64,000 nt of DNA from a virus. The stretch's first letter is position 1, and the number at the start of each line of letters is the position of its first letter. The notes below the pieces were generated by a model. The model was not told where the DNA came from. It was given only the letters and a program-made list of their open reading frames with translations, and did no database searches. The stretch is taken from positions 1-64,000 of IMG/VR virus record IMGVR_UViG_3300025712_000005; one strand, 5' to 3'. Of the stretch, positions 1 through 64,000 are shown piece after piece. The translations under genes were made by a program, and so were the position numbers.

Positions 1-615
1 ATAATGCCCTGTGTAAATTCCAGCACACTCTTTGAAGTGCTCGGTAGGTACAAAGTTTTCTTCAGAGCTGCTGCCTTCTTCAAAGGCTAAAATATCCCAG
101 TGGCCATAAACGTAACCGCCTTTAGTTGGGGGGTGCAGCTCAACCATTTCTTTGGCATGAATGAACGGGTGCCAAGGGTATAGAGTGTGCTCCTGTCCTA
201 GCGAAATCACATGCAAAGGTTCTTCTGATATGACATTCACGCCGTCAACGTCTTCAAGCAACGCTTCAAAAACGTCAAAGCTTGATTTAAAAGATGAATC
301 ACGGCTGGCGTCGTGGTTACCTCGAATGATGTAATACTCAATATTCGGGTTTCTCGCGGCGGCATCACGGTATGCTTGGGCAGCAAACAAAATAACTTCT
401 TCAGGCACACGGAACTTATCAAATAAGTCACCCATGCAAATGTGATCAGTGATTGTGTCGTCGATAGGTTCAAGCTCTTCAAGGAACTGTTTACGAACCA
501 TCTCCTCGCGTTCGCCAAGTCTTTCTCTTGGAACGTGTGAATTGAATTTCTTGCCTAAATGGGGGTCGCCTAAAAGCTGAACTCCTTTAGGGGTTTCAAA
601 GTGTTTAATTTTCAT
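1..615 (-). CDS. SbcD/Mre11-like metallophosphoesterase (partial, runs off left edge)
   Basis: The frame is open to the window edge, so only the N-terminal 205 residues are visible. Calcineurin-like phosphoesterase motifs appear in order: GDPHLG near residue 16, GDLFD near 62, GNHD near 98, GHWD near 175 and the start of a GHY(H) motif at the edge. In the SbcCD/Mre11-Rad50 family this subunit is a Mn-dependent nuclease that processes DNA ends and hairpins with an SbcC ATPase. A partner gene would lie to the left, as in T5 D12/D13 and T4 gp46/gp47. It starts at an exact start box (ATG at 615). Confidence 0.85.
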   Translation of the reverse strand, partial: MKIKHFETPKGVQLLGDPHLGKKFNSHVPRERLGEREEMVRKQFLEELEPIDDTITDHICMGDLFDKFRVPEEVILFAAQAYRDAAARNPNIEYYIIRGNHDASRDSSFKSSFDVFEALLEDVDGVNVISEEPLHVISLGQEHTLYPWHPFIHAKEMVELHPPTKGGYVYGHWDILAFEEGSSSEENFVPTEHFKECAGIYTGHY

Positions 616-636
616 CGTCAATTTCCTGTGGTGTTT

Positions 637-1077
637 TTATGTAAAATCGTTATTTATTCTGAAGGGTACTAAGTCGGGCTGATTCATTGAGCGTTTTTCA
701 TGCCTAATGATTTCTTTTGCCGGAACCATAAACCATTCGTCTAGTTCTCTAAAATGAATAAAGAAGAAATATAATCCTCCTGTTTGGACTACTTTAAATG
801 CTGTCCTCCATTGTTCTTTGGTGATACTTGAGAAGGGGAAGCTTCTCTTGGTGGCCACACTCTTTACCTCGGCAAAGAATAAGCTACCACTAAGACTCAC
901 AATATAATCTGAAGGCTTAGCATCTACCGCTTTGTTTGGGCTGTTACTGCCGCCTTTATAATTAATATCGGCGTAGTCTTCGAATCGATAGACAAAAGCA
1001 TTTCGTTCAGTCATACGGTCTTCAAAAATGAGTTCTGAGTCTTTGCCTGTGTTAAAGGTCTTTTCAGGTCGTGCCAT
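637..1077 (-). CDS. RecU-like Holliday junction resolvase / PDDEXK nuclease
   Basis: This 146-residue protein has an N-terminal GKDSELIFEDR segment, then an aspartate (PSDYIV) and an ExK motif (FFAEVKS) in the order of the RecU/PDDEXK nuclease fold, followed by a QWRTAFK segment resembling the QW motif of RecU. Phage RecU relatives cut recombination or replication junctions. The next gene downstream is the SbcD-like nuclease, so the pair forms a recombination/DNA-end module. Start is the exact box ATG. The family call rests on motif pattern only. Confidence 0.65.
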   Translation of the reverse strand: MARPEKTFNTGKDSELIFEDRMTERNAFVYRFEDYADINYKGGSNSPNKAVDAKPSDYIVSLSGSLFFAEVKSVATKRSFPFSSITKEQWRTAFKVVQTGGLYFFFIHFRELDEWFMVPAKEIIRHEKRSMNQPDLVPFRINNDFT

Positions 1078-1100
1078 CGTCAATTTCCTAATTGTGGGGT

Positions 1101-1589
1101 CTACTTCTTAACTGCTAGTTTACCCCTGTTTGGTATTTGATTTCTAGCCCCATTATTCACAACTATTCGGTTGTTCTTTTTTCGGGACTTTCTAAGATCC
1201 ATTAAATACCCTGAATGCACTTTAACCATCTTGTCTCGGGCATAGGCAGCCTCCTTCTCAGTAACTTTACCGTCAGGGCGACCGTATAGGTTCCAACGAT
1301 TATCCCCAGCCTTAATCGACTTCAAATAGTTAATTGAGGTCGTGTAAAAACCAATGGCAGCATAAAGGTCTTTGGAGCTGATTATTTTAGGGGAGATAAC
1401 ATTTCTTATCTGAAGATAAATCTTTGTTGCAAACGGTTTGTCTCGTTTGAACTTGTATTCGTTCTCTCTTAAGTAGCGTGAGACCCAAATCCATCTGTAA
1501 TGGTCTGATTTGAAGTGGAGTCTCTTTTTGTGAGGGTAATGATAAACCCCCGCCGATAAGTAAATCTTATCCTCGTCAATTTCCGTCAT
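1101..1589 (-). CDS. ProQ/FinO-family RNA chaperone-like protein
   Basis: The 162-residue product has a central ProQ/FinO signature: an LYAAIGFYTTSINYLKSI helix, then AGDNRWNLYGRPDG, then KVTEKEAAYARDKM. This parallels the family pattern of YT-S--YL--L--G--R-DL-G---G-(V/L)T--E---A. The C-terminus is strongly basic (RKSRKKNNR, KLAVKK), like the RNA-binding tails of ProQ proteins. ProQ/FinO proteins bind intrinsic-terminator hairpins and help small RNAs pair with mRNAs. It starts at ATG 1589. The standard start box lies just inside the gene (1571-1584) with its ATG changed to AGG. It has an AT-rich leader with a TATAAT of its own. Confidence 0.75.
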   Translation of the reverse strand: MTEIDEDKIYLSAGVYHYPHKKRLHFKSDHYRWIWVSRYLRENEYKFKRDKPFATKIYLQIRNVISPKIISSKDLYAAIGFYTTSINYLKSIKAGDNRWNLYGRPDGKVTEKEAAYARDKMVKVHSGYLMDLRKSRKKNNRIVVNNGARNQIPNRGKLAVKK

Positions 1590-1618
1590 AATTTTTCCCG
1601 AATTATTTATTATTTTTT

Positions 1619-1624
1619 ATTATA
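1619..1624 (-). promoter_or_regulatory. candidate -10 box upstream of the ProQ-like gene
   Basis: A perfect TATAAT on the minus strand sits in a very AT-rich spacer 30 bases before the ATG at 1589. The -35 region is weak (CTTTCA at 17-base spacing, 3 of 6 matches). It could let the ProQ-like gene be transcribed separately from the primase gene upstream. Confidence 0.35.
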
Positions 1625-1650
1625 ATTATTTATTTTTAGAATGAAAGCCC

Positions 1651-4600
1651 TCAGGCTCTCATTTTCATACTTAGTCGCTGTCTTAACTCTAAGCCCTCAA
1701 ATAAATCACGTTGATATTCGTAAGGCATTCTCTCAACAAAGGCGTGCATTGCAGCTGCCTTCGCATTTCCAGCTAACCGATGATAGTAATAGCTCTCAAT
1801 AGCCACGGGTATTTCTTCCCGTTGGTTATACATGCCTGAGGTCGATGCTGCCCTAGCTCGGCGGAGGTCTGTATTCAATTCAATAAGTCTGACCTCGCAT
1901 AATTTATGAGAGGTTACTCTCATACCATTCACTCTGCTACGCTTTCTTTCAAACTTAAGACCAATCGAGCCCAAGACCTTAGATATAAATTGTTTCTTTT
2001 CTTCAGGGTCTTGTGTGCTCGGTACCTTCATATGGTGCAAGTAATCCATTTCACGCTGGCATATGCCTAACGCCCTAAACGCGTTCTTTTGTACCTTCTC
2101 ATCGATGTCGCGCCCGTCATAGCTCAGCTGGCCGTTTAGAATAATAACCCCTAACTCAGCTAAGAAGTCCTTTAGCATCGTGTAGTGTTCGGCATAGGCC
2201 GTTTTATCCTTGTCCGCTCGAAGGTCATCTATTCGGTTCAAAGCATCGGTAAATCTAAGATGATTAATGTCTGCTCCTAGGATCAAAGACTTTCTTCTCG
2301 CAGCAATTCTTTGAGTCGAGGACAATAACAAATCGGCAAACTCTTCACCGTCTTCCTCAAAGCCAAAGGTATGGGCAAGACGCTTCTTAGTTACCCGTCT
2401 GGTCTCATCCGCACTTAGGTTCACACCAATATTCAATAAATGATATTCCTCATCATCAATCAAAGGCGTGGCCACCATCTCCTCACGTTCTTTTCGAGTA
2501 AGCTCTTCCGCTAACTGGCGAATTTGTTTATTGGCAAATCTACCGGTACCTGTGTCGAGGTCATACAATTTGTTAATCGTGTAACCTTCGTTCTCAAGCT
2601 GCGTTAGCAAGTTTTCACCAAATTCATTTTTGTTATTGTTCTCAATAACCGTAAGGGCCACGTACCAGCTGTTCCAACCAAAGTCGTTATAAGTAATCGA
2701 CTTTGTTACAAGGTCGTATTCCGCCACGTTCGAGAAATGCATCTGATTATCTAAGGTCATCTTTTTACCGTTGATGTCCCGAGCTAAAATCTCAATAGGC
2801 GTTGTCGGATATTGCTGAACGTTGTCCTGAATGCACAAGTGAATCTTTGTGCATTCTCTTACTCGGGACATATGCTGAGCACAATCCGAGGGTAAGTTAC
2901 CCGAGCGTTTGCTGAAGTAGCCAAAAGTTTCAGCAAAGAAACTTTGTCCGTCCGTAGCATCAATCGAGTGGCCTGTCCCCATCGAGGGTGAACTTAATAA
3001 AATGTCATCGTGTCTCAACTCAGTGTTGATAGCCTTTACAAACGTTTGCACTTCTTCATTCTGAGAATTGTGGCTGGTTATCGTAATGATACGGCGACCG
3101 GCAACCTCAGTGATGAAATGCTCTTCAGCAATAATCGGGTCACCCCCAAATTTCTTTATCAACAAACTGGCTTTCTTAAGCACATCCTTACGCGTGTTAC
3201 TCGCATAGAAGGTACCTTGGCCTTGCTCGTAAACCACTTCAAGTAGCTTATTCGTGAAGGCGTTGACGTCTGCTTTTTCATCATTGTTCTTGTAAAGCTC
3301 AATCCCGCTGCCTTTCTCTTTTGCCGGTTTAAAATTATTCTCTACAAGGTGCATTGCTTTTTCTTTATCGAGGATCCCAAACTTCGGGTTGTACATTAGT
3401 TCAATCATCTCCTCGTTTAAATCTGCATCCATCAAAACAACTTTGTTGGCCATCTGGCAAAGGTTTCTCAATGTTCTTACTGTCGCCGCTGGGAACTCAA
3501 CAACCGGCGACTTTAACGCTCTAAGTAACTGACACGCTTCATCAATAATTATGATGTTATATTGCGTGCCTTCGATTCGTCTTAAGCTAGGCAAACATAT
3601 TGAAAGGCGAGGGCACATTCTCAAGTTTCTACCTTCAACCTCATTGTAATCCTCAAGATTGAAGACTTTAGCCGTTGTCTTAGCCAGTGAAATAAGGTGG
3701 CTGATTGACAATACTCTGCCCTCCGTAGCCTTGATTTGCTTGGCCAACGAATAAGTTTTACCGGTTCCTTTACTCGACTTCACAAAGGTGTAACCCGAGC
3801 GCAACGTAATCTCTGGTAAGTATTGCTGTTCAAGTATGTACGGCTTTTCAAACAAGTGACCTAAGCTTGACGGTGCAGCTGGCGGTTTTTCTTGATGATG
3901 TGATATCGACTTTCTTAAAACGAATTGGCGACCACCTTCAACGAAAGAGTTAATCACTGGGTTAGTGTTACCCCACTTATCGAAGTTGGCATAAAACTTA
4001 GCCTTAGATGCGCCTTTCTCCGGTCTGAAGGGGTCTACACAAGACGCTTTGTCAAACTCTAACGGGTTTAACGCTGCGTACATAACCGTGGCGACTCTAC
4101 CATCTTCAAACTCTAAGTGATCACTTGGATGAAGGATGAAGCTCTCACGTCCTAAAACAATCTTACGCGCTGTCTCTTCATCAATCCTGTCTTTGGTATA
4201 GTGCCTCTCATGCACAATACGCTTTATATTAATCTCTCTCAGCTTCTCTAAGCGGTTTAAAAGCTTAGGGCAAGTCTTGGCATCGTTTTGAACTTCTTTA
4301 AGCTCACGGAGGCGCTGGTCGTCAACCGTTGATAGCTTCTTTGTATCCAGAACTTCGTGGGCCTTGCCGTAATACTCAGGCATCGGACGCTTTTGATAAA
4401 AGTCCTCGTTCTCAGGGATGAATGCCCCCGCTTCGAAACACAATCTTTCCGGTTGGAATACTGAGGTATCAAAAGGAACGCGTAGCATCTTGCTTCCGTT
4501 TCTTGATAACTTTATATGACCCAGCCCTGCAAGCCAGCAACGCTTTTCTAACGCATCCGAGAAGCGTTTAATATCGCGTGCATCTTTTACTTGGAAATAA

Positions 4601-5157
4601 ATATGGAAGCCTCTAGGCTCGGCAATACATTCCCCTGAACTCTTCAGATATAAACCACCTGAGGTCGAGAATGTTCTAACGAAAGAGGTGTCGGCTAGTT
4701 CTAATTCAGGCACTGCTTTGTTGAGTAAACGAATAAACTCTAACGGGCAGTTTATTGGGTTCTTTTCTTGCTCATCGACATCGTAATCCATCATGATGAA
4801 ACCACGGTGCGATTGCTTCATCGACTTACCTGAGCGAGTCCCATAGGTTCCTGAGTCGTCAACGTGAACAGGGTACTGATAGCCCCTGTTTTCAAATTCA
4901 TTTACAGACAACACTTCAATTTTTTTGTCTTGATACCCTTCGAAAACACCAAGTGAAAAACACTCATCTGATTCTAGTCCGTTGATGAAGTTGGGTAATT
5001 CTTTTAGTGATAGATTGACGGTGTTGGCAATGCCGGAGAACATCTTAGGCGCTTCTGATTTGATCTCGCCGTGAACACGGGTAAGCGTCTTTGTAAGCAC
5101 ACCACTACCGGTTTTAAATACGGTAAGCGGGGCACCCTTATTATTAGTTTTAATCAT
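1651..5157 (-). CDS. AEP-type primase fused to a superfamily 2-like helicase
   Basis: A 1168-residue replication protein. The N-terminal third has an archaeo-eukaryotic primase pattern: a metal-binding MMDYDVD near residue 121 followed by PRGFHIYF. The middle has a Walker A motif SSKGTGKT near 459-466 and a Walker B IIIIDEA near 535, as in origin-binding/plasmid replication helicases of the herpes UL9-like and CyRepA-like groups. It likely primes and unwinds phage DNA. It begins at a near-consensus start box (GGAAAATGACGATG), preceded by a strong hairpin. A second, SF3 helicase is encoded at 39.3-41.6 kb. Confidence 0.75.
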   Translation of the reverse strand: MIKTNNKGAPLTVFKTGSGVLTKTLTRVHGEIKSEAPKMFSGIANTVNLSLKELPNFINGLESDECFSLGVFEGYQDKKIEVLSVNEFENRGYQYPVHVDDSGTYGTRSGKSMKQSHRGFIMMDYDVDEQEKNPINCPLEFIRLLNKAVPELELADTSFVRTFSTSGGLYLKSSGECIAEPRGFHIYFQVKDARDIKRFSDALEKRCWLAGLGHIKLSRNGSKMLRVPFDTSVFQPERLCFEAGAFIPENEDFYQKRPMPEYYGKAHEVLDTKKLSTVDDQRLRELKEVQNDAKTCPKLLNRLEKLREINIKRIVHERHYTKDRIDEETARKIVLGRESFILHPSDHLEFEDGRVATVMYAALNPLEFDKASCVDPFRPEKGASKAKFYANFDKWGNTNPVINSFVEGGRQFVLRKSISHHQEKPPAAPSSLGHLFEKPYILEQQYLPEITLRSGYTFVKSSKGTGKTYSLAKQIKATEGRVLSISHLISLAKTTAKVFNLEDYNEVEGRNLRMCPRLSICLPSLRRIEGTQYNIIIIDEACQLLRALKSPVVEFPAATVRTLRNLCQMANKVVLMDADLNEEMIELMYNPKFGILDKEKAMHLVENNFKPAKEKGSGIELYKNNDEKADVNAFTNKLLEVVYEQGQGTFYASNTRKDVLKKASLLIKKFGGDPIIAEEHFITEVAGRRIITITSHNSQNEEVQTFVKAINTELRHDDILLSSPSMGTGHSIDATDGQSFFAETFGYFSKRSGNLPSDCAQHMSRVRECTKIHLCIQDNVQQYPTTPIEILARDINGKKMTLDNQMHFSNVAEYDLVTKSITYNDFGWNSWYVALTVIENNNKNEFGENLLTQLENEGYTINKLYDLDTGTGRFANKQIRQLAEELTRKEREEMVATPLIDDEEYHLLNIGVNLSADETRRVTKKRLAHTFGFEEDGEEFADLLLSSTQRIAARRKSLILGADINHLRFTDALNRIDDLRADKDKTAYAEHYTMLKDFLAELGVIILNGQLSYDGRDIDEKVQKNAFRALGICQREMDYLHHMKVPSTQDPEEKKQFISKVLGSIGLKFERKRSRVNGMRVTSHKLCEVRLIELNTDLRRARAASTSGMYNQREEIPVAIESYYYHRLAGNAKAAAMHAFVERMPYEYQRDLFEGLELRQRLSMKMRA

Positions 5158-5184
5158 CGTCATTTTCCAAATTGTTAAGAGAAG

Positions 5185-5202
5185 GGGGGGAGCTCTCCCC
5201 CC
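5185..5202. repeat. intergenic palindrome GGGGGGAG-CT-CTCCCCCC
   Basis: A perfect 8-bp stem lies between the MazG-like stop codon and the primase start box, the same stop-hairpin-SD-start order seen with the GGGGGCACATGCCCCC family further right. No U-run follows on the transcribed strand, so it is not a standard terminator. Confidence 0.6.
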
Positions 5203-5214
5203 TAATCATTTACC

Positions 5215-5799
5215 TTATAGTCGACTTAGGTCTGCCTCCATGTATTCAATACATTTCAGAACCTTGCCGCTTGGGAAGGTTTTATCACCCAACACAGTCG
5301 TTTCTTTCACTTTCACAATAAATAACGCTTCACCCACGGTGTGCTCCGAATGAACAGGGTCGGCAGCGGCTGAAATACCTAGCTCTCGATAGAAGTCTAG
5401 TGTTAATCCAACGTTGGCTAGGGTACATATTTTTGAAAGATTGCTTCTGTGTACAATACCCCATGCGTCGAAAAAGTTAAATTTTAAATTCTCGGCAGCA
5501 CAGAGGAATGTGTCTAAAAGCCCCAGCAGATAAGGGTGTTGCATTTTTAATGTTTCGTAAGTTAGCGAATTTTCTACAAAGTACCCCATGACTACATACG
5601 CACTATCAATAATGCCGTCTATCTGCAAAGCTCTCTCGGTGGATGAGAATCCTTCTATCAGCTCTTCGCGCAATAATTCAATGTGAAGCTCGGTGTTATC
5701 GTTGTTGGGTTGGTTGCAAGGTAAACCAAAGGCTCCTCTAAACTCAATAATATCCATCCAAAGCTTAGAGAATTTGTCACCATTTAAAACTTTATACAT
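5215..5799 (-). CDS. MazG/PRA-PH-like nucleotide pyrophosphohydrolase
   Basis: The 194-residue product contains LLREELIEG followed about 20 residues later by IDGIIDSAYVVMGY. This matches the EExxE...D..D metal-binding helices of the all-alpha NTP pyrophosphatase superfamily (MazG, HisE). These enzymes hydrolyse nucleoside triphosphates or related alarmones, and phages often carry one near replication genes. The region after residue 110 is not recognised. The ATG at 5799 belongs to an exact start box. Confidence 0.65.
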   Translation of the reverse strand: MYKVLNGDKFSKLWMDIIEFRGAFGLPCNQPNNDNTELHIELLREELIEGFSSTERALQIDGIIDSAYVVMGYFVENSLTYETLKMQHPYLLGLLDTFLCAAENLKFNFFDAWGIVHRSNLSKICTLANVGLTLDFYRELGISAAADPVHSEHTVGEALFIVKVKETTVLGDKTFPSGKVLKCIEYMEADLSRL

Positions 5800-5827
5800 C
5801 GTCAATTTCCTAGTTGTTTGTGAGTTC

Positions 5828-6025
5828 CTAAAGCGGATACCCGTTATTAAGCCTGTCGGCAATTACATCGTTATCGTTTTTCTTTGGCTGAGCTTGTAAA
5901 GCCTCAGCCTCAGCGTTCTTCTTTCTTGCCTGTCGGATATCCCACCATGCTGAGACAAATCCCAGCACGATGATCGCTAATCCGTAATACAAGGCATATT
6001 CCTCAAGCAAACTTTCGATTTTCAT
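5828..6025 (-). CDS. small single-pass membrane protein
   Basis: This 65-residue protein has one hydrophobic segment (YYGLAIIVLGFVSAWW, residues 13-28) followed by a basic then charged, Ala/Gln-rich tail, suggesting an N-out, C-in inner-membrane protein. It has a strong SD (GGAGGAAATAAGAG) instead of the start box and overlaps the end of the DnaQ-like gene by 23 bases. Function unknown. The topology is compatible with a lysis accessory protein but nothing else supports that. Confidence 0.6.
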   Translation of the reverse strand: MKIESLLEEYALYYGLAIIVLGFVSAWWDIRQARKKNAEAEALQAQPKKNDNDVIADRLNNGYPL

Positions 6026-6611
6026 CTCTTATTTCCTCCAGTATTTTTGCAATTAACTCCCGAGTTAAGTAGGTATCAGTATGGGCTCTGTGTGTGTTTG
6101 AAGGGACTTCAATTTTCTCCATCTCGCAAGCTACCACAAGCTTTATCCACTTCGCCGAGTTCCGCATGATGTCGTAGAGCTTAGCTCTCTTTGAATACTC
6201 TTGCATCGCACAAAAGTAACCATCGAAGTTAAACAGCGGGTCGACAATCTCACCTCTAGCATTGCTGCTTTGTATCAACATGTTGATATCAAACTGAGCA
6301 TTATAGGCAACGCCTATTTTACCCTGAGCAACATAGCGAACCGCTTGGCTTATGATGTCCCATGTCGGAGCATTCTCGACCATTTCTTCAGTGATGCCAT
6401 GGATACGCATGGCTCCTTCTTGAATTGGGTTCACCGGCTTAACCAGTGTGTTTAAGAGTAGCTTTCCAGTGTGGCCATCCATCATACAGATTTCACATAT
6501 CTCAGCCGTTGGGCCAAGTCCCGTGGTCTCTGTATCAAAAACGACGAATTCCTTGTCTAGCAAGTATTCAAAAGGTTGGGGAATTTTTATCACGTTGTTC
6601 ACCGAGTTCAT
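6003..6611 (-). CDS. DnaQ-like DEDDh 3'-5' exonuclease
   Basis: The 202-residue product shows all exonuclease motifs: Exo I FDTETTGL near residue 24, the MRIHGITEEMV segment, Exo II AYNAQFDINML near 100-110 and Exo III HRAHTDTYLT near 173-180 (DEDDh type). It resembles the epsilon subunit of DNA polymerase III and may proofread or degrade DNA. The adjacent polymerase carries its own exonuclease domain, so this one is an additional activity. Start at ATG 6611 lies inside the small gene upstream. Confidence 0.85.
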   Translation of the reverse strand: MNSVNNVIKIPQPFEYLLDKEFVVFDTETTGLGPTAEICEICMMDGHTGKLLLNTLVKPVNPIQEGAMRIHGITEEMVENAPTWDIISQAVRYVAQGKIGVAYNAQFDINMLIQSSNARGEIVDPLFNFDGYFCAMQEYSKRAKLYDIMRNSAKWIKLVVACEMEKIEVPSNTHRAHTDTYLTRELIAKILEEIRDENRKFA

Positions 6612-6798
6612 TGTTAATATTCCTGAGGGCAGGGTGCTTAGGGTTAATTTCCATAACCGCTCTTTCCAATGCCTTATTATAGTTAATTAAATCGCGCACT
6701 TGGCTCACTAACTTCGGTTTATCAACAAGTGAACCACAACACCATTCTAACTCAGGAATTTGATTTAGTAATCCTTTTGGGTAATCTTCTGCAATCAT
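6568..6798 (-). CDS. hypothetical protein between polymerase and exonuclease
   Basis: 76 residues, no recognised family. It includes WCCGSLVDKPK and a predicted helical middle part. It starts from a shortened start box (GGATTGACGATG) 3 bases after the polymerase stop codon, and its end overlaps the exonuclease start by 44 bases, so the three genes are translationally linked. The box is the main reason to accept it as real. Confidence 0.6.
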   Translation of the reverse strand: MIAEDYPKGLLNQIPELEWCCGSLVDKPKLVSQVRDLINYNKALERAVMEINPKHPALRNINNELGEQRDKNSPTF

Positions 6799-6800
6799 CG

Positions 6801-9668
6801 TCAATCCTTATTCATTAAATAATCGACAACTCTTTGTCTGTGAGCGTCGTCTAGCTTTGTGTCAGCGAGGCTCTCAGGAATATAACCCTCCAAATGTGGA
6901 GCTTCGTCTAACTCTATTTGACCAAAGGGCGCTTTCACAGGGTGATAGGGCTCCAAGGTTTTACCAATCGATATTGTACCATCCAGTTTTAATTCTGAGA
7001 CTAAATCAGGATGATCACACATCGTTTTTAGAATAATTTTTGAGAACTCAACTGCCTGAGTATGATGAACACTGAATATCAATTCATCATGGATAGGCAT
7101 AATAAAGTTAGCATCCCATTTACCGGTCTCTAATATCTCGTCTAAGCGGATAATAGAGCGTTTGGCTAGGGTTGCACACCCTCCTTGTATCTTTGCGTTT
7201 ACGCTTTGATTGCCAGCTCTACGTTGTATCTTTTTAGCTATCATGTAGCCGAACTGAGCAAGGCCGCTGTCGTTATATGCGCTCCATTTATTCGTAAACT
7301 CAAAAAACCATTCGTTGGTTGCTTCGTATCTAACGCGGCGGTGGCCATCAAAGATATTTACAAACCCGTTGTAACCCACCTCTTCGATAACACCCTTGCG
7401 CCAAATCTCAGCCCCTCGGAAAGTTAACCGGTAATTGTCGGTACCTTCCCACATCTCATCGCTTGTCCAGCCCAGCTTCTCCTGAACCGTCATCAATGAA
7501 CCTGAATACCAGTAGCCGAAGTTTGAAGGCTTACCGGCAGTACCACGCCAAAATTTTAAGACCTGATAATTTTCCAAGTGGTTTTTCTTAACCGGATCAA
7601 TAAAGACCTTAGGGAAATGCTCACGAAGCTCAAAGATATCCTCCTCGCTTCCTGATTTAATCGAAAGCAAATTCTCTTCAGTGAACTCAGGGTAAAACAC
7701 TTTCAACGCTGCAGCTGCCGCTCCTAAGTGCAAATCCTCATAGGGGATCTGACCATAAGCTTTTTTAAATGCTGGGTCTAAAGACTCCTCACCAATCAAC
7801 ACTAGCTCTACCTGAGACCAATCGATGGCAACCAACAAGTGCTCATCGTTCTCGGGTAAGAAGAAACCTCGAACGTAGGTTGAGTCCCCCTGCTTAGAGA
7901 GCTGCATTGTGTTGGGATTCTCAGCCGCCATTCGTCTGGTGTTCAATAGTGAGCTGATAACCGGATACATTCTTTCTGTCTGTGGGTCAGTCAGCTGTCG
8001 ATACGAGGTTACAAATAACTTAATCCGCTGCTCAATCTCAGCAATTCGATTTAACGAAGTGATGATCCTTTTTACCGTCTCAGTCGGGTAGGCTGCAGCA
8101 ATGCCTTTGGCAAGATTTAAACGCATCTCTTCCGGTAGATTGGTATGCTCTCCGTACCGGTTCCACTCTTTTAGCCAAAGCTCTGGCTCGTTCTTTAATC
8201 TATCTGCCGTCTCAAGCATCGTACCGCGTGCTTCACCATCACTTTTTATTTCCCCTTTGATGTAAACGAAAGGCAACATACAAAGGTCGTGTAGCAAGGT
8301 ACGCATAACCATGTAGTGAGTATAATTACCTCGTTTGTCCAGCTCAGCTTTCTTTAATTTAACATCTTGCTCATATAGCCAAGCTTTGCTCACCGACCCT
8401 GAAGTCAACTGACAAAGTTCAAACGCAATTTCTTCATTCTCTAAGTCATCTGAGCTTATATGCTCTAAATCAAAGTAGCTGCAGATATCGTCAACGCCAT
8501 CGAGGAGGAACTGAATTTTGTTTCGGTAAATTTGGTACTTGTCGTTCGTCTTTCCTAGGTACCACTTAGGGTTCTTCTGGCTTAGTCTCGCTGAAGGCGC
8601 ACTCATGAAACTTATTTCAGCAATCGCATTGCTTAAGTTCAATAACTCCTGAGCATACATTTTTCTTTCTGAAATATTACGCTTCTCGATATTCTCAAGA
8701 TTAACTCTCCAGCCCTTTATCCAACTTTTGCCGAAGATCCTAACCATTGGATTTTCTTGAGTGAAGAACGTGTTTAACAACTGAGGGTTAGTATTCTGAA
8801 CGAACTGCATAAGCCAATCAAAGCAACGTACACACCAGTAAGCATCATCCGCACCGTAATGGAGAATTTCTTCACCGGTAACCTGTCCCATATGAGCACG
8901 GCCTAACAATGCGTCTTTGAACGTGGTCTGCTCATATCCGAATATTTTTTCACTCATCTCTTTAAGGCCGTAACCGTAGCGAAGGCTTCTAACGTAGCCG
9001 TTATAGCTGTGTGCTGCGATAGATTGCTTACCGATGACCATATTCATGACTTGAACCTGTTCGGTCGTCAGAGGCTTTCCTGTGACGTATCCGGCAAAGG
9101 TCTTTTTGATGATAGGAAGGACAGCTTTCATGCCACCAAGGTCTGCTTTCTTGAACCGCTCCTTGTCGTACTCGTCAGAGTTATAAGCTGAAACGGCCAG
9201 TTGCATGGTATCTACATAGTTCTTGCCGATATCAACGCCGACTGTCTTCATAAGCATGACGAATTCGAATTGATAATTGTGAATGATAAGTAGGCTGTTA
9301 TCTCGAACCTTCTTTACAAACTCAGCAAAAATTTCTTTTGGGATTCTGTTCTCAACGTCAGCATGAGCAACATTGATATAATAAACGGTTTCATCTCCTC
9401 GGAGATAAATAGAACCACCGCAGAGGGTAGTTCGGTTTGTATCGAACACGAGCTTTCTAGGTTTCTTAAATACTTTTGACTTTGGATTCATTTCCATGAA
9501 TTGGTTCAAACCGTCATGTCTATCCGCATCGTGGGTTTCAATATCTAAACCAACAACTGCGTTTTCGGTAAACTCAATTCGGTCAATCAACTCGCTCAAC
9601 ATGTTAATATTACGCATGTCGATCAGTTGCTCAACAATCCCCGTGAGGGGGTTAATTCTACTAATCAT
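6801..9668 (-). CDS. polA: family A DNA polymerase with 3'-5' exonuclease domain
   Basis: The 955-residue replicative polymerase has an N-terminal proofreading domain (GLDIETHD near residue 45, HNYQFEF, and LHYGADDAYWCV near 275). The palm motifs are A, DWSQVELVLIGEES near 616; B, GKPSNFGYWY near 712; and C, IHDEL near 859. Motif A has Val where most Pol I enzymes have Arg (DYSQIELR). Phe in motif B is the usual Pol I residue for dideoxynucleotide discrimination. It lacks a 5' nuclease domain, which is supplied by the separate gene upstream. Start box GGAGTTGACGATG. Confidence 0.95.
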   Translation of the reverse strand: MISRINPLTGIVEQLIDMRNINMLSELIDRIEFTENAVVGLDIETHDADRHDGLNQFMEMNPKSKVFKKPRKLVFDTNRTTLCGGSIYLRGDETVYYINVAHADVENRIPKEIFAEFVKKVRDNSLLIIHNYQFEFVMLMKTVGVDIGKNYVDTMQLAVSAYNSDEYDKERFKKADLGGMKAVLPIIKKTFAGYVTGKPLTTEQVQVMNMVIGKQSIAAHSYNGYVRSLRYGYGLKEMSEKIFGYEQTTFKDALLGRAHMGQVTGEEILHYGADDAYWCVRCFDWLMQFVQNTNPQLLNTFFTQENPMVRIFGKSWIKGWRVNLENIEKRNISERKMYAQELLNLSNAIAEISFMSAPSARLSQKNPKWYLGKTNDKYQIYRNKIQFLLDGVDDICSYFDLEHISSDDLENEEIAFELCQLTSGSVSKAWLYEQDVKLKKAELDKRGNYTHYMVMRTLLHDLCMLPFVYIKGEIKSDGEARGTMLETADRLKNEPELWLKEWNRYGEHTNLPEEMRLNLAKGIAAAYPTETVKRIITSLNRIAEIEQRIKLFVTSYRQLTDPQTERMYPVISSLLNTRRMAAENPNTMQLSKQGDSTYVRGFFLPENDEHLLVAIDWSQVELVLIGEESLDPAFKKAYGQIPYEDLHLGAAAAALKVFYPEFTEENLLSIKSGSEEDIFELREHFPKVFIDPVKKNHLENYQVLKFWRGTAGKPSNFGYWYSGSLMTVQEKLGWTSDEMWEGTDNYRLTFRGAEIWRKGVIEEVGYNGFVNIFDGHRRVRYEATNEWFFEFTNKWSAYNDSGLAQFGYMIAKKIQRRAGNQSVNAKIQGGCATLAKRSIIRLDEILETGKWDANFIMPIHDELIFSVHHTQAVEFSKIILKTMCDHPDLVSELKLDGTISIGKTLEPYHPVKAPFGQIELDEAPHLEGYIPESLADTKLDDAHRQRVVDYLMNKD

Positions 9669-9685
9669 CGTCAACTCCAAAGATT

Positions 9686-9699
9686 GCCCCCGAAGGGGC
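9686..9699. repeat. intergenic hairpin GCCCC-CGAA-GGGGC
   Basis: A short GC-rich stem with a 4-base loop between the FEN stop and the polymerase start box. It is a variant of the stop-hairpin-start-box arrangement. Confidence 0.5.
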
Positions 9700-9706
9700 G
9701 TAAATA

Positions 9707-10525
9707 CTAAGCGGTGGCCATACTCGGAATATCTTTGTCGATGGCTAAGACATCTAGTATTTTTTGAGCCGCTGCCATATTGCCGTCACCCAGCTTCATT
9801 GCTTGGCTTAGCTTGGCACCGTCAATCCAAAGGAACCCAACAATGTCCCAGTACTTCTTCAGCAGGTCACGACTACCAATAAAGTTCTTGACCATTGCTG
9901 GGGTGAAACCTATTTGCTCTTTTACTTCAGCTTCGTCTAACTCAACCTCACCCAAAATAAAATGCTCAATTAACGTTTTTTGAGTGTCGTTTAATTTAGC
10001 AAAGGTTTTAGGCCCAAACCCTTTCAAGCCTTTGATGTTATCCGCCGAATCGCCGCAAAGCGTTTTGTAAATTCGGATATCATCGTAAGGGATGCCATCG
10101 AACTTAGGCGCGTTATACTCCAGCGTGATGGTGCTGTCTTTCAAAAGCTGTCTGAAATCTTGGTCGTTTGAATCGATAAACACTTCAGTGTCCGCCGATT
10201 TAAAGTTAACAATCTGAGCGATCAAATCATCGCCTTCATAGCCTTCCAATTCTACTTGGATAGCTTTTGAATGGTTCATTAAACCTTTGAACTCAGACAT
10301 GAACTTGTAGAATTCATCGGTGGTGTTCCCATCGCCTTCTTTGTACTCAGCGAGGATATTTCTACGGGCTTGCTTGGCATTCTTTCCATCCCAAACCCAA
10401 ATCACTGTCTCACCGGCCAGCGTCTTGGTAAAACTGTTCACATACAAATCTTTGATTACGTATGGCCCTTCAGCTTCTACTTTTCTTCGAAGCACATTAT
10501 TTCCGTCAACAACATGAATTTTCAT
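9707..10525 (-). CDS. 5'-3' exonuclease / flap endonuclease (FEN)
   Basis: 272 residues with FEN-family features: an N-terminal VVDGNNVL aspartate, GYEGDDLIAQIV near 118, IDSNDQDFRQLL near 138 and a helix-3-turn-helix DNA-binding region LCGDSADNIKGLKGFGPKT near 178-196. The family removes RNA primers and flaps (T5 D15, T4 RNase H, Pol I N-domain). It complements the polymerase that lacks this domain. It starts at a one-base variant of the start box (GACTATG) and follows an intrinsic terminator. Confidence 0.9.
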   Translation of the reverse strand: MKIHVVDGNNVLRRKVEAEGPYVIKDLYVNSFTKTLAGETVIWVWDGKNAKQARRNILAEYKEGDGNTTDEFYKFMSEFKGLMNHSKAIQVELEGYEGDDLIAQIVNFKSADTEVFIDSNDQDFRQLLKDSTITLEYNAPKFDGIPYDDIRIYKTLCGDSADNIKGLKGFGPKTFAKLNDTQKTLIEHFILGEVELDEAEVKEQIGFTPAMVKNFIGSRDLLKKYWDIVGFLWIDGAKLSQAMKLGDGNMAAAQKILDVLAIDKDIPSMATA

Positions 10526-10545
10526 AGTCAATTTCCTACTCGGTT

Positions 10546-10570
10546 AAAAAAGGAGGCTGTGAAGCCTCCT
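10546..10570 (-). terminator. intrinsic terminator
   Basis: On the minus strand an 8-bp stem AGGAGGCT/AGCCTCCT with a TCAC loop is followed by TTTTT. It lies just after the alanine-rich protein gene (10601-11608) and before FEN, so it should partly end transcription coming from that gene. Confidence 0.8.
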
Positions 10571-10600
10571 GAGGATTTTATAAAAAGTTAAGCTTCTGGG

Positions 10601-11608
10601 TTACTTGATTAGTTCTAACTCAAGTACGCCCCAGTTATTACCGTTGTGGCTGATTTCTCTATTGAAAATCTTTGCCTTAACTTTTTGGCCGAGGAGACCT
10701 GCTTCTTCAACTGACTCATAAAACTTAGCCCAATCTTGCCAGCCCGTTTTAGGCGTTGTATAACCAAGCTCAGTGCCAACCGGTGCAATCTCGCCTCTAC
10801 TGCCGCTAACCGCTGGCTCTAACAACACCATTGGGATTTTAGCTGCTGTGTAGATTGGCGACTTGCCTTGGTCACGGTCTTTCTGGTGGCCCTGTTCCCA
10901 AGCGTCTTTAACCGCTTCAGCCCATGAACGACCTTTGTCCGTGATTAGGTTGTCTTTGGTTTCTTCATAGATTGGCGAAGTCACACCAATACGAACCATT
11001 CTAACAACCTCAAAACCTTTGCCTTCAGTCATGTCGATTTCAACAATCATCTCGTCAATAAATGCTTTGATGTTGCTATCTAGGCACATACCGTACTCAG
11101 AAGTTTTAACCCAAGCAGTAACACCCATACGCGCCTTCTCAGCCGTCTGCATCGAGATTGCTGTTGGGTTTAGGAACTGTGCTATTTCTGCAGGGATATT
11201 GTTCGGCAACATGGTTTGATTGTTAACAACCTGACCGTTGTCGATTGTCGCTGGCGTGTTCATTGTCGCTACGGCTGACGCTTGCTGAGCAGCAACTAAG
11301 GCTTTGGCTTTCGCTAATATTTCAGCGTCAGACGGCCCTGCGGCGGCGGCTGCGGCGGCTTGTTCTGCGGCTGCTTTTTCTGCGGCTGCTTTAGCGGCAG
11401 CTTCTTTCGCTTCAGCCGCAGCAATCATCGCTTTAGCTTTCGCCAGCTCATCGTTTTCCGGTGCGGCAGTTTTTTGGGTTTTAACTTCTTTGGTCTGTTG
11501 ACCCTCTTCAGAATTAACAGGGGTCACAGTTGTTTGAACGTTGTTTCTTGCAGTTGCTTCAGCATCACGTTGTGCTTGTGCGATCATATCTTCTATTTGA
11601 TTACTCAT
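10601..11608 (-). CDS. alanine-rich protein of the replication module, function unknown
   Basis: 335 residues. Residues about 50-115 are an Ala/Lys/Glu-rich coiled-coil or disordered linker (KAAAEKAAAEQAAAAAAAG). The C-terminal about 200 residues form a distinct domain (VTAWVKTSEYGMCLD..., WGVLELEL). It is flanked by helicase, FEN and polymerase genes and has its own terminator, which fits an abundantly made DNA-binding protein such as an SSB. No SSB motif is certain, so this is only a suggestion. Start from GGAAATACGACGATG, an enlarged start box. Confidence 0.7.
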   Translation of the reverse strand: MSNQIEDMIAQAQRDAEATARNNVQTTVTPVNSEEGQQTKEVKTQKTAAPENDELAKAKAMIAAAEAKEAAAKAAAEKAAAEQAAAAAAAGPSDAEILAKAKALVAAQQASAVATMNTPATIDNGQVVNNQTMLPNNIPAEIAQFLNPTAISMQTAEKARMGVTAWVKTSEYGMCLDSNIKAFIDEMIVEIDMTEGKGFEVVRMVRIGVTSPIYEETKDNLITDKGRSWAEAVKDAWEQGHQKDRDQGKSPIYTAAKIPMVLLEPAVSGSRGEIAPVGTELGYTTPKTGWQDWAKFYESVEEAGLLGQKVKAKIFNREISHNGNNWGVLELELIK

Positions 11609-11681
11609 CGTCGTATTTCCAAATTTTAAATTAAAAGATTATATTTTAAAGATTGCTCTTTATAGTTTTAGAATATTATTC

Positions 11682-11765
11682 TCAGTTTTTAGGCTGACCC
11701 TCAACATTCCAGAAGGGTAAATCGGTATAGAACGTAACCTTAACACCGTTATTTTGAGCTGTCAA
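11682..11765 (-). CDS. possible 27-residue ORF with TTG start
   Basis: A short frame begins at TTG inside the end of the preceding gene, with GGAAG seven bases upstream. It ends at TGA 11682 and encodes a protein-like string ending FYTDLPFWNVEGQPKN. It might instead be reached by a frameshift from the preceding gene. Very tentative; it accounts for otherwise empty sequence before the alanine-rich protein. Confidence 0.22.
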   Translation of the reverse strand: MTAQNNGVKVTFYTDLPFWNVEGQPKN

Positions 11766-12060
11766 GGTCGGCTTCCATTTTATCTAATTGTTCACCCGCC
11801 CATCTAGTACATGCCTTCAGATTGTTCAATAGCAATCTAATCTGGCTAAAGAAAATCTTCTGGTCTTTGACAGGCAGGTTATCTAAGTTCTTAGCAATAT
11901 TCCACATTGCGTCCTGAGCTTCAAGCATCTCAGTGTCGTTGGTTCTCTCTATCATCTTTGGCAAACTAGCTGCGGTAACAATAAAGGGGATGGCCAACAA
12001 CGGCTCACAATTTCTAGGGTCGAACCTTTTTAGTTCAGGGTTTACATCAATATTGCTCAT
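11749..12060 (-). CDS. hypothetical protein
   Basis: 103 residues, largely helical, no recognised family. It lies directly after the SNF2-type helicase with a 9-base gap and uses GGAATAAAAATG rather than the start box. The 140 bases downstream contain only a possible mini-ORF and an AT-rich stretch with TATAAT-like sequence upstream of the next gene. Confidence 0.65.
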   Translation of the reverse strand: MSNIDVNPELKRFDPRNCEPLLAIPFIVTAASLPKMIERTNDTEMLEAQDAMWNIAKNLDNLPVKDQKIFFSQIRLLLNNLKACTRWAGEQLDKMEADLDSSK

Positions 12061-12069
12061 TTTTATTCC

Positions 12070-13536
12070 TTATGCTGCAGCAAGTATTTTATCAATAAAA
12101 TCTACCGGTACACCGGTCTCAATTTTGAGGCGGTCATCCGATTTACTTTTCAATTTTCTAGCGACCTTAACGTCCATCCCGTTGCGATAAATCAACAGAA
12201 TGATTAACAAAGCTTTCTCTCGAATGCCTCGCATTGCTCTTCGGTAATTTTGAATGAACATGGTGTCTGTCCAATCAAAGCAACCAAAAATAACAGTGTC
12301 CACATGCCCCCAGTTGTAACCAACCCCAGCGACTTTTGGACTGCAAATCATTATTTGTATTTCACCCGAGCGAAACTTTTGGTCGAAGTCTGTCCGGTCG
12401 TTAACTGTGCCGTTAATAACCGCATAGGTAAGCCCCATTTTCTCGCAGACTAACGCCAGCTTTTCATGGGTGGCCACTATCTTGTCAAAGATGATCAGCG
12501 GCTTACCTGAACGCCTATGCTCCTCTAAATAACCAATCAACTTGGCTTCTTTGGAATCGGTCTGGTGATAGGGTAGGCCAAAGAGCTCTGGGGTCTGCAT
12601 GATGGCAAAACAACGCGCAATCCCGACAGCCTCGTTTTCAGCTTCAAGGTAACCGTCTTCAAGTTCCGTGATACCTCGCTGCTCAATTTCTTTGTAGGCC
12701 TTATACTGTTTTTCACCCATTGAACACATATCAACAACAATTTCTTTTTTCTCGGCGCCATACGCTTCTTCGAACGTAATGCGGCGACTGTGAGCATCGA
12801 CAATGTTCTTTAGTCGGTCATGGTTCTTCCACATATACGGCGTGCCATATTCGTCCACCAAAGCGTGATAGATGAGGAAACTCTTGTACGTAGGGTAGTA
12901 ATTAGGGTTAATCACTTTTAAGGCCGGATACGCCGAAGTAAGGCGTCCGTCAATCAATGTGCCGGTCATCCCCAGAAAGTTTCCACCTCTGGCCATGAAT
13001 CGATACATGTTGAATGTTCTTCTTGCTCCCTCAAACCCGCTCTTCAGTCGGTTGTTTGGTTCTCCATGAGTAGAGAACCCCATGTGCCACTCATCCACAC
13101 AAAGGTGATAGAGGTCTGGGTGTTTCTCGACTATTTGCTCCCACTTGTCAGCTAAAGCATCAAACCCCATCAAAAACACTCGCGTGTCTTTGTGCGCTAT
13201 CTGCTTTGCTTTTTGGGCCGGAGTACCATCAAAAATAGTGACTTCATTCGGTGTCAGATTTGACCATAGCAAAAGCTCCTCGTAATTTTTTACGATAAGT
13301 GACTTAGGCATGGCCCATACTACTTTTTTATCTAAGCACTGCTGATATATCCAAAGCGCAGCAGTCGGACTTTTACCGGTACCGGCTTCGCTCAAATCTA
13401 GCCCACGCTTCTGACTTAAAAAGTATCCTAAAAATTTGCTTTGATAATCTCGAAGGGAGAGCGTATCTCGCTTGGCAACCAAGGATTCAAAATCAAATCC
13501 TGTTTTCAGGCTCGGTTGTTTCGGTAGTAATATCAT
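12070..13536 (-). CDS. SNF2-type SF2 DNA helicase/translocase
   Basis: 488 residues with ordered SF2 motifs: Walker A EAGTGKS near residue 49, a DExH-type VDEWH near 145, motif III GMTGT near 195, and the C-lobe motif VI QNYRRAMRGIRE near 440. The SNF2/RapA-like arrangement suggests an ATP-driven dsDNA translocase or helicase used in replication, recombination or transcription control, like those in many phage replication clusters. It overlaps the HTH gene upstream by 44 bases, implying coupled translation. Start box GGGAATTGACGATG. Confidence 0.85.
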   Translation of the reverse strand: MILLPKQPSLKTGFDFESLVAKRDTLSLRDYQSKFLGYFLSQKRGLDLSEAGTGKSPTAALWIYQQCLDKKVVWAMPKSLIVKNYEELLLWSNLTPNEVTIFDGTPAQKAKQIAHKDTRVFLMGFDALADKWEQIVEKHPDLYHLCVDEWHMGFSTHGEPNNRLKSGFEGARRTFNMYRFMARGGNFLGMTGTLIDGRLTSAYPALKVINPNYYPTYKSFLIYHALVDEYGTPYMWKNHDRLKNIVDAHSRRITFEEAYGAEKKEIVVDMCSMGEKQYKAYKEIEQRGITELEDGYLEAENEAVGIARCFAIMQTPELFGLPYHQTDSKEAKLIGYLEEHRRSGKPLIIFDKIVATHEKLALVCEKMGLTYAVINGTVNDRTDFDQKFRSGEIQIMICSPKVAGVGYNWGHVDTVIFGCFDWTDTMFIQNYRRAMRGIREKALLIILLIYRNGMDVKVARKLKSKSDDRLKIETGVPVDFIDKILAAA

Positions 13537-13867
13537 CGTCAATTCCCGTGTAATGCTTTTGCAAATCCACTAACTCAATTAGCAAATCTAAGCATTGTTT
13601 GTTTTGTTTAGGGTCTTCCATCAAACTTAAAATCTCAGCAATATGCGACTGTACGTTTGGGAATATTTTTTCTATTGGTAGCTCTAACTCTCGAATTATT
13701 TTTAATAATATCGGGAGTCTAGCTGGCGTCTTTGATTTCAGTATGTTTGAAATAATAGGCTGCTTAAGGCCCAGCTTATCCGCCAGCTGTTTTTGCGTTA
13801 TTCTTCTTTTTTTCAGCTCTCGTTGGATAAGGTACAATCTATCTTGAAACGATATATCTGAAGACAT
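13493..13867 (-). CDS. XRE/Cro-type HTH transcriptional regulator
   Basis: 124 residues. Residues about 14-70 are a classic helix-turn-helix (RRITQKQLADKLGLKQPIISNILK), followed by LPILLKIIRELELPIEKIFP as in XRE-family antitoxins or Cro-like repressors. The C-terminal part is helical and acidic. The start is ATG 13867 behind GGGGGAG; a TTG one codon earlier is less likely. It sits directly upstream of, and overlaps, the helicase gene. Confidence 0.8.
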   Translation of the reverse strand: MSSDISFQDRLYLIQRELKKRRITQKQLADKLGLKQPIISNILKSKTPARLPILLKIIRELELPIEKIFPNVQSHIAEILSLMEDPKQNKQCLDLLIELVDLQKHYTGIDDDITTETTEPENRI

Positions 13868-13881
13868 CAATTAACTCCCCC

Positions 13882-14565
13882 TTAAGCTACGTCTAAGTTC
13901 AAACTACCTTTACAATATTCACCTACAATGTAGGCTCCGATGTGTTCGAGAGGTAACGATACCAACTCTTCAAAGGAGATTAGTTCTTGTAACCTAGTTT
14001 CTAAGTTACGCACTAATTTTGGTAATATCAGTGAACCTTCACCGGCAAGGATCAAGGTTCTTGGGTTTGACACACTGCTCTCAGCAAGCTGTCTCGCTTC
14101 GAGCACGTCATCGGGTTTGATGTTAGTGAAAACTAAGGGGTGAATATTAGTAACCCCTAACATTTTGTGTTTTATCTTCGAGCTGTGCTGCCACATGGGA
14201 ACAACGCTAACGTGGAAAGGATTAGACATTCTTTCTAAACAAGCTAACCAGTGTGTTGCATTGTCCATCTGACTTTGGTCAAAGAAATACGCACGGCCAT
14301 TTATAATGGGGAGCATCGCTTGGACTAATGGGTCATTAGCTATTTTTAAAAACGTATTCCACTGCTTTTTACTCACATTTCTGTTTGCAAGGTGGACGTT
14401 AATACTGTGGGGGCATTTGTTATTCAGCTGTCTAACACTCATCGATGACTTAGTGTTAGCGCCGATAAATTCCCATCCGTATGGACAGGTGTCTTGAAAT
14501 AAATAAGCTACCCCATTTTCTTCTTCATGGATGCCATAATACGGCAAGTGCTTTGTGTGGTTCAT
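13882..14565 (-). CDS. hypothetical protein
   Basis: 227 residues, not recognised. It contains scattered Cys and Trp residues and a C-terminal helical part (LETRLQELISFEEL). It begins at an exact start box and lies between two HTH genes, so it might act with one of them, but nothing in the sequence shows this. Confidence 0.7.
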   Translation of the reverse strand: MNHTKHLPYYGIHEEENGVAYLFQDTCPYGWEFIGANTKSSMSVRQLNNKCPHSINVHLANRNVSKKQWNTFLKIANDPLVQAMLPIINGRAYFFDQSQMDNATHWLACLERMSNPFHVSVVPMWQHSSKIKHKMLGVTNIHPLVFTNIKPDDVLEARQLAESSVSNPRTLILAGEGSLILPKLVRNLETRLQELISFEELVSLPLEHIGAYIVGEYCKGSLNLDVA

Positions 14566-14594
14566 CGTCAATTTCCTAATTGTGGGTAACGGCC

Positions 14595-14846
14595 TTAAAA
14601 TTTGGCAGTTACAATTTTATCTAGCGAGGTCTTAAAAAACACTGAAAGTGCTAAAAGTTCTGTCAATGTTAACTCTTTCTTGCCTTGCGTCAACCTCCCA
14701 ATTGACTCTTTTGAACAATCAAGAAGTTTTGCCAACGTTTCGTCGGTACCTTCTTCAAGTTCAAACTCCAGTAAATACCCCAGCCTCATGCCTATTTTAG
14801 CATGAGTTGGGGACTGGACTTTTCTTAACAAACTAATCTCCGGCAT
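14595..14846 (-). CDS. small XRE-like HTH protein
   Basis: 83 residues. The pattern LAKLLDCSKESIGRLTQGKKELTLTELLALSVFF matches the helix-turn-helix core of XRE-family DNA-binding proteins, with an additional N-terminal part rich in acidic residues (LEFELEEGTDET). It overlaps the preceding gene by 14 bases. Probably a phage regulator; target unknown. Confidence 0.7.
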   Translation of the reverse strand: MPEISLLRKVQSPTHAKIGMRLGYLLEFELEEGTDETLAKLLDCSKESIGRLTQGKKELTLTELLALSVFFKTSLDKIVTAKF

Positions 14847-15030
14847 CTACCGCATCTTTAGCATGTTGCCGCATCGTCTCGATATGGCTGGCCGGATAAG
14901 CATGGGTAATATTACTATTCTCACAACGAATATTAATCTCAACCATCGCCTTCACCAAAGCGTCAATATTTTTCTTGGTGGGTTGCTCATCTACTAAGTC
15001 ACTTAATGCTATGACTTTAAGATTTAGCAT
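14833..15030 (-). CDS. hypothetical small protein
   Basis: 65 residues from ATG 15030, which follows the upstream stop codon by 10 bases with AGAG as SD. A TTG start at 15075 would add 15 residues and overlap the preceding gene. Helical, mildly acidic, no known family. Confidence 0.6.
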   Translation of the reverse strand: MLNLKVIALSDLVDEQPTKKNIDALVKAMVEINIRCENSNITHAYPASHIETMRQHAKDAVDAGD

Positions 15031-15040
15031 TTCAAACTCT

Positions 15041-15667
15041 TTAGTCAAAGTTAAATACCTCTTTAATTCCGACAATCTCTTTCTGCGTTTTAGTACTGTT
15101 AAACGCTAGGAAATAGTTGCGGGGTAAGTTAAATTTCCAGCAGAAATATTCTGCGTATTTGTCCCGAGCTTCAATGAACCTCGTATTGTTTGCAGCCTTT
15201 ACAGTCTCTCTCTTTCGCTTGCCATATTCAAGCTCGTAAAAGGTGTATACCTCAGGAGGTAAATGCCAATACTTTGAGGGGTAATGATGGTACGGATTGC
15301 AACTCATTTTCCAATTAGGGTCGAGCTGCTTTGCGTTACCGGCTGGCATCAAAGGATACGTATTTAAAAGATAGTCTGGGTAAATCAGTGCCCACCCTGC
15401 AACAGCAGGGGAGAACTCCACAAAGTGGTCTTTAATACGGATCCTAATTGCACGGTCTTTGCAGTTGATTAGGCCCAAGCGTTTAGTTCTGGCAATATCA
15501 TTCCGACAACGAATTATCTCATTATCCCAATTTATAGTCGGGTAATGTCTCTTAAAGTATTTTAGGAGAGCCCCAAAGACGGGGCCAATAAACGGGGCGT
15601 GGTACTGCTTTTTCCACGCCAAGATACTGGGTTTTAATCTAAACGCTTGCTCTTTAGTGAGTGCCAT
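15041..15667 (-). CDS. hypothetical protein
   Basis: 208 residues, basic and rich in Tyr and Trp (CNPYHHYPSKYWHLPPEVYTFYELEYGKRKRE). No family recognised. The start overlaps the upstream coiled-coil gene by 14 bases. Confidence 0.65.
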   Translation of the reverse strand: MALTKEQAFRLKPSILAWKKQYHAPFIGPVFGALLKYFKRHYPTINWDNEIIRCRNDIARTKRLGLINCKDRAIRIRIKDHFVEFSPAVAGWALIYPDYLLNTYPLMPAGNAKQLDPNWKMSCNPYHHYPSKYWHLPPEVYTFYELEYGKRKRETVKAANNTRFIEARDKYAEYFCWKFNLPRNYFLAFNSTKTQKEIVGIKEVFNFD

Positions 15668-16025
15668 CTATCGTCTGTGCTAAGCTAAGCGTTAACGCCG
15701 CTACGCTCTTATTTAACTCAGAAAACGTATCCATCTTGACTTTCTGCAGCGCATTTACTTTTTTAGTGATATCGCTGTTGTTGAAGGCGGCAACCAATTC
15801 TAAAACCTTGTCTTCGATTTCATCGATAGCATCTTCAATCCTAGTTTCAGAGTCTTGAATTTTAGTCTCTAATTCTTCAATTCCCATTGCCGCTGCATGA
15901 AGCTCTGGGTGGGCGGTAACCTTTGAAAGATATACTAATGCTTCCCCCGAGACCGCGATATTAAATCGAGACATCTCTTCCGCCGTGTAATTTGGTAGAT
16001 CCATAACTTCAGTTACTATTTTCAT
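15654..16025 (-). CDS. coiled-coil protein, unknown
   Basis: 123 residues. Residues about 48-80 form a heptad-like acidic coiled coil (IEELETKIQDSETRIEDAID). It begins at an exact start box, after a 56-base spacer containing only AT-rich sequence. Function unknown. Confidence 0.65.
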   Translation of the reverse strand: MKIVTEVMDLPNYTAEEMSRFNIAVSGEALVYLSKVTAHPELHAAAMGIEELETKIQDSETRIEDAIDEIEDKVLELVAAFNNSDITKKVNALQKVKMDTFSELNKSVAALTLSLAQTIDGTH

Positions 16026-16087
16026 CGTCAATTTCCTCTAGGTGAAATCTAATTCTGACAATTAGATTCAAGTTTAGATATTATCCT

Positions 16088-16282
16088 TTAGTTTACTTTC
16101 TGTCGCCACTCGTATTCTACGTAGGTTTGCGACCGTTTTTGTTGCTTAAAAATAAAATATACGTTGGGAATTACAAGCAACAATCCCAAATCTTCGTGAT
16201 TTAAGGCAACTAGCCATACAAATAACAGCCATATAATTACGGATAAAACACCATAAATATTTCTATACAAAAAACTTTTCAT
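16088..16282 (-). CDS. small membrane protein
   Basis: 64 residues with two hydrophobic segments (VLSVIIWLLFVWLVAL and LGLLLVIPNVYFIF) and basic ends, consistent with a two-pass inner-membrane hairpin. Exact start box. It pairs with the next membrane protein upstream; a holin-like role is possible but there is no endolysin nearby. Confidence 0.65.
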   Translation of the reverse strand: MKSFLYRNIYGVLSVIIWLLFVWLVALNHEDLGLLLVIPNVYFIFKQQKRSQTYVEYEWRQKVN

Positions 16283-16293
16283 CGTCAATTTCC

Positions 16294-16590
16294 CTATTTA
16301 CCGTTTCCTGAATGTAGGTTAATGAAATCTTTAACCCCGTTTTGATACGACGCCGAATCATCTTCAAACTCATTTCGTTTGAGCATTTCTAAGCTTTCTC
16401 TAGCCCCTATTATTCGAGCGCGTTCAAAACCATCAACCCACTGCAACCTATTTTTGTCCTTGCTCACCATCCAAAGGATGTCTTCAAATAACCAGAAGAT
16501 TAACGCCGCTGCAATGCAAATTAAAACTGCATACCATGCAACCTTCACACAGACCCACAAAAATTCAAACACACTTAATAGTTCAACCAT
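16294..16590 (-). CDS. membrane-anchored small protein
   Basis: 98 residues. One long hydrophobic segment (VAWYAVLICIAAALIFWLF, residues 17-35) is followed by a soluble charged C-terminal half. Start box GGAGAATGACGATG. The stop of the preceding gene overlaps this start region. Function unknown. Confidence 0.65.
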   Translation of the reverse strand: MVELLSVFEFLWVCVKVAWYAVLICIAAALIFWLFEDILWMVSKDKNRLQWVDGFERARIIGARESLEMLKRNEFEDDSASYQNGVKDFINLHSGNGK

Positions 16591-16592
16591 CG

Positions 16593-16901
16593 TCATTCTC
16601 CAGCGTAGGGGACTAATTTCAGGTCATAATCATCTATGACACCAGTTTCATAATCCTTTGTCTCGTTACAAGTTTGTAATACGTACAAACCATCGTTCAC
16701 CTCATGCAGATTTACAATGTCGACACAATCGATATCAACTATCAGGTCGTCAAGGTCTCCACGACTTGCTTTCTTAAGCAAGATGACTCTTTTTTGAAAG
16801 GTTAATGCTTTACCTAGCCAAAAAGTATTAGACAGAACTTTCACAACTAAGTGTAAGTGATTGTCGTTTATTTCTTTGAGAGGGGGATTGAAATCAGCCA
16901 T
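16593..16901 (-). CDS. hypothetical protein
   Basis: 102 residues, not recognised; acidic C-terminal half (VIDDYDLKLVPYAGE). It overlaps the preceding gene by 8 bases. Confidence 0.6.
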   Translation of the reverse strand: MADFNPPLKEINDNHLHLVVKVLSNTFWLGKALTFQKRVILLKKASRGDLDDLIVDIDCVDIVNLHEVNDGLYVLQTCNETKDYETGVIDDYDLKLVPYAGE

Positions 16902-17142
16902 ATTTAGTAATCCCTTTACACGTCAATTTCTCAAATTCAGCCACCCGTTCACAGGTGCGCCAAACGGCATAAGCAAACTCGCGATCAACCTCAAGTTCTG
17001 AAGTCTCCAGCTCGTAAACAGCTCGACCAACCAGTGTGTTTAAGTGGGTAGCCACGATGTTCTTCCACTCTTCTTCATGCTCTGTGGAGAATTCTATCCC
17101 CTGCATTATTTCATGTAGTGCCGTGATACTGCTTTTTGTCAT
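16894..17142 (-). CDS. hypothetical acidic protein
   Basis: 82 residues, helical and acidic (STEHEEEWKNIVATHLN), no known family. Exact start box at 17142. Confidence 0.65.
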   Translation of the reverse strand: MTKSSITALHEIMQGIEFSTEHEEEWKNIVATHLNTLVGRAVYELETSELEVDREFAYAVWRTCERVAEFEKLTCKGITKYG

Positions 17143-17167
17143 CGTCAATTTCCTTAATTTTTAGTTG

Positions 17168-17539
17168 TTATAGTTCGTGCCAAGCATCCCCAGGATTATA
17201 ACCGGATATACTCAGCCATTTATAACCTTGGCGGCTTAGTTTCTGCTTCATCACGACCTTTTTCTGACGGTTGTCTAAGATGTAGCCTTCACACTCTAAG
17301 ACTAGATGGCCTTCAGAACGCTCTGTAAGGCAATAAACCAATCGAGAGTTCTCAATACCTTGCTCACGTAATAAAACACGACAGGCAAGCGCAAAGTCTT
17401 CACAATCTCCGGTAACTGGGCCCGAAGAGGATGGCATCACCCACTTTTCTAAGCGACCGTACTGTTCAAGATCTGTTTTGTATTCGAAACTTTTGAAAAC
17501 CTTTTTATGGACTTTATGAAGTATGCTTAACTTTTCCAT
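17168..17539 (-). CDS. transglutaminase-like cysteine proteinase
   Basis: 123 residues with the BTLCP (bacterial transglutaminase-like cysteine proteinase, COG3672) pattern. GDCEDFALACRVLL near 63 carries the catalytic Cys, GHLVLECEGY near 97 the His, and ILDN near 107 the Asp. Substrate unknown; related proteins act in cell-surface protein processing. Its ATG overlaps the stop of the lipoprotein gene (TAATG), so the two are translationally coupled and could act together in the envelope. Confidence 0.7.
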   Translation of the reverse strand: MEKLSILHKVHKKVFKSFEYKTDLEQYGRLEKWVMPSSSGPVTGDCEDFALACRVLLREQGIENSRLVYCLTERSEGHLVLECEGYILDNRQKKVVMKQKLSRQGYKWLSISGYNPGDAWHEL

Positions 17540-17724
17540 TAGCAATCCGCCTTAGCATCACGCTTCTTAAGCTCTTCACAGCCCCACATCGTGGTTTCTT
17601 TGTCAGTAGGGTGGAATTGTTCTGGCTCTTCCGTTGTAGCGCAACCAGAGGCTGTGGCTGCTACAGAGAGTGTTAGTATTAAAGCGATGGCGAGGAGCAC
17701 ATCAGCCATTTTGATTTTATTCAT
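17539..17724 (-). CDS. small lipoprotein
   Basis: 61 residues. A basic N-terminus (MNKIK), hydrophobic segment (LLAIALILTLSVAATA) and lipobox ASGC near residue 28 indicate signal peptidase II processing. The mature peptide of about 34 residues has two further Cys. Exact start box. The size would suit an outer-membrane spanin but no inner-membrane spanin partner is evident. Confidence 0.7.
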   Translation of the reverse strand: MNKIKMADVLLAIALILTLSVAATASGCATTEEPEQFHPTDKETTMWGCEELKKRDAKADC

Positions 17725-17749
17725 CGTCAATTTCCTTCAATTTTTATTT

Positions 17750-18076
17750 TTATACAGCGATTTGGTTGTTGATTACCTTTAGGCTATACCCTCCATCAAA
17801 CTCAGACGAAACAACCGCAACACATCTAAGCTCTTGCTTTTTCCTAAAGATTACCTTACGAATTACTCTTCCGGTAATCTTACCTAAAACCGCAACAACT
17901 CGAAGACTAACCGTGTCACCTATAGCTAATTTTCTTTCCGTCTGTAAAGTTACTCTCAGGGTTGGGTTAATTACCTTACAGGAGATTACACTTTTGCTTT
18001 CTGGACTGATAATCTCATAGTCTCTTCCAACTTCAACGCTGCACTTGTTAGAGGTTGTTACTATTTCGTGGTGCAA
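17750..18076 (-). CDS. hypothetical protein (TTG start)
   Basis: 108 residues, beta-rich, with a central basic stretch (VIRKVIFRKKQELRC). No ATG is available in frame. The TTG at 18076 follows GGTGGAAG at good spacing and overlaps the previous gene, so it is the likely start. No family recognised. Confidence 0.55.
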   Translation of the reverse strand: MHHEIVTTSNKCSVEVGRDYEIISPESKSVISCKVINPTLRVTLQTERKLAIGDTVSLRVVAVLGKITGRVIRKVIFRKKQELRCVAVVSSEFDGGYSLKVINNQIAV

Positions 18077-18306
18077 TTTTCTTCCACCTTCTCAGTGTAG
18101 CGTGAAACTTCTTTATCTAACCAGACTTTTAAATCGGGATTCGACTCTTCAAGTTCAGTAACTCGGATCCATCGTTGTCTTTCGATAGAAAAATAAATCG
18201 CGTCGTCCGGCGCATTATCTTTCTCAGCTCGGTCTTTCTCCGATTTTATATAATATTGAAGGCTTGTTAGCTTAGTACCCCAAGCTTGGATATATGGATA
18301 TTTCAT
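18061..18306 (-). CDS. hypothetical protein
   Basis: 81 residues, charged; no known family. It overlaps both neighbours (ATGA-type at its start, 16 bases at its end). Confidence 0.6.
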   Translation of the reverse strand: MKYPYIQAWGTKLTSLQYYIKSEKDRAEKDNAPDDAIYFSIERQRWIRVTELEESNPDLKVWLDKEVSRYTEKVEENCTTK

Positions 18307-18506
18307 TTTTGTGTTTCCTCGTTGTTAATTATTTTTCCACTTAAAAACCACCTCGCAAACCAACGCTGCATAAACGTCATGTCCTCAAAATAAATGTAAT
18401 AATTCATCTTCGGGAAATGAACGGTGTACTTGGGCGGGGGTGGTGGGGCAAATTTAACCGCCCCCAGCCCTTCTGTGTTTATAGAAATCTTGTCTTCGTC
18501 TTTCAT
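18303..18506 (-). CDS. hypothetical proline-run protein
   Basis: 67 residues with a polyproline stretch (FAPPPPPKYTVHFP) and an aromatic C-terminal half (FMQRWFARWFLSG). It overlaps both neighbours by 4 bases. Polyproline would slow ribosomes without EF-P. Function unknown. Confidence 0.6.
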   Translation of the reverse strand: MKDEDKISINTEGLGAVKFAPPPPPKYTVHFPKMNYYIYFEDMTFMQRWFARWFLSGKIINNEETQK

Positions 18507-18781
18507 GAAAACTCCGCAATTAATTCTGACTGTGTTTTAGCATCGCAACCCACCCCAATTGCCAGCTGTGTTCGTATCTGTTCCACTTTTGCTAACTTGC
18601 AAGTGTGCTTGGAATCTTCTGTCTCCAAGTACTTGCAAGGAAGGGCAGCTGACCCAGATAATTCTTGCCCAATAGAACAGACCTCCGTCATGCAGCACCA
18701 ACCACAATGATTGCATGGGCTACCAAACTTAGGTTTATTTTTTTGAGCAGAGAAAATTTGTTTTATATCAATTGTCGCCAT
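18503..18781 (-). CDS. YkgJ-like Cys-rich metal-binding protein
   Basis: 92 residues with CNHCGWCC followed by further spaced Cys (EVCSIG, LPCKYLE, HTCKLA, GVGC), the pattern of the YkgJ-type zinc/iron-chelating family. Biochemical role of the family is poorly known. ATG 18781, upstream of which lies a 40-residue gene. Confidence 0.7.
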   Translation of the reverse strand: MATIDIKQIFSAQKNKPKFGSPCNHCGWCCMTEVCSIGQELSGSAALPCKYLETEDSKHTCKLAKVEQIRTQLAIGVGCDAKTQSELIAEFS

Positions 18782-18795
18782 CAGAAGGGGCTCCG

Positions 18796-18918
18796 TTAGT
18801 TAACTCGTTGAAAGCAGAATTTATCTGCGTTCGAGTACATCGACTTAAACCACTCTCGGTTGTCTGAGTGCTCGGTGGCAATAACTTTGCCGTTTAATAT
18901 TGCTTTGCATAACCACAT
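18796..18918 (-). CDS. 40-residue protein
   Basis: A short frame (MWLCKAILNGKVIATEHSDN...) with AGGAG seven bases before the ATG, filling the gap between the YkgJ-like gene and the next gene. The KxxLNGKVIATE start looks beta-stranded. Accepted because of the SD and tight packing. Confidence 0.55.
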   Translation of the reverse strand: MWLCKAILNGKVIATEHSDNREWFKSMYSNADKFCFQRVN

Positions 18919-18929
18919 ATTATTTCTCC

Positions 18930-19208
18930 TTATCTACCCGTGTTACCAAGGCGGTGCCCTGTGGTAACTGCGTCATTAGCATCTAGGTCTAACGTTAAAG
19001 ATAGCCCAATATATGAGGCTACCAGCTCAGCTAAGGTCACCGTGTCAAAAAGTTCTTTGGTTCCCTCTTCATCATCATGCTGGTAGACAAAAATCTGTAA
19101 ATTGTCGTGAGACGTACTAAAGGAAAAATTACAGAAGTTTAATTCACTGGCTTCATAAACCTTTCGTGCCATCGTTATTAGCGTGTAGTTACTTGGTCTT
19201 AATAGCAT
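18930..19208 (-). CDS. hypothetical protein
   Basis: 92 residues from ATG 19208 behind AAGGAG; an internal ATG (MARK...) 12 codons later is an alternative. Acidic middle part (HDDEEGTKELFD). No family recognised. Confidence 0.6.
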   Translation of the reverse strand: MLLRPSNYTLITMARKVYEASELNFCNFSFSTSHDNLQIFVYQHDDEEGTKELFDTVTLAELVASYIGLSLTLDLDANDAVTTGHRLGNTGR

Positions 19209-19209
19209 T

Positions 19210-19386
19210 TTATTTCTCCTTCAGTTGTTGTCGGGTTAGTTCGGCCATCTCTTCGGCGTGCTCTTTGCTCAAGCCAGCATCGACCACTGTGTCGTTTTTA
19301 AAGGGTCGTAATATCACCACTCCCCAGCCGCTAGGGTAGGGCCATATGGTTCTTTTTACTTCAACGGTTGTTCTAAATAATCCCAT
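19210..19386 (-). CDS. 58-residue hypothetical protein
   Basis: Begins MGLFRTTVEVKRTIWPYPSG with GAAGGTGAAGTG as ribosome site, and ends one base before the next start. The C-terminal half is helical and charged. Its size, SD and exact fit between neighbours support it. Confidence 0.6.
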   Translation of the reverse strand: MGLFRTTVEVKRTIWPYPSGWGVVILRPFKNDTVVDAGLSKEHAEEMAELTRQQLKEK

Positions 19387-19390
19387 CACT

Positions 19391-19711
19391 TCACCTTCTT
19401 AAAATTTCAGCGTGCTTTGAACCCTCCAAAGCACAATAAAGAACATTCCAGTCCAGAGTATTAATAAATTCCTTCGCTTTGTTAATCTCCGAAGTGTAAT
19501 CCGCTTGCTTTGTCTCAAGTAATATCCACCCCTTATGATTCTTACTGCATCGCCTATGCTGACTAGCATAATACCAATCTGTTTTGCTGTACTTTTGCCA
19601 ATAAACATAATCTTCAGATAACGGATAAATCGGTTTATTGCATATTTTACAAACCATATCCCCGACCCTTGTCTCGCAGGGGGCTAACATAAACTTACGA
19701 TCAGTTACCAT
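19391..19711 (-). CDS. putative zinc-binding protein
   Basis: 106 residues. CKICNKPIY and a later HRRC could form a zinc site resembling small HNH-type or zinc-ribbon proteins, but no catalytic HNH motif is clear. It overlaps the upstream gene by 7 bases. Confidence 0.6.
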   Translation of the reverse strand: MVTDRKFMLAPCETRVGDMVCKICNKPIYPLSEDYVYWQKYSKTDWYYASQHRRCSKNHKGWILLETKQADYTSEINKAKEFINTLDWNVLYCALEGSKHAEILRR

Positions 19712-19902
19712 CCGTCTCTCTCCAAATCAGGGTGTGCTACACCTTCCTTAAATTTGATTTTACCCCCACAATACTGGCAAAAGTCGCCATCAATATCTTC
19801 AGGGTGTACAGCTAAAACCGCGCACCCGCCTTCAACTCTTGAGCAACTCGGTGTGAACTGTTCAATTTTTGATTCGCGGTAGTATTTGCATTTCTTAGAC
19901 AT
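19705..19902 (-). CDS. small zinc-ribbon-like protein
   Basis: 65 residues with an N-terminal CKYY...SC...GGC and a later CQYCGGKIKF, suggesting one or two metal sites. ATG 19902 overlaps the upstream stop as TGATG; a GTG one codon earlier is less likely. Confidence 0.6.
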   Translation of the reverse strand: MSKKCKYYRESKIEQFTPSCSRVEGGCAVLAVHPEDIDGDFCQYCGGKIKFKEGVAHPDLERDGW

Positions 19903-20255
19903 CACTTCACCTTCTTACTTTTTCGTGGCACAGGCCATCTAGGTTGGTCGGGGTGTTTAATTTCTACCGCCGGATGAGCATAACTTGGATGTAGCATTTC
20001 AATCATCATGCAGACCGGTTGCGATCCAGTTACCAAAACCTCTTTCTCAGGCCCATCTAACAACCGCTTAAGCTCCTCCCAAATACAGGTGCTTAAATCA
20101 ACCACCGTGACGCCATCTTCATCCTGTTCGCCACGCATCAACAAATCTTTTTTAATTCGGGCGAGTAGATTGGTGGCTTCTTGATAGTGTTTAATCTGTA
20201 TTTTTACTATCTCAACCAACTCTTTTTGTTTCATCTCTTTGACTGAATGGATCAT
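19902..20255 (-). CDS. hypothetical protein
   Basis: 117 residues: a helical N-terminal half (KQKELVEIVKIQIKHYQEAT) and a basic C-terminus (PVPRKSKKVK). It starts by ATGA overlap at the end of the first member of the repeated coiled-coil cassette. Confidence 0.6.
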   Translation of the reverse strand: MIHSVKEMKQKELVEIVKIQIKHYQEATNLLARIKKDLLMRGEQDEDGVTVVDLSTCIWEELKRLLDGPEKEVLVTGSQPVCMMIEMLHPSYAHPAVEIKHPDQPRWPVPRKSKKVK

Positions 20256-20728
20256 GATTTACCGCCTTTGGCTTGTTCGTGTAGTTGCTTTGCCCTGTCT
20301 AAAAATTCGTATCTAATACTCAAAGCATCATTTGTGAGGCTTTCTGGCTCACCTAAAACCGACTCGATAATATCCTCAGCACCCTTAGCTTTTTGCTCCA
20401 AGTCGCGCTTTGCTAACCAATCCTTAAATCTAAAAAGTGGGTCGCCGTCTACCGAACTAGATACGGTTTCTATTGCTAAATAAGAAAGTAAAGGTGTATT
20501 TTCTGATATAAACTTTTCAAGTTCTTCAATTTTCTTATCTTTAGCTACTAATGCTTTGATGTCTACTAAAGAGCGAGGGTGAACTGGTGAAGCGTCACTT
20601 TGACCCCAAACACCTCTTGGCGTTAAATAGTTACCATAAGCATCAAAATATGCGCCTGTTATGTCTGTTACTAAATCATCTAGCTCTGGCGCATCAGCTA
20701 ATATTTCTAAATCTGTTTTGTTAGTCAT
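20252..20728 (-). CDS. coiled-coil cassette protein, copy 1
   Basis: 158 residues. The middle (DIKALVAKDKKIEELEKF) is coiled coil. The C-terminal module AKRDLEQKAKGAEDIIESVL...ALSIRYEFLDRAKQL recurs in the genes at 22045-22452 (part), 22618-22989 and, weakly, 23901-24338. The first codons (MTNKT) are shared at DNA level with the gene at 22986-23648. Function unknown; likely diversified by recombination between copies. Confidence 0.7.
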   Translation of the reverse strand: MTNKTDLEILADAPELDDLVTDITGAYFDAYGNYLTPRGVWGQSDASPVHPRSLVDIKALVAKDKKIEELEKFISENTPLLSYLAIETVSSSVDGDPLFRFKDWLAKRDLEQKAKGAEDIIESVLGEPESLTNDALSIRYEFLDRAKQLHEQAKGGKS

Positions 20729-21122
20729 TGTCACTCTCCAGTAAATCGCCTAGAAGTTCGCAGATTGAGTTACTAAGCACGCCATACTCGAATGATACCC
20801 AGTGGTTCACACACTTCTCAATATCACTACGCTTAACTTTCTTCGGTATCGTGAAGCCTGATTTTTGTATTTCTTTAGCCGTTATTGATAAGCCGCTTTC
20901 ATAGCATTCATCAAGAATTTTTAACAATCTCTCACGCTCAACATCGGCTTTGGTTGGTACTGAGCGGAACTCGTACTCTTTAGGTATACAATCTAAATAA
21001 CCACCTTCATTTTCGTAAGCCACAATTTTTTTAGTAACAATTGCACATGTTTGCTTTGACCAACCTCCCGATATACTAAGCCACTCAAATTCCTCACCCA
21101 CTTTAGGTATATACTTACTCAT
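20721..21122 (-). CDS. hypothetical protein
   Basis: 133 residues, no family recognised. The N-terminal half contains small beta-like strands (GEEFEWLSISGGWSKQ), and the C-terminal half is helical. Starts at the GGCGGTGATTTATGA junction. Confidence 0.6.
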   Translation of the reverse strand: MSKYIPKVGEEFEWLSISGGWSKQTCAIVTKKIVAYENEGGYLDCIPKEYEFRSVPTKADVERERLLKILDECYESGLSITAKEIQKSGFTIPKKVKRSDIEKCVNHWVSFEYGVLSNSICELLGDLLESDND

Positions 21123-21310
21123 AAATCACCGCCTTTATCTAGTTGTAACAAACATAAATCTTCAACCGTAGCGTCTACCCAATATTCATTTACTTTTTGT
21201 GCGCTCGGAGGTACATGGTCGTTATACCTGTCGTCTTGGGTGTAACTAACCTGCAAGACTAGGAGCGACCTACCGAAAAGTCGCTTTTGTTCTCTGTATC
21301 TTGTTTTCAT
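21119..21310 (-). CDS. hypothetical small protein ending KGGDL
   Basis: 63 residues, basic N-terminus (MKTRYREQKRLFGRS). Its final codons AAAGGCGGTGATTTATGA both end this gene and start the next, the cassette junction seen repeatedly in this region. Confidence 0.6.
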   Translation of the reverse strand: MKTRYREQKRLFGRSLLVLQVSYTQDDRYNDHVPPSAQKVNEYWVDATVEDLCLLQLDKGGDL

Positions 21311-21326
21311 ACATCACCGCCTTTAT

Positions 21327-21824
21327 TTATTGTCCGCAAACTTTACAAGTGGCAGGATAAGAATTGCCATGCTCTCTAACATGATTTAATTCATCAACAG
21401 TCGAATCTAGCAACTCAATATTTTCATTGTAATTATCTACTCGGCTTTCTTTTCTAGCGACTTTTTTGCACACCTTAACTAGCATATCTATTTCTTTCTC
21501 AAGCTCTGCTATGCGCTTTTGTAGTTTGTAATTTCTATCAATAACAGAAACTCTCTGACGCATACGAATATGGGCGCGTTCGCACAACTGATGAATTTCT
21601 GTGTTATCGGTTAAGCACTTGACGCGAATAAACTCATCTAAAACTAAATCATTTTGGTCAGTTGATTTAGTTAGCTCCTGCTCAAGCTCTAATATGCGCT
21701 CTTGTTGCTTATTAAATACATGCTCACCAAACAGCTTACAACTGACACTAGTCACTGTGCTTCTGTCTTTTGTGCTGAACTCAAAAAACTCATTAAACCA
21801 TGTTTGTATTTGTTCTCTGCTCAT
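21327..21824 (-). CDS. coiled-coil protein with C-terminal CxxC
   Basis: 165 residues with two coiled-coil stretches (QQERILELEQEL near 40-52; YKLQKRIAELEKEIDMLV near 100) and a terminal ATCKVCGQ metal-binding-like end. Part of the shuffling cassette. Function unknown. Confidence 0.6.
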   Translation of the reverse strand: MSREQIQTWFNEFFEFSTKDRSTVTSVSCKLFGEHVFNKQQERILELEQELTKSTDQNDLVLDEFIRVKCLTDNTEIHQLCERAHIRMRQRVSVIDRNYKLQKRIAELEKEIDMLVKVCKKVARKESRVDNYNENIELLDSTVDELNHVREHGNSYPATCKVCGQ

Positions 21825-22048
21825 ATATCACCCCTCTCAAGCTTGCCTGCGTATTCATTTAAACTAATCAGTACCCTATCAAGTAAATTATTTTCACTAA
21901 GATGAAGTATCCAGTGCGCTTCCATACAATCGGATACATAATCTCGAACAGCATCAGCTTTAATTTTGTTTAAAATGTTAGCCATCGCTCTGGCTTCAAC
22001 GTCATCGTGCGGATAGCCGCAACATGGACATTCTGTTAATTTACTCAT
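21821..22048 (-). CDS. small zinc-finger-like protein
   Basis: 75 residues opening with CPCCGYPHDD, a phage zinc-knuckle-like pattern, followed by a helical body. Starts and ends by overlap with its neighbours. Confidence 0.6.
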   Translation of the reverse strand: MSKLTECPCCGYPHDDVEARAMANILNKIKADAVRDYVSDCMEAHWILHLSENNLLDRVLISLNEYAGKLERGDI

Positions 22049-22452
22049 ACATCATCGCCTTTGGCTTGTTCGCGTAGCTCGTTTACCTTTCTACGTATTG
22101 AGTCAGGACACATATACTCTGCTCTAGCGTATGCTTTTACTTGTTGCTCCAAGTCGCGCTTTGCTAAATCTTCGTATGAAACGCATCTTGTTTGGGCTAC
22201 AGTTCTTAGTGACTCCTCAAGCTCTGCTATGCGTTCTATCATCTGTTCTTTTGAATTATCTAATGCGTTGTCTATATAAGATTGTTGGTGATTTACTTCT
22301 TGCTCAAGCTCTTCGATTTTTTGCGCCATTGCTAACACAAAACCATCGCCAGTTAAGTCTCTCCATCGTTCACCGTATCTGAGAGCGTGTTGGTCACTAC
22401 CGTCATCGTTGCAAACATAAGTGTATTTACCATCGTATAAATCAATTCTCAT
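22045..22452 (-). CDS. coiled-coil cassette protein, copy 2
   Basis: 135 residues. The N-terminal beta part (LYDGKYTYVCNDDGSDQ) differs from the paralogues. A coiled coil (QKIEELEQEVNHQQSY; MIERIAELEESL) leads into LAKRDLEQQVKAYAR, the shared module. It ends QAKGDDV at the cassette junction. Confidence 0.65.
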   Translation of the reverse strand: MRIDLYDGKYTYVCNDDGSDQHALRYGERWRDLTGDGFVLAMAQKIEELEQEVNHQQSYIDNALDNSKEQMIERIAELEESLRTVAQTRCVSYEDLAKRDLEQQVKAYARAEYMCPDSIRRKVNELREQAKGDDV

Positions 22453-22625
22453 AAATCACCGCCTTTTTCTGCTTGGTTAATAGCCCATCGTAAATTTAGG
22501 GAGTAACCATCAGCGTCATTTTCACAAGTAGGCACTCTTTTATTACTAACCGCAAAATATGTACCTATACGAACCACGTTGTAAAACTTATCTTCTATCA
22601 AGTGTAAAAGCTCTGTGTCACTCAT
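22449..22625 (-). CDS. 58-residue protein ending KGGDL
   Basis: MSDTELLHLIEDKFYNVVRI... with a strong junction GGCGGTGATTTATGA at both ends. It fills what would otherwise be a 165-base gap. The opening helix and later VSNKRVPTCENDADGYS are unrecognised. Confidence 0.65.
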   Translation of the reverse strand: MSDTELLHLIEDKFYNVVRIGTYFAVSNKRVPTCENDADGYSLNLRWAINQAEKGGDL

Positions 22626-22989
22626 AAATCACCGCCTTTGGCGGTAGTTGCTTTTCCCTATCTAAAAATTCGTTTCTAATGCTTAGGGCATCACCTAAAA
22701 CCGATTCAATAACATCATCAGCGCATTTCGCCTGTTGCTCCAAGTCGCGCTTTGCTATAATTTTCAATAGCTCGTCACTGCAATCAACTTTGCTTAACCC
22801 TTGCATCATTGCTTTAGCTATCCAGCCATGCGCTTTAAGGTTTTCTTTCTCAAGCTCTGCAATCTTCTCGCTATAAGCACGACACTCATACTCTTTAGCA
22901 TTTAAGTCATGAGCTAATTCGTCAGTTTGACTTTGAAGCTCTGAAATCTTCTCGTCTTTAGCTACTAATGCTTTGATGTTGTCTTTCAT
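22618..22989 (-). CDS. coiled-coil cassette protein, copy 3 (altered C-terminus)
   Basis: 123 residues from ATG 22989, which overlaps the upstream stop (ATGA) and follows GGAGGG. It shares KALVAKDEKI and AKRDLEQQAKCADDVIESVL...SIRNEFLDREKQL with copy 1. The end reads PPKAVIYE: the same junction DNA translated in another frame, implying a small indel just before it. Confidence 0.65.
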   Translation of the reverse strand: MKDNIKALVAKDEKISELQSQTDELAHDLNAKEYECRAYSEKIAELEKENLKAHGWIAKAMMQGLSKVDCSDELLKIIAKRDLEQQAKCADDVIESVLGDALSIRNEFLDREKQLPPKAVIYE

Positions 22990-23648
22990 TGGGATGCCCT
23001 CCATCCTTTGTGCTGAGAGAATCTACCCTTGTTAACCTGGCACATTGAGCTTTGATTCAAGCCTCTTTTCTTGCAAAAATCTCTTAAATTGTAAATTTCA
23101 TTTAATTCCCCTTGTGGGGATATGAATTTGTATCTTTTGGCGTGAGCTTTTTCGATGTTTTTTGATGGACTTACAAACGAGCAAAACTCAGGAGAATATA
23201 CTTTATTGCCGTCTAGTATTATGTCTTTATCAAGCACTGTATTTGGCTTTTTGTTTTCACTAAACCATCTAGCGAAATTTTGATAATTATGCCATTCATC
23301 ACAAACAGTGCATCCTACATATGATGGCTGCTTTATTTGCTGCTCCTTGCTGTAACACCTTTTAATCATGTTTGCCCAAGTTATGTAGGATGATTCAGTC
23401 CCGCCAGTTTTGCTATATGACATGAACTCACCATCGCCAATAAATCCAACACCAAATATAATTGGTAGTAGCTTATCTTTTACATTTCCTTTTTGTATAG
23501 ATTGAGCTGTTGCAAAGGTAATATAGCCAGTTTGAATAAATTTAACTTTTACTTTTGACCAGTCTATTTTCTCAAGTATTATTAAATCGCCAAAAGAATT
23601 AGTCTCTATTTTATCACCAACATTCAATACTTTTGTTTTGTTAGTCAT
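22986..23648 (-). CDS. homing-endonuclease-like protein
   Basis: 220 residues from ATG 23648. The middle carries the phage mobile-nuclease pattern WANMIKRCYS...YVGCTVCDEWHNYQNFARWF...LDKDIILDGNKVYSP..CSFVSP. The C-terminus (GELNEIYNLRDFCKKRGLNQSSMCQVNKGRFSQHKGW) has the helix-turn-helix repeat common behind HNH/GIY-YIG homing nucleases. Such free-standing nucleases spread by cutting related phages. It sits inside the coiled-coil cassette and carries the same MTNKT start as copy 1. Confidence 0.7.
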   Translation of the reverse strand: MTNKTKVLNVGDKIETNSFGDLIILEKIDWSKVKVKFIQTGYITFATAQSIQKGNVKDKLLPIIFGVGFIGDGEFMSYSKTGGTESSYITWANMIKRCYSKEQQIKQPSYVGCTVCDEWHNYQNFARWFSENKKPNTVLDKDIILDGNKVYSPEFCSFVSPSKNIEKAHAKRYKFISPQGELNEIYNLRDFCKKRGLNQSSMCQVNKGRFSQHKGWRASQ

Positions 23649-23901
23649 TGGCTTGCTCCTTTTTATCTTGCAGAATTGAAGCACCTACGCTGTTCTCATA
23701 AAGCTGTCTAATGCTGCCTTCATGCCTATTGGTGTGTACAAACATGGCGCTGACGACATTCTCAAGCTCAGTTATTTTTTCTATTAGCTCAAAAACACCC
23801 TCGCTTATTTCATGTGTCTCTGAGCAGCTAACAAAATTAGCTTTCGGGCCTTCTTGAATTAACCTGTTGGCCAACTCCTTTAACCTCGCGTAATTATTCA
23901 T
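23641..23901 (-). CDS. hypothetical small coiled-coil protein
   Basis: 86 residues with a coiled-coil core (FELIEKITELENVVSAMF). It overlaps both neighbours. Function unknown. Confidence 0.6.
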   Translation of the reverse strand: MNNYARLKELANRLIQEGPKANFVSCSETHEISEGVFELIEKITELENVVSAMFVHTNRHEGSIRQLYENSVGASILQDKKEQAND

Positions 23902-24338
23902 CAGCCTTGCTCCTTGAGTTGCTTGGCTTGCTTAAGCAAAAACTCAGAGCGATCCTTTAAGTCTCCCAAAGTCAAATTCGTTGACTTCATTGACTTCCAC
24001 ATCCCTTCCAAATCAGTGCAAGCTTTGGCTTGTTGCTCAAAGTTGTGTGCATCCATATTAAAGGACTCAACTTTACATTCAGTTCTTTGTAGCAATTCAT
24101 AACGCTCTTTCTCAAGCGCGGCTATTCTTTCTAATAGCCCACCTTCATAGTCACTCTGCTTTTCTGATTCTTCGGCACATCGCGCTAGTTCGCCCGATTT
24201 ATATTCCTCAAGCTCAGTTATTTTTTCAGCTTGTGACTCAAGCATGTCAATCATTTCAAGTACTTGAGGGATTGCAAAAATCAACTTTTTATTCGTTGAT
24301 AACTTTCGCCAAAATTCTATTTTTTCTGGGTTATTCAT
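23901..24338 (-). CDS. coiled-coil cassette protein, copy 4 (divergent)
   Basis: 145 residues. Coiled coil (EKITELEEYKSGELARC, ERIAALEKERYELLQR) followed by NFEQQAKACTDLEGMW...LKDRSEFLLKQAKQLKEQG, a weak but ordered match to the KRDLEQQAK...EFLDRAKQLHEQ module of copies 1 and 3. Confidence 0.6.
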   Translation of the reverse strand: MNNPEKIEFWRKLSTNKKLIFAIPQVLEMIDMLESQAEKITELEEYKSGELARCAEESEKQSDYEGGLLERIAALEKERYELLQRTECKVESFNMDAHNFEQQAKACTDLEGMWKSMKSTNLTLGDLKDRSEFLLKQAKQLKEQG

Positions 24339-24922
24339 GGCGTAATATCCTCCAACCGTTTCTGCAATTCCGCAATTTCACGATTAATTTTTTCACGTTC
24401 TTCTGCGTGGATGTCTGGGATTACGACACGGTATTGAGAACCAGAATTCCACGTAGGCGCTGTTGTTTTTTGCCACTGAGAGCTAAAAGATTCAAACTCA
24501 ATCTCAGCCCCCAAAGCGTGAGCAATACGCTGTTTAGGGTGTGATAATGGTGGCTTATGGCAGGGGGTAAAGTGGCTGGCCATAAAGTTTGCCGTCATAC
24601 CATTAAAACACAAAGATCCATCAGGACTAATATGTGCAATCAACGTCACATCGCCTACAGCGTGATTGCAGGTTTTCTTAACACATATCGCGCCGTGACC
24701 GACTTTGAATTCGGGTTTTGACTCGACCAGTTCAAGGTCTGAGTCTCTGTAAGAGTTAGACCCTTTTTTTCCCCAAGCTACTGAGTATTTGTAATCCGTT
24801 GAATTGTTATTGACACGAATCACCTCCCCCTCAACATCTTTCGGGTTAACTTCAGTGTCTCCCCCATAATACTTACTGCTTTTAGCAATCCGAACTTTGT
24901 CGCCTACTTTGAATTTATTCAT
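24335..24922 (-). CDS. SH3/KOW-like domain protein
   Basis: 195 residues. The N-terminal 65 (VGDKVRIAKSSKYYGG...VEGEVIRVN...YSVAWG...YRDSDLELV) look like a KOW/SH3-type beta barrel, and the C-terminus has a short coiled coil (REKINREIAELQKRLED). Role unknown; KOW-like modules often bind nucleic acid or protein. Confidence 0.6.
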   Translation of the reverse strand: MNKFKVGDKVRIAKSSKYYGGDTEVNPKDVEGEVIRVNNNSTDYKYSVAWGKKGSNSYRDSDLELVESKPEFKVGHGAICVKKTCNHAVGDVTLIAHISPDGSLCFNGMTANFMASHFTPCHKPPLSHPKQRIAHALGAEIEFESFSSQWQKTTAPTWNSGSQYRVVIPDIHAEEREKINREIAELQKRLEDITP

Positions 24923-25113
24923 GATTTTCTCCGCTTTTTCTTAGGACGATAATGACTAGTAGACTCCGCCTTTACTTTGGCTTTATCGGCGGCAGTCATT
25001 TCTGAGTCGAGCACTATGTTGTTAACTCTTCTTGGTAAAATAGCTGGGACACTGTTTGCGGCCATTCCCAACAGGCTGGTTAACATAGCTGTAGATATCA
25101 TCGATCGTTTCAT
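24919..25113 (-). CDS. small protein with hydrophobic N-terminus and basic tail
   Basis: 64 residues. Residues 5-27 (MISTAMLTSLLGMAANSVPAI) are moderately hydrophobic and could be a signal-like segment. The tail YRPKKKRRKS is very basic. It overlaps the LuxR-type regulator gene by 4 bases. Confidence 0.55.
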   Translation of the reverse strand: MKRSMISTAMLTSLLGMAANSVPAILPRRVNNIVLDSEMTAADKAKVKAESTSHYRPKKKRRKS

Positions 25114-25562
25114 ATTTTGTTATCCCCCAAATAATATTTGAAGACCAAACGGGTTGCGCTTGGACAATTAAATTTTGCGTAAATATTTCTCATCGTTGCT
25201 CGTATCGTTCCGACCGCTCTATGCAACGCTAAGGCTGTTTCTTCTTGGCTGTAGCCTTCGACAAGCAAAGCAAAAACTTTTCTCTCAGCAGGGCTTAGGC
25301 GGTCATACATCGAGTCATCACCCTTCGTCTCAAAATACTTAAAATGTGCTACGGCCATTTTTAATCGAGACTCAAAATTCAACAGCTCTCGAATATCCCC
25401 AAGATGGCAGTGAATGGTGTTAAGTTTGATGCTGAGAAGGTCGGCCAGTGTCTGGTCATCTATCCCCAACATATGCAGTCCATACACCTCGTTTTGACGC
25501 TCGTTTAAAAACGGTCTCACGTCTTCGTTGCCGTGGTTTCGAAAGTTCTCGTTCATTCCCAT
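25110..25562 (-). CDS. tandem LuxR/GerE-type HTH protein
   Basis: 150 residues with two HTH units of the same kind: LNERQNEVYGLHMLGIDDQTLADLLSI near 19-60 and LSPAERKVFALLVEGYSQEETALAL...TIRATMRNIYAKF near 89-140. The second matches LuxR C-terminal domains closely. Two DNA-binding units without a sensor domain suggest a monomer that binds two half-sites. ATG 25562 overlaps the upstream stop (TAATG). Confidence 0.75.
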   Translation of the reverse strand: MGMNENFRNHGNEDVRPFLNERQNEVYGLHMLGIDDQTLADLLSIKLNTIHCHLGDIRELLNFESRLKMAVAHFKYFETKGDDSMYDRLSPAERKVFALLVEGYSQEETALALHRAVGTIRATMRNIYAKFNCPSATRLVFKYYLGDNKI

Positions 25563-26053
25563 TAGTACGGTATCCTTTTGCCTACGTTATTAAATAACGT
25601 CTCAACGACTTTGAGGTAAACACAATCGGAATATTGAAATTCACCGTCAGGGCAAAATTGGTTATACCCGCTAGGCTCTTTGTTTTTGCCACTGATAAAC
25701 CCCGAATAAAAAACTTTGCGGTGAACTGGATTTCCAGAACTAAACGCAACCTCAACTAAGTACCAAGTTGATTCTTTCCAACCTGTAGCGGGGGCCATTC
25801 GAACAGGGTGCTTTTTTGATAGCTCAAACCCCATTTCACTTGGCGTCTTTTGCATGGGTATGTAAATGGCTTGTGGTGATTTTTTTGGATAGAACTTGCA
25901 ATGCTCTCTATCTAAGCAGATTGCGGCGCCCTCGGGGGTGGAACCCACCACAAAGTCTGCGTTAACAAACTCCGGTATAACAAGGTGATTTTGGCTATTT
26001 CCCAGCTTGTAAAACAAGCACTCAACACCGACCTTCGGTTCATATTCATTCAT
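25562..26053 (-). CDS. hypothetical protein
   Basis: 163 residues from an exact start box. It contains a central TGWKESTWYLVEVAF and other aromatic segments. No family recognised. It heads the short run of genes ending at 24.9 kb. Confidence 0.65.
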   Translation of the reverse strand: MNEYEPKVGVECLFYKLGNSQNHLVIPEFVNADFVVGSTPEGAAICLDREHCKFYPKKSPQAIYIPMQKTPSEMGFELSKKHPVRMAPATGWKESTWYLVEVAFSSGNPVHRKVFYSGFISGKNKEPSGYNQFCPDGEFQYSDCVYLKVVETLFNNVGKRIPY

Positions 26054-26069
26054 CGTCAATTTCCTTGTT

Positions 26070-26085
26070 GGGGGCACATGCCCCC
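26070..26085. repeat. GGGGGCACATGCCCCC palindrome, copy 1
   Basis: Perfect 6-7 bp stem between the dNMP kinase stop and the start box of the next gene. No U-run follows. Confidence 0.75.
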
Positions 26086-26092
26086 TTGTTAG

Positions 26093-26632
26093 TTAGTCAA
26101 ATTCAAACAGTAAATCAATTACTGATTCTTCAAGGGCTCTATGCCCTTCGTGCGGGTTGTTTAACACCCAATCTTCTTCTTGCTTACGAATCGGCCGCTC
26201 CGAAACATGAGCATCTTTGAGCAAATCAATATCGGTTTCTATGTGGATTAATTTACCCCCTAAAGCTCGGATCAACTGCGCTTCATTCTCAAAACGAACG
26301 TCAGTGACAATCACTGGCTTTTTGCTGGCCAAGATAAACTTACGCATGGATAACACCCATAAATCAGGGTGTATTAAATCTCGGCCCCATTCGGTTCCCA
26401 GCGTTTGTAATGCTCTACGAGGGTTGACGCCAAATTCAGGATCCACTTTTTCTTTGAATTCTAAACTCTCCATATTCATAGGAGACCAACCAAAAATAAT
26501 CGTACAGGCCTCTTTCATGGGGGCAGCAAACGAGCGAGTAATCATCTCAGGGTGCTGCTTTTGGATCATACGGGCAACGGTATCTTTGCCTGAGCCTTTG
26601 CGACCGGCTATGCCGATTAACTTAGTCTGCAT
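26093..26632 (-). CDS. deoxynucleoside monophosphate kinase
   Basis: 179 residues. Walker A GRKGSGKDT near residue 10, TLGTEWGRDLIHPD near 84 and VTDVRFENEAQLI near 112 are hallmarks of phage dNMP kinases (T4 gp1, T5 dnk). The enzyme phosphorylates dNMPs to feed phage DNA synthesis. ATG 26632 lies inside the end of the upstream gene; a GTG two codons earlier is less likely. Confidence 0.85.
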   Translation of the reverse strand: MQTKLIGIAGRKGSGKDTVARMIQKQHPEMITRSFAAPMKEACTIIFGWSPMNMESLEFKEKVDPEFGVNPRRALQTLGTEWGRDLIHPDLWVLSMRKFILASKKPVIVTDVRFENEAQLIRALGGKLIHIETDIDLLKDAHVSERPIRKQEEDWVLNNPHEGHRALEESVIDLLFEFD

Positions 26633-26954
26633 TGACACGCCCCTTCACCTTGTTGTCGATAATCCAAACCGTAAACTCCAGCTTTTGTTCCTCGGATATA
26701 AACCAATCAATACCTTTCTCGTCCATGAATCCCCGCATTTCTAAACGCGTTACATAATAGGTTTTTATTTCTTCGTAAGTTACTGCGGGAAGTGCAGTGC
26801 TTTTTAGTCGACGCATGTCAGTTACAACATACTTGTCTAAGAAACCAAGCTCCCATAGGGCAACGGCTCTTTGCTGGCTGTCGGTATCCGACAATTCTGT
26901 AGGGTCTAAAAGTAGCATCCCAATACTTAACTGTTCTCTCTTAAATACTTCCAT
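26622..26954 (-). CDS. hypothetical protein
   Basis: 110 residues, no recognised family. Exact start box. Overlaps the dNMP kinase start by 11 bases. Confidence 0.65.
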   Translation of the reverse strand: MEVFKREQLSIGMLLLDPTELSDTDSQQRAVALWELGFLDKYVVTDMRRLKSTALPAVTYEEIKTYYVTRLEMRGFMDEKGIDWFISEEQKLEFTVWIIDNKVKGRVNAD

Positions 26955-26965
26955 CGTCAATTTCC

Positions 26966-27253
26966 TTAAAGTGGTTCGCCAAATAAAGCAAGGCGCATTA
27001 ATTTTCTCTCAGGGGAGATTTGTTTTTCTTTTGCTGAGTGCAGCAAGCGGATACTTCTTACGTTCTTTTCACCGTACTCAACTTCATAGTGAAACTTCCC
27101 AGACTCCATCAAATACAAAATAATTTGAGAGGCACGGGGAGTGCTGCAACCATAAGTCTCAGCGACTCTTCTAGCTGTCCAAAATTCGCCACTAGCAAGC
27201 ATTCTTTCGGCTACCATTGGGTAGCCCCATTTAGCTTCGCCTTTTTTACGCAT
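26966..27253 (-). CDS. winged-helix/HTH-like regulator
   Basis: 95 residues. FWTARRVAETYGCSTPRASQIILYLMESGKFHYEVEYGEKNVRSIRLL fits a winged helix: recognition helix (TPRASQIILYL) then a beta wing. It overlaps the upstream gene by 8 bases. Possible phage transcription regulator. Confidence 0.6.
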   Translation of the reverse strand: MRKKGEAKWGYPMVAERMLASGEFWTARRVAETYGCSTPRASQIILYLMESGKFHYEVEYGEKNVRSIRLLHSAKEKQISPERKLMRLALFGEPL

Positions 27254-27896
27254 CGGCCTTCTCCTTGCGCTTCGGCGTTTTCAGCTTGTTTAGGGAGGCG
27301 ACCGCTTTCTTATCCGTCTGGGTCATTAGCGCCATGCCGTTAGAGGGCATAAACGGGTCAAACACTTTGGTGATTTCTCGCAGCTGCTTGTCTGTGTTGA
27401 TTGACCATAGGACTTTTTCAGCGTCTTTCATCAGCGTGGATAACTCAACATAAAGTGCATTCCAAGCGGTTCTAATACCGAATAGTTCAGGTTCACACCC
27501 TTTTAGTACTTCGTCCGAGTTGATATTAAAGTCATGTCTACCATTTTCAGGAACCCACTCGTCACCCTCTAATCTGGGGTTGAAATGACGTTCCATAACA
27601 AAATCAAACTTTAGGTTGCTGTCACTAAAGGTGAGGTACATGCGATTATGGCCATTGAAATCTTCAAACCATCCCGAGTAACAGTTAAGCGTTTGGGTGG
27701 CGTTTATGTGCATATTGCTAATACCATTTGCTCGGGCAAACCCGAGTAGTTTTTCAAATTTCTTCGGGCGAAATTTAACTGCGGCTTTTCGTGCTAACGC
27801 TTTCAATTGCTCTTCGAGCTCTTTAAATCGGTCAGCGAATTGGTCTTCAGCGAGTTGCTCAAGCATGTTGCGTTTTTGGGTAGGTGTTAATTTCAT
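27246..27896 (-). CDS. hypothetical protein
   Basis: 216 residues. N-terminal coiled coil (FADRFKELEEQLKALARKA), then a domain with NGISNMHINATQTLNCYSGWFEDFNGHNRMYL. It resembles conserved phage proteins of unknown function. Start box GGAATTGACGATG with a palindrome just upstream. Confidence 0.65.
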   Translation of the reverse strand: MKLTPTQKRNMLEQLAEDQFADRFKELEEQLKALARKAAVKFRPKKFEKLLGFARANGISNMHINATQTLNCYSGWFEDFNGHNRMYLTFSDSNLKFDFVMERHFNPRLEGDEWVPENGRHDFNINSDEVLKGCEPELFGIRTAWNALYVELSTLMKDAEKVLWSINTDKQLREITKVFDPFMPSNGMALMTQTDKKAVASLNKLKTPKRKEKADA

Positions 27897-27909
27897 CGTC
27901 AATTCCTTT

Positions 27910-27925
27910 GGGGGCACATGCCCCC
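27910..27925. repeat. GGGGGCACATGCCCCC palindrome, copy 2
   Basis: Identical 16-base palindrome between the ArdA-like stop and the next start box. Confidence 0.75.
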
Positions 27926-27930
27926 TGATT

Positions 27931-28602
27931 TTAGTTAGTTAAAAAATAGTGATTGCTGTCTTCACACCACGAATCCAACTCAGCATTACCCCAACTTTCA
28001 TAGTCAAAGTAATTACTGAGTTCGCCGAGGTTATCGTTAACTCCATAGCGGTCGGCCATGTTCATAAAGAACGTGGCTTCATTTGAAAACTCACCGACAT
28101 AGGTCTCAGAAATATCAGACACAACAATATTGCAAGCATGAGCCGCCTCACAGACACCTTCAGGATGCTTGTCAGAATACTCAAGATACTCAAAATCTAT
28201 TTGAGTAATAGCGTCATATTCGTGGCCGATATAGCCGCTGACAATGTAATCAACAGCGTCAGAGCAAGCGACAATGATGCAACCGTGATCGTCAATATCC
28301 GAAATCAATTCTTCAAGAGCCGCATATTCTTCAGAGTCTTCATCATCAGGGAGGGCTTCGTTTAGAATGGTATCCAGAAAGGTGCGGTATTCATCTAAGA
28401 ACCAATAAACATTGTTCTCGAAGTCAGTAGCACTGTCGCCAAGCACATCCACGCAAAATTCAACGCTGAAATTAGTGCAGACGTCAACGCGAAGCGTTAT
28501 CTCATCCGCATATTCTTCATCATTAATTTTGTGTTCAGCGAGTATTTTTTGAACTGTCTCAGGCAAGTCTTCATAGACAGTATTTAAGATTGGTTTTGTC
28601 AT
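27931..28602 (-). CDS. ardA: ArdA-like antirestriction protein
   Basis: 223 residues, very acidic. The C-terminal 90 residues (ETYVGEFSNEATFFMNMADRY... LSNYFDYESWGNAEL...HYFLTN) match the ArdA pattern Y-GEF---F----A---G---L--YFDYE-W. ArdA proteins mimic B-form DNA and block type I restriction enzymes, which fits the strong negative charge. The N-terminal half is longer than typical ArdA (about 165 residues) and acidic too. Exact start box. Confidence 0.72.
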   Translation of the reverse strand: MTKPILNTVYEDLPETVQKILAEHKINDEEYADEITLRVDVCTNFSVEFCVDVLGDSATDFENNVYWFLDEYRTFLDTILNEALPDDEDSEEYAALEELISDIDDHGCIIVACSDAVDYIVSGYIGHEYDAITQIDFEYLEYSDKHPEGVCEAAHACNIVVSDISETYVGEFSNEATFFMNMADRYGVNDNLGELSNYFDYESWGNAELDSWCEDSNHYFLTN

Positions 28603-28645
28603 CGTCAATTTCCAATTTTGTTGCTCAAAAGAGCTAGTTAATTAT

Positions 28646-28663
28646 CGGTGGAATTCTCCACCG
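28646..28663. repeat. hairpin CGGTGGA-ATTC-TCCACCG
   Basis: A perfect 7-bp stem in the 74-base spacer between two minus-strand genes, without a following U-run. It differs in sequence from the GGGGGCACATGCCCCC family but occupies the same kind of place. Confidence 0.5.
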
Positions 28664-28682
28664 GATTCAAATAGTAGCATAA

Positions 28683-28991
28683 CTATTTGTGGGTTTCCAT
28701 CTCCAAATCATAGTCTGGATGCTCAAAGAAACACACGTATTTATCCGCTTTTTCATCATAGCGAATTGAGTAATCTGAGACGTAAGTTTTACCTTTAATT
28801 ACTTGGTCAGGGAAGTCATCCATCTCAAAGAAATCGGTTATCACACCGCGTTTTCTTTCTTCATCCACAGCAACAATAAAACTCATCTCATCGTTGCCAT
28901 AATAATAATCTATCCCATGGATAGTCGAATCAAAAAAGTAATCCTGAGCGACCACACCCGCCTTAAATTTCTCATAGTTAATTTCACGCAT
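28683..28991 (-). CDS. hypothetical acidic protein
   Basis: 102 residues, acidic and Tyr/Phe-rich (TIHGIDYYYGNDEMSF). No family. Overlaps the methylase gene by 8 bases. Confidence 0.6.
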   Translation of the reverse strand: MREINYEKFKAGVVAQDYFFDSTIHGIDYYYGNDEMSFIVAVDEERKRGVITDFFEMDDFPDQVIKGKTYVSDYSIRYDEKADKYVCFFEHPDYDLEMETHK

Positions 28992-29643
28992 TCTTTATAA
29001 TCTCCACGATTTTAGTATTTACTTTTGCGGTTGCAAACGTGTCGTTTGGTAAGACTTCCAATTCGGTAAAAGAAAAATCACCTTTTAATTTAGCCTCGTT
29101 ATAACTGGTCGGAACCAAGGCAATCATGATGCCCCCCTCGACCAGCAAATCATACGCATGTTGCATATGCTTTACCACTGGAGTGAAGGGGGGATTCATA
29201 CAAATACAAGTGAACTCAATATCTGGCTGATAATCTAAAAAGTCCATTTGATGTTTTTCAACATAACTGAAATCCGGCGTATGCTGTACCCGAGAGGCTA
29301 ACTGAATATTTAATTCAACCCCGACTACTTTGGCCCAGTCATGTTTCAACAACTCTCGAAGAATTTGACCTGTGCCAAAACTAGGCTCCAACACATAGGA
29401 TTCATGAGTATAAAAATCCCACGCCACATATTCGACCATACGCTGAGCAACATCCGAAGGTGTCACATGACACTCGGTACTTTTATCGACCGTTACAATC
29501 TCAATTTTTGGGCCACAATCTAACGTCAACTCAGCCTCAATCGATTTTGTGCAGGGCTTGACCGCATAGAGCGGCTTGTCAGGGCGGCGAAAAGCCGCCG
29601 CCCCCATACCACCAACGTTATGCAGTCTCTTCACCGGCCACAT
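28984..29643 (-). CDS. class I DNA methyltransferase (N6-adenine type)
   Basis: 219 residues. SAM-binding motif I appears as VLEPSFGTGQIL near 85, and the catalytic motif IV is NPPF near 150, typical of amino-methyltransferases acting on adenine. There is no visible target-recognition domain, so it is a small orphan enzyme. It could protect phage DNA from host restriction, complementing the nearby ArdA-like protein. The start lies 26 bases inside the DUF3560 gene. Confidence 0.8.
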   Translation of the reverse strand: MWPVKRLHNVGGMGAAAFRRPDKPLYAVKPCTKSIEAELTLDCGPKIEIVTVDKSTECHVTPSDVAQRMVEYVAWDFYTHESYVLEPSFGTGQILRELLKHDWAKVVGVELNIQLASRVQHTPDFSYVEKHQMDFLDYQPDIEFTCICMNPPFTPVVKHMQHAYDLLVEGGIMIALVPTSYNEAKLKGDFSFTELEVLPNDTFATAKVNTKIVEIIKNA

Positions 29644-31015
29644 ACTCCCCTTGTTTTACAAACGAGATGGATTCGATTTTATGTTTCTTCGAATCCGTTA
29701 ACGAAACAACCACCCAAGGACGGCAGTACCATGCTTCTTTTTGAGCCGCTTCTCGGGTGTCGATCGTAACCTTTACCCGAACCTCACCACAGTAAGAATC
29801 ACGCGTGCCACGGATTTCACCTCGCTGCTTGGCATAGTCCGCTTTGGTCATCTCAACAATTTCCATCATCTCCAGCTTGCCGCCATAGCCACGCACTCCA
29901 GCATGAGAGAATAACTCAGCACACGGATTCACAATTGGCGCTTTCTTTGGCGGTGGAGCAGGGACGGTGTAATCAAGCGAGGCCATCAGGTCAACCCATT
30001 CGCTCGCTAACAGCTCCAAACTTTTACCTTCACCAATTTGAATCGGAAGCGATTGAACGCTTGTCACCTTCCATTTGCCCCCCTCCGTGGCTTTTGCCGT
30101 CGGTTTCTCAGCGCCGTGTGTTCTGCAAAACGTTTGCAGAATTGGCGCAGTCAACTGGCCTTCAAATTTTGACGTCTCAGCAAAAAAGCTTTGCTCATAC
30201 GACAAGCGATTTAAGATATGATTAATCCAACGATAGTGAAAATTGGAATCCGCAATTTTCTGAGCCGCTTTTAAATTGACGTCAATTGCATGGCTAGTCG
30301 TCCACTCACCGTCGTTCAATTTGCCCCAGCTGCCATTCACTGAATATTTATAGTGATTGCAAATCTGCTTAACAGACTGATCAATCGTTTCTGAATCCCG
30401 CTTTTTGTCCAAGCGAACCCACAAGCTCAAACGAAACTCATCATCGTTCAAGCTGCGTTGGTGCTTTCGCAAATCAGCCAGCAAAGTTTTAATGCGATTC
30501 GAACGAGTGTACGCATCGGCTTTCTTGTTGGCGTGGTGAATAACTCCGGAGATTTTCCACTTCCAATACTGAATATTGCTTTCCATCTCTTTGGCTTTTG
30601 CCTCCGATCGCTCCGCAGAATCTTTCATTTTTTCCGCTTTGCGTTGGCTGTGATGACCGGCCAAAATTGGCTGGTGACTCATCTTGGCCGCAATAGTTTG
30701 AGCCGCTTCAGCATACCCTGACGCACGCTGAATTTTCTTCTCGGTCATCTCAATCAAACGCTGGGATTTTATTTCAGCACGCTCAGCCATCGTGGTGCCC
30801 TCAGGCTCAATCGAACCGGCCAAAGCAATCGCCATGTCTTCACGTTTTGTATTCCACGCGGCGCCATAAAATTTTTGCATCGGAGCCCACTTGAAGCCTA
30901 GCTCTTTGAGCTCACCATACAGCTCATCGCTGATACGGTCGTTAGTGTAAATACGTAGCTTGTTGTCTTCAGCTGAATACGTGGCTGAATCAATTTCTGG
31001 GTAGTTAGTTTGCAT
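29618..31015 (-). CDS. DUF3560-domain protein
   Basis: 465 residues. Residues about 80-165 (RASGYAEAAQTIAAKMSHQPILAGHHSQRKAEKMKDSAERS...IQYWKWK) match the DUF3560 pattern found in plasmid and phage accessory proteins. The N-terminal part (LRIYTNDRISDELYGELKELGFKWAP) resembles the module often preceding DUF3560. Function unknown; frequently near methylases and antirestriction genes, as here. Exact start box. Confidence 0.7.
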   Translation of the reverse strand: MQTNYPEIDSATYSAEDNKLRIYTNDRISDELYGELKELGFKWAPMQKFYGAAWNTKREDMAIALAGSIEPEGTTMAERAEIKSQRLIEMTEKKIQRASGYAEAAQTIAAKMSHQPILAGHHSQRKAEKMKDSAERSEAKAKEMESNIQYWKWKISGVIHHANKKADAYTRSNRIKTLLADLRKHQRSLNDDEFRLSLWVRLDKKRDSETIDQSVKQICNHYKYSVNGSWGKLNDGEWTTSHAIDVNLKAAQKIADSNFHYRWINHILNRLSYEQSFFAETSKFEGQLTAPILQTFCRTHGAEKPTAKATEGGKWKVTSVQSLPIQIGEGKSLELLASEWVDLMASLDYTVPAPPPKKAPIVNPCAELFSHAGVRGYGGKLEMMEIVEMTKADYAKQRGEIRGTRDSYCGEVRVKVTIDTREAAQKEAWYCRPWVVVSLTDSKKHKIESISFVKQGEYVAGEETA

Positions 31016-31029
31016 CGTCAATTTCCTTT

Positions 31030-31044
31030 GGGGGCACATGCCCC
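31030..31044. repeat. GGGGGCACATGCCCC palindrome, copy 3
   Basis: One base shorter than the full copy; lies between the next gene's stop and the DUF3560 start box. Confidence 0.7.
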
Positions 31045-31047
31045 TCG

Positions 31048-31323
31048 TTAGTTTAGTTTAATTAAAATGTAATCTTTTGTGTAAGCCTCTGCTTCAGCGG
31101 CTTTGTAGTGGTTGGGCAAGATTAACTCCAACTCATCGTGGTACTTTCTGGCGGACTCTTCCCCGAAACTTTCCGCCATTTCTAACAGGTCAATTAAAAT
31201 AATCTTAGCTTGAGGGCCAACGGTCGCCCAAGTTTCTTTTTTTGTATTTAACCAAGCATGATAAAAATCTTGCTTGTTTAACGAGTATTCCAAGCCTCGA
31301 AACTTTCTAGGTTTATTAGTCAT
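31048..31323 (-). CDS. hypothetical protein
   Basis: 91 residues from a start box with two extra bases (GGAAAAATTGACGATG). Helical, no family. The end lies 4 bases from the palindrome. Confidence 0.6.
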   Translation of the reverse strand: MTNKPRKFRGLEYSLNKQDFYHAWLNTKKETWATVGPQAKIILIDLLEMAESFGEESARKYHDELELILPNHYKAAEAEAYTKDYILIKLN

Positions 31324-31336
31324 CGTCAATTTTTCC

Positions 31337-31546
31337 TTATCGTGAACCGTAATAGAGCGTTGATAACATATCGTTACGACGCTCAACCCATTCAAATTCT
31401 TTGGTATCAACTTGAATAGAAATTATCGTGCCATCCGTTCGAGAATTTACCGACACAAACCCTTCGGAGTGGGCTTCTTCCAGCGTCTCAAAGTTTTCGC
31501 TTTCAGCAATCGCTTTGTCGTATTGGTCTTTCGTTATTTCAAACAT
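31337..31546 (-). CDS. hypothetical small protein
   Basis: 69 residues. Start box variant GGAAATTGATGATG offers two adjacent ATGs; the second is in the canonical position. No family recognised. Confidence 0.6.
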   Translation of the reverse strand: MFEITKDQYDKAIAESENFETLEEAHSEGFVSVNSRTDGTIISIQVDTKEFEWVERRNDMLSTLYYGSR

Positions 31547-31562
31547 CATCAATTTCCTTACG

Positions 31563-31578
31563 GGGGGCACATGCCCCC
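31563..31578. repeat. GGGGGCACATGCCCCC palindrome, copy 4
   Basis: Full-length copy between two minus-strand genes, directly before the start box of the 69-residue gene. Confidence 0.75.
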
Positions 31579-31586
31579 TGATTTAA

Positions 31587-32255
31587 TTACTCGTTGTTAA
31601 ACTTTACCATTTTGTTAGCGATTTCTATGATTGTGTCCCAAAGCTCTTCAGGGTCAGTCGCCTCAAACATGTCGAAACTTTTAAGCGAAACAAAATCTCG
31701 CAATTCATCCTTTGAACCATTTATCAGCGAGACCGTGATTGGCTCATGAAAAAAGCTATCGCCTAACTCAATAATGGCTTTATCAATATCAGACACGGGT
31801 GATTCAAAATGCTCACCCTCTCGAACCCAGTAAGCCATTGCCGTTCTTTGAGTCCCCGAATCATAATGATAGCAACCGTAAACGTCTTGGTTAGGCTCAG
31901 CAATCACCGCTTTTAAGCGCCCAATTGCCCCTGACAAACTGTTGTCGAAGGTCTTCCAAGCCGAATCAAACAAAAATGTCCACACCCCGCTATCAATCTT
32001 AAGTAACCCCATTACCCGACATGAATAACGTGACCATGCTTCCATTTCCATGGGAGCGGGGAGGTCGCTACACATTGCCATGTGCCCCGCCAAACAAAGC
32101 ACATGCCCGCACTCCAACGGTTCCGATCCACGGTACGCAAGCAAGTCATGAGGGTCATCATGCTTATTGCAATACTGATACATATCGAAGTGTTCATAAT
32201 TTTCAGGAAGTGCTTCCAAATACGTTAAAAACCGTTTCATATTGCCAATATTCAT
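31587..32255 (-). CDS. hypothetical protein
   Basis: 222 residues. Contains LECGHVLCLAGHMAMCSD followed by a Trp-rich part, a pattern I associate with uncharacterised phage and plasmid proteins; the His/Cys cluster might bind metal. Start overlaps the upstream gene by 4 bases. Confidence 0.65.
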   Translation of the reverse strand: MNIGNMKRFLTYLEALPENYEHFDMYQYCNKHDDPHDLLAYRGSEPLECGHVLCLAGHMAMCSDLPAPMEMEAWSRYSCRVMGLLKIDSGVWTFLFDSAWKTFDNSLSGAIGRLKAVIAEPNQDVYGCYHYDSGTQRTAMAYWVREGEHFESPVSDIDKAIIELGDSFFHEPITVSLINGSKDELRDFVSLKSFDMFEATDPEELWDTIIEIANKMVKFNNE

Positions 32256-33022
32256 GCTGTAAATTCCTTAAAATCTTGTGAATTTCCACTGGCTTTCAAG
32301 TGGTTGTCGATGGTCTGCGCTTCCATGATATGACTCGCACAATATTTTGTATTGACCACATACTTCAATTTTCCCGTGTCGCCGCTTTCAAAGTGCTGCA
32401 CATCCCAGACTAGAACATCGCAAGGATAGCCTTTGCGCCACCAATCCAAATTGCCGCCCATCATCGGCTCAAACAACACTTTCTCAAGTCTACGAAAGCC
32501 CGTGTTAGTAAGTAGGGTGTTACGAACTCGCATAAAATTCTTGACATGAAAAACCAGCTGGCCAACATCATGTAAACCAGAAAAGTGCCAATCAAAGCTT
32601 TGTTTTTGGCTGTGGTTCATCTCCTTAGCGGCCTTTTCATATGTGGCATAGGATTTAAAACAATCCTGAAAATACGCAAACATATTCGAGGTCGTCTTCG
32701 GCACCTTTCGAACCCCTTTTTTAATTTCCAGTTGATTGCGGTCAGCATAATCATCCGCTTGTTCAATCAGTGATTTACCTGCAAATCTCAAGAAGTCTGA
32801 AAATTCCATGGTTCGAAAGGCTTTCATGCCGTACCCAAAAGCATCATTTCGCAATTTTTCGTGCAGCCAAAATTTTTCCTCAGTCGTTAGACTTAGGCGG
32901 CAATCAGTACCCGTTAAATAACGGATAGCATCAGCACGCTGTAAAAAATTACCGACCTGATAAAGTCCCAATACCAAGTCATGCTTGGCCATTTCTGTTT
33001 TGTTTAAAGTTGTTGTTGTCAT
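32252..33022 (-). CDS. hypothetical protein
   Basis: 256 residues, helical N-terminal half, with a conserved-looking end (CDVLVWDVQHFESGDTGKLKYVVNTKYCA). No family recognised. Start box with one extra A (GGAAATTTGACGATG). Confidence 0.65.
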   Translation of the reverse strand: MTTTTLNKTEMAKHDLVLGLYQVGNFLQRADAIRYLTGTDCRLSLTTEEKFWLHEKLRNDAFGYGMKAFRTMEFSDFLRFAGKSLIEQADDYADRNQLEIKKGVRKVPKTTSNMFAYFQDCFKSYATYEKAAKEMNHSQKQSFDWHFSGLHDVGQLVFHVKNFMRVRNTLLTNTGFRRLEKVLFEPMMGGNLDWWRKGYPCDVLVWDVQHFESGDTGKLKYVVNTKYCASHIMEAQTIDNHLKASGNSQDFKEFTA

Positions 33023-33033
33023 CGTCAAATTTC

Positions 33034-33282
33034 CTATTCAGTGATCACTAAAAATTCTACGTCGTCGGCTAAGTCAGGGTATTGACCACACAGCTCTGTA
33101 ATTAACTGGTCGAAAAGCGTTTCATTTTTATTGATATACGTGCCTCTCATTCGAACAATATCCACGTAAATCTCTTGATAGAGTGGGTTTTCAACAACCA
33201 CACCCCAGTTTTTAAACTTTCGAATGATATGTTTAATGGTTGTTTCTGTCGCAAAAAATCCTACTGTTTTAATGGTATTCAT
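33034..33282 (-). CDS. hypothetical small protein
   Basis: 82 residues, start box GGAAAATTGACGATG. Mixed alpha/beta, no family. Confidence 0.6.
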   Translation of the reverse strand: MNTIKTVGFFATETTIKHIIRKFKNWGVVVENPLYQEIYVDIVRMRGTYINKNETLFDQLITELCGQYPDLADDVEFLVITE

Positions 33283-33298
33283 CGTCAATTTTCCTTAC

Positions 33299-33314
33299 GG
33301 GGGCACATGCCCCC
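33299..33314. repeat. GGGGGCACATGCCCCC palindrome, copy 5
   Basis: Full-length copy between the stop of the 343-residue gene and the start box of the next. Confidence 0.75.
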
Positions 33315-33322
33315 TTAATTAG

Positions 33323-34354
33323 TTAATAAGTGTTTTGTGCCAACGCTTGCGATTTCTTGGCCGTGGCCAGCCCTACTAGCAACTCAGCAACCTCTTTTTG
33401 ATTATTCTGAGCCAGTGTTAGCACCGCAATTTTTAATCGCTCAGGCTGCATCAGAGACTCTAAAAGAGTGTGAATTGCATCCTCTTCAGCCTCATAAATT
33501 TCATCGGCGATTTCTTTCATCCTGATATACTCAGCTAATTTCAAAGGCACGTCACTGGTCTGTGCTTTATCCTCTAGCTCACACAAGGATTCATATTTCG
33601 CCCAGTGCTTTTCGAGCACCACATAACGAGATTTAACTTCAGCCCAGTAATAAAACAACGCGGCTTTTAATTCTCCCCGAACACTAGAATTATTACCCAC
33701 AAAACCCCAGCAAGAATCCTGACAAACGTCATCAAGCTCAACCGTGAAGCCGTAGACGTTGCCTTGTATCAAGTCGTCAAAATATTGCACTTGGCTATCT
33801 AAATGCGCCATGGCATCAGCGGTACGTTTAGCCGTTAAACGAGGGAAGCCATACGCTTTGATATATTCATCTTTGGCACATATAGCAATCCCAAGTGTGC
33901 CCGAATCCCATTGGCAGCTGAAAGGCTGCGTTGAAATGGTGATGCCTGAGTGTTCGTAAACATACACTGGCTTGTGGATATAATATTTATCAAACTTAAC
34001 CAGTATTTTGTCATAGTCAGATGGATTCTGGTCACTCGATTCCCAGCGGTCATAAGCGGCTTGATCATACTCAGAAACTAACTGAGCAATCATTTCAAAG
34101 CGGTTATTTTTTTCATAGCCATGTGTATGGCCAATAGAATAGTTACCGGTAAAACTCAGGACTTTGAACAAATTATCTTCCATGCTCAATTCTTCAGAGT
34201 CAGGCTCATGATAAACATCCCGCTCAATTTCACCCCTCAACACATGAGGGCCAACTTCAATCGTGAATTTCCCAGTCGGGTCAAACTCAGACCTAAAATT
34301 CAAATCAAAGTTTTCTTTGAGCTCAGCTTCGCTCATATCTATATAATCAAACAT
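33323..34354 (-). CDS. conserved phage protein of unknown function
   Basis: 343 residues, acidic. The segment VYEHSGITISTQPFSCQWDSGTLG is a pattern seen in uncharacterised phage proteins. The C-terminal third is helical. Start box GGAAAAAGACGATG. Confidence 0.65.
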   Translation of the reverse strand: MFDYIDMSEAELKENFDLNFRSEFDPTGKFTIEVGPHVLRGEIERDVYHEPDSEELSMEDNLFKVLSFTGNYSIGHTHGYEKNNRFEMIAQLVSEYDQAAYDRWESSDQNPSDYDKILVKFDKYYIHKPVYVYEHSGITISTQPFSCQWDSGTLGIAICAKDEYIKAYGFPRLTAKRTADAMAHLDSQVQYFDDLIQGNVYGFTVELDDVCQDSCWGFVGNNSSVRGELKAALFYYWAEVKSRYVVLEKHWAKYESLCELEDKAQTSDVPLKLAEYIRMKEIADEIYEAEEDAIHTLLESLMQPERLKIAVLTLAQNNQKEVAELLVGLATAKKSQALAQNTY

Positions 34355-34417
34355 CGTCTTTTTCCTTAGAGATAATTAAACCTCAGTAAACGGCGACCGA
34401 AACGGCCAGTAATTGGA

Positions 34418-34430
34418 GGGCACATGCCCC
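34418..34430. repeat. GGGCACATGCCC palindrome, copy 6 (short)
   Basis: Shortened stem within the 110-base spacer between two genes; the remainder of that spacer shows nothing recognisable. Confidence 0.6.
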
Positions 34431-34464
34431 CAGAAATAATCTATCTGTAAACTTTAGTGTACGC

Positions 34465-34707
34465 TCACTTATAATCACGTAGCGTCACCATCTCAGTCCA
34501 ACCGAAAACAGGGTGATAGAGCTTGCGAGAATTTTGGATTGAACAGTCAACCTTCCAACCGCTCCACGATTTATTGTCACGAATATCATCACGCCAAGCT
34601 CGAACGAGTTCGGCTATCCACTTTTTAGCGGCTTTTTTTGTCTCAAATAATTGATTGCTGCCTGTCGCTCCAGCAACAACGTAATCAACTTCGTATTTAA
34701 AGGCCAC
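34465..34707 (-). CDS. hypothetical protein (GTG start)
   Basis: 80 residues. GTG 34707 is chosen because AGGAG lies exactly seven bases upstream, inside the end of the previous gene; ATG 34722 is too close to any SD. Sequence includes FETKKAAKKWIAELVRAWRDD. No family. Confidence 0.6.
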   Translation of the reverse strand: MAFKYEVDYVVAGATGSNQLFETKKAAKKWIAELVRAWRDDIRDNKSWSGWKVDCSIQNSRKLYHPVFGWTEMVTLRDYK

Positions 34708-34960
34708 AAGCTTTCTCCTCATCAAAACAATAGAGGCGAACGCCTCGATGGGTGTCACTGTGATCACCACGTAAAAACGTGCGGCGATTTTGTGTGCCAG
34801 AGCTTATGTATTCAACGTGAAGGTTAGTAATAACGACCTCCATAACGAAGACATCACCAGAGGCATAAGCACGGTTCAAATTAGCCAGAAACATTTCGAT
34901 TATGCTGGGTGGCATATCCAAACGACGGATAATATATTTCATGTATTTTTTGCTGCTCAT
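34697..34960 (-). CDS. hypothetical protein
   Basis: 87 residues from an exact start box with the palindrome and TAAGG just upstream. No family recognised. Its last codons hold the SD of the next gene. Confidence 0.6.
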   Translation of the reverse strand: MSSKKYMKYIIRRLDMPPSIIEMFLANLNRAYASGDVFVMEVVITNLHVEYISSGTQNRRTFLRGDHSDTHRGVRLYCFDEEKACGL

Positions 34961-34976
34961 CGTCAATTTCCTTAAA

Positions 34977-34991
34977 GGGGGCACATGCCCC
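34977..34991. repeat. GGGGGCACATGCCCC palindrome, copy 7
   Basis: The palindrome overlaps the stop codon of the downstream-numbered gene (34991) by one base and abuts the start region of the next. Confidence 0.7.
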
Positions 34992-35425
34992 TATTCAATA
35001 AATAATTCTTTGGGTTCGGATTCAATCACATCCGCAATCGCTGAAAACTCAATACGGTACTGGTCGTTTAATTTAGCCAGCGAACCTTGAGTGTCATACC
35101 CCATAATAGGGATTTTTTGGTCATTGAAAAAACACCCCATGTCCGTCTGCAAACCAACCCAGACACCCACGTTTCGCAAGGCCCAACCATACATATCAGT
35201 ATGAATTAGACCCGAGCCAATAATAAAACCACTCTTATCTCGGGGCAGTTCGTCACCCGTTTTTTGCTCGTAAACTTCAGCCAATACGCCAAGGCAACAA
35301 TGGCCCCTCGCATTATTCAAGCAATTAGTCGTCTGTTGGTATTTGCCAGAACGCAAAGCATCCACCCATTTCTGGCGGTTCGCTTTCATTTCTACAGGCG
35401 TGGGGTGTGGTATAATATCTTTCAT
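34991..35425 (-). CDS. tandem paralogue A (CCLGV family)
   Basis: 144 residues. It shares with its neighbour the pattern NRxKWVDALRSGKYQQ...CCLGVLAEVY..KTGDELP...LAKLND...FSAIADVIESEPKELF. The family is common among phages with no known function. The CCLG motif and the fixed LND are the strongest shared features. Exact start box and palindrome upstream. Confidence 0.7.
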   Translation of the reverse strand: MKDIIPHPTPVEMKANRQKWVDALRSGKYQQTTNCLNNARGHCCLGVLAEVYEQKTGDELPRDKSGFIIGSGLIHTDMYGWALRNVGVWVGLQTDMGCFFNDQKIPIMGYDTQGSLAKLNDQYRIEFSAIADVIESEPKELFIE

Positions 35426-35441
35426 CGTCAATTTCCTTAAA

Positions 35442-35456
35442 GGGGGCACATGCCCC
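35442..35456. repeat. GGGGGCACATGCCCC palindrome, copy 8
   Basis: Same sequence context as copies 7 and 9 (palindrome, TTTAAGGAAATTGACGATG), including the flanks. Confidence 0.7.
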
Positions 35457-35899
35457 TATTCTTCAAATAACCCAGCAGGGTTGGCTTCAATAACATCAGC
35501 AATCTGCTCAAAGGTCATTAGAGCCGTGTCATTTAAACTAACCAGTGAATGAACATGCTTGTGTAACTCAGGGATTAGGCCTAAACCATCTAACACTTTC
35601 TGTTCAAATTCACCCGCTCGATGGCGTAAACCCAACCACTCCTGAACTTCACTAGGAGAAACAAAATCTGCGCCAAGGTCTTCATCTTCATACGAAAATA
35701 AAGACCCTCCCGCGATATAACCCAACTGGTTTACGGGTAATTTCAAACCTGTCTCTTTTTGAAAGACATCACAAGCCACACCTAAACAGCAAAAACCATC
35801 ACCCCCTTGCAGCTGGCCAGTATCCTGTGAATAGTCACCCGAACGCAAAGCAGCAAGCCACTTCGCACGGTTATTTTGTAATTCTTCTTTTTTGTTCAT
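35456..35899 (-). CDS. tandem paralogue B (CCLGV family)
   Basis: 147 residues, paralogous to the adjacent gene: NRAKWLAALRSGDYSQ...FCCLGVACDVFQKETGLKLP...LVSLNDTALMTFEQIADVIEANPAGLFEE. The copies differ in a central loop. Function unknown. The duplicated unit includes the palindrome and start box, so the intergenic part was copied too. Confidence 0.7.
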   Translation of the reverse strand: MNKKEELQNNRAKWLAALRSGDYSQDTGQLQGGDGFCCLGVACDVFQKETGLKLPVNQLGYIAGGSLFSYEDEDLGADFVSPSEVQEWLGLRHRAGEFEQKVLDGLGLIPELHKHVHSLVSLNDTALMTFEQIADVIEANPAGLFEE

Positions 35900-35910
35900 C
35901 GTCAATTTCC
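35897..35910 (-). promoter_or_regulatory. start box GGAAATTGACGATG (type copy; about 40 in the window)
   Basis: A conserved translation-initiation sequence: SD (TAAGGA), fixed spacer (AATTGACG), then ATG. By eye, exact 14-base copies precede genes starting at 615, 1077, 5799, 14565, 16025, 16282, 17142, 17724, 26053, 26954, 28602, 31015, 34960, 35425, 35899, 36390 and 37198, all minus strand. Variants precede genes at 5157, 6798, 9668, 10525, 11608, 13536, 16590, 27896, 31323, 31546, 33022, 33282, 34354, 38706 and 42124. On the plus strand, variants are at 42196, 44011, 45542, 47158, 51720, 52628, 53315, 59867 and 61916. Conservation beyond the SD is not needed for ribosome binding. Confidence 0.85.
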
Positions 35911-35915
35911 TTAAA

Positions 35916-35930
35916 GGGGGCACATGCCCC
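35916..35930. repeat. GGGGGCACATGCCCC palindrome, copy 9
   Basis: Between the 71-residue gene stop and paralogue B's start box. Confidence 0.7.
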
Positions 35931-36145
35931 TAGTGTAATTCTGGAGTAGGGTTAAAAGTGAAACGCACAAATCGGTTTTCATACGTATATTTCGAACCAA
36001 CTCGAATCGCCGTGTCTAATTGTTGACACTGAGCACCGTCCAAAGTTTGGTCAATCAATAGCCGATAACAGTCGTCTCTATCCATCAAAGAATTGAATTT
36101 TTGGCCGTGGTCTTTACGTAATATTTCAACGTCTATATTTTTCAT
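35930..36145 (-). CDS. hypothetical small protein
   Basis: 71 residues, basic; no family. Uses GGAAAAACAATG rather than the start box. The 83 bases upstream hold nothing recognised. Confidence 0.55.
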   Translation of the reverse strand: MKNIDVEILRKDHGQKFNSLMDRDDCYRLLIDQTLDGAQCQQLDTAIRVGSKYTYENRFVRFTFNPTPELH

Positions 36146-36228
36146 TGTTTTTCCTAAAAGTGTATTTGAATAGTTGAAGTGAGCATTTTATAGCGCGAAT
36201 TAGGGTTTCATATCGAACGGTAAGCGCA

Positions 36229-36390
36229 TCAAATTAGAATTCCATCCTGAGCTACCTCGTCAGAATTATATCCGCTTAAATCGTCTCTCAGGTCGGTTAG
36301 AACGCACTCAAGTTCCAAATCTTCAGGAAAAAGGTCTTCCCCGAACATATTTTTGAACTGAATATCGAGCACATTTACGTAATTTTTCAT
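36229..36390 (-). CDS. 53-residue acidic protein
   Basis: MKNYVNVLDIQFKNMFGEDL..., strongly acidic C-terminal half (LELECVLTDLRDDLSGYNSDE). An exact start box makes this short frame convincing. Acidity and size could suit a DNA mimic or inhibitor, but that is only a thought. Confidence 0.7.
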   Translation of the reverse strand: MKNYVNVLDIQFKNMFGEDLFPEDLELECVLTDLRDDLSGYNSDEVAQDGILI

Positions 36391-36427
36391 CGTCAATTTC
36401 CTTGTAAATCATATAGTTACACTAAAT

Positions 36428-36452
36428 TTCTGTCATTTGCTGCCGGACAGAA
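36428..36452. repeat. inverted repeat TTCTGTC / GACAGAA
   Basis: 7-bp arms separated by 11 bases between two minus-strand genes. Related CTGTCC/GGACAG words recur at 36.6 and 37.6 kb. Confidence 0.4.
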
Positions 36453-36473
36453 CGGCATTGAGGTGTTACGTCT

Positions 36474-36827
36474 CTACGCCTTGAAACTGGGCGAAATGAG
36501 GGCGCAGCCCCACAATGCATATTCCCCCTTGATTAAATCATCAGCTTCAAGTGGGTAAATTAATTTTACGCCAAATTGTAAAAATAGGGTTTTAGCTCTT
36601 TCGTTCTGTCCCACCCAAAAATTTATTAAAAGAACATAATGTATATTAATAACTTTTTTCAGTGGGACAAACTTATGGAGGCAACGCCAGTACTGGGCTA
36701 GAGTAGAGTTAAAATCCAAAGGGAAGGCATTGCAAGTTTTTAGCCCAAAATCCATTATTTTTGCATGTGCAAAAGTCAGTGTTTTAGGTAGTCCAAGCCG
36801 CAATCGCTGTCTAACCGCCAAAACCAT
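36474..36827 (-). CDS. possible hypothetical protein
   Basis: An open frame of 117 residues that starts by TAATG overlap with the preceding gene. It lacks a start box and its sequence (many Leu, Cys, Phe; no domain) is not clearly protein-like. The stretch carries GTGGGACA repeats also found in the neighbouring gene-free region, so it may be non-coding. Confidence 0.35.
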   Translation of the reverse strand: MVLAVRQRLRLGLPKTLTFAHAKIMDFGLKTCNAFPLDFNSTLAQYWRCLHKFVPLKKVINIHYVLLINFWVGQNERAKTLFLQFGVKLIYPLEADDLIKGEYALWGCALISPSFKA

Positions 36828-37198
36828 TAGTTAAGTTGGCCGTCTGTTTGCGACGTAGGGCGTTGGACTTCCAGTGGAATAAGGGCGTGAACATTCCAAA
36901 AGATTTCGTCCAATAAGGCGTATTTTGTGGCATCAAATAGCAACGGTCGGGCAGGGGCAACGATGGGAATGTCGACCAACGGCGATGAGGCTATTTTTCT
37001 GAATTTACTCTCGGGTTTGTCGATTACTCTATAACCACGTTGATAGAGGGCATCGCACAAATGAGGGTAAACAGCCAGTATGTTTCGAACGGTTTTGTAT
37101 TGCTCAGCTAAACCGCGAATTTGAATGGTTTGACCTTTGCAGGTCGCTAGATTAAAGCATTCTAGCTCGAATGCTCTTTCTTTAAAGTTGTATATCAT
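36827..37198 (-). CDS. hypothetical protein
   Basis: 123 residues from an exact start box. Contains IQIRGLAEQYKTVRNILAVYPHLCDALYQRGYRVIDKPES. No family recognised. Confidence 0.6.
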   Translation of the reverse strand: MIYNFKERAFELECFNLATCKGQTIQIRGLAEQYKTVRNILAVYPHLCDALYQRGYRVIDKPESKFRKIASSPLVDIPIVAPARPLLFDATKYALLDEIFWNVHALIPLEVQRPTSQTDGQLN

Positions 37199-37220
37199 CG
37201 TCAATTTCCAGTATGTAGTA

Positions 37221-37236
37221 GGGGGCATGTGCCCCC
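37221..37236. repeat. GGGGGCATGTGCCCCC palindrome, copy 10 (inverted centre)
   Basis: Same arms as the family, but the central bases are those of the opposite strand, so this copy is flipped relative to the others. Confidence 0.7.
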
Positions 37237-37866
37237 AACTTGAGGCTAGTTTAATCGCAAGTGATTTGCGAAATCCAATCTAATTTATTAATGAATAAGG
37301 CCGAATAAAATCGGTTTTATTAATTAAGAAACTAAAATAGTGTTTTTAGTTTGTATATTTTTTAGGGTAAAACGATTAATTTAGGCTATCGGCGGCGACT
37401 TCGGCTGAAGGCGTAGGGCAAAAAACGGCCTGCAATTTTTTCTTTTACGTCAACCACTTAGCGAAAAAACCTCAAAATAAGCAAAAATAAATGCCTAGAA
37501 TGCTAAAAAACCTAAAACCAACGCCTAAAAACCCCGCCTAAAAACAAAAACACGTCTACAGCCCACGGCTGACCTAACTTGTATTCTTAGTGGGACAAAC
37601 TACTGGCTATAAACACAGTGAAATAACCCCTAAAAACCACCTGCAAAAACGTGGCGATTATTTTCAATCGTACACACCCCGATTTATGAAGCTCGCGGTC
37701 AATTATCACTACCTACATATAACGGCGTACGGCGTGGGCTGTGGGCTGTAGAAGTTTTTTGTTATTCGCTTGCGCGAAAAAAACACGTTTTTGATACGTA
37801 TCTGAATACATACCAAAAACAGGTGTTTTTCGTTGGATAATGGGGGCACGTGCCCCCGTTTATGGC
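37237..37866. other. gene-free region, replication-origin candidate
   Basis: About 630 bases without a convincing gene. It has an A/T-rich left part, then runs of short repeats of the form GCCTAAAAACC (about 37495-37545 and near 37628), a copy of AGTGGGACAAACT (37589-37601, also at 36661-36673), a TTCGC-TTGC-GCGAA hairpin flanked by T and A runs (about 37750-37780) and AAACACGTTTTT / AAACAGGTGTTTTT words. Such clustered repeats in an AT-rich, gene-free stretch resemble phage origins. No origin-binding site is proven. Confidence 0.4.
37842..37857. repeat. GGGGGCACGTGCCCCC palindrome, copy 11
   Basis: A fully symmetric 16-base version just after the stop of the first early gene, here not followed directly by a start box. 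Confidence 0.7.
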
Positions 37867-38706
37867 TTAAGCGATGGCTGCTATTGTGTCTTTGAAGGCG
37901 GCCATAACCTTGAGCAATGTTGCGCTGTCCAGTTTAAGTTCACCCATACGGCGGCCAAAATCATTGGTTAAAGCACGCGTTTTATCGGTGCTCTGCTGAA
38001 GCGTCTCTTTTTCAACTTCAGATTTACCCGCACTTTCGTTGGCCTCAACTTGGGCCGCTGTACTGCCTGTATTTTGTTGGCCTTTTTCACGTCCACCAGC
38101 TGAAGAATGTTTTTTGTCCTTTTGTGGCTTGCCTACTGTTACCTTTGGCGCTTGCTTACTTGGGGCGGTTTGCTTCACTTTGTCCGCATCCGTCTTGGCA
38201 AAACCATCGCAAAACTCGATCCATTCTTGCTTTGATTCAGGCATACCGTTTACACCGAATGAGTAAAGGCTAAGCTGTTCAATAACGGCTTCCGGCGTTG
38301 GAGTTTCTAACGTCTCAATTAACATGGTCAATTGGTCGGGTAGCTGTTTAAGAACCGCCGCGAATGGAACCACATAGTGACGTCTAAAACCTTTCATTCG
38401 GTTATATTGTGCGTGCTCTTTTAAAGCCTTGCCTGTTAAGTCGATACCGAAACCAGTTTGTGCAACGTTGGCTTCCGTTGGCGTGCCCTTGTGTTGCATA
38501 GCGATAAGTAAAGCACTAACCACCTTGCCCGCTTCAGACTGTAGACCTTGCATAATTGATGCGCCTAATAGTTCAGGCAAGTTCAATGCCTTAATTGCTT
38601 TTGGTTCAACGGCTTCAGGCGCGGTCTTTACTGGTGCTTTTTTAGGTGCTGTTTTAGTAGTAGATGCTTTACGTGTTTTTGGTGCTGCCTTAGTAGTAGT
38701 AGTCAT
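37867..38706 (-). CDS. basic-tailed protein, first gene of the leftward operon
   Basis: 279 residues. The first 40 are Lys/Ala/Thr/Pro-rich (TTTTKAAPKTRKASTTKTAP), like histone H1 or AlgP tails that bind DNA loosely. Residues about 45-150 form a helical domain and a second low-complexity charged segment follows (near 175-230). First in the operon behind the probable early promoter, next to the origin candidate. Suggests an abundant DNA-binding early protein; not proven. Start box variant GGAATTGACGAAATG. Confidence 0.65.
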   Translation of the reverse strand: MTTTTKAAPKTRKASTTKTAPKKAPVKTAPEAVEPKAIKALNLPELLGASIMQGLQSEAGKVVSALLIAMQHKGTPTEANVAQTGFGIDLTGKALKEHAQYNRMKGFRRHYVVPFAAVLKQLPDQLTMLIETLETPTPEAVIEQLSLYSFGVNGMPESKQEWIEFCDGFAKTDADKVKQTAPSKQAPKVTVGKPQKDKKHSSAGGREKGQQNTGSTAAQVEANESAGKSEVEKETLQQSTDKTRALTNDFGRRMGELKLDSATLLKVMAAFKDTIAAIA

Positions 38707-38723
38707 TTCGTCAATTCCTTGTA

Positions 38724-38737
38724 GGGGCATATGCCCC
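38724..38737. repeat. GGGGCATATGCCCC palindrome, copy 12
   Basis: Lies in the leader of the first early gene, so this copy cannot be separating two genes. Confidence 0.7.
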
Positions 38738-38794
38738 CTTGTTTGGTTTAAGTTGTCCGCTGTTTGCGGCGTTGCTGGGTTGCAACGTGAAACT

Positions 38795-38824
38795 ACTATA
38801 AAGGGGGGGTAGTTTTTCTGTCTA
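38795..38824 (-). promoter_or_regulatory. probable early promoter (TAGACA-18-TATAGT)
   Basis: Minus-strand -35 TAGACA (38819-38824) and -10 TATAGT (38795-38800), each 5 of 6 to the sigma70 consensus, with an 18-base spacer. Transcription would start near 38788, giving an 80-base leader that contains a palindrome copy and the start box of the first leftward gene. The position is right for the main early promoter. Confidence 0.5.
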
Positions 38825-39159
38825 GTATTTTAGTGATATGAGAGGGGGGCCACCTCACTCTCCCTGAAAAATTTTTGAGATTTCGGCGATAGGCTACATC
38901 CACTACCTTCAAAGAACAGACTAGAAACCCCCGCCAGAAAAAAGTTAAACGTTATTCTTACGATTAGATGATTAAATAAACAACAGAAATATTTAGAAAC
39001 ATTTACGTGACCAGATTGAAGGTAAAACACAACTTAAACGATTTTTATATTTAATTTTTTGTCATAATTATGTAATATCCAGCCTCTTGCAAATCGCAAG
39101 TTCGTTTAGTGAGCCTTAATCTGCTCAGCTAAATGTAGTACCGCACAAGGAATCGCAGT
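38825..39159. other. gene-free region
   Basis: About 330 bases, AT-rich towards the right. A 66-codon minus-strand open frame here (38830-39030) has no ribosome site and no protein-like features. I see nothing else definite. Confidence 0.5.
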
Positions 39160-39282
39160 ATGATTTTAGTAAACGGTATGACGCTGGAAAATGACGATGA
39201 TATTGAGATAGTAAATTTTACCAAAGCAGTATGCGCGGTAGGCTTTAACTTTATTCCCGAAGCTGTCTCGCTTAGCCCCTAG
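39160..39282 (+). CDS. 40-residue protein, plus strand
   Basis: MILVNGMTLENDDDIEIVNF... with AAGGA eight bases before the ATG, followed 25 bases later by an intrinsic terminator. It is the only plus-strand gene candidate within the leftward half. Inside it is a start box copy (GGAAAATGACGATG) that would open a four-codon peptide (MILR) in another frame. Confidence 0.4.
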   Translation: MILVNGMTLENDDDIEIVNFTKAVCAVGFNFIPEAVSLSP

Positions 39283-39306
39283 AATTCCCTAGAGTTTTAG
39301 TAGGCT

Positions 39307-39336
39307 AAAAAAAACCACCTTAGGGTGGTTTTTTTG
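39307..39336. terminator. bidirectional intrinsic terminator
   Basis: Stem AACCACC-TTAG-GGTGGTT flanked by A8 and T7, so U-runs occur on both strands. It ends the SF3 helicase transcript leftward and the small plus-strand gene rightward. Confidence 0.85.
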
Positions 39337-39349
39337 TATCTGCTCACGA

Positions 39350-41644
39350 CTAACCGCACTTTATTCCGTAATACCGCAGCTGATAGTTCCCGTTGTAATC
39401 CGCCCCGCTAACCACAAGAAACCCTAGCTGTGAAGCCAGCTCACGGGTGCGTTTGTGAAACTCCACCTCAGGAACTTCGCGCTTCCCGTGTTTACTGCAA
39501 ATATAAGCATAATGCTGATACAGCTTTAAACTGTCGGTGCAGCGAAGCTTATTAATCTCCGCGCTCAGCTCTTCTTTTGGCAATGATTTAAGCGCATTGA
39601 GATTGTTGACCGTGACTGCGCCTGACCGGTAAAAGTAATAAATCACGTTATTATTCACCATGGCCATTTCGCGCTGTATCTCTAAATGTGAGTTCGGGAT
39701 TTTATATTCAGACTCTGGCAAAGCCGACGCCGCCCAGTTGATTATTTTTTCTCCCTCTTGCTCGGCAATTTTTCGGCCTAGCTCGAGCACGGGTTTTGTC
39801 GTCGGGTTGTTGAAATGGAAAATCAACCAGCGTCGGGTAAATCCTTCAGAGAAATCTTTGGTAAGCGGGAGATGGTTACTGGCGAACCAATGAGCGCACT
39901 GAGGCTTGATATCTCGGGAGGTGGTTTTCTTGGCCACCGTAATTGTGGAACCATCCACAATCTCTTTGAATCTTTGTGAGTTGACTGAGGCGCTTTCTGA
40001 CAATTCCCCGCAGACGTTGAGCAAAACCGAATTCAAACTGAACAGGCTGTCGGTGTCACTCCACTTGTTCGGGGGCAAGGAGACTTGCTTTTGTTTTGGG
40101 ATGAGGTGACTCAATATTCTGAGTAGCTGGGTTTTGCCTGAGTTCGAACTCCCGTAAAGCAAGAAGGCCTGTTGTAAGTTGTGGGCCTGATTGAATAGGG
40201 TGGCTGCGAACGCTTGCCTCAGGGTTTGGATTATTACGATGCGTTCTTCTTCTGGGTGCTGGCCAAAGCACTCGTTGAGGAAGGCGAGGAATTGTTCTGG
40301 GGGAGGTGGGAAATTTTGGTACTCGAACGGAAAATAATAGTCCATGCCTAAGTCGGGGTTATGCGCTTTTAGCTGCTGGTTGATATCCAGAATGCCGTTG
40401 GCGAAGTTCATGCCCTTCTGATTGAGTATTTTAATTGGCGAGGTTAAGGCGTCTTTAATGGTGCTGATAATAGTATTCAGCGCCGTCGCGTTTCTTAGGG
40501 TGAACTCGCACGGGAAGTATAACTGCAGCAGTCGGATGAGTTTATAGTCGGCGAAGACTTCCCAGCACACGCCGTTGTAATAATATAGGGCCGGTTGGTA
40601 AGCATGGTCTGAATCAAACTTATAATTTCCCTGCAGCTGCAGAATTTCTAACGCTCGAGTGCTGATGTTGGCCACGGTATCGGTGCCGAGGGCTTCGCGC
40701 TGTAATTGCAGTCGCTGGCTTTCCATCTTGCTCATGTTCAGGGACAGGCCTGACTGTTTACTCACAAAACGCTTTAATTGGTCTAATGCGACCTTGTTTA
40801 TGGCAGTAGATAGGGCCATTTGCTCTATTATTAGCTGACAGTTTTCGACCATTTTACCTTCACTTTCTAGCCCTTCTGATAGTTTTTCATAGATAAACGC
40901 TCGTAAATCATCGTAATTACGCTGTTTTAGGCTGAAATTAACGGATATATGGTATTTATCTCTAAAACCGGTGTTTATGCCCTTATCGAAGGTTGGATGT
41001 AGCTGCAGCTTGTATTTGACGCAGAAATACTGAATCGTCTGGTAGAGCATTCTTAGGGTTGAATCCAGCAAGGATGGGGCGTTTTTCTCCTCCAGAATGA
41101 CTTCTAATTCGTTAATGACCTGCAGCAATGTCGGTTGATTAGTGTGATTTAGGGTTAAGTCGAGGGCGAATTCGACAGTCAATGATTGCAGCTGGGCGCT
41201 GAACATGGCCTTTGAGGTTTCTTTTTCCTGCAGTTCGGACGCATGACCTAACGCGGTTAAGTCGGTCGGGAGAATACCTTGCGGGTTTGGGATATACGAC
41301 GCTGAGGTGATTGGAAAATAGGTATTCGTATGCAAGATAACGTCATGATCATTAAATTTCGCTGACGGATGGTCTGTGTTCACTAAGAGGAGGGGATTTT
41401 GACCCCAGTCGACAGCCACAGCGTTTGGTATCTCCACGGTTTGAGGAGATAAGAACTCTAACAGGGCCAACGGCGGTTTTAGCAACACTGCCGCGTCTTT
41501 ATCCCCGTGCTGGTTTTTCCAGACCTCGATTACGGATGGCATGTGGGCCTTTGAAAAGCTGTCTCTTTTGATGGCTGGCAACCGTGATGTTTTGTAAATA
41601 GGTATCAGCGGAATAGGGCTCATGTCGACTAAATGTAAGTACAC
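39350..41644 (-). CDS. SF3 helicase, D5/P4-type replication protein
   Basis: 764 residues. The C-terminal half carries SF3 motifs: Walker A LYGSSNSGKTQLL near 504, Walker B SVLLNVCGELSE near 548, B' DGSTITVAKKTTSRDI near 570, motif C WFASNHLP near 594 and the Arg-finger SEGFTRRWLIF near 605. Such proteins are ring helicases in phage P4, NCLDV and plasmid replication. The N-terminal half shows no clear primase motif. GTG start 41644 follows GGAGGG within the end of the previous gene. Confidence 0.85.
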   Translation of the reverse strand: MYLHLVDMSPIPLIPIYKTSRLPAIKRDSFSKAHMPSVIEVWKNQHGDKDAAVLLKPPLALLEFLSPQTVEIPNAVAVDWGQNPLLLVNTDHPSAKFNDHDVILHTNTYFPITSASYIPNPQGILPTDLTALGHASELQEKETSKAMFSAQLQSLTVEFALDLTLNHTNQPTLLQVINELEVILEEKNAPSLLDSTLRMLYQTIQYFCVKYKLQLHPTFDKGINTGFRDKYHISVNFSLKQRNYDDLRAFIYEKLSEGLESEGKMVENCQLIIEQMALSTAINKVALDQLKRFVSKQSGLSLNMSKMESQRLQLQREALGTDTVANISTRALEILQLQGNYKFDSDHAYQPALYYYNGVCWEVFADYKLIRLLQLYFPCEFTLRNATALNTIISTIKDALTSPIKILNQKGMNFANGILDINQQLKAHNPDLGMDYYFPFEYQNFPPPPEQFLAFLNECFGQHPEEERIVIIQTLRQAFAATLFNQAHNLQQAFLLYGSSNSGKTQLLRILSHLIPKQKQVSLPPNKWSDTDSLFSLNSVLLNVCGELSESASVNSQRFKEIVDGSTITVAKKTTSRDIKPQCAHWFASNHLPLTKDFSEGFTRRWLIFHFNNPTTKPVLELGRKIAEQEGEKIINWAASALPESEYKIPNSHLEIQREMAMVNNNVIYYFYRSGAVTVNNLNALKSLPKEELSAEINKLRCTDSLKLYQHYAYICSKHGKREVPEVEFHKRTRELASQLGFLVVSGADYNGNYQLRYYGIKCG

Positions 41645-41647
41645 GGC

Positions 41648-42124
41648 TTAGCCCTCCGTCTGTAATGTTTCTTGCACTGAATCGATGAACTCGGTCTTTT
41701 GTGTCGGGCTTAGATATCTGTCCATCGAGTCCAGCATAAGCTCTTTGAAGGCTTTGAAGTTGACCACCCCGCTGGAACGTTCTTGGATAACCAGAATCTT
41801 TTCCATGAGAGTAACCATGACTCGAAAAGTACCCATCTTTTCGGTGGTGTCTTCGGCACTTAGCGTTTTCTTAAAGCTTCGCATCTCGTTGTATAGGGTT
41901 AACGTCTCCTGAGATAAATCGATGGATTCTAAATCGTATAGAAAAACTTCTTCGGGGCTAATACCCTCTTTTTCCTCAGGCGCGAATATTTTCTCCAGCA
42001 GCATGAGCGTCTTTGCATCATAAGGGCAGTCGTCTGAGGTCAAGTAAGTGCGGTGACTTTTAGTCATGGCGGCTAGGGTAGAAAGCGTCGTAAAAATTTC
42101 AGGGGTGATTGTGGGATAGTGCAT
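41648..42124 (-). CDS. possible terminase small subunit
   Basis: 158 residues, helical. The end EKMGTFRVMVTLMEKILVIQERSSGVVNFKAF...LSPTQKTEFIDSVQETL resembles proteins encoded beside phage large terminases. Its position next to the large terminase supports TerS, but it is divergent, on the opposite strand, which is unusual. It could also partner the SF3 helicase that follows it. Start box GGAATTGACGATG. Confidence 0.4.
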   Translation of the reverse strand: MHYPTITPEIFTTLSTLAAMTKSHRTYLTSDDCPYDAKTLMLLEKIFAPEEKEGISPEEVFLYDLESIDLSQETLTLYNEMRSFKKTLSAEDTTEKMGTFRVMVTLMEKILVIQERSSGVVNFKAFKELMLDSMDRYLSPTQKTEFIDSVQETLQTEG

Positions 42125-42195
42125 CGTCAATTCCAATGTGGTTTAATAGGGTATAGGCTATCCATGATACCTTTTGACTACAATTAGGCAAGACG
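42125..42195. promoter_or_regulatory. divergent intergenic region early/late
   Basis: 71 bases between the leftward SF3 operon and the rightward structural genes. Contains the imperfect palindrome GGTATAGGCTATCC (42150-42163) and flanking GGTAT/ATACC words, a possible operator. -10-like TATA words exist but no clear full promoter on either strand. Confidence 0.35.
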
Positions 42196-42199
42196 ATGA

Positions 42200-43996
42200 A
42201 TGAGAGTAAACGTGCAAAATACTTATACCGCTGATTTTTGCGACACAGCTTCGCGCCGATATAACCGTGACACAGCCGATATGACCCATGGTCAATGGAT
42301 GTGTAAAAACACGTCACTCAATAAGAAACCCTTTAGTTTCACTCGCTATCCTTTTCAGGAGCAGATTGCCAACGACATGCACCCTAATTTGGACTGCATA
42401 AAACCGTCGCAAGTGGGTCTCACGGAGATTCAAATCCGAAAAGCCCTGACAATCTTAACCAGAACCCCGAACACGTCACTGATTTACACAATGCCTAACG
42501 AGCGAATGTTCAAACGTATTTCTAAGGCGCGTATTCAGCCTTTGATGAACTACGACAAAGCATTTAAGTTAGACAAAGGCGATAATACAAAACAGTCAAT
42601 GGACTTAATGCGTGTTGGCTCTTCGTTCATGTACGTTACCGGTTCTTCAGAAGCAGATGCCACGTCAATCAACGCCGACTATGTGTTTAACGATGAGATT
42701 GATTTGACCGACTCCTCGATGCTGGCGCTATTTAACTCACGTCTTCAGGGTTCCGACCACCGAGTCAGCCAACGTTTCAGCACACCGACCTTTGAAGGGT
42801 TTGGGGTAGATAGGGGTTTTGCACGCTCAGACCAGCATGAATACATGATTAAGTGCGGTGGATGCAATCACCATCAAATACCGTTGTTCACACCGGACTT
42901 TGTTCACGTCGATGGGATGCCGGATATTGATGATTTTATCAATTTGCAAGAATCGTTGGTGGATGCTGGCAAAGTGAGAATTGAAACGGCCTATGTTTTT
43001 TGTGAAAAATGTCGAAAGCCTTTAGACTTATCTGACTACTCCAGTCGAGAATGGGTTGCCAAGTTTCCCAGCCGCACGTTGAATCGAGGTTATCGCGTGC
43101 GGACTTTTTCGAGCCACCGATTAGACCCTGTTTATTGCTTCACCCAGATGTTTAAATATTTGGAGAAGGACAATATCAAGGGCTTTAAAAATACGGTGCT
43201 GGGGGATGCTTACACCAATGCTGATCAGAAGATGACCGAACAGCAAATCGAGTTAGTCCTACTGCAAGATTCTATTCCCGAGCCCGTTCCTGAGGGCCAG
43301 TATTTTCTGGGCGTGGATATCGGTGCCACTTGTTATATCACGGTGGGTGATATCAGAGGGCCGAAGGATGCGGACGTCGTGCTCTTTCAAATCTGCACAG
43401 CTGACGCCTTACCCAATATAGTTAAAGTCCTCGAAGAGAAATACAAATTTCAAAACGGGGGCTTGGATAGATATCCCTACACGCCGACAGTTAATGATAT
43501 TCGAACCGCCAGTAACGGAAAGTTGATGCCTGTTCACTACGGGGGCCGAAAAGTGGTTGCTGAAGTGAAAGACGCTGGCGGCGAGGTTGACTATTTGACG
43601 GTGAACAGAACTTCGATGCTGGATAAGGTGGCCAATGGGGTTCGTAATGCGACGATGCGATTCAGGGGTTTCACGCAGTACAAAGAAACCATTAAGATTC
43701 ACCTTCAAGATATGGTGCGTGAGGAAAAAGAAGAGCAAGAGCCTATTTGGATAAAACTCAACGGCAACGACCACTTTTTTCACTCGCTAGGGTATATGTG
43801 GGCCGCTTATGAATACCGTCAGCTCTTAATTGAGTTAGGTGGTCATAAAAATATGACACTCGGTTTCAGCACACCGAGCGCGGGTTCCGTGGTTTTGGGC
43901 CAACCCGCGCAACAGGATTTCTTTGGCACGTCCACCTTAATCGGGTATGCTCAGACACCTAGCAACGATAAAATAATTCGTAGCAACCGCAAATAA
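42200..43996 (+). CDS. terL: terminase large subunit (GpA-type)
   Basis: 598 residues. Packaging ATPase motifs: Walker A-like KPSQVGLTE near 72, Walker B DYVFNDEIDL near 155, and a nuclease domain beginning FLGVDIGATCYITVGD near 370. Matches the lambda gpA-type family, including FSFTRYPFQEQ at the N-terminus and CGGC / CEKC zinc-like cysteines. The start is uncertain: the start-box ATG is at 42196 in another frame and reads only 12 codons (MNESKRAKYLYR), overlapping the in-frame ATG at 42200. Confidence 0.9.
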   Translation: MRVNVQNTYTADFCDTASRRYNRDTADMTHGQWMCKNTSLNKKPFSFTRYPFQEQIANDMHPNLDCIKPSQVGLTEIQIRKALTILTRTPNTSLIYTMPNERMFKRISKARIQPLMNYDKAFKLDKGDNTKQSMDLMRVGSSFMYVTGSSEADATSINADYVFNDEIDLTDSSMLALFNSRLQGSDHRVSQRFSTPTFEGFGVDRGFARSDQHEYMIKCGGCNHHQIPLFTPDFVHVDGMPDIDDFINLQESLVDAGKVRIETAYVFCEKCRKPLDLSDYSSREWVAKFPSRTLNRGYRVRTFSSHRLDPVYCFTQMFKYLEKDNIKGFKNTVLGDAYTNADQKMTEQQIELVLLQDSIPEPVPEGQYFLGVDIGATCYITVGDIRGPKDADVVLFQICTADALPNIVKVLEEKYKFQNGGLDRYPYTPTVNDIRTASNGKLMPVHYGGRKVVAEVKDAGGEVDYLTVNRTSMLDKVANGVRNATMRFRGFTQYKETIKIHLQDMVREEKEEQEPIWIKLNGNDHFFHSLGYMWAAYEYRQLLIELGGHKNMTLGFSTPSAGSVVLGQPAQQDFFGTSTLIGYAQTPSNDKIIRSNRK

Positions 43997-44010
43997 CTTG
44001 GAAACTGACG

Positions 44011-45459
44011 ATGGCTGAGAATATCATTTCAAAATTTAAACTGTTATTGCCAACACGCACCAAACCCAAGGGCGTTACGCAAACAGGCAGTTATGACGCT
44101 GAGAACCGAACTGAGGTTCTAGGTACCCCAGACTATCGTGAGCACCTTCAAGATTTACAAACAGAACGCGCTGCCAAGAACTCTCAGGAGATAATTCAGC
44201 AGCTGCTTGAATCTGACCCTGATGCTTCCGCTGCGTTGAACGCTTTCTTGACCACCGCTGGAAGTTCGAAACCCTTAATCAAGATTACCGACCCTGATGG
44301 CGCCATCGATAGAGACGGCTATAAAATCTTAAATCAAATTGTGGAATTGCTCGAAACGCGACGCGATTACTCAAAAGGGTTCGTGCATAAGAAAACGCTG
44401 CGTGAACTTTGCGAAGAAATGCGCTACATGATTTTGGCACAAGGCGGTTGTGCCGCTGAAGCTATCTTCGGTGACTTCCTTGAATTAAGCGCGGTGAGGA
44501 TGGTTGAGCTATCGAGTTTGAGATGGCAAGAAAAAGAAGCCGGTACGTTGGTGCCTTATCAAGACCAAGGCGACGGCGACCCTGTTAAGATTGATGTCCC
44601 TACCTTATTCATTGGCTGGTTTAGAAAGCCGTCCAGAACGCCTTACGCTTCGTCTCCGTTTGTCTCTGCAATTAATACGATGGCAGCAAGACAGCAGGTA
44701 ATTAATGATCTATACCGCATATTGCAAATAACCGGTTTCCCGAGAATCACTCTTAAAGTTCTCGAGAGTGTGTTAGTTGAAAATGCGCCGATTGAAATTA
44801 AGAGTGACCCTGTGAAGCTTCGTGCTTATATCACCAACCAGCGTAACGCGATTGGTGCCCAGTTTGCTGCGATAAGACCAGACCAACCGATTGTGCATAC
44901 TGACTCGTTAGAAGTATCGATGCTCAATGAAAAGAATCCGGCCTCAGGCCTCGATGTCTCGAAGATTATTGAAACCCTAAACGCACAAAACCAAGCTGGG
45001 CTTAGAACCATGGCCACGGTATTGGGACGCGGTGAGAGTGGGGTTAACACCGCGACAGTTGAAGCTAACTTGTTCTCAAAGAACGCCGATAGTTTGAACG
45101 AGCCGATTGGTGATGTGTTAAGTAAAATTTTAACAATGGCGCTGAGATTACAAGGCAGTGAGAGCCGCGTTATTTTAACTTTCCCGAATATTGATTTACG
45201 CTCTGAGTTAGAACTTGAAGCGCAATTAAATTTAAAATCCCAGCGGCTCCGTACAGACCTCAGTGACGGTTTAATTAGTGATGACGACTATCACTTAGCA
45301 ATGTACCGAAGAATTCGACCAGATGCTTCTCCAGAGCTTTCAGGCACCGGTTTTGCAAATGCTAAGATGGAAGTTGACGCCGAGAAAGTTTCACCTAATT
45401 CTGACCCTCAAGGACGTTCCGTTTCCAGAGCCTCAGATAAGCAAGCTAAATCTAATTAA
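44011..45459 (+). CDS. portal protein
   Basis: 482 residues, directly after the terminase with a 14-base gap and start box GGAAACTGACGATG. It has the size and alpha/beta pattern of phage portals, with LGRGESGVNTATVEANLFSKN near 345, a region often conserved in portals. The protein forms the ring through which DNA enters the head. The Ser/Lys-rich C-terminus is probably disordered. Identification depends on order and general similarity. Confidence 0.8.
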   Translation: MAENIISKFKLLLPTRTKPKGVTQTGSYDAENRTEVLGTPDYREHLQDLQTERAAKNSQEIIQQLLESDPDASAALNAFLTTAGSSKPLIKITDPDGAIDRDGYKILNQIVELLETRRDYSKGFVHKKTLRELCEEMRYMILAQGGCAAEAIFGDFLELSAVRMVELSSLRWQEKEAGTLVPYQDQGDGDPVKIDVPTLFIGWFRKPSRTPYASSPFVSAINTMAARQQVINDLYRILQITGFPRITLKVLESVLVENAPIEIKSDPVKLRAYITNQRNAIGAQFAAIRPDQPIVHTDSLEVSMLNEKNPASGLDVSKIIETLNAQNQAGLRTMATVLGRGESGVNTATVEANLFSKNADSLNEPIGDVLSKILTMALRLQGSESRVILTFPNIDLRSELELEAQLNLKSQRLRTDLSDGLISDDDYHLAMYRRIRPDASPELSGTGFANAKMEVDAEKVSPNSDPQGRSVSRASDKQAKSN

Positions 45460-45541
45460 CTGAGATACTAGAAATTACTGGTTAGATAAAGTTATAGTAA
45501 TAAAGAAACTCGTTAAGAGTTAAAAAATTTGGAAAATGACG

Positions 45542-46717
45542 ATGGCTAAGAAACTTACACTCACAGAATCATTGCGTGCTGCAATTAGAAAAGCAGCGGG
45601 GGATGACGATATAGATTTTAATCTAATTTCTGCTTATGAAGCGGTAGCCGCGTCTACCCGTCCGATTTCTCAGTCAGCGACTGCCTACGATGGCGCTCAA
45701 ATGACCGAGACCTTTCTAAGAGATATGGAAACGTATCTCGAAACCGAATCAGTCCCTATTCATGTTATGCACAACGGCAGCGTACTTCCTATCGGAAAAA
45801 CGTTCAAAGCGGGTGTGCTTGATGCTGAAGCAGGGCATTACGATTTAAACGCATTATTTTATGTTGAGAGTGATAGCGAACATGCTCGTCAAATCGACTT
45901 AGGCATTATCGATGAAGTTTCAGTGGGTGCCTTACCTAAGCACGCTTATTGTTCTGAGTGTGATTTTGATTATATGGCTCCTGAGAACGAATACAGTTTT
46001 TACTACCGTGAGTGTGACAATGGTCATGCGTTAGGCCAGAACGGAGTGCACCTTCGTTTAACCGGTCTTGAAAAGTGGAAAGAACTTTCGCTTGTTGGAA
46101 AAGGGGCTTCCAACAAACCGAAAATACTTGGCACTGCCAAGCAACGATTGAGTAAAGAGTCTTATGAACAATTGGCCGCGTCGGGTATGTCTCCTGAAGC
46201 GGTTCAAATGTCTTATTTGCTTTGCTCTGCTACCCCCAAAACTAAAGATGAAGGTGTAATCATGGATTTAACAGCATTGAGCGATAAAGCCATTTCTTTG
46301 TCAGCAGAAAAAGCTAAATTGGAAAGTAAATTAGAGATTGTTGAGGCTAACTTAGCGACTTCTGATTCCAAGGTAGCGGAGCTGAATGGCAAAGTGACGG
46401 AGCTACAAACACAATTAGCAGCAACAGATGAGTCGGCTATTAAGCTTGAACTTACTGAAGCGAAAGCTAAGCAAGCGGAATTCGAACCAGTAACAGCGTA
46501 CTTAACTGAACAAGTTAAGATTGCGGCGGTTGCTGCCGGATTAGAACTGAAAGAAGATGCAACGATGCAAGAACAGATTGAAGTACTGAAAAGTGCTCAA
46601 ATCAAACTAGGTGCAATCCCTAGAAACGGTTCTGACATCTTAGCGTCTGGTGGCAAAGAACAGACGGCAGAGTTGTCGGCTACTATTCTTCGCAATTCAG
46701 CATTTTTAACGAAGTAA
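45542..46717 (+). CDS. capsid maturation protease with scaffold-like C-terminus
   Basis: 391 residues. The N-terminal half has a candidate His (IHVMHNGSVLPIG near 75) and Ser (IIDEVSVGALP near 125), then a zinc-like CSECDFDY...ECDNGH. The C-terminal 150 residues are coiled coil (SAEKAKLESKLEIVEANL; VAELNGKVTELQTQL), as in protease-scaffold fusions. ATG 45542 is the box start. An in-frame ATG at 46262 with GAAGGTG upstream could make a separate scaffold of 151 residues. The 82 bases before the gene hold only a weak AACTC/GAGTT hairpin. Confidence 0.75.
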   Translation: MAKKLTLTESLRAAIRKAAGDDDIDFNLISAYEAVAASTRPISQSATAYDGAQMTETFLRDMETYLETESVPIHVMHNGSVLPIGKTFKAGVLDAEAGHYDLNALFYVESDSEHARQIDLGIIDEVSVGALPKHAYCSECDFDYMAPENEYSFYYRECDNGHALGQNGVHLRLTGLEKWKELSLVGKGASNKPKILGTAKQRLSKESYEQLAASGMSPEAVQMSYLLCSATPKTKDEGVIMDLTALSDKAISLSAEKAKLESKLEIVEANLATSDSKVAELNGKVTELQTQLAATDESAIKLELTEAKAKQAEFEPVTAYLTEQVKIAAVAAGLELKEDATMQEQIEVLKSAQIKLGAIPRNGSDILASGGKEQTAELSATILRNSAFLTK

Positions 46718-46733
46718 GTAGGAGTACAATACT

Positions 46734-47129
46734 ATGTATTTTGGACAACTAACACATAAAGGTATTCGTACCGAATCCGCTGCCGCCACTTTCGAGTTAG
46801 ACGCGAGCATCGATGGGTACGATAAAGTCGGTCTCCCAGTTGCTATGAAAGGTAACTTTCTTGTCGGCTTGGCGGGTGATGGCGATGCGATTGTAGGTTA
46901 CCTAGAGTCGTATGAAGAGCGTAAAGCGGATGGCACTAAAACAGGTGCAGTTTCGTGGAATATCTGCGCGGAATGGACTTACACGGGCACAGCTCCAGTT
47001 GTTGGCGGCGGTGTAGTAGGTTCAGCGACAGAAGGTGCTGTTAAAGCGGCAGTCGCCCCAGCAGGTCTAAACGCGTTGGTAACAGCCGTTGACACCACAA
47101 ACAAAATAGTTTCAGTTATCCTTCGATAA
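46734..47129 (+). CDS. head decoration protein
   Basis: 131 residues located between protease/scaffold and major capsid, the standard place for a capsid cement protein. Glycine-rich and beta-like (VGLPVAMKGNFLVGLAGDGDAIVGYLESYEE). SD TAGGAG. Such proteins bind the mature capsid surface and stabilise it. Confidence 0.7.
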   Translation: MYFGQLTHKGIRTESAAATFELDASIDGYDKVGLPVAMKGNFLVGLAGDGDAIVGYLESYEERKADGTKTGAVSWNICAEWTYTGTAPVVGGGVVGSATEGAVKAAVAPAGLNALVTAVDTTNKIVSVILR

Positions 47130-47157
47130 TTGATAACTGAAAATTAGGAGATTGACG

Positions 47158-48363
47158 ATGAGTTTACAATCATTAACAACTATAAAACGCGCCCCTCTTG
47201 CTGTGATTCTTGGCGAGATAGGTTCTGAAAATAAACAAGCCTCTTCAAGTGCTGGTCTTAGCCTTGTCGACAAAGCCAAGTCGTATGGTATTTCTGTAAA
47301 GGACTACTTGGACTTAGCGGTAGATGTCCGCGCCTCTGAAGGCGAAGACAAAGGCAAGTATCTGAAGAACGCAAACGAGCGTATGTCTGGTTACGAGGCG
47401 GCACTAGCTGACTTGAATCTACCAGTACAGAACAACTTCAAGCAAGGCATTGTGCTTCAAGCAGCTGCGGATAGCTTCAGTGCTCGCCCAGGCTCTCGCG
47501 CACTTTTCCCTGAAGTCATTGACTCAATGATGCAGTGGTCTACGAAGCAAGACCAGTTCGAATCAACTGAAGGTTTAGTGTCTCAAACCCGTACGGTTAC
47601 TGGTAACGAAGTTATCACTCAGGCGATTTTTGATGACCAAGGTCAGTTGAATACGAGCCCGATTGCTGAGTTAGCGAACATTCCAGTTCAGACTATCACT
47701 AGTTCTGATCGTAGTGTGAAGTTCTTCAAGCACGGTTCAGCGATTCGTACCTCGTATGAATTTGAACGTCGTGTTTCTTTGGACGTACTGACTCCGTATG
47801 CTAACCGTGTTGCTCGCAACCTAGAGTTAAGCAAAGTGGCTCAAGCGACTCGTCTTCTTATCGAAGGTGATGGTGTTCATTCTGCAGCAACTCCGTTCGC
47901 AGCAAGTGCGCTGAAGAATTGGGACATCACTGGTTCTAAGTCACTTAAAGACAACTATGTTGGTCTTGCTGACTTCCTAGCGCGTCGTGCTAAAGCGGGT
48001 AACCCAGTAGATACCATCATCGGTAACTACGACATGTGGTTAGAGTTGTTCTTAATGTTCTTACCGACTAAGACAACTAACTCTGATGCTGCAGAGCTTC
48101 AGGGCCGTGGTATGCCACGTGTTGGCCTACAGTTAGACTTCTTGCAAGGTGTTAACTTCAAGATTTCAAGCTCAATGCCAGCGGGTCAGCTAATGTGTTA
48201 CAGCGTTGGCGATACTTTGGAAGAGTTGATCGAAAACGGTTCTGTTCTGTCTGAGTCTGAGACAGCTATCAAGAATCAGTCAATCACGTATATCAAAACA
48301 ATGAACATGGGTTACCGTTTAGTTTACGGCGACACTCGTACTTTGTTAGACCTTACGGCGTAA
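47158..48363 (+). CDS. major capsid protein (HK97 fold)
   Basis: 401 residues. Order, length and features such as FKHGSAIRTSYEFERRVSLDVL (spine-like) and the N-terminal 100-residue charged part (likely delta domain, removed by the protease) fit an HK97-fold capsid. Start box GGAGATTGACGATG; codon choice appears more uniform than in neighbours, as for highly expressed genes. Followed at once by a GC hairpin. Confidence 0.85.
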   Translation: MSLQSLTTIKRAPLAVILGEIGSENKQASSSAGLSLVDKAKSYGISVKDYLDLAVDVRASEGEDKGKYLKNANERMSGYEAALADLNLPVQNNFKQGIVLQAAADSFSARPGSRALFPEVIDSMMQWSTKQDQFESTEGLVSQTRTVTGNEVITQAIFDDQGQLNTSPIAELANIPVQTITSSDRSVKFFKHGSAIRTSYEFERRVSLDVLTPYANRVARNLELSKVAQATRLLIEGDGVHSAATPFAASALKNWDITGSKSLKDNYVGLADFLARRAKAGNPVDTIIGNYDMWLELFLMFLPTKTTNSDAAELQGRGMPRVGLQLDFLQGVNFKISSSMPAGQLMCYSVGDTLEELIENGSVLSESETAIKNQSITYIKTMNMGYRLVYGDTRTLLDLTA

Positions 48364-48369
48364 TTGATT

Positions 48370-48388
48370 GGGGGCTTCTGCCCCCTTT
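48370..48388 (+). terminator. GC hairpin after the major capsid gene
   Basis: Stem GGGGGC-TTCT-GCCCCC followed by TTT. The U-run is short, so it may be a weak terminator or an mRNA-stabilising end. The arms resemble the leftward palindromes but the loop differs. Confidence 0.5.
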
Positions 48389-48406
48389 AAACTTTGGGAA
48401 AAGAAA

Positions 48407-48766
48407 ATGTCAAAAATACTAGTAAAAGTAAAAGGCAAATTTACTTGCCTTGTAGAGAACGACTTTGTACCGGCTTTTCGTCCAGCGGTAGTTGCCGACT
48501 GTAACAAGTACAAGCAACTTGTAGATGAAGGTAAGTTAAAGCCTTTAGCAGAGTTGAAAGACGAAGCCACTGACCAAGATTTTGTCGACTTCATTGCCAG
48601 CCATGACGGTGACGTTGAAACGGCGACTGAAAACTTCTTAGCGAAGTTTGGTATCGACGCAAGCGATGACCCTGAAGCGGATGCGATGGCGAAAGATATT
48701 GCCGACGCTGAAGCCAAAGCGGAAGCTGAAAAAGCACTGGCTAAAAAGCCCGTGGCTAAAAAGTAA
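48407..48766 (+). CDS. small acidic protein after capsid gene
   Basis: 119 residues from ATG 48407 (GGGAAAAG upstream). The first half looks folded; the second is Ala/Glu/Lys-rich and helical, ending KKPVAKK. Probably a head or connector accessory protein by position; family unknown. Confidence 0.65.
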   Translation: MSKILVKVKGKFTCLVENDFVPAFRPAVVADCNKYKQLVDEGKLKPLAELKDEATDQDFVDFIASHDGDVETATENFLAKFGIDASDDPEADAMAKDIADAEAKAEAEKALAKKPVAKK

Positions 48767-48783
48767 TTTAAAGGACAACAGCA

Positions 48784-49476
48784 ATGATAAATTTAAAAGA
48801 AGGTGCCGAGCTTGAGCTAAAAGACTTTGAAATTCAGGGTCGATTTCTCACGCCAGATGCTAGTAACGTTGCTGTTGTCGTTTACAATGACCAAGGTGTG
48901 GAGGCGTACTCAAAAGTATTTTCCTTTGATCCCGCTTATTATTATGTCATGGCCGGAGAGCTTCTGTTCGCATCCCTTGATGCAGCTTATGAGTTCTTTA
49001 CGATTAAAGTTACGTTTCAATCCAATGGTAAGTCTCACACGTTTAAAGACATTATTCGATTGCAACGAGACCCTATGATTTACACCGATGAGAATTCGGT
49101 GCGGACTATTCTAGGCGCTTCTGAAAAAGAGTTGCCAAATGAAGAAATCGATATTTATGGCGCTTACGCTGAGTTATCAGTTGATTTGGGAATTTCGTTT
49201 ATTTCGAATAATTCGAATATTAAGAATGCGAATGATCTCATCACCTACCACGAAGCCCTAAAGCAATTAGACAGCCTAGAATTGAAGTTACTGAAAAGTG
49301 ATGAATTCGATGATATCCGTCAAGCTAGATTAGCAAAATTTGATTATGTGGGCATGAAAGCGAGATTGACGAATGTGTATATCCGCTTGCTGAATAATTT
49401 CACCGAAGAGTTTGTCGTTGGCGACAGTCCACTTCTAACGGTTGTCACAAGAACCGACCCCTTTCTAGGTAGCTAA
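48784..49476 (+). CDS. head-tail connector/adaptor candidate
   Basis: 230 residues. The N-terminal half is beta-rich (AVVVYNDQGVEAYSKVFSF). The C-terminal half is helical and begins YTDENSVRTILGASEKELPNEEIDIYGAYAELS, resembling helical adaptor proteins that dock on portals. SD AAAGGACAACAGC. Confidence 0.6.
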   Translation: MINLKEGAELELKDFEIQGRFLTPDASNVAVVVYNDQGVEAYSKVFSFDPAYYYVMAGELLFASLDAAYEFFTIKVTFQSNGKSHTFKDIIRLQRDPMIYTDENSVRTILGASEKELPNEEIDIYGAYAELSVDLGISFISNNSNIKNANDLITYHEALKQLDSLELKLLKSDEFDDIRQARLAKFDYVGMKARLTNVYIRLLNNFTEEFVVGDSPLLTVVTRTDPFLGS

Positions 49477-49477
49477 T

Positions 49478-49966
49478 ATGAGAACCTTATCGAATTATCG
49501 GGTAGGTAATCTCAAGGTTAGAGCCGCTGTCACAAAACCAAATGAAAACACGCTGACGATGATGCCCGTGCGTTCGTTGGTTTATGTCCCTAAAAAGTAC
49601 CCTGTTGAAGCCGGAGAAATATTAAGTTTCGATGGCAAAGATGATGATTTGCTTTTGGCCACCCACCATGAGAATCCAGAGTATTGGGTATTTATGGGTC
49701 TTCATATGAATGCCACCGTAACGATTGAAAAACGTTTTTCAGGCATTAACCCTGTGACCAAAATGAAGCAAGGCTCTTTCACGGTTGAGCCGATTACCTG
49801 CCGAGCGGTGCATGAACTTGGAAAGCTAATTGATGACAGAGGACTACAGACTTCAAGGGATGTTTATTATGTCGCTGAGCAAGTTAAAGAGGGTGATGTG
49901 ATTGACGGTCAGTCTATTACTGGTGTGCAAAAGCTGAACGGTATTTATTATATCGAGGTAAAGTAG
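49478..49966 (+). CDS. neck / head-completion candidate
   Basis: 162 residues, beta-rich. Located between adaptor and tail-terminator candidates, where a stopper protein is expected. One base separates it from the previous gene's stop. No motif clinches it. Confidence 0.55.
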   Translation: MRTLSNYRVGNLKVRAAVTKPNENTLTMMPVRSLVYVPKKYPVEAGEILSFDGKDDDLLLATHHENPEYWVFMGLHMNATVTIEKRFSGINPVTKMKQGSFTVEPITCRAVHELGKLIDDRGLQTSRDVYYVAEQVKEGDVIDGQSITGVQKLNGIYYIEVK

Positions 49967-50904
49967 TGGCCAAGCAGCGGAACGATATTTTCAGAGACCT
50001 TCAAACTCGAATTCAGGCCGTTTTATTAGGGCTTGAACAAGGCACGCAAGACCAGATAAGAGGTAAGTTGGAAGTCGCAACCATCGAATTCTTAGATGGT
50101 ATTTTTAACCAAATGATTAAGATCATAACAGCGGTTAAAATTGACAGTTCCGCCTATAACTTTGAAGGCAATGTCTTTGGGTTTAAGCGAACAAAACCAC
50201 TCACTAAAAAATGGATTAACGCTAAGACAGGGGGATTGACCGCAAAGGAAGGCGCAAGAAATCCAATGCTTTGGCGGATACCCGCTCAGAACAAAAAACG
50301 TTTTAGGCAGAAGCATAGAGACCCCTTAGAAGAAATTTTGCGAGACCTGACAACGAAAAAAGTCGGTAAGCAGTTGTATGATAAATTCGGCGGGATTAGT
50401 GGGGGAGCAACGTCGGGAAAGTCCACGTTTAGAGAGAACCGTCGCCGAGGGATGAATGGTAGACCCTATAACACGGTAACCAAGAAGTACGAAAGCTGGG
50501 CAACGGCAGTTCGACCTGAAGTGGTAAACGCGGTTAAGAATGCAGATATTCAGTTACTAACCGGCGCGACGAGAACCGCCAGCGGAAGAATAACTATCCC
50601 AAAAAGTGGAAGAGGCCGAAGCGTGTCTATCTACAGTGCAATACAATTAGGATACGCGGCGACCAAAAATAAATTAATTTTTTTGGATAGATTAAACTCT
50701 ATTCAAGGCCCAAGTTCTACGACAGATGAGATAGCCCTCATGCTAAAGAATATGGGTGAAATGGATGGCACGAACTTTAAGAAGTTCGACGGATTGCACA
50801 AGCAAGGCCATCCAGTGATTACCGCTATGATGGGGATGCTGCTTTCTAAAGGATTTAGAGGCGGGGATAATAACCTTCACGAATATTTGGATAAGGTAGT
50901 TTAA
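49966..50904 (+). CDS. tail-completion candidate (GTG start)
   Basis: 312 residues, strongly basic (KRTKPLTKKWINAKTGG; RRRGMNGRPY). GTG 49966 overlaps the preceding TAG stop (TAGTG). Position suggests a neck or tail-completion protein, but it is longer than usual. Not recognised. Confidence 0.55.
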   Translation: MAKQRNDIFRDLQTRIQAVLLGLEQGTQDQIRGKLEVATIEFLDGIFNQMIKIITAVKIDSSAYNFEGNVFGFKRTKPLTKKWINAKTGGLTAKEGARNPMLWRIPAQNKKRFRQKHRDPLEEILRDLTTKKVGKQLYDKFGGISGGATSGKSTFRENRRRGMNGRPYNTVTKKYESWATAVRPEVVNAVKNADIQLLTGATRTASGRITIPKSGRGRSVSIYSAIQLGYAATKNKLIFLDRLNSIQGPSSTTDEIALMLKNMGEMDGTNFKKFDGLHKQGHPVITAMMGMLLSKGFRGGDNNLHEYLDKVV

Positions 50905-51347
50905 TGGCAACTTACAAGAACGTGCATACCTCGCTACTTAGATATTGCAGCGACAAGGCAGTCAACTTCAACATGCTAAAAGGGACTAACCTCGAAGCGT
51001 TGAACTTAGATGCTATTTCAGATGAATCGCAATTGCCTAGCGTCAATGTAATTGGCATTGAGAAGATGACTTATCAGAGTGAAGGTGATTCTCAAGGACT
51101 GGACAACTTTACGGTGTCGATCACAATCGGGACAGTTCAGGATGAGAACAACATGCTGCTCGTTGACTTAATCGATTCTCTCTTTGAAGAATTACGTTCG
51201 AGTAAGACGGTCGGTATTTTTGATGCGACAAGTGGATTGTTAATTGCCAAGGCGGTTGTCTATGGTCAAACGTTTATTACCCCAGTAATGATGGGAGAAA
51301 ACGACCGTGTGTTTCAATCTATCGTAATTAGTGCCTCAGTGACTTAG
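50904..51347 (+). CDS. tail terminator candidate
   Basis: 147 residues, alpha/beta, directly before the tail tube gene and overlapping the previous gene (TAATG). Size and order fit lambda gpU-like terminators, which cap the tail tube. Its stop codon lies in a perfect 11-bp palindrome shared with the convergent gene. Confidence 0.6.
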   Translation: MATYKNVHTSLLRYCSDKAVNFNMLKGTNLEALNLDAISDESQLPSVNVIGIEKMTYQSEGDSQGLDNFTVSITIGTVQDENNMLLVDLIDSLFEELRSSKTVGIFDATSGLLIAKAVVYGQTFITPVMMGENDRVFQSIVISASVT

Positions 51348-51364
51348 AGATTTTCTAAGTCACT
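51338..51364. terminator. 11-bp palindrome spanning two convergent stops
   Basis: AGTGACTTAGA-GATTT-TCTAAGTCACT is perfectly paired and includes the stop codons of the tail terminator (plus) and the RHH gene (minus). No U-run, so termination would be non-canonical; it could also protect mRNA 3' ends or serve as a binding site. Confidence 0.55.
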
Positions 51365-51664
51365 AAGGGCCGTGCAGATAGCTATTTGCAAGGCTTGTTG
51401 TCTAGTATATAAAGTTTGTTTGCAATAAGTGTCTAAGCTTTCCAACTCGCTACCGAGAAGGCGTAAGGTGAAGTTATGGTCATTCTTGAGATGTTCGTAA
51501 TTTGACATGTCAATGGGTGACAATTTATTCTCGAAGAAGTGGTTTAACAGTAACCGAATTTTTGAAGCCGTAGTGCTTTTATTAAACGGTGCGTTGGTTG
51601 CCATTTCAACAAGTCCTGACGGGATATTAAAAGCAACTGGAATTAATGTTTGTTCTGCATTCAT
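51344..51664 (-). CDS. tandem ribbon-helix-helix regulator, antisense in the late operon
   Basis: 106 residues. NFTLRLLGSELESLDTYCKQTLYTRQQALQIAICTAL near 68-105 is a good ribbon-helix-helix (Arc/CopG/MetJ) pattern: a beta strand then two helices. The N-terminal half (TLIPVAFNIPSGLVEMATN...TTASKIRLLLNHFF) looks like a second, weaker unit. AGGAG precedes the ATG at long spacing. It is transcribed against the structural genes, like a late-operon moron, and may regulate expression near its own locus. Confidence 0.65.
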   Translation of the reverse strand: MNAEQTLIPVAFNIPSGLVEMATNAPFNKSTTASKIRLLLNHFFENKLSPIDMSNYEHLKNDHNFTLRLLGSELESLDTYCKQTLYTRQQALQIAICTALSDLENL

Positions 51665-51719
51665 GATTTTTGTTTCTCCTTTCAGGTATTGAGTATAACC
51701 TAAAATTTGGAGATTGACG

Positions 51720-52553
51720 ATGGCTGGTGAAGCACGTTCAAATAAATTCATGTTGGGAACCGCTACCGTAATGATCGGTAATACCAACGAACTATACGAC
51801 CTTAACCCAGACGAACACAGCGTTGGTCTCGTTAAGAATTTCACATGTGAAGCGACGAAAGACCGTACTGACTTAACACAAGGCCGTACTAACGACATCG
51901 TTTTCACATTAACAACTAGCTCAACAACCCGAGCAACGTTCGAGATGTACGAGTATTCAGTGACTAACATTGCTTATGCTCTAGGTCTTGAAGGCGGCGC
52001 TATTACTGAGTTGACCGGTGATGCATTAGTTACTGATGGAGCCGTAACCTTTGCTTCTGGCACCGCTGATTTAACTTTCGTAGACGCAGCGGGTGTTCAA
52101 GATATCTTAGTTGGTCAAGATGTTTCTTTACGTACAGGCGACGGTGAAAACGTTATCCTTGCTAAAGTAACAGCTGTATCAGGTATCACTGGCGGTTCTG
52201 CTACTTCGGCAACGATGACGGTTATGATCCCCGATTCTGTTTCAGTGGCGGCTATTTCTGCAGGTACCCTTGTTTCAGGTGTAACGGTTCTTGAAGTTGG
52301 TTCTACTGACGTTGACCGTGACTTCTCGGCCAAGGTTACTGGCCAGTTGGCAAATGGTACTTACGTTACTTACTTGTTCCCGAAAATCCGTATCACGTCT
52401 GGTCTATCTATGGCGTTTACTACGGATAACTTCGGCAACATTCCTTTTGAGTTTACCCCTATGAAGGTAACTCCTCAGGATGACAACTACATACCATTTA
52501 AAGGATTGTCTGGTAAGTTAGTGATGGATACGGTTCAGGCACCATTGGCTTAA
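51720..52553 (+). CDS. major tail (tube) protein
   Basis: 277 residues, rich in Thr, Gly, Val. The N-terminus (FMLGTATVMIGNTNELYDL) and the C-terminal beta pattern fit siphophage tail tubes. A central segment near 95-195 (LTGDALVTDGAVTF...) looks like an inserted Ig-like or decorating domain. Start box GGAGATTGACGATG. A strong terminator follows, as is usual after the tube gene. Confidence 0.8.
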   Translation: MAGEARSNKFMLGTATVMIGNTNELYDLNPDEHSVGLVKNFTCEATKDRTDLTQGRTNDIVFTLTTSSTTRATFEMYEYSVTNIAYALGLEGGAITELTGDALVTDGAVTFASGTADLTFVDAAGVQDILVGQDVSLRTGDGENVILAKVTAVSGITGGSATSATMTVMIPDSVSVAAISAGTLVSGVTVLEVGSTDVDRDFSAKVTGQLANGTYVTYLFPKIRITSGLSMAFTTDNFGNIPFEFTPMKVTPQDDNYIPFKGLSGKLVMDTVQAPLA

Positions 52554-52574
52554 TAAGCTTTCTAACGTATTATT

Positions 52575-52602
52575 AAAAGCCTCCCAATTGGGAGGCTTTT
52601 TT
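52575..52602 (+). terminator. intrinsic terminator after tail tube gene
   Basis: An 11-bp stem AAAAGCCTCCC-AATT-GGGAGGCTTTT followed by further T residues. It should reduce read-through so that tube protein exceeds downstream tail proteins. Confidence 0.9.
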
Positions 52603-52627
52603 ATTTAAACAATTAGGAAATTGACGA

Positions 52628-53295
52628 ATGTTAGAACCAACGAAAGTTGAACCCCGCCACACTACCATTTTGAATGGTCAGGAACGTACGGTATTCATGA
52701 GCTTTGGCTTAATCAATACGCTTACAAATATGTTTGAGAACGTTGAGCAAATACCCGAGTTATTTACTAATCCGATGCTACGTGGAGTAATATTGGTTGA
52801 AGCCTTTTCGGAGCGAGATGAGCACGGCAAAATCACAAAGGAGTTGAACATTCAAACCCTTGAGATTGAAGACGATGCCTTTATCGAGTTTGTTGAATGG
52901 GTGGAGGTGCATGTCACCAATTTTTTTATAAAGACGTCGAACTCCAACAAAAAGAGACAGCTAAGGCTCACGCAAGCATTGAAGAAAGCGAACTCCTAAG
53001 ATCATTCAATGGATGGTACATGGGGCTCGACTTAGAAGAGCAACTATGTCTTGCCTTTCAATGCGTACCAAGTCAACTCAGCTCAATTTATTGGCGTAAC
53101 ACGTATCGTGATATTCAGACTCAACTCAAACTTGTAGTAGGTTTGAAGACAGTTGAACTCACACAAAACTACGAAAATTTATTGAAGGTCGCTGGAGCTG
53201 TCATGGGTGGCGGTGAAGAGAAGCCACATACCAACGCACCAGAACCAAAGAATGACGCTGAAGCGATGGCCTTAGCAAACGCTGTATTCAGCTAA
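52628..53295 (+). CDS. tail assembly chaperones, G and G-T frameshift pair
   Basis: Two overlapping frames in the place of lambda G/T. The first (52628-52999) gives 123 residues. The second is open to 53295 in the -1 frame with no good start. A run of seven T at 52921-52927, read T-TTT-TTT in the first frame, is a slippery heptamer. A -1 shift there gives a 222-residue fusion continuing YKDVELQQKE. These chaperones hold the tape measure during tail assembly. Start box GGAAATTGACGAATG. Confidence 0.85.
52921..52927 (+). other. -1 frameshift slippery site TTTTTTT
   Basis: In-frame reading is AAT-TTT-TTT-ATA; slipping back one base yields TTT-TTT-TAT. No strong stem-loop is obvious just downstream by eye. 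Confidence 0.7.
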
Positions 53296-53314
53296 ACAAC
53301 TTGGAGATTGACGA

Positions 53315-56300
53315 ATGTCTGTGAACAAAATCCGCCAAACGGTATTGGATATTAATTTATCCTCTGCAGCAAAAAAGAGAATGGACGAAGTTCTTCAAAA
53401 AGCGCAAGCGATTGAGGAAGCTCTTAAAGCGTCTGAACAGGCATTCAATAAATTAGCTAAAGGCAAGTTTACTAGCCCCGCTGCTCGAAATAAATATATT
53501 GAAGAGCAGTCAGGTGGAGCAAAAACAGATCTTACCCAGAGCCGTAAAATAATAGAGCAAAACAGGTCTAACCTAAAAACGTTGCTTGGGGTTGCTTCCC
53601 GAGAAATGTCTCAAGGATTACCTCAGGCTCAGAAAGCATTAATCTCCAGCGCGTTTAATACCATACTCTCTGAATTGAATGGTACGTTTAAAGACACCGC
53701 TAAGAAGGTTCGTCAAAAGACCTCAGACTTCATTGATAACGAGTTCAAAAGAAAAGTTGGCTCTCAACGAGTTGATGTGCGCTCTAATGCCAATCCTAAG
53801 CCACTCTCAGGCAAAAATCTTGAGCAATCAATCCAATCCCTAAGCTTAACCGTTAAGGGCGCTCAGAAGGCGTTAAACACCGGTCTTACTAAGAAAGACG
53901 AAAGCCTGATCAAAAGTGCGACGACGACCCTTGAAAAGAACCAAGGCGTATTGAATCGTTTTCAAAATGAGTTGCGTGACCGTAAGCTTTACGAAAGACA
54001 GTTAAGAAGTTCTGGGGTTAAGAGCGCCGAGTTGGAAAACTTCAACAAAAAAGCGTTCAAAAGAAATCCGTCAGTCACCCGTCAGGAAGAAATCAAAGAT
54101 AAAAAAATAAAGACGCTGACACTTCAAGGGCTGCAAGAACAGCAAGCGAGTCGTCGCACGCTATTGTCTGGGGCTCAGTCGGCGAATAAGTTTGCGGACA
54201 AAAATAATAATCGAGACCTTTACGATAAATCGGCCTTAGCGATAAAGCAGCACCAGACGGCGCTGGAGAAACTAAGCGCAGAGACGAAGCTTAGAACCAG
54301 TATCGAGAAGACCAACAACCAAGCTAGGATAAAGCAGCGCAGCGTTGAGGCTTTCTATGACAAGCGTTATGGCGATAAGCCAGAAGTAAAACGCAAAGAG
54401 GCGATTGCTGAAGCGAAAATTCGAGACTTAAAAAATAAAGAGCTTCAGGATGGTTTGCAAAATGCTAACCTGAGAAAAGGCGCGTCCTACGAAGCATTGA
54501 ACTTTGCTCGAAAGAATGGTGACAGCCGTTTAGAAGCTGATGCTCGAAAAGCGATTACGGAAAACACGGCGCAGCTCAAAGCATTAACCGATGAAAATAA
54601 ACGCCGCACGCAGACCACCGCGCAGAATAACCGAGCCAAAGTAAAGAACGGCAACTTTGATGAGTTCGTAAACAGGCAGTTTAAGTTAAATCCAGCGGTT
54701 CAACGTTTTGACCCGATTAAACAATCCAAGCTCGGGGGTCTTACTGACTCTCAACTCAAAGACCAAATCGCAAGTCAAAAGCTTTTGGTGGCTGGGGCTA
54801 ACAAGGCTAATTCTTTTGCTATCGACAATAAACGTAGTGAAGCTGAACAGAAAAGAGCTAGTGCCGCCTTAGCTGATTTTACCCGTGCGCTAAAAGCCGC
54901 TCAGCAAGAAATGAGTGACCGCAGTACCACGCGAAATAAGAAAGCGCCGATTACAGATGCCCAACGCCGAAGTAACGCTATCGAGAGTGATAAGCAAAGG
55001 ACAGTGAATCGAAACTTTGACGGCGGGGCGGGGCTGTTTAAACAGCAAGCCGCCTTGCTTAGAAACTATGCGGTCATGGGTGCGGGTGTTGGCGCGGTTA
55101 CCTCAGCAGCGACCTTCAGCAATGATTTAGATAAACAGTTCAAGCAGCTACAAAGTATCGTCGCATTGACGAACACTGAGATGAATGAGCTGAAGACAAA
55201 TCTTATCGACGTGTCTGAAGAAACTAAATTTACTGCGCTCGAAGTTGCTGACGCTGCGGTTATTTTGGGACAAGCTGGTTTCGGGTCTAAAGAGATTCAG
55301 GATTCAATACAAGGCGTAACCTTATTCGCAACAGCGGTTGGCTCTGACCTAAAAAGTGCGGTTGACCTAGCAACGTCAACGCTCGGGGTATTTAAGAAAG
55401 ACGCCTCGGAAATGACTGACATCACCGACAAGATGACCACTGCTGTCAACAGCTCAAAGCTGAACTTGGATAAACTAAGCTTAGGCCTCCAGTACTCAGG
55501 TAACTTGGCTGCACAATCTAACGTTCGATTTGAAGAAGTTGTGGCCGCACTTGGCGCCATGGCCAACGCCGGTATTCGTTCAGGCTCAACCTTGGGTACC
55601 GGTCTTCGTCAGATAATCATTGCCCTGCGTAAACCGTCAGAACAATTTGTTAGTATTGTTCGAGGCCTTGGTATCGGGATGGATGATTTAGATATCTCTA
55701 CCCGAGGACTAATCCCCGTATTAAAAACGCTGGCTAATGCTGGCTTTACCTCTCGGGATGCAATCGAATCAATGCAGGTTCGAGCGGCGTCTGCTTTCCA
55801 AGCGTTCGTAGGTAATATTAAAGTTGCTGATGAGCTGCAAACTAAGATGGAACTTGGGGGGTCAGCGGCAAGAGCTAACGGGGTTCAAATGGGTGCCCTT
55901 GCGAACCAACTAGCAAGGCTTGGCTCCGTGGCCAACTCAATCGCCTTTGAAGCGTTTGAACCTATGCTGAAGGTGTTTGCAAAACTAGTTGAAGTGACTG
56001 CAGACGCATTGACAGGTATACGTAATATGGGGCCAGCGTTACAAGGTCTGGGGACGGCTGTCATTACTTTTTTAGGGATTAAAGGGATTGCCAGCGTCAT
56101 TCGTTTACTCGGGTTCTTGGTTGGCGGAGGTGGGGCTTTACGTGCTGCTGCAGGTTTCTTTAAAGGTGCTGGGACAGTTGCCGCTGGAGGAACTGCCGTA
56201 GCAGCGAGAGGAGGGGCGGCAGTAGCCTCGACTACAGCTATTTCTTCAATAATGGCGGTAGTTTTTAGAATACTTGGATTGGCAAGCCCAATTGGTTGGG

Positions 56301-59272
56301 CAGCTACAGCACTTTCGGTTGCGGGGGGTGTGGCAGCATATTCTTCGTCAAAACGTGGCCCAAAAGAGAATAACCTAGATGTTTCTACAGCGGGATATAA
56401 TAAGGCTGAGTCTGAAGTTGAGTCCTATAATAAGCGTGTGGATAAACTTAGCAACTCCATCTCGGAATTGATTTTCAAACAAGATAGACTTTCTGATCCT
56501 AAAGAGCTGCGTCAAACCATTCAGAACTTAAACTCTGACTTTAAGCAGCAGGGGTTGTTCATTGGTAAAAACGTTAAGAGCTACGACGAACTTATTGCAA
56601 AGATGATTGAGTTTGAAGAACAAACAAAGGACGCTCGTTTTTTCTTAGAAAGTGAAAGTCGCTCTAAGTTGCAAGAAAATATTAAGGATATGAAAGAGGA
56701 TATACTTGCAAATCCTGAATTGAGGGATTCAAGTAGTCGTATTCTAAACAACACATCCAATGAAAATTTAGGGTTTAACGATATTAGACAAATGCCTCGC
56801 GTTGAAAGATTTCTAACCCAAGAGAGCAGAAATAAAGGAAGCTCTTTTGAAGGATTTAATGCGAAACGTGACGAAGCCTTAACGCTGGTAAGAAATTTTG
56901 AAAGTGGTAGTGATACCAGTCTTGAGGGGCTTAGGAGTGCGCTAGAACTAGTAAAAGAAATGCAAGCTCAGTTTGTTAATTTTAAAGAGAATAACGTTTC
57001 TGACTACGAAGACACGATTACAAAATACTTTGGTCTCAACAAAGAGGGGCGTGCGTTTGGTATAAAAACGATTGCCGAGGTGGAAAAAGGCTTATCGGAC
57101 TTTGCTCAAAAAGTAAATGCACTAACGATTGCTGAGTCTAGCTTTCAAGAAAACTCTGAAGAAAATAGAACGAAAAGAGACCAGATAACAGGGCTGGTAA
57201 CTGATGCTGGGAGAGCTATTGCGAGTGAAGGGAATGCGTTCCGTGTGGGGAGTAAAGATATAAGCGACCGATTAGTTACCCCTAAAGGTGAAAAGTCTAC
57301 ACTTACGGGCACGGATTATATTCAAGCGTATGAAGACACTAAGAAACTGTATGAGCAAGAGGTTATTAATCTCGAAGAAAACAGAGCACTAATAAAAGAG
57401 GTACTTCTTGCCAGCGGAATTGATAAAACTCAGCTTGAGGCTACCCTAAACAAAGAGGGTTATTACGAGGAGTATGGAACCTCAATATCCAACGCCAAGC
57501 GCACTGTTAAATCAGCTGCTCAGTTAGCCGCTGGCCCTTTTGCACAACAAACGGCAGACCAGAGAGCTTCTATCCAAGCAACGATTGAAGAGTTAACACC
57601 GTTGTTTAGTAACGAGCAAAATTTAGAAAGGTCGGAAGCATTAGAAGCTAAGTTGAATACCCTTTACGCTTCTTTAGAAACATTGACCACCAACGAGGTT
57701 AAGTTTAATAAAGACCTTAACGGGGGTGACGATGCCACCATCCGCCAGAGAGAAATCACTGAGCTGCAGGTCAATGAATCACGACGTGCTAAATTAGCAG
57801 AAAGTCAGGACAGAACCTTCAACCTAATCGAAGTGAGTAAATCCCTTCGTGCGGGTCAGGGTATTCCTGATGGTGAAACTAAGCTGACGGACAGAGACTT
57901 GAAAAAGTTGCTGGGCGATTTCATCACTGAAGCTAATTCCAAAATAGACCAGCAAGAAACGATTGGTAAGCGTGGCGTCGAATCTATTGGTCGTGATATC
58001 GATGAGACCAAGTACCAGTTTGACCAAAGCACCGAGATTGCTAAAGCGGGTTCAGGCTATGAATATGAAACTCGGGTAGCTGCGTTTGAAAAAGCACAAC
58101 AACTTCAACAGACAATCGCTCAACTAACTGAAGAGCAGCTGGCCGCTGAACGACAAATCTTGCTAGACAAAATTGATAGTCTGAATGAGCTAAAAGCTCA
58201 AGCCGATAAAATCCTTACTGACGAGAACGTTGTTGATGGGGAGGCTAAGAATAAGTTACGTAAAGCCTCACAGGACGCAGCTGAAAAGGTGAGTGAAGTT
58301 AGTCTTGAGATGGATAAGCTGGAAACTAAATCACGGGATGCTGGGCGTGGTGTTGGTGAATTAAAAGATAGTCTTAAGCTACTAGAACAGCAGCTGGTTG
58401 AGTCTAACTTCAACAGTACGCGTGAGCAGCAGGTAGGCGCTCGTCTATATGGTAAGGGATACAACCCCACAGACAATGCCACTGAGGACACGACTAATTT
58501 AAGTCGGAGCGGCATGGGGTACGGTGAAATTGCAGAAAACGGGGCAAACTCTGTACTTGGAGACCTGCAAGCGTACTACACTGGTTTTGATCCTCTGGTT
58601 GACTCTGTAATGAACTTAACCGAGATGGGTAAGGGATTGGGGGAGACCTTCTCAGATACCTTTGTATCTATTGTTACGGGCGCAGAGAGTGGCCATAGAG
58701 CAATTAAGAATCTGATGGCTGGGTTATTAACGGAAGTTCTCAGAATAGCGGCGAATGCAGCCTTTAAAAAAGCAATCCAGTTGTTGGTTAACTTGGGAAT
58801 GACTTTACTAGGGGGCACGGGCGATACGGTTGGGGATGGGGCGTCTACCATGAACTTTGGGTCGGACATGACAGCCTATACCGGAGGGGAGATGATTGCT
58901 GGGTCTTACTATAAGGGTGGAGAGATAACTTCAGGGTCAACGTCTCGGGATTCTACCTATGCCAAAGTAGCTAAAGGCGAATTTGTTATGCGCCGTCGTG
59001 CTGTACAAGCCTTAGGCTTAGATACAGTGAGAGCATTGAACTCAGCTGACCCCTCATCGATTCAATCGAGTGAAGCTAAGCTGGCCAGTGTCGGCATGGA
59101 TACTAAGCCGTCATCCGGTCAAGATAAAACGGTCAACGTCTGGGTTGTAACCCCTGACCAAAAACCAGAAGGGTTAACCGAGAACGACATAGTTACGGTT
59201 GTCAGCGACAATATAAATAGAAACGGCACCATCAAAAAGCTGGTTCGTTCCATTAGCATGAATAGGATTTAA
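53315..59272 (+). CDS. tape measure protein
   Basis: 1985 residues. By the rule of thumb of about 0.15 nm per residue it predicts a tail near 300 nm. Residues about 145-547 hold four divergent repeats of about 100 residues (for example NFNKKAFKRNPSV..., VEAFYDKRYGDKP..., NFDEFVNRQFKLNP...). Residues about 580-830 match the TP901-type tape-measure core (LDKQFKQLQSIVALT...RAASAFQAFVGN). Residues about 905-1010 are hydrophobic, likely membrane-active. The C-terminus is coiled coil then Gly-rich. Start box GGAGATTGACGAATG. Confidence 0.95.
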   Translation: MSVNKIRQTVLDINLSSAAKKRMDEVLQKAQAIEEALKASEQAFNKLAKGKFTSPAARNKYIEEQSGGAKTDLTQSRKIIEQNRSNLKTLLGVASREMSQGLPQAQKALISSAFNTILSELNGTFKDTAKKVRQKTSDFIDNEFKRKVGSQRVDVRSNANPKPLSGKNLEQSIQSLSLTVKGAQKALNTGLTKKDESLIKSATTTLEKNQGVLNRFQNELRDRKLYERQLRSSGVKSAELENFNKKAFKRNPSVTRQEEIKDKKIKTLTLQGLQEQQASRRTLLSGAQSANKFADKNNNRDLYDKSALAIKQHQTALEKLSAETKLRTSIEKTNNQARIKQRSVEAFYDKRYGDKPEVKRKEAIAEAKIRDLKNKELQDGLQNANLRKGASYEALNFARKNGDSRLEADARKAITENTAQLKALTDENKRRTQTTAQNNRAKVKNGNFDEFVNRQFKLNPAVQRFDPIKQSKLGGLTDSQLKDQIASQKLLVAGANKANSFAIDNKRSEAEQKRASAALADFTRALKAAQQEMSDRSTTRNKKAPITDAQRRSNAIESDKQRTVNRNFDGGAGLFKQQAALLRNYAVMGAGVGAVTSAATFSNDLDKQFKQLQSIVALTNTEMNELKTNLIDVSEETKFTALEVADAAVILGQAGFGSKEIQDSIQGVTLFATAVGSDLKSAVDLATSTLGVFKKDASEMTDITDKMTTAVNSSKLNLDKLSLGLQYSGNLAAQSNVRFEEVVAALGAMANAGIRSGSTLGTGLRQIIIALRKPSEQFVSIVRGLGIGMDDLDISTRGLIPVLKTLANAGFTSRDAIESMQVRAASAFQAFVGNIKVADELQTKMELGGSAARANGVQMGALANQLARLGSVANSIAFEAFEPMLKVFAKLVEVTADALTGIRNMGPALQGLGTAVITFLGIKGIASVIRLLGFLVGGGGALRAAAGFFKGAGTVAAGGTAVAARGGAAVASTTAISSIMAVVFRILGLASPIGWAATALSVAGGVAAYSSSKRGPKENNLDVSTAGYNKAESEVESYNKRVDKLSNSISELIFKQDRLSDPKELRQTIQNLNSDFKQQGLFIGKNVKSYDELIAKMIEFEEQTKDARFFLESESRSKLQENIKDMKEDILANPELRDSSSRILNNTSNENLGFNDIRQMPRVERFLTQESRNKGSSFEGFNAKRDEALTLVRNFESGSDTSLEGLRSALELVKEMQAQFVNFKENNVSDYEDTITKYFGLNKEGRAFGIKTIAEVEKGLSDFAQKVNALTIAESSFQENSEENRTKRDQITGLVTDAGRAIASEGNAFRVGSKDISDRLVTPKGEKSTLTGTDYIQAYEDTKKLYEQEVINLEENRALIKEVLLASGIDKTQLEATLNKEGYYEEYGTSISNAKRTVKSAAQLAAGPFAQQTADQRASIQATIEELTPLFSNEQNLERSEALEAKLNTLYASLETLTTNEVKFNKDLNGGDDATIRQREITELQVNESRRAKLAESQDRTFNLIEVSKSLRAGQGIPDGETKLTDRDLKKLLGDFITEANSKIDQQETIGKRGVESIGRDIDETKYQFDQSTEIAKAGSGYEYETRVAAFEKAQQLQQTIAQLTEEQLAAERQILLDKIDSLNELKAQADKILTDENVVDGEAKNKLRKASQDAAEKVSEVSLEMDKLETKSRDAGRGVGELKDSLKLLEQQLVESNFNSTREQQVGARLYGKGYNPTDNATEDTTNLSRSGMGYGEIAENGANSVLGDLQAYYTGFDPLVDSVMNLTEMGKGLGETFSDTFVSIVTGAESGHRAIKNLMAGLLTEVLRIAANAAFKKAIQLLVNLGMTLLGGTGDTVGDGASTMNFGSDMTAYTGGEMIAGSYYKGGEITSGSTSRDSTYAKVAKGEFVMRRRAVQALGLDTVRALNSADPSSIQSSEAKLASVGMDTKPSSGQDKTVNVWVVTPDQKPEGLTENDIVTVVSDNINRNGTIKKLVRSISMNRI

Positions 59273-59273
59273 C

Positions 59274-59663
59274 ATGGCACTTAAAGTATTTAATTTCCCT
59301 TATCATAAGGCGGCGACTCGTTACCCAGACAGAGGAAATAAAATGACCCTCGGGGGAAACTGGGACTACACAATTAAACCAAATACCCCTGCAGCAAGAA
59401 CGTTTCAACTTTCTTTCTCAGCGATGAAATACTTTGATCCGTTTGCCGTGCTGAGTCTGCGAGAGCAACAAATCAGCATGGCTGCTCTCGAAGCGTTCTA
59501 CGAAGAGCATGAAACCCACACTGCTTTTGTCTATCCACATCCACAACACGGGGATGTGGTGGTTAAATTCAGTGCCCCTTTAGAAATTCCAACCGGAGTT
59601 ACTGGAGGAGATGGGGCGGTTTTAAACATCTCAACGAGTTTAAAAGAACAAAAAGTAACCTAA
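59274..59663 (+). CDS. minor tail protein, gpM-like
   Basis: 129 residues directly after the tape measure. ARTFQLSFSAMKYFDPFAVLSLREQQISMAALEAFYEEHE and the terminal beta strands fit lambda gpM-like distal tail proteins. It begins one base after the tape-measure stop. Confidence 0.7.
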   Translation: MALKVFNFPYHKAATRYPDRGNKMTLGGNWDYTIKPNTPAARTFQLSFSAMKYFDPFAVLSLREQQISMAALEAFYEEHETHTAFVYPHPQHGDVVVKFSAPLEIPTGVTGGDGAVLNISTSLKEQKVT

Positions 59664-59687
59664 TATAATAAATATTAATAAAAGCTA

Positions 59688-59715
59688 TTGACGAAAATAA
59701 AAAAGTCGTTAATAT
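59688..59715 (+). promoter_or_regulatory. sigma70-like promoter of the antisense RNA
   Basis: -35 TTGACG (59688-59693), 16-base spacer, -10 TAATAT (59710-59715). Predicted start at about 59722-59724. The -35 also resembles the core of the start box (ATTGACGA), so part of the match could be coincidental. Confidence 0.5.
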
Positions 59716-59722
59716 AGACCTC

Positions 59723-59797
59723 GATTAGTAAGTTTACTTACTCAATCATCGTCAATTTCCACGTCAACCCCGCCTTAGCTGCGGGGTTCTTTATTTC
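59723..59797 (+). ncRNA. candidate antisense small RNA complementary to the start box
   Basis: About 75 nt between promoter and terminator in a 200-base gap of the tail operon. The 5' part folds as GATT-AGTAAG / CTTACT-(C)-AATC (59723-59747). An unpaired seed follows: CATCGTCAATTTCC (59747-59760) is the exact reverse complement of the start box found at 17 early genes. It ends with a GC-rich terminator hairpin and U-rich tail, the shape bound by ProQ/FinO proteins. On the minus strand the box would open only MIE-stop, so there is no gene to explain it. The rest of the gap holds an AT-rich run and the next gene's leader. Confidence 0.55.
59766..59797 (+). terminator. intrinsic terminator of the antisense RNA
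   Basis: Stem AACCCCGC / GCGGGGTT (59766-59773, 59781-59788) with a 7-base loop, then CTTTATTT. The U-rich tail is only on the plus strand. Confidence 0.75.
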
Positions 59798-59866
59798 TGG
59801 CTTCGGAATATCTTCAATTTCTTTGATTTTTACGTATACTAGATACTTAAAACTTGGAAACTGACG

Positions 59867-60355
59867 ATGAAAAATCCTTCCCCTCTCTTAAAACGTGAGG
59901 TTCAATCTTTGAACCCGCACGAACCAATCACCTTTATTGAAATTGTGATGGAAGACGCTCAGGGTAATCCTTTTGCTTTTCGATTAACCGATGCTGGTAC
60001 CCGAATTTGGCGAGGGAATACATGGAGCAATACCCCGTTTCAGATTGTTGGCAACACCTATAGTTCAGATGGTGAATTGAGTCGTCCAAAATTAAACCTT
60101 CCAAATATGGACGGGCAGTATTCTTTTTACGTTGACAAGGGTTTCTTAGAAAGAGCTATTGTCACACGATTTAGAGTCTCCCCGTTAGAATTAGAGGTTG
60201 GTAGCTTTGACAAACAAGTCTTTTTTATTAGTCAAGTGGTGTCTCTAACGAGGGATATTCTAACCGTTGAGCTGCGTAAAAGTTCAGACGGGAACGCATT
60301 TAGATTGTCCGGCACTCGCTATGAACAGCCCGAATATGGAACGGTGGTTCTATGA
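59867..60355 (+). CDS. minor tail protein, gpL-like
   Basis: 162 residues. Resembles lambda gpL-type proteins by position (after M, before the K-type peptidases) and beta-rich sequence (ELSRPKLNLPNMDGQYSFYV). Unlike lambda gpL it has no evident Cys cluster. Start box GGAAACTGACGATG. Confidence 0.65.
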   Translation: MKNPSPLLKREVQSLNPHEPITFIEIVMEDAQGNPFAFRLTDAGTRIWRGNTWSNTPFQIVGNTYSSDGELSRPKLNLPNMDGQYSFYVDKGFLERAIVTRFRVSPLELEVGSFDKQVFFISQVVSLTRDILTVELRKSSDGNAFRLSGTRYEQPEYGTVVL

Positions 60356-60834
60356 ATGCTGAACTTAGACCCTTTCTCGGTGAACGCTACCAAACCGGTT
60401 TTAACGATTGTTATACGTTGGTACAGCGTTATTTCTCGGCACGCTTTGGATTGGAACTGACCAACTACGCCCGTCCAACAAATTGGTACATGCTGAAAGA
60501 ACTCGATTTCTTTAATAAATTTTTTGCCAAAGAAGGCTTTGAGGACACGGGTTGCTCCTCAAATCATGTTAGAAAGGGAGATGTATTGTTGATCAATCTT
60601 TTAAAGTCTCCCTGTGATAACCACGTCGCTGTGTATGTGGGAAACAACAAGATACTTCACCACCTTCAAGGGCAACGTAGCCAAGTAGAAGAATATAGTT
60701 ATAAATGGCGCCTTCGCGTCTCCAAAGTGTTGAGACACCCTATTGTCCTGATGGGGATTGAAAGTAAAACCATTACAACCTTAGAAAGCCAGCTCCCACC
60801 AATGGTGCGTATGCGGATTAAAAATGAAAGATAA
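60352..60834 (+). CDS. NlpC/P60 peptidase (gpK C-terminal domain equivalent)
   Basis: 160 residues. Catalytic Cys in GFNDCYTLVQ near 20, His in DNHVAVYVG near 94 and a third polar residue in ILHHLQG near 103. NlpC/P60 enzymes cut peptidoglycan stem peptides and help the tail tip pass the wall. In lambda this domain is fused behind a JAMM domain in gpK; here it is a separate gene placed first. Overlaps gpL-like by 4 bases. Confidence 0.8.
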   Translation: MNAELRPFLGERYQTGFNDCYTLVQRYFSARFGLELTNYARPTNWYMLKELDFFNKFFAKEGFEDTGCSSNHVRKGDVLLINLLKSPCDNHVAVYVGNNKILHHLQGQRSQVEEYSYKWRLRVSKVLRHPIVLMGIESKTITTLESQLPPMVRMRIKNER

Positions 60835-61174
60835 TATACTAAGCAACCTAGCCAAGTACTGGGTAGATGATGTCGAGCGATGCGGAATCATCAATGGCCG
60901 AGGACAGATTGTTGAATTAGAAAATAAGGCAGAGAATCCAAAGCTCGACTTTTTAATCTCTGAAAAAGACTTCAAAAAGTACCAAGAAAAAATGACGGGC
61001 ACTTGGCACACACACCCAACAGGGAACGCTAATCTTAGCCTTGCTGATTACAATTCGTTCAAGCAGTGGCCTAATATCACCCACGTTATTATTTGTCGGA
61101 CACATGTTGTTTGTTACAGAATGACCGATGGCCAACTATTAATCGAAAAGGTGACTGAACATGGTAACGATTAA
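60824..61174 (+). CDS. JAMM/MPN metalloprotease (gpK N-terminal domain equivalent)
   Basis: 116 residues with a complete JAMM motif: GTWHTHPTGNANLSLADYNSF near 59-79, i.e. HxH, seven residues, SxxD. The likely catalytic Glu lies upstream near VELENKAE or DVERCG. Equivalent to the N-terminal half of lambda gpK. Overlaps both neighbours. Confidence 0.8.
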   Translation: MKDNILSNLAKYWVDDVERCGIINGRGQIVELENKAENPKLDFLISEKDFKKYQEKMTGTWHTHPTGNANLSLADYNSFKQWPNITHVIICRTHVVCYRMTDGQLLIEKVTEHGND

Positions 61175-61892
61175 CTTAACGGGGTTTGACTCTAGCTTCC
61201 CTAGTCAGCTTAAGGTTGCAGCGACAACCTATGAAGAAGCTATCGAGATGCTGAAACTGCATGAAAAATTTAATCCCCTTAAACAAATTAAACGGTTTGT
61301 ATGCAAGGTGATTGAGTGTGCGGACATAGCAGCGTTGAAAAGCCGCATCGTTGGGGATGAAATAAACCTAGTTTGTGAATCTGAAGTTAAAGCAGGGTTT
61401 ACTGGCTCAGGTGAACAAAAGATGCAAGTTATCATCGGGGTTGTTCTAATTGTTGTTGGTGTCGTTGTAACCATGGCTGGGTTTCCTACGGTTGGCCCAG
61501 CTTTAGTAGCAGCAGGGGTCGCCACCCTTATAGGTGCCATCGTTCAATACTTATTGATGCCAGATGAGGAAGAAGCTGACGACCGGCAAAGTCGAATCGC
61601 TCAGCGGTACCCAAATACGGTGGCTTCAGGAACACCAAAGGCGCTGATACTCGGTAAGTTTCGTTTTGGTGGCCACTTGATCAGCGTTAACGTTGAATCC
61701 AGAGACGGTGTGGACTTGGACTTTGAAGAGTTTGTTTACAACCTTTGGGATTCAACGCTATATTCAGGGCGAGATACTTGGGAAACCCTCTACCAAAATA
61801 CAGAAACAGGTACCACCGGAAGGCTTGGTGCTTGGGGTGGTGGCGGTGGAACTGTTGGTGGCCCACGCGATGAAGATTGGCTGCACCCCTAG
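61161..61892 (+). CDS. tail assembly protein, gpI-like
   Basis: 243 residues. A central hydrophobic pair (MQVIIGVVLIVVGVVVTMAGF and GPALVAAGVATLIGAIVQYLL) followed by RYPNTVASGTPKALILGKFRFGGHLIS is characteristic of gpI-type tail proteins. The C-terminus is Gly-rich (GGGGGTVGG). Confidence 0.75.
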   Translation: MVTINLTGFDSSFPSQLKVAATTYEEAIEMLKLHEKFNPLKQIKRFVCKVIECADIAALKSRIVGDEINLVCESEVKAGFTGSGEQKMQVIIGVVLIVVGVVVTMAGFPTVGPALVAAGVATLIGAIVQYLLMPDEEEADDRQSRIAQRYPNTVASGTPKALILGKFRFGGHLISVNVESRDGVDLDFEEFVYNLWDSTLYSGRDTWETLYQNTETGTTGRLGAWGGGGGTVGGPRDEDWLHP

Positions 61893-61934
61893 AAGCACTT
61901 AAAATTTAAATGACGATGATTGAGAGAGGTAAGT

Positions 61935-64000
61935 ATGAACTTTAAGGGTTCTGGTGGTGGCGGGGGCGGAAGTAATGCCCGAGATAGTTTATTTTCCACA
62001 GACGCATTTGAGTTTGTACTGGGCATTTCAGAAGGCCCAATCGGTGGCATCGATGGCGATACCATTGAAGAGAAATTAAAAAATATTTATATCGATGACA
62101 CAGCAGTTTATTCAACAACGGGTAAGCCAAATTTCAGCGATAGTAAACTCTTTATCCGCTTCGAAAAAGGCACCGAGTTAACGGCAATTGATGACCCTGA
62201 TATGGGTCAGACACCTATCATGTATGCCTTTAAAGGGGCGACGGTTAGTGAGCCGGTTAATCTAAGCCTTAGCTCTCAAGCCACGGTCACCAAAGTCACG
62301 TCTAAAACTCCTGAAGGTTACGACCAAATAGAGCTTCGCTTTTACGTTAGCCAACTAGTTGAGTATACCGATAACGGCTCTAAGCCCTCTCGAATAAACA
62401 TGTTCATAGAATATCGTGAAGTTGGTGAGGCGGAATATAAAACTACCTTTCTTCAAGTGGATGGCAAGACTACCGTTAACGGCTTTGTAAAAAGCACGGT
62501 TATTACGGTGCCTAGAGGGGACTCTAACACCCAGCATGAATTGAAAGTCACAGTCACCACTGAAGACTCTAACGAAGAAAGGATCGCTGAAATTTCATGG
62601 GCCTCCTATGAATTAGTCCAGCTTACCGGTGACGCCTATCAGACCGAGAACCCTGACTATACCAGCGACAGGTTTGAGTATCATGCAGGGAACTCGATGC
62701 TGCATGTTGCAGGGGTTTTAGGGCAGCAACTAACGAACCTACCTAATATTAATGCTATCTACAAAGGGTTGCTTTGTGCCGTTCCCTCTAACTATGACCC
62801 AGTAACCAAGACGTATGATGAAAGTACTTCTTGGGATGGCACTTTCTTAGCTGAAAAACAGTGGACAGATAACCCTTTCTGGATAGCACATGAATTAATT
62901 ACTAACATCCGTTTTGGGGCCGCTAAATACAACCCGTTAATTCGTGTGAATCGTTTCTCCGTTTATGAGAAAGCGAAGTATGCTGACGGCTACAATCCTA
63001 TCAGCGGAGAGAAAGATTTATACGACCCGATTTTAAATATTGAGGGTGCGGCTAGATATACGTATAACGCCATCGTCACTGAGTCTCAAAGCGGCATGGG
63101 GGTTATTAACCAGATACTTGCCTCAGCATTCAGTATTGCCGTGGATAATGACGACGGCGAAATTCAAATCTATTCAGATATGCCAGCGTTACCAACCATC
63201 ACAATAATGCCTGAAATGTGTATTTCTCCTGAGGGCGGGACACCTTTCTCTTATACTTTCTCCGACATCACAGGCAGACACAATGCGGTAACTGCCAAGT
63301 ACATTGATAAAGAAAACAAGTATCAACCTCAAGTCTTGTCTGAAATTCGAGATGAAGAGTCGATAGCCAAGCATGGCTACAATCGATTTGAGTTCGATGC
63401 AGTGGGGACAACTTCTGCGTGGGAGGCTGATAGAAAACGTTTCTTGTATATGCGTACAGCGCAAACAGAAATAAAAACGATTTCGTTCACCCTGCCTATG
63501 CTTGGTTATTACATGGAGGTTTTCGATGTTATTGCCGTTGTTGACCCTGACATGGGGAATGCTTTGTCAGGCCGCAGCGTTGAGCTTTCTAATGGTGTGA
63601 TACGCGTTAGAGACCCACTTTACTTTGCTCAAGCGGGAACGTATGACGTCACGCTGCAGGGCTTTGATCAAGATTATGAGTTCCAGACAACGATTGGTAT
63701 TCAAGATGAAATGGTACCGATTACGGAGTTAACGGTCGGAGCAACTCAAGCTCTCACTCCGCTGAGATTTGATGGCAGCAATGACCGCTTAAGTTTGCCT
63801 GTGGTCGATATCCCGCTGACCGATACTACGTTTACTTGGGTGGGCTCTTTTGCCGCCTTGCTTAATAAAGACTACGGCTTGTTTCAAAGCAAAGCAGCAT
63901 TCAATGAAACGGATTTAGTTGTCTGGTATGACGACCCTCAAGGGTTAGTCTTCTTTGTAAGAAGAGGAACCTCTGGGGTAGGGTTTAGAAATAGTGGGAT
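61935..64000 (+). CDS. tail tip attachment protein, gpJ-like (partial)
   Basis: Open to the right edge; 688 codons visible. The N-terminus (SGGGGGSNARDSLFSTDAFEFVLGISEGPIGG) and later WTDNPFWIAHELITNIRFGA match lambda gpJ-type central tail fibres that hold the receptor-binding part. From about residue 600 a laminin-G/concanavalin-like segment begins (LRFDGSNDRLSLPVVDIPLTDTTFTWVGSF). SD GAGAGAGG lies five bases before ATG 61935, inside a 9-codon frame opened by a start box ATG at 61916. Confidence 0.9.
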   Translation, partial: MNFKGSGGGGGGSNARDSLFSTDAFEFVLGISEGPIGGIDGDTIEEKLKNIYIDDTAVYSTTGKPNFSDSKLFIRFEKGTELTAIDDPDMGQTPIMYAFKGATVSEPVNLSLSSQATVTKVTSKTPEGYDQIELRFYVSQLVEYTDNGSKPSRINMFIEYREVGEAEYKTTFLQVDGKTTVNGFVKSTVITVPRGDSNTQHELKVTVTTEDSNEERIAEISWASYELVQLTGDAYQTENPDYTSDRFEYHAGNSMLHVAGVLGQQLTNLPNINAIYKGLLCAVPSNYDPVTKTYDESTSWDGTFLAEKQWTDNPFWIAHELITNIRFGAAKYNPLIRVNRFSVYEKAKYADGYNPISGEKDLYDPILNIEGAARYTYNAIVTESQSGMGVINQILASAFSIAVDNDDGEIQIYSDMPALPTITIMPEMCISPEGGTPFSYTFSDITGRHNAVTAKYIDKENKYQPQVLSEIRDEESIAKHGYNRFEFDAVGTTSAWEADRKRFLYMRTAQTEIKTISFTLPMLGYYMEVFDVIAVVDPDMGNALSGRSVELSNGVIRVRDPLYFAQAGTYDVTLQGFDQDYEFQTTIGIQDEMVPITELTVGATQALTPLRFDGSNDRLSLPVVDIPLTDTTFTWVGSFAALLNKDYGLFQSKAAFNETDLVVWYDDPQGLVFFVRRGTSGVGFRNSG

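Follow-up and report, generated by a model that had tools for sequence, protein, structure and literature searches.

A 64,000-nucleotide stretch of viral DNA (the window; positions 1 to 64,000 of IMG/VR record IMGVR_UViG_3300025712_000005) combines three elements, namely a short box repeated over the translation starts of many phage genes, a predicted small RNA whose seed is complementary to that box, and a gene for a ProQ/FinO-domain RNA chaperone. The same trio is shared by four more diverged phages (KB12-38, from Pseudoalteromonas sp. KB12-38; G001; G006/G007; and G020), and seed and box covary across the five lineages. Taken as a whole, these features are in our view likely to be explained by a trans-acting antisense RNA that, aided by ProQ, would silence the boxed genes.

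The start box, GGAAATTGACGATG, spans both the Shine-Dalgarno sequence and the ATG, and it forms a short conserved repeat at the starts of many genes of the window phage. When up to three mismatches are allowed, the window contains 53 matches compared with 6.8 expected, a number that none of 100 shuffles attained. Exact copies number 18 (Table 1). As proposed in the original prediction, which held that early genes carry a perfect target over the Shine-Dalgarno sequence and ATG, 17 of them are located at the starts of minus-strand ORFs (53-465 codons); the 18th is the antisense copy within the small RNA. Genes were assigned to the early or late class from gene content, and a RecU family was detected among the early genes that were scanned together. 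The boxes occur mostly at translationally independent starts (106 of 117 boxed genes are uncoupled, compared with 154 of 254 unboxed ones; p = 1e-9), and coupled downstream genes may therefore be silenced along with them. A box-like stretch is also present at 1571-1584, inside ProQ codons 2-6.

The predicted small RNA lies between minor tail genes that end at 59663 and start at 59867. Its 75-nt stretch folds at -21.4 kcal/mol, compared with -8.4 kcal/mol for shuffles (z = -5.8), and in the minimum-energy fold of the window RNA the seed CATCGTCAATTTCC is unpaired except for its first base. An RNA with a complementary seed and a terminator end had been expected among the late tail genes, and this plus-strand candidate agrees with that expectation. 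In addition, the seed site is the best match to the start-box model away from gene starts in the whole window genome. Promoter-like and terminator-like sites are no more numerous in the window than in shuffles, and it is therefore their arrangement and conservation that carry the weight. The two hexamers and the spacing of TTCAAT-16-TATACT, a promoter-like element beyond the terminator, recur in G006. No Rfam 15 family reached its gathering score in the window. Another antisense copy of the box, at 39186-39199 (minus-strand reading), was weighed as a possible further RNA but dismissed, since it folds no better than shuffles (z = +0.9) and lacks a flanking terminator.

Table 1. Start boxes, small RNA elements, and the ProQ/FinO gene in the window
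Feature	Position	Strand	Gene, remark, or basis
Exact start box	613..626	-	205-codon ORF; box scan
Exact start box	1075..1088	-	gene directly downstream of ProQ; Holliday-junction resolvase position, as in KB12-38
ProQ/FinO-domain RNA chaperone gene	1101..1589	-	in replication operon; PF04352
Start box, 1 mismatch	5155..5168	-	Herpes_ori_bp-type gene
Exact start box	5797..5810	-	box scan
Diverged start box, 3 mismatches	9666..9679	-	DNA polymerase A
Start box, 1 mismatch	10523..10536	-	5'-3' exonuclease
Start box, 1 mismatch	13534..13547	-	helicase
Exact start box	14563..14576	-	box scan
Exact start box	16023..16036	-	box scan
Exact start box	16280..16293	-	box scan
Exact start box	17140..17153	-	box scan
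Exact start box	17722..17735	-	box scan
Exact start box, palindromic hairpin directly upstream	26051..26064	-	
Exact start box	26952..26965	-	box scan
Exact start box	28600..28613	-	box scan
Exact start box, palindromic hairpin directly upstream	31013..31026	-	
Exact start box, palindromic hairpin directly upstream	34958..34971	-	
Exact start box, palindromic hairpin directly upstream	35423..35436	-	
Exact start box, palindromic hairpin directly upstream	35897..35910	-	
Exact start box	36388..36401	-	box scan
Exact start box, palindromic hairpin directly upstream	37196..37209	-	
Late box GGAAACTGACGATG	44000..44013	+	structural gene after terminase, portal position
Late box GGAAAATGACGATG	45531..45544	+	box scan
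Late box GGAGATTGACGATG, G-U with seed	47147..47160	+	capsid position
Late box GGAGATTGACGATG	51709..51722	+	box scan
Late box GGAAATTGACGAATG	52616..52629	+	tail chaperone position
Late box GGAGATTGACGAATG	53303..53316	+	tape measure gene
Promoter-like TTGACG-16-TAATAT	59688..59715	+	consensus match only
Predicted antisense small RNA, about 75 nt, inferred transcription start	59723..59797	+	fold, promoter/terminator scan, synteny
5' hairpin of small RNA	59723..59747	+	fold
Seed CATCGTCAATTTCC, exact complement of start box	59747..59760	+	
Intrinsic-terminator-like hairpin and U-rich tail	59766..59797	+	hairpin 59766-59788
Promoter-like TTCAAT-16-TATACT	59813..59840	+	between terminator and minor tail gene L; read from sequence
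Late box GGAAACTGACGATG	59856..59869	+	minor tail gene L, directly downstream of small RNA

In all five phages, the RNA is encoded at one and the same place, in the gap that separates two minor-tail genes, and shows the same layout of 5' hairpin, seed, and terminator; the predicted folds of KB12-38 and G001 draw the 5' half of their seeds into the 5' hairpin. Promoter-like elements are found at the matching place in the four relatives (TTGACA, TTGACT, TTGTAA, and TTGTCG type), those of G001 and G020 being weak. The box sequence varies by phage (GGAAATTGACGATG, GGAAATYGACGAT, GGAATTGACGAT, GGATTGACGATATG, and GGATTGACAATATG), and every seed complements the boxes of its own phage. Opposite a seed A, the window boxes have T in 18 of 18 cases; opposite a seed C, those of G001 have G in 23 of 23; opposite a seed U, those of KB12-38 have A in 20, G in 6, and T in 3; and opposite a seed G, those of G006 have C in 8 and T in 14 (all four counts include the RNA's own site). 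Our first energy screen (-12 kcal/mol, 22-24-nt seeds) discriminated poorly from shuffled seeds by count, and it was replaced by the mean of the best 20 and paired tests with seeds of equal length. By this measure, the phage's own seed gave the best mean pairing in all five genomes, and 19 of 20 comparisons were significant; the G020 boxes pair about equally well with the window seed (18-nt equal-length test, p = 0.3). G020 was located via ProQ alone, and a prediction for it, written before the sequence was read, proved correct. Moreover, in each of the five genomes the top box match away from starts is the small RNA site. This covariation, together with the advance prediction, strongly supports the antisense pairing between the RNA and the start box, which the original prediction had drawn from a single genome.

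It could be argued that the box is simply a favored strong ribosome-binding site or the site of a RegA-like protein, with the antisense copy being a relic, a decoy, or a site that acts at the DNA level. Indeed, the box holds a good, well-spaced Shine-Dalgarno sequence, and mycobacteriophages have repeats at gene starts for which no antisense RNA is known (PMC3203893). We nevertheless consider this account very improbable, given that the antisense copy follows the changing box in five lineages while keeping a constant place and orientation between hairpin and terminator. The opposite strand offers no conserved short ORF either (a 3-codon ORF in the window, and no ATG in G006 and G020), and a protein decoy would have the sense sequence rather than its complement. 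That the RNA and the start signal changed together in five diverged phages suggests instead that one RNA probably governs much of phage protein production.

Finding these relatives took alignments of two to four relatives: single-protein scans returned fragments of the same phage only, and the late region had no megablast match among phage records. In the genome_contigs collection, minor tail M retrieved no prophage relative, and terminase retrieved only one outgroup contig; searching by pattern for RNAs like those of KB12-38 and G001 yielded G001-like contigs plus chance hits in coding sequence. Neither the box nor a detectable ProQ is present in seven outgroup genomes. The RNA-bearing phages cluster together in trees, and the box/RNA system has one origin. 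Its co-occurrence with ProQ and with an integrase, which is present in all five RNA-bearing phages and in none of four tested outgroups, should therefore be weighed as one evolutionary event.

The ProQ-like protein that had been proposed is indeed encoded in the window, where it matches PF04352 well above the threshold (E = 1.3e-12, 48.1 bits; Pfam cut-off, 27). The G001 and KB12-38/G006 proteins also exceed this cut-off, and that of G020, 45% similar to the window protein, was recognized by this resemblance. E. coli ProQ, RocC, and FinO, all of solved structure, are matched by a profile built from four phage ProQs. In an alignment with E. coli ProQ made by eye, Y88 and R98 of the window protein are the counterparts of Y70 and R80, which are important for RNA binding (PMC7192607), and both are invariant in the four aligned phage ProQs; the counterpart of K35 is not conserved. 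FinO/ProQ domains bind intrinsic terminator hairpins followed by a single-stranded, U-rich 3' tail (PMC9977716), and the phage ProQ is presumed to bind the terminator end of the small RNA.

In all five phages, boxes are also found on late genes; in the window, these include structural genes at the portal and capsid positions, the tape measure gene, and minor tail gene L. This bears on the timing scheme of the original prediction, in which an RNA produced late in the lytic cycle would turn off the early genes, whereas mismatches or G-U pairs would let late mRNAs evade it. The location of the RNA gene within the late operon, in the same transcription direction, is in line with this scheme, as is the higher frequency of boxes on the early strand of the window (31 of 75 vs 7 of 37, p = 0.02). 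The claim that late boxes are imperfect stands for the window, where perfect boxes are divided 17:0 between early and late genes (13:1 in G020 and 6:1 in G001), but not for G006 (3:4). However, the predicted pairing energy is alike for early and late boxes in three phages (p = 0.40 for the window phage, p = 0.94 for G001, and p = 0.09 for KB12-38) and favors the late ones in G006 (p = 0.006), which, together with the boxing of structural genes, speaks against early shut-off with late escape. Nor is a rise of the RNA with late transcription implied, since a sigma-70-like promoter sequence of its own precedes the RNA, which also ends in its own terminator. Such a late-made RNA thus appears quite unlikely. 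Alternatively, a constitutive RNA might act during infection as a threshold or feedback that keeps the translation of every boxed gene in balance, without being tied to lysogeny in particular. The presence of boxes in early and late genes alike, their position at uncoupled starts, and the promoter-like sequence of the RNA are compatible with this possibility, which we judge unlikely; it leaves the association with integrase unexplained, although that association amounts to one clade.

With regard to the antisense repressor that we favor, we infer that a short trans-acting RNA is transcribed from its own promoter between the two minor-tail genes. Its seed would pair with the start box, which would serve as a repeated RNA operator at about 30-40 phage genes of replication and structure, and this pairing would block 30S binding and thereby silence the boxed mRNAs. 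The phage ProQ/FinO protein would bind the terminator end, stabilize the RNA, and aid pairing, as RocC does for RocR. The best reading of the window system is that of a RocC/RocR-like multi-target translational repressor. RocC/RocR of Legionella pneumophila consists of a ProQ/FinO chaperone and a multi-target small RNA with its "RocR box" (PMC9674577). Like that system, the window phage pairs a FinO-domain protein with a putative terminator-ended small RNA, and one seed complements a box that is conserved across several mRNAs; RocC/RocR represses translation via box pairing, and the phage RNA may act in the same way. Unlike RocC/RocR, the phage system is wholly phage-encoded, its box covers the Shine-Dalgarno sequence and ATG themselves, its presumed ~30-40 targets are core replication and structural genes, its seed and box diverge together among relatives, and its ProQ binding is presumed.

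Antisense RNAs of this general kind include the c4 RNA of phages P1 and P7 and the comparable CI RNA of satellite P4. The c4 RNA acts on one target transcript, ant (PMC12197685). It is likewise phage-encoded and pairs around the ribosome binding site, is involved in immunity, and differs in specificity among relatives, whereas the RNA described here faces dozens of dispersed start boxes and lacks an Rfam 15 match in the window. T4 RegA is a translational repressor that acts at the start regions of many early phage mRNAs; it is, however, a protein rather than an RNA, and structural genes are not its main targets. Short conserved repeats at many phage translation starts are also known from cluster K mycobacteriophages, whose start-associated sequences (SAS/ESAS; consensus GGGATAGGAGCCC) occur at non-structural genes only (PMC3203893). 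They differ from the window box and its variants in sequence and are without a known ProQ. In Anaya and Adephagia, a lone reverse SAS copy sits in the loop of a strong hairpin, in Adephagia near 58682-58694.

As for its role, the repressor may set a translation threshold that silences the lytic genes of a temperate phage, whether they belong to the prophage or to an incoming phage that shares its box, and that is out-titrated by strong transcription after induction or infection; we give this view slightly less than even credence. The co-occurrence with integrase speaks for prophage silencing no less than for timing, and it is not obvious how a role in the prophage would agree with the placement of ProQ among lytic replication genes. 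Given the integrase, superinfection immunity conferred by the phage RNA is possible. More doubtful is a broader scenario of a genome-wide RNA repressor of lysogeny with dozens of operators on replication and structural genes, in which seed/box pairs would define immunity groups that diverge via G-U intermediates, and in which the same design would have arisen separately in cluster K mycobacteriophages and explain their start-associated sequences.

Phage-encoded small RNAs are mostly known to have one or a few targets. Here, a single predicted RNA is set against a repeated operator at ~30-40 gene starts, and sequence comparison shows that both have evolved together. If true, this would constitute a translational switch that acts across the whole virus, with an RNA chaperone devoted to it and a simple, swappable specificity code made up of seed and box, and it would provide a testable model for the role of the mycobacteriophage start-associated sequences, a question that dates from 2011 (PMC3203893).

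The complete IMG/VR virus record is 83,050 bases long, with the window covering positions 1-64000. Replication genes (DNA polymerase A, 5'-3' exonuclease, helicase, and a Herpes_ori_bp-type gene) occupy the minus strand, and the terminase and structural genes lie on the plus strand of the window; from this gene content, we refer to the two strands as early and late, respectively. Genes were called by a simple scripted ORF rule, gene and transcription starts were inferred, and all results are computed. The start box GGAAATTGACGATG, in which GGA forms the Shine-Dalgarno core and the terminal ATG is the start codon, has 53 matches in the window at up to 3 mismatches versus 6.8 expected, a number reached by 0 of 100 shuffles. 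It is present without mismatch 18 times, and 17 of these copies mark the start of a minus-strand gene. When boxed genes were defined by predicted pairing with the seed (the box-complementary core of the putative antisense RNA) at or below -16 kcal/mol, the window phage had 31 boxed genes among the 75 on its early strand and 7 among the 37 on its late strand. As a rule, boxed genes are not coupled to the preceding gene: across the four genomes compared, a gap of at least 12 bases precedes 106 of 117 boxed versus 154 of 254 unboxed genes (p = 1e-9). A plus-strand box copy with 1 mismatch (39186-39199) lies upstream of a large early gene, off any ORF start, and its other strand folds in an ordinary manner. 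The region 20251-22648 hosts a second start-site repeat family, approximately ATAAATCACCGCCTTT on the minus strand, together with a duplicated small-gene region (repeat families D6, D12, and D19).

The predicted RNA resides between minor tail genes M and L. Reading from M, TTGACG-16-TAATAT is followed by a hairpin and then by the seed CATCGTCAATTTCC; next come a GC hairpin ending in a U-rich tail and, just ahead of gene L, TTCAAT-16-TATACT. The predicted stability of this 75-nt RNA is far above that of shuffles, and its seed is open in the fold. When sites away from gene starts were ranked with a motif model derived from gene starts alone, the RNA site came top in each of the five RNA-bearing genomes. 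The site is not a hidden gene start, since the would-be ORF opposite the seed in the window has only three codons, and two relatives lack an ATG on that strand.

Coordinates of the RNA, its neighbors, and related genes in the virus record
Feature	Start	End	Strand
ProQ/FinO-domain chaperone gene (ProQ)	1101	1589	-
Minor tail gene M		59663	
Predicted antisense RNA	59723	59797	+
Seed	59747	59760	+
Minor tail gene L	59867		
Tyrosine integrase (beyond the window; adjoined by a DUF4224 gene)	79282	80337	

Diverged relatives carry the same trio with different sequences. Pseudoalteromonas phage KB12-38 has ProQ and, at the matching position, a gap with an RNA-like element whose seed is CATATTGTCAATCC, and its gene starts bear their own box, GGATTGACAATATG. 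ProQ is likewise present in G001 (seed CATATCGTCAATCC, box GGATTGACGATATG) and in G006, which shares with the near-identical G007 the seed TATCGTCGATTTCC and boxes GGAAATTGACGAT or GGAAATCGACGAT. A fifth phage, G020, was found through its ProQ alone, and its box, place, and match were predicted in writing before the sequence was read; it has the box GGAATTGACGAT, and its M-L gap holds the seed TATCGTCAATTCC followed by a terminator. Neither the start box nor ProQ was detected in seven outgroup genomes (JWF, Lumi, G008, and G010-G013), several of which may be incomplete records, and JWF, G010, and G011 also lack the gap. Since the RNA-bearing phages form one group in trees of terminase and NlpC, with a support of 0.996 when G020 is left out and 0.80 when it is included, the system had a single origin and later diverged.

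We scored every genome's gene starts against all five seeds, cut to equal length. The own seed gave the best mean in all five genomes, and 19 of 20 paired comparisons were significant, the exception being G020 starts with their own versus the window seed (p = 0.3). Single box positions obey pairing rules with the seed: counting the RNA's own site, window boxes have T opposite seed A (18/18), G001 boxes have G opposite seed C (23/23), KB12-38 boxes have A (20), G (6), or T (3) opposite seed U, and G006 boxes have C (8) or T (14) opposite seed G. Where the seed has G or U, the mixed boxes resemble wobble intermediates, as might arise if the change proceeded in steps. The box A-run and seed T-run also change length jointly (GGAAAT, GGAAT, and GGAT). 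Collectively, this covariation in five phages and the successful G020 forecast uphold the original prediction that the RNA is complementary to the start box, and at the sequence level, RNA-box pairing is well supported. Given the position of the box over the Shine-Dalgarno sequence and ATG, such pairing is predicted to block initiation.

The window ProQ protein scores above the Pfam cut-off, and a profile of four phage ProQs matches E. coli ProQ (2.6e-10), RocC, and FinO in the PDB; KB12-38 gave the sole further ProQ match among the phage records searched. Terminator hairpins with a 3' tail are ligands of FinO/ProQ domains (PMC9977716), and the predicted RNA has an end of this type. From co-occurrence and fold, we infer that the phage ProQ binds this RNA. 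A 13/14 box match (1571-1584) lies inside ProQ codons 2-6, away from the ProQ start, and is a site through which the RNA might target ProQ.

Among working systems, RocC/RocR with its RocR box is the nearest analogue, and among phage systems it is c4; the box itself most resembles the start-associated sequence (SAS) of cluster K mycobacteriophages. In cluster K, inverted repeats lie upstream of half the SAS sites, and K1 phages have one reverse SAS copy away from gene starts (PMC3203893). These ESAS inverted repeats are resembled by two palindromes upstream of the box: GGGCATGTGCCC, directly upstream at 11 of 13 window copies (26068-37240, minus strand) and found again at 80610 of the record, and the different GGGGTAACGTTACCCC of KB12-38, directly upstream at 8 of 9 copies. 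Another palindrome, AAGGTTGACGTCAACCTT, occurs in 17-25 copies, mostly in one region, in outgroups G010 and G008 (L046-L052). The lone reverse SAS off gene starts sits in a strong-hairpin loop in Anaya (59870-59882, L084) and Adephagia (58682-58694, L085), which might be how an antisense RNA would display it; Pixie lacks the reverse copy, and that of ZoeJ marks where a reverse gene starts. The parallel with the phage box and RNA is suggestive only.

The RNA was originally proposed to shut off early genes while late mRNAs escape. Perfect boxes are indeed mostly early in three phages (early:late, 17:0 in the window phage, 13:1 in G020, and 6:1 in G001), but this bias is missing in G006 (3:4). 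Every one of the five phages has boxed late genes, which argues against early-only shut-off. Pairing energies also speak against it: early and late genes are equal in three phages (the window phage, KB12-38, and G001), and late genes are favored in G006. Alternatively, the RNA may serve lysogeny. HTH_3-type regulators, the repressor family looked for, are present in the window phage and G006 and were not found in G001 or KB12-38. An integrase accompanies the RNA in all five phages that bear it and occurs in none of the four outgroups tested, an association that is weak because it involves one clade only. A role in lysogeny is also favored by the promoter-like sequence that the RNA has to itself and by precedents, among them c4 RNA.

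Follow-up and report, generated by a model that had tools for sequence, protein, structure and literature searches.

A predicted small RNA in a phage tail operon with a seed antisense to a translation-start box shared by many genes of the same phage

The window is a stretch of 64,000 nucleotides, positions 1 to 64,000 of the 83,050-bp virus record IMGVR_UViG_3300025712_000005 (G000; WIN in the comparisons below). Two of its plus-strand tail genes, one M-like (129 aa, 59274-59663) and one L-like (162 aa, 59867-60355), flank a gap of 203 bp that houses a predicted small-RNA unit. The unit begins with a sigma-70-like promoter at 59688-59715 (+), composed of TTGACG (59688-59693), a 16-nt spacer and TAATAT (59710-59715). 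A promoter scan gave three matches with 2.2 expected, so that the match by itself is ordinary for such a scan; a similar pair is syntenic in five other phage lineages. The predicted small RNA (75 nt, 59722-59796, +) consists of a 5' hairpin of 25 nt (59723-59747), the seed CATCGTCAATTTCC (59747-59760) and an intrinsic terminator (59766-59796), in which a GC-rich hairpin (stem 59766-59788) is followed by CTTTATTT, with the U-rich tail extending to 59796. The seed is the exact antisense of a start box, GGAAATTGACGATG, and the tail L gene itself starts with a copy of this box that carries one mismatch (GGAAACTGACGATG, 59856-59869, +).

The region 59719-59800 folds at -21.2 kcal/mol compared with -10.75 kcal/mol for shuffled sequences (z -4.3), and none of 200 shuffles is as good. 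The mean unpaired probability of the seed in the predicted fold is 0.83, and the terminator stem shows both-sided changes at five of 11 pairs across lineages. A covariance model matches the predicted RNA with 65 bits, a score to be read with the window sequence itself included in the model. No Rfam family matches the window at the gathering score, the unit region had no DNA-level match among isolate phages, and a scan for the exact seed together with the start of the terminator found a near-identical contig as its sole match. We also observed CGTATACTAG at 59833-59842, between the terminator and the tail L start, and CGGTATACTAG at the syntenic position in the G010 group; both probably represent a second promoter, from which transcription of the tail operon would resume past the terminator of the unit.

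The start box GGAAATTGACGATG occurs 18 times without mismatch in the 83-kb record, 17 times on the minus strand and once as the antisense copy that forms the seed. At all 17 minus-strand sites, the ATG opens an ORF and the box spans the Shine-Dalgarno (SD) sequence, the spacer and the ATG. These boxes are located at 613-626 (ORF reaching the record edge), 1075-1088 (Holliday junction resolvase, 637-1077), 5797-5810 (5215-5799, pyrophosphohydrolase-like), 14563-14576 (13882-14565), 16023-16036 (15654-16025), 16280-16293 (16088-16282), 17140-17153 (16894-17142), 17722-17735 (17539-17724), 26051-26064 (25562-26053), 26952-26965 (26622-26954), 28600-28613 (27931-28602, anti-restriction-like), 31013-31026 (29618-31015), 34958-34971 (34697-34960), 35423-35436 (34991-35425), 35897-35910 (35456-35899), 36388-36401 (36229-36390) and 37196-37209 (36827-37198). 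When up to three mismatches are allowed, the window holds 53 sites where 6.8 are expected, and no shuffle reaches that number.

Variant boxes are found at about 30 more starts, including those of late structural genes. On the minus strand, near boxes precede the replication/origin-binding protein 1651-5157 (GGAAAATGACGATG, 5155-5168), the DNA polymerase 6801-9668 (TTTGGAGTTGACGATG, 9666-9679), the exonuclease 9707-10525 (GGAAATTGACTATG, 10523-10536) and the helicase 12070-13536 (GGGAATTGACGATG, 13534-13547). On the plus strand, they belong to the portal 44011-45459 (GGAAACTGACGATG, 44000-44013), the gene 45542-46717 in a scaffold-like position (GGAAAATGACGATG, 45531-45544), the major head protein 47158-48363 (GGAGATTGACGATG, 47147-47160), the tail tube-like gene 51720-52553 (GGAGATTGACGATG, 51709-51722) and the tape measure protein 53315-59272 (GGAGATTGACGAAT(G), 53303-53316). 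The boxed genes of the record further include an excisionase. In total, 48 ORF starts of the record are predicted to form a duplex with the seed at -15 kcal/mol or better, a count that varies with the threshold chosen and takes in some weak and some overlapping ORFs, since the ORF calls are mechanical.

An earlier note, made from the letters alone, had described a promoter, 5' hairpin, seed and U-tailed terminator, and all are present within 59688-59796; its exact antisense match and its 17 ORF starts were likewise recovered. Folding, which the note had suggested as a check, returned the hairpin, an open seed and the terminator. Its term "early-gene start box" was only half right: early genes are boxed, but the regulon is not confined to them because portal, capsid, tail and excisionase genes carry the box too. 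The note had also held that no gene on the opposite strand accounts for the antisense copy. We agree and reject such a gene, since the opposite strand reads only M-I-E-stop in WIN and lacks any ATG there in the G003 and G010 groups. The match is also longer than composition would give: the run of box complement in the gap measures 14 nt, whereas the longest in 5000 shuffles of the gap is 11 nt.

Separately, a palindrome, GGGGCATGTGCCCC/GGGGGCATGTGCCCCC, lies a few nucleotides upstream of about ten start boxes, at minus-strand window positions 26078, 27918, 31038, 31571, 33307, 34985, 35450 and 35924, with further sites at window position 37228 and record position 80605. Given its location, the palindrome would place a GC hairpin directly before the box in the mRNA, and this hairpin might insulate starts or serve as a marker of 5' ends.

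We compared six lineages: WIN, G010 (with G011 to G014; G010 is IMGVR_UViG_2895548450_000001), G003 (with G004), G021, G005 and the Pseudoalteromonas phage KB12-38, which is the nearest isolated relative by tail region and terminase. The other four came from scans of IMG/VR with terminase, tail L and ProQ. All six have a promoter-like pair, a hairpin, a seed and a terminator at the syntenic position in the M-L gap, and in each unit-bearing genome the covariance model picks out a single clear unit. The seed has a mean unpaired probability of 0.71-0.92 in the predicted fold of five lineages; that of KB12-38 is half buried (0.39).

Each lineage has a seed that complements the box of its own phage, with cores GGAAATTGACGAT, GGAAATCGACGAT, GGAATTGACGAT, GGATTGACGAT and GGATTGACAAT. 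The G010-G014 group and further contigs have T boxes only and the seed TATCGTCAATTTCC. G003 and G004 have boxes of the form GGAAAT[C/T]GACGAT and the seed TATCGTCGATTTCC, in which a G can pair with either the C or the U of the boxes. The box of G005 is GGATTGACGATATG and its seed CATATCGTCAATCC. KB12-38 uses GGATTGAC, a few bases and then ATG, and has CATATTGTCAATCC as the seed in its M-L gap, with the predicted RNA on the minus strand at about 13809-13900 of its record; few of its boxes match the seed beyond GGATTGAC. For G021 the box GGAATTGACGATG was read first and the seed ATCGTCAATTCC deduced from the boxes, and the M-L gap showed exactly ATCGTCAATTCC, the prediction having been written down in the same step as the gap reading.

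Exact cores are most numerous where each lineage's seed predicts. Counted in WIN, G010, G003, G021, G005 and KB12-38, respectively, core GGAAATTGACGAT occurs 17, 22, 14, 2, 1 and 0 times, GGAAATCGACGAT 0, 0, 7, 0, 0 and 0 times, GGAATTGACGAT 4, 1, 1, 14, 0 and 0 times, GGATTGACGAT 1, 1, 0, 3, 16 and 3 times, and GGATTGACAAT 0, 0, 0, 0, 0 and 4 times. Six unit-less relatives have no exact core at all except a single GGATTGACAAT. The difference between G010 and G003 can be followed gene by gene: at seven orthologous starts (portal, scaffold-like, capsid, tape measure, tail L, replication protein and Holliday junction resolvase) the box has ...TTGACG in G010 and ...TCGACG in G003, the corresponding seeds having CGTCAA and CGTCGA. 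The tail tube start has T in both, which is tolerated in G003 because of a G-U pair with the seed.

Counts of predicted duplexes show the seeds of G021, G005 and KB12-38 to be best or joint best on the starts of their own phage, and those of WIN, G010 and G003 to be nearly interchangeable. When seeds were permuted among the lineages, two of 720 assignments matched the performance of the true one, a test that cannot separate WIN from G010 because their cores are identical and that is further weakened by the G-U pairing of the G003 seed with T-type boxes. We therefore give more weight to the exact cores and the orthologous starts. Among G010-G014 the seed is identical at 14 of 14 positions, against an identity of about 89-95% over the remainder of the gap; between the G010 group and G003 the seed agrees at 13 of 14 positions and the rest of the gap at about 70%. 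Seed and boxes thus co-evolve, and like a lock and key they seem to have been re-keyed together at least three times. The earlier note had proposed that related phages be searched for compensatory seed and box changes, and these are clearly found across the six lineages; the opposite case that it named, boxes kept with the seed lost or drifting, was not seen, and the one seed change between G010 and G003 is matched in the boxes.

Boxes without a unit were not seen in any related phage whose M-L gap was covered, and the covariance model has no clear match in box-less relatives; weak matches with E above 0.03 (L084, L076 and others) were not counted as units. Several relatives considered as carriers were rejected, having neither box nor unit: the GC-rich phages Achromobacter 2-1, JWF and Lumi, the branch of G006, G008 and G009, and TCUP2199. 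A scan of the genome collection added only a single distant box-less relative. In a tree of terminases, a single branch (support 92/91) separates the unit-bearing phages from the others, with one change in 94% of bootstraps.

The unit-bearing phages have a further gene in common. In the window, 1101-1589 (-) encodes a ProQ/FinO-family RNA chaperone of 162 aa (PF04352, E 1.3e-12), which is a candidate partner protein. PF04352 is matched in WIN, G003, G005, KB12-38 and G010-G014; G021, which was itself found through ProQ, has a homologue by alignment. ProQ is present in every searched unit-bearing record of 66 kb or more and absent from ten long records of box-less relatives and one short contig of that branch. 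The 65-kb record G004 bears the unit without a ProQ match, and so do some short contigs; since its near relative G003 is longer, the ProQ region may simply be missing from an incomplete G004 record. To judge by the terminase tree, ProQ, box and unit probably mark one clade with a single origin, so that their co-occurrence may reflect shared descent. As a side observation, the first codons of the window's ProQ gene, ATG ACG GAA ATT GAC GAG, hold a one-mismatch box within the coding sequence (GGAAATTGACGAGG, 1571-1584, -), possibly a feedback on ProQ or else chance.

A tyrosine integrase is encoded in nine of ten searched unit-bearing records, the exception being the 65-kb partial record G004. 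In G010 the box cores end at 80,113, just before integrase genes at 80.9, 82.4 and 89.8 kb, which fits a prophage with a host flank; the region 80.1-90.8 kb has the look of an integrated prophage joined to host DNA. No repressor of the CI type (Peptidase_S24) was found in any unit-bearing record searched. HTH_3 proteins, which are candidate conventional repressors, occur in most unit-bearing records searched; the window has two matches on the minus strand, at 13667-13828 and 14616-14747.

On the strength of these comparisons, we consider it very likely that the unit specifies a trans-acting phage RNA of about 75 nt that pairs with start boxes and represses much of the genome at the level of translation. 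Transcribed from its own promoter, the unit would yield a free small RNA acting on the phage's own mRNAs. The start box, comprising the SD sequence, spacer and often the AUG, would be the standard translation-start module of the phage. Pairing of the unpaired seed with this module should keep the 30S subunit off the start, since the duplex would cover the elements to which it binds, and with many boxed starts paired, expression would fall across much of the genome at once. The terminator hairpin is the probable binding site of the phage ProQ/FinO protein, which would stabilize the RNA or aid pairing.

As to the role of the RNA, we place prophage silencing with superinfection immunity first, at a little below an even chance, because replication, structural and excision genes are all targeted, because nine of ten records carry an integrase and because the promoter is of the host type. 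More tentatively, the RNA could be the counterpart of a phage repressor: a ProQ-aided small RNA may silence the prophage and incoming relatives, with seed and box diversifying jointly into mutually incompatible types that would make related phages RNA-defined immunity groups. Lytic shut-off, slightly less likely than silencing, keeps the same RNA and the same pairing and assigns them to timing or dosage control, the RNA rising with genome copies and damping translation of early and structural genes late in infection. The position of the unit within the late tail operon suits this role, and there is a precedent in RegA of phage T4, a protein that competes with ribosomes at the start region of about 30 phage mRNAs and represses them at the AUG (PMC3014915). 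On the other hand, portal, capsid, tube and tape measure genes, which are needed late, and the excisionase gene are boxed as well, and a host-type promoter means that the RNA could also be made in a lysogen.

Pairing might instead protect or activate the mRNAs, by shielding them from an endonuclease or opening structure, as some small RNAs are indeed activators. We regard this as improbable: a duplex over the SD sequence, spacer and often the AUG should block 30S binding, and known activator small RNAs usually pair upstream.

Still less likely is a cis attenuator in which the antisense stretch controls only the adjacent tail L gene, whose box lies about 100 nt downstream. The L start is boxed in all six lineages, as such an attenuator would have it, but all six seeds pair better with the perfect complement than with the L start, the difference being clearest in three of them (KB12-38, -26.4 compared with -14.0; G021, -24.4 and -16.0; WIN, -26.6 and -18.9). 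Moreover, the seed co-varies with dozens of distant starts and tracks the genome-wide consensus, and the terminator stands between the seed and the L start. We give equally little credence to the box being a protein- or DNA-binding site or a favoured ribosome site with the antisense copy as an inverted site of no RNA function; the box does contain TTGAC, which is also a -35-like hexamer, but the antisense copy is in all cases preceded by a promoter-like sequence and a 5' hairpin and followed by a terminator, its opposite strand offers no start codon in the G003 and G010 groups, and no boxed relative whose gap was covered lacked the unit. That the RNA is in truth aimed at host mRNAs, with the phage boxes as a sponge, is hardly credible either: our target search covered phage starts, but host starts would not shift with the seed of each phage, and it is the phage that holds the perfectly matched set, which moves with the seed.

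The preferred reading, a trans-acting repressor RNA, invites comparison with several known systems. Like RegA, the unit would provide a phage-encoded global repressor acting at many phage starts. However, what co-varies with the box here is an RNA seed and not a protein, and RegA operators are loosely defined and AU-rich, whereas a near-identical box stands at each start in these phages. In bacteria, RsaE and the pneumococcal csRNAs each use one seed to recognize the SD/AUG regions of several mRNAs. Their regulons are composed of host genes with imperfect, unrelated sites; the phage system differs in exact complementarity of up to 14 nt or more, a standard start module and co-evolution of the two. 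The C4 RNA of P1 and the CI RNA of P4 are phage immunity factors with one or very few targets. Other phage antisense RNAs, namely P22 sar, lambda OOP and aQ, and 24B_1 of an Stx phage, have one or a few targets, mostly in cis, and sar blocks translation initiation of one mRNA, as given in the part of the source available to us (PMC12197685). All of these share with the predicted RNA the base-pairing of a phage RNA with phage transcripts; as far as the accessible text describes them, they differ in that the start box here is common to dozens of genes.

In the plasmid systems FinO/FinP and FopA, a protein with a FinO domain is coupled to its own antisense RNA, which ends in a terminator hairpin (PMC9977716, in part general knowledge). 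Similarly, the phages encode on one element a FinO/ProQ-domain protein and a predicted antisense RNA with a terminator hairpin; the plasmid RNAs have a single target, whereas many are predicted for the phage RNA. A full-text search of the open literature, its scope excluding subscription papers, found no phage RNA directed against a shared start sequence, in agreement with the earlier note, whose author knew of no phage RNA with such a genome-wide target. Base-pairing small RNAs are a known kind, but we have not seen the organization suggested by these genomes, one RNA for a shared start box, described.

This group of phages seems to have standardized its translation starts around one regulatory RNA. 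The re-keying of seed and box amounts to natural compensatory-mutation experiments on a small-RNA regulon, and the system may control lysogeny or immunity at the RNA level, suggests what phage-encoded ProQ proteins might do, and comes as a ready toolkit of orthogonal small RNAs and start boxes. Since the isolated phage KB12-38 carries the unit, the system is testable at once. KB12-38 also contains, at 46448-55293 (L012 6448-15293), genes for PAPS reductases, methyltransferases and a DndB-like protein; several of these genes are boxed, and the set suggests DNA modification.
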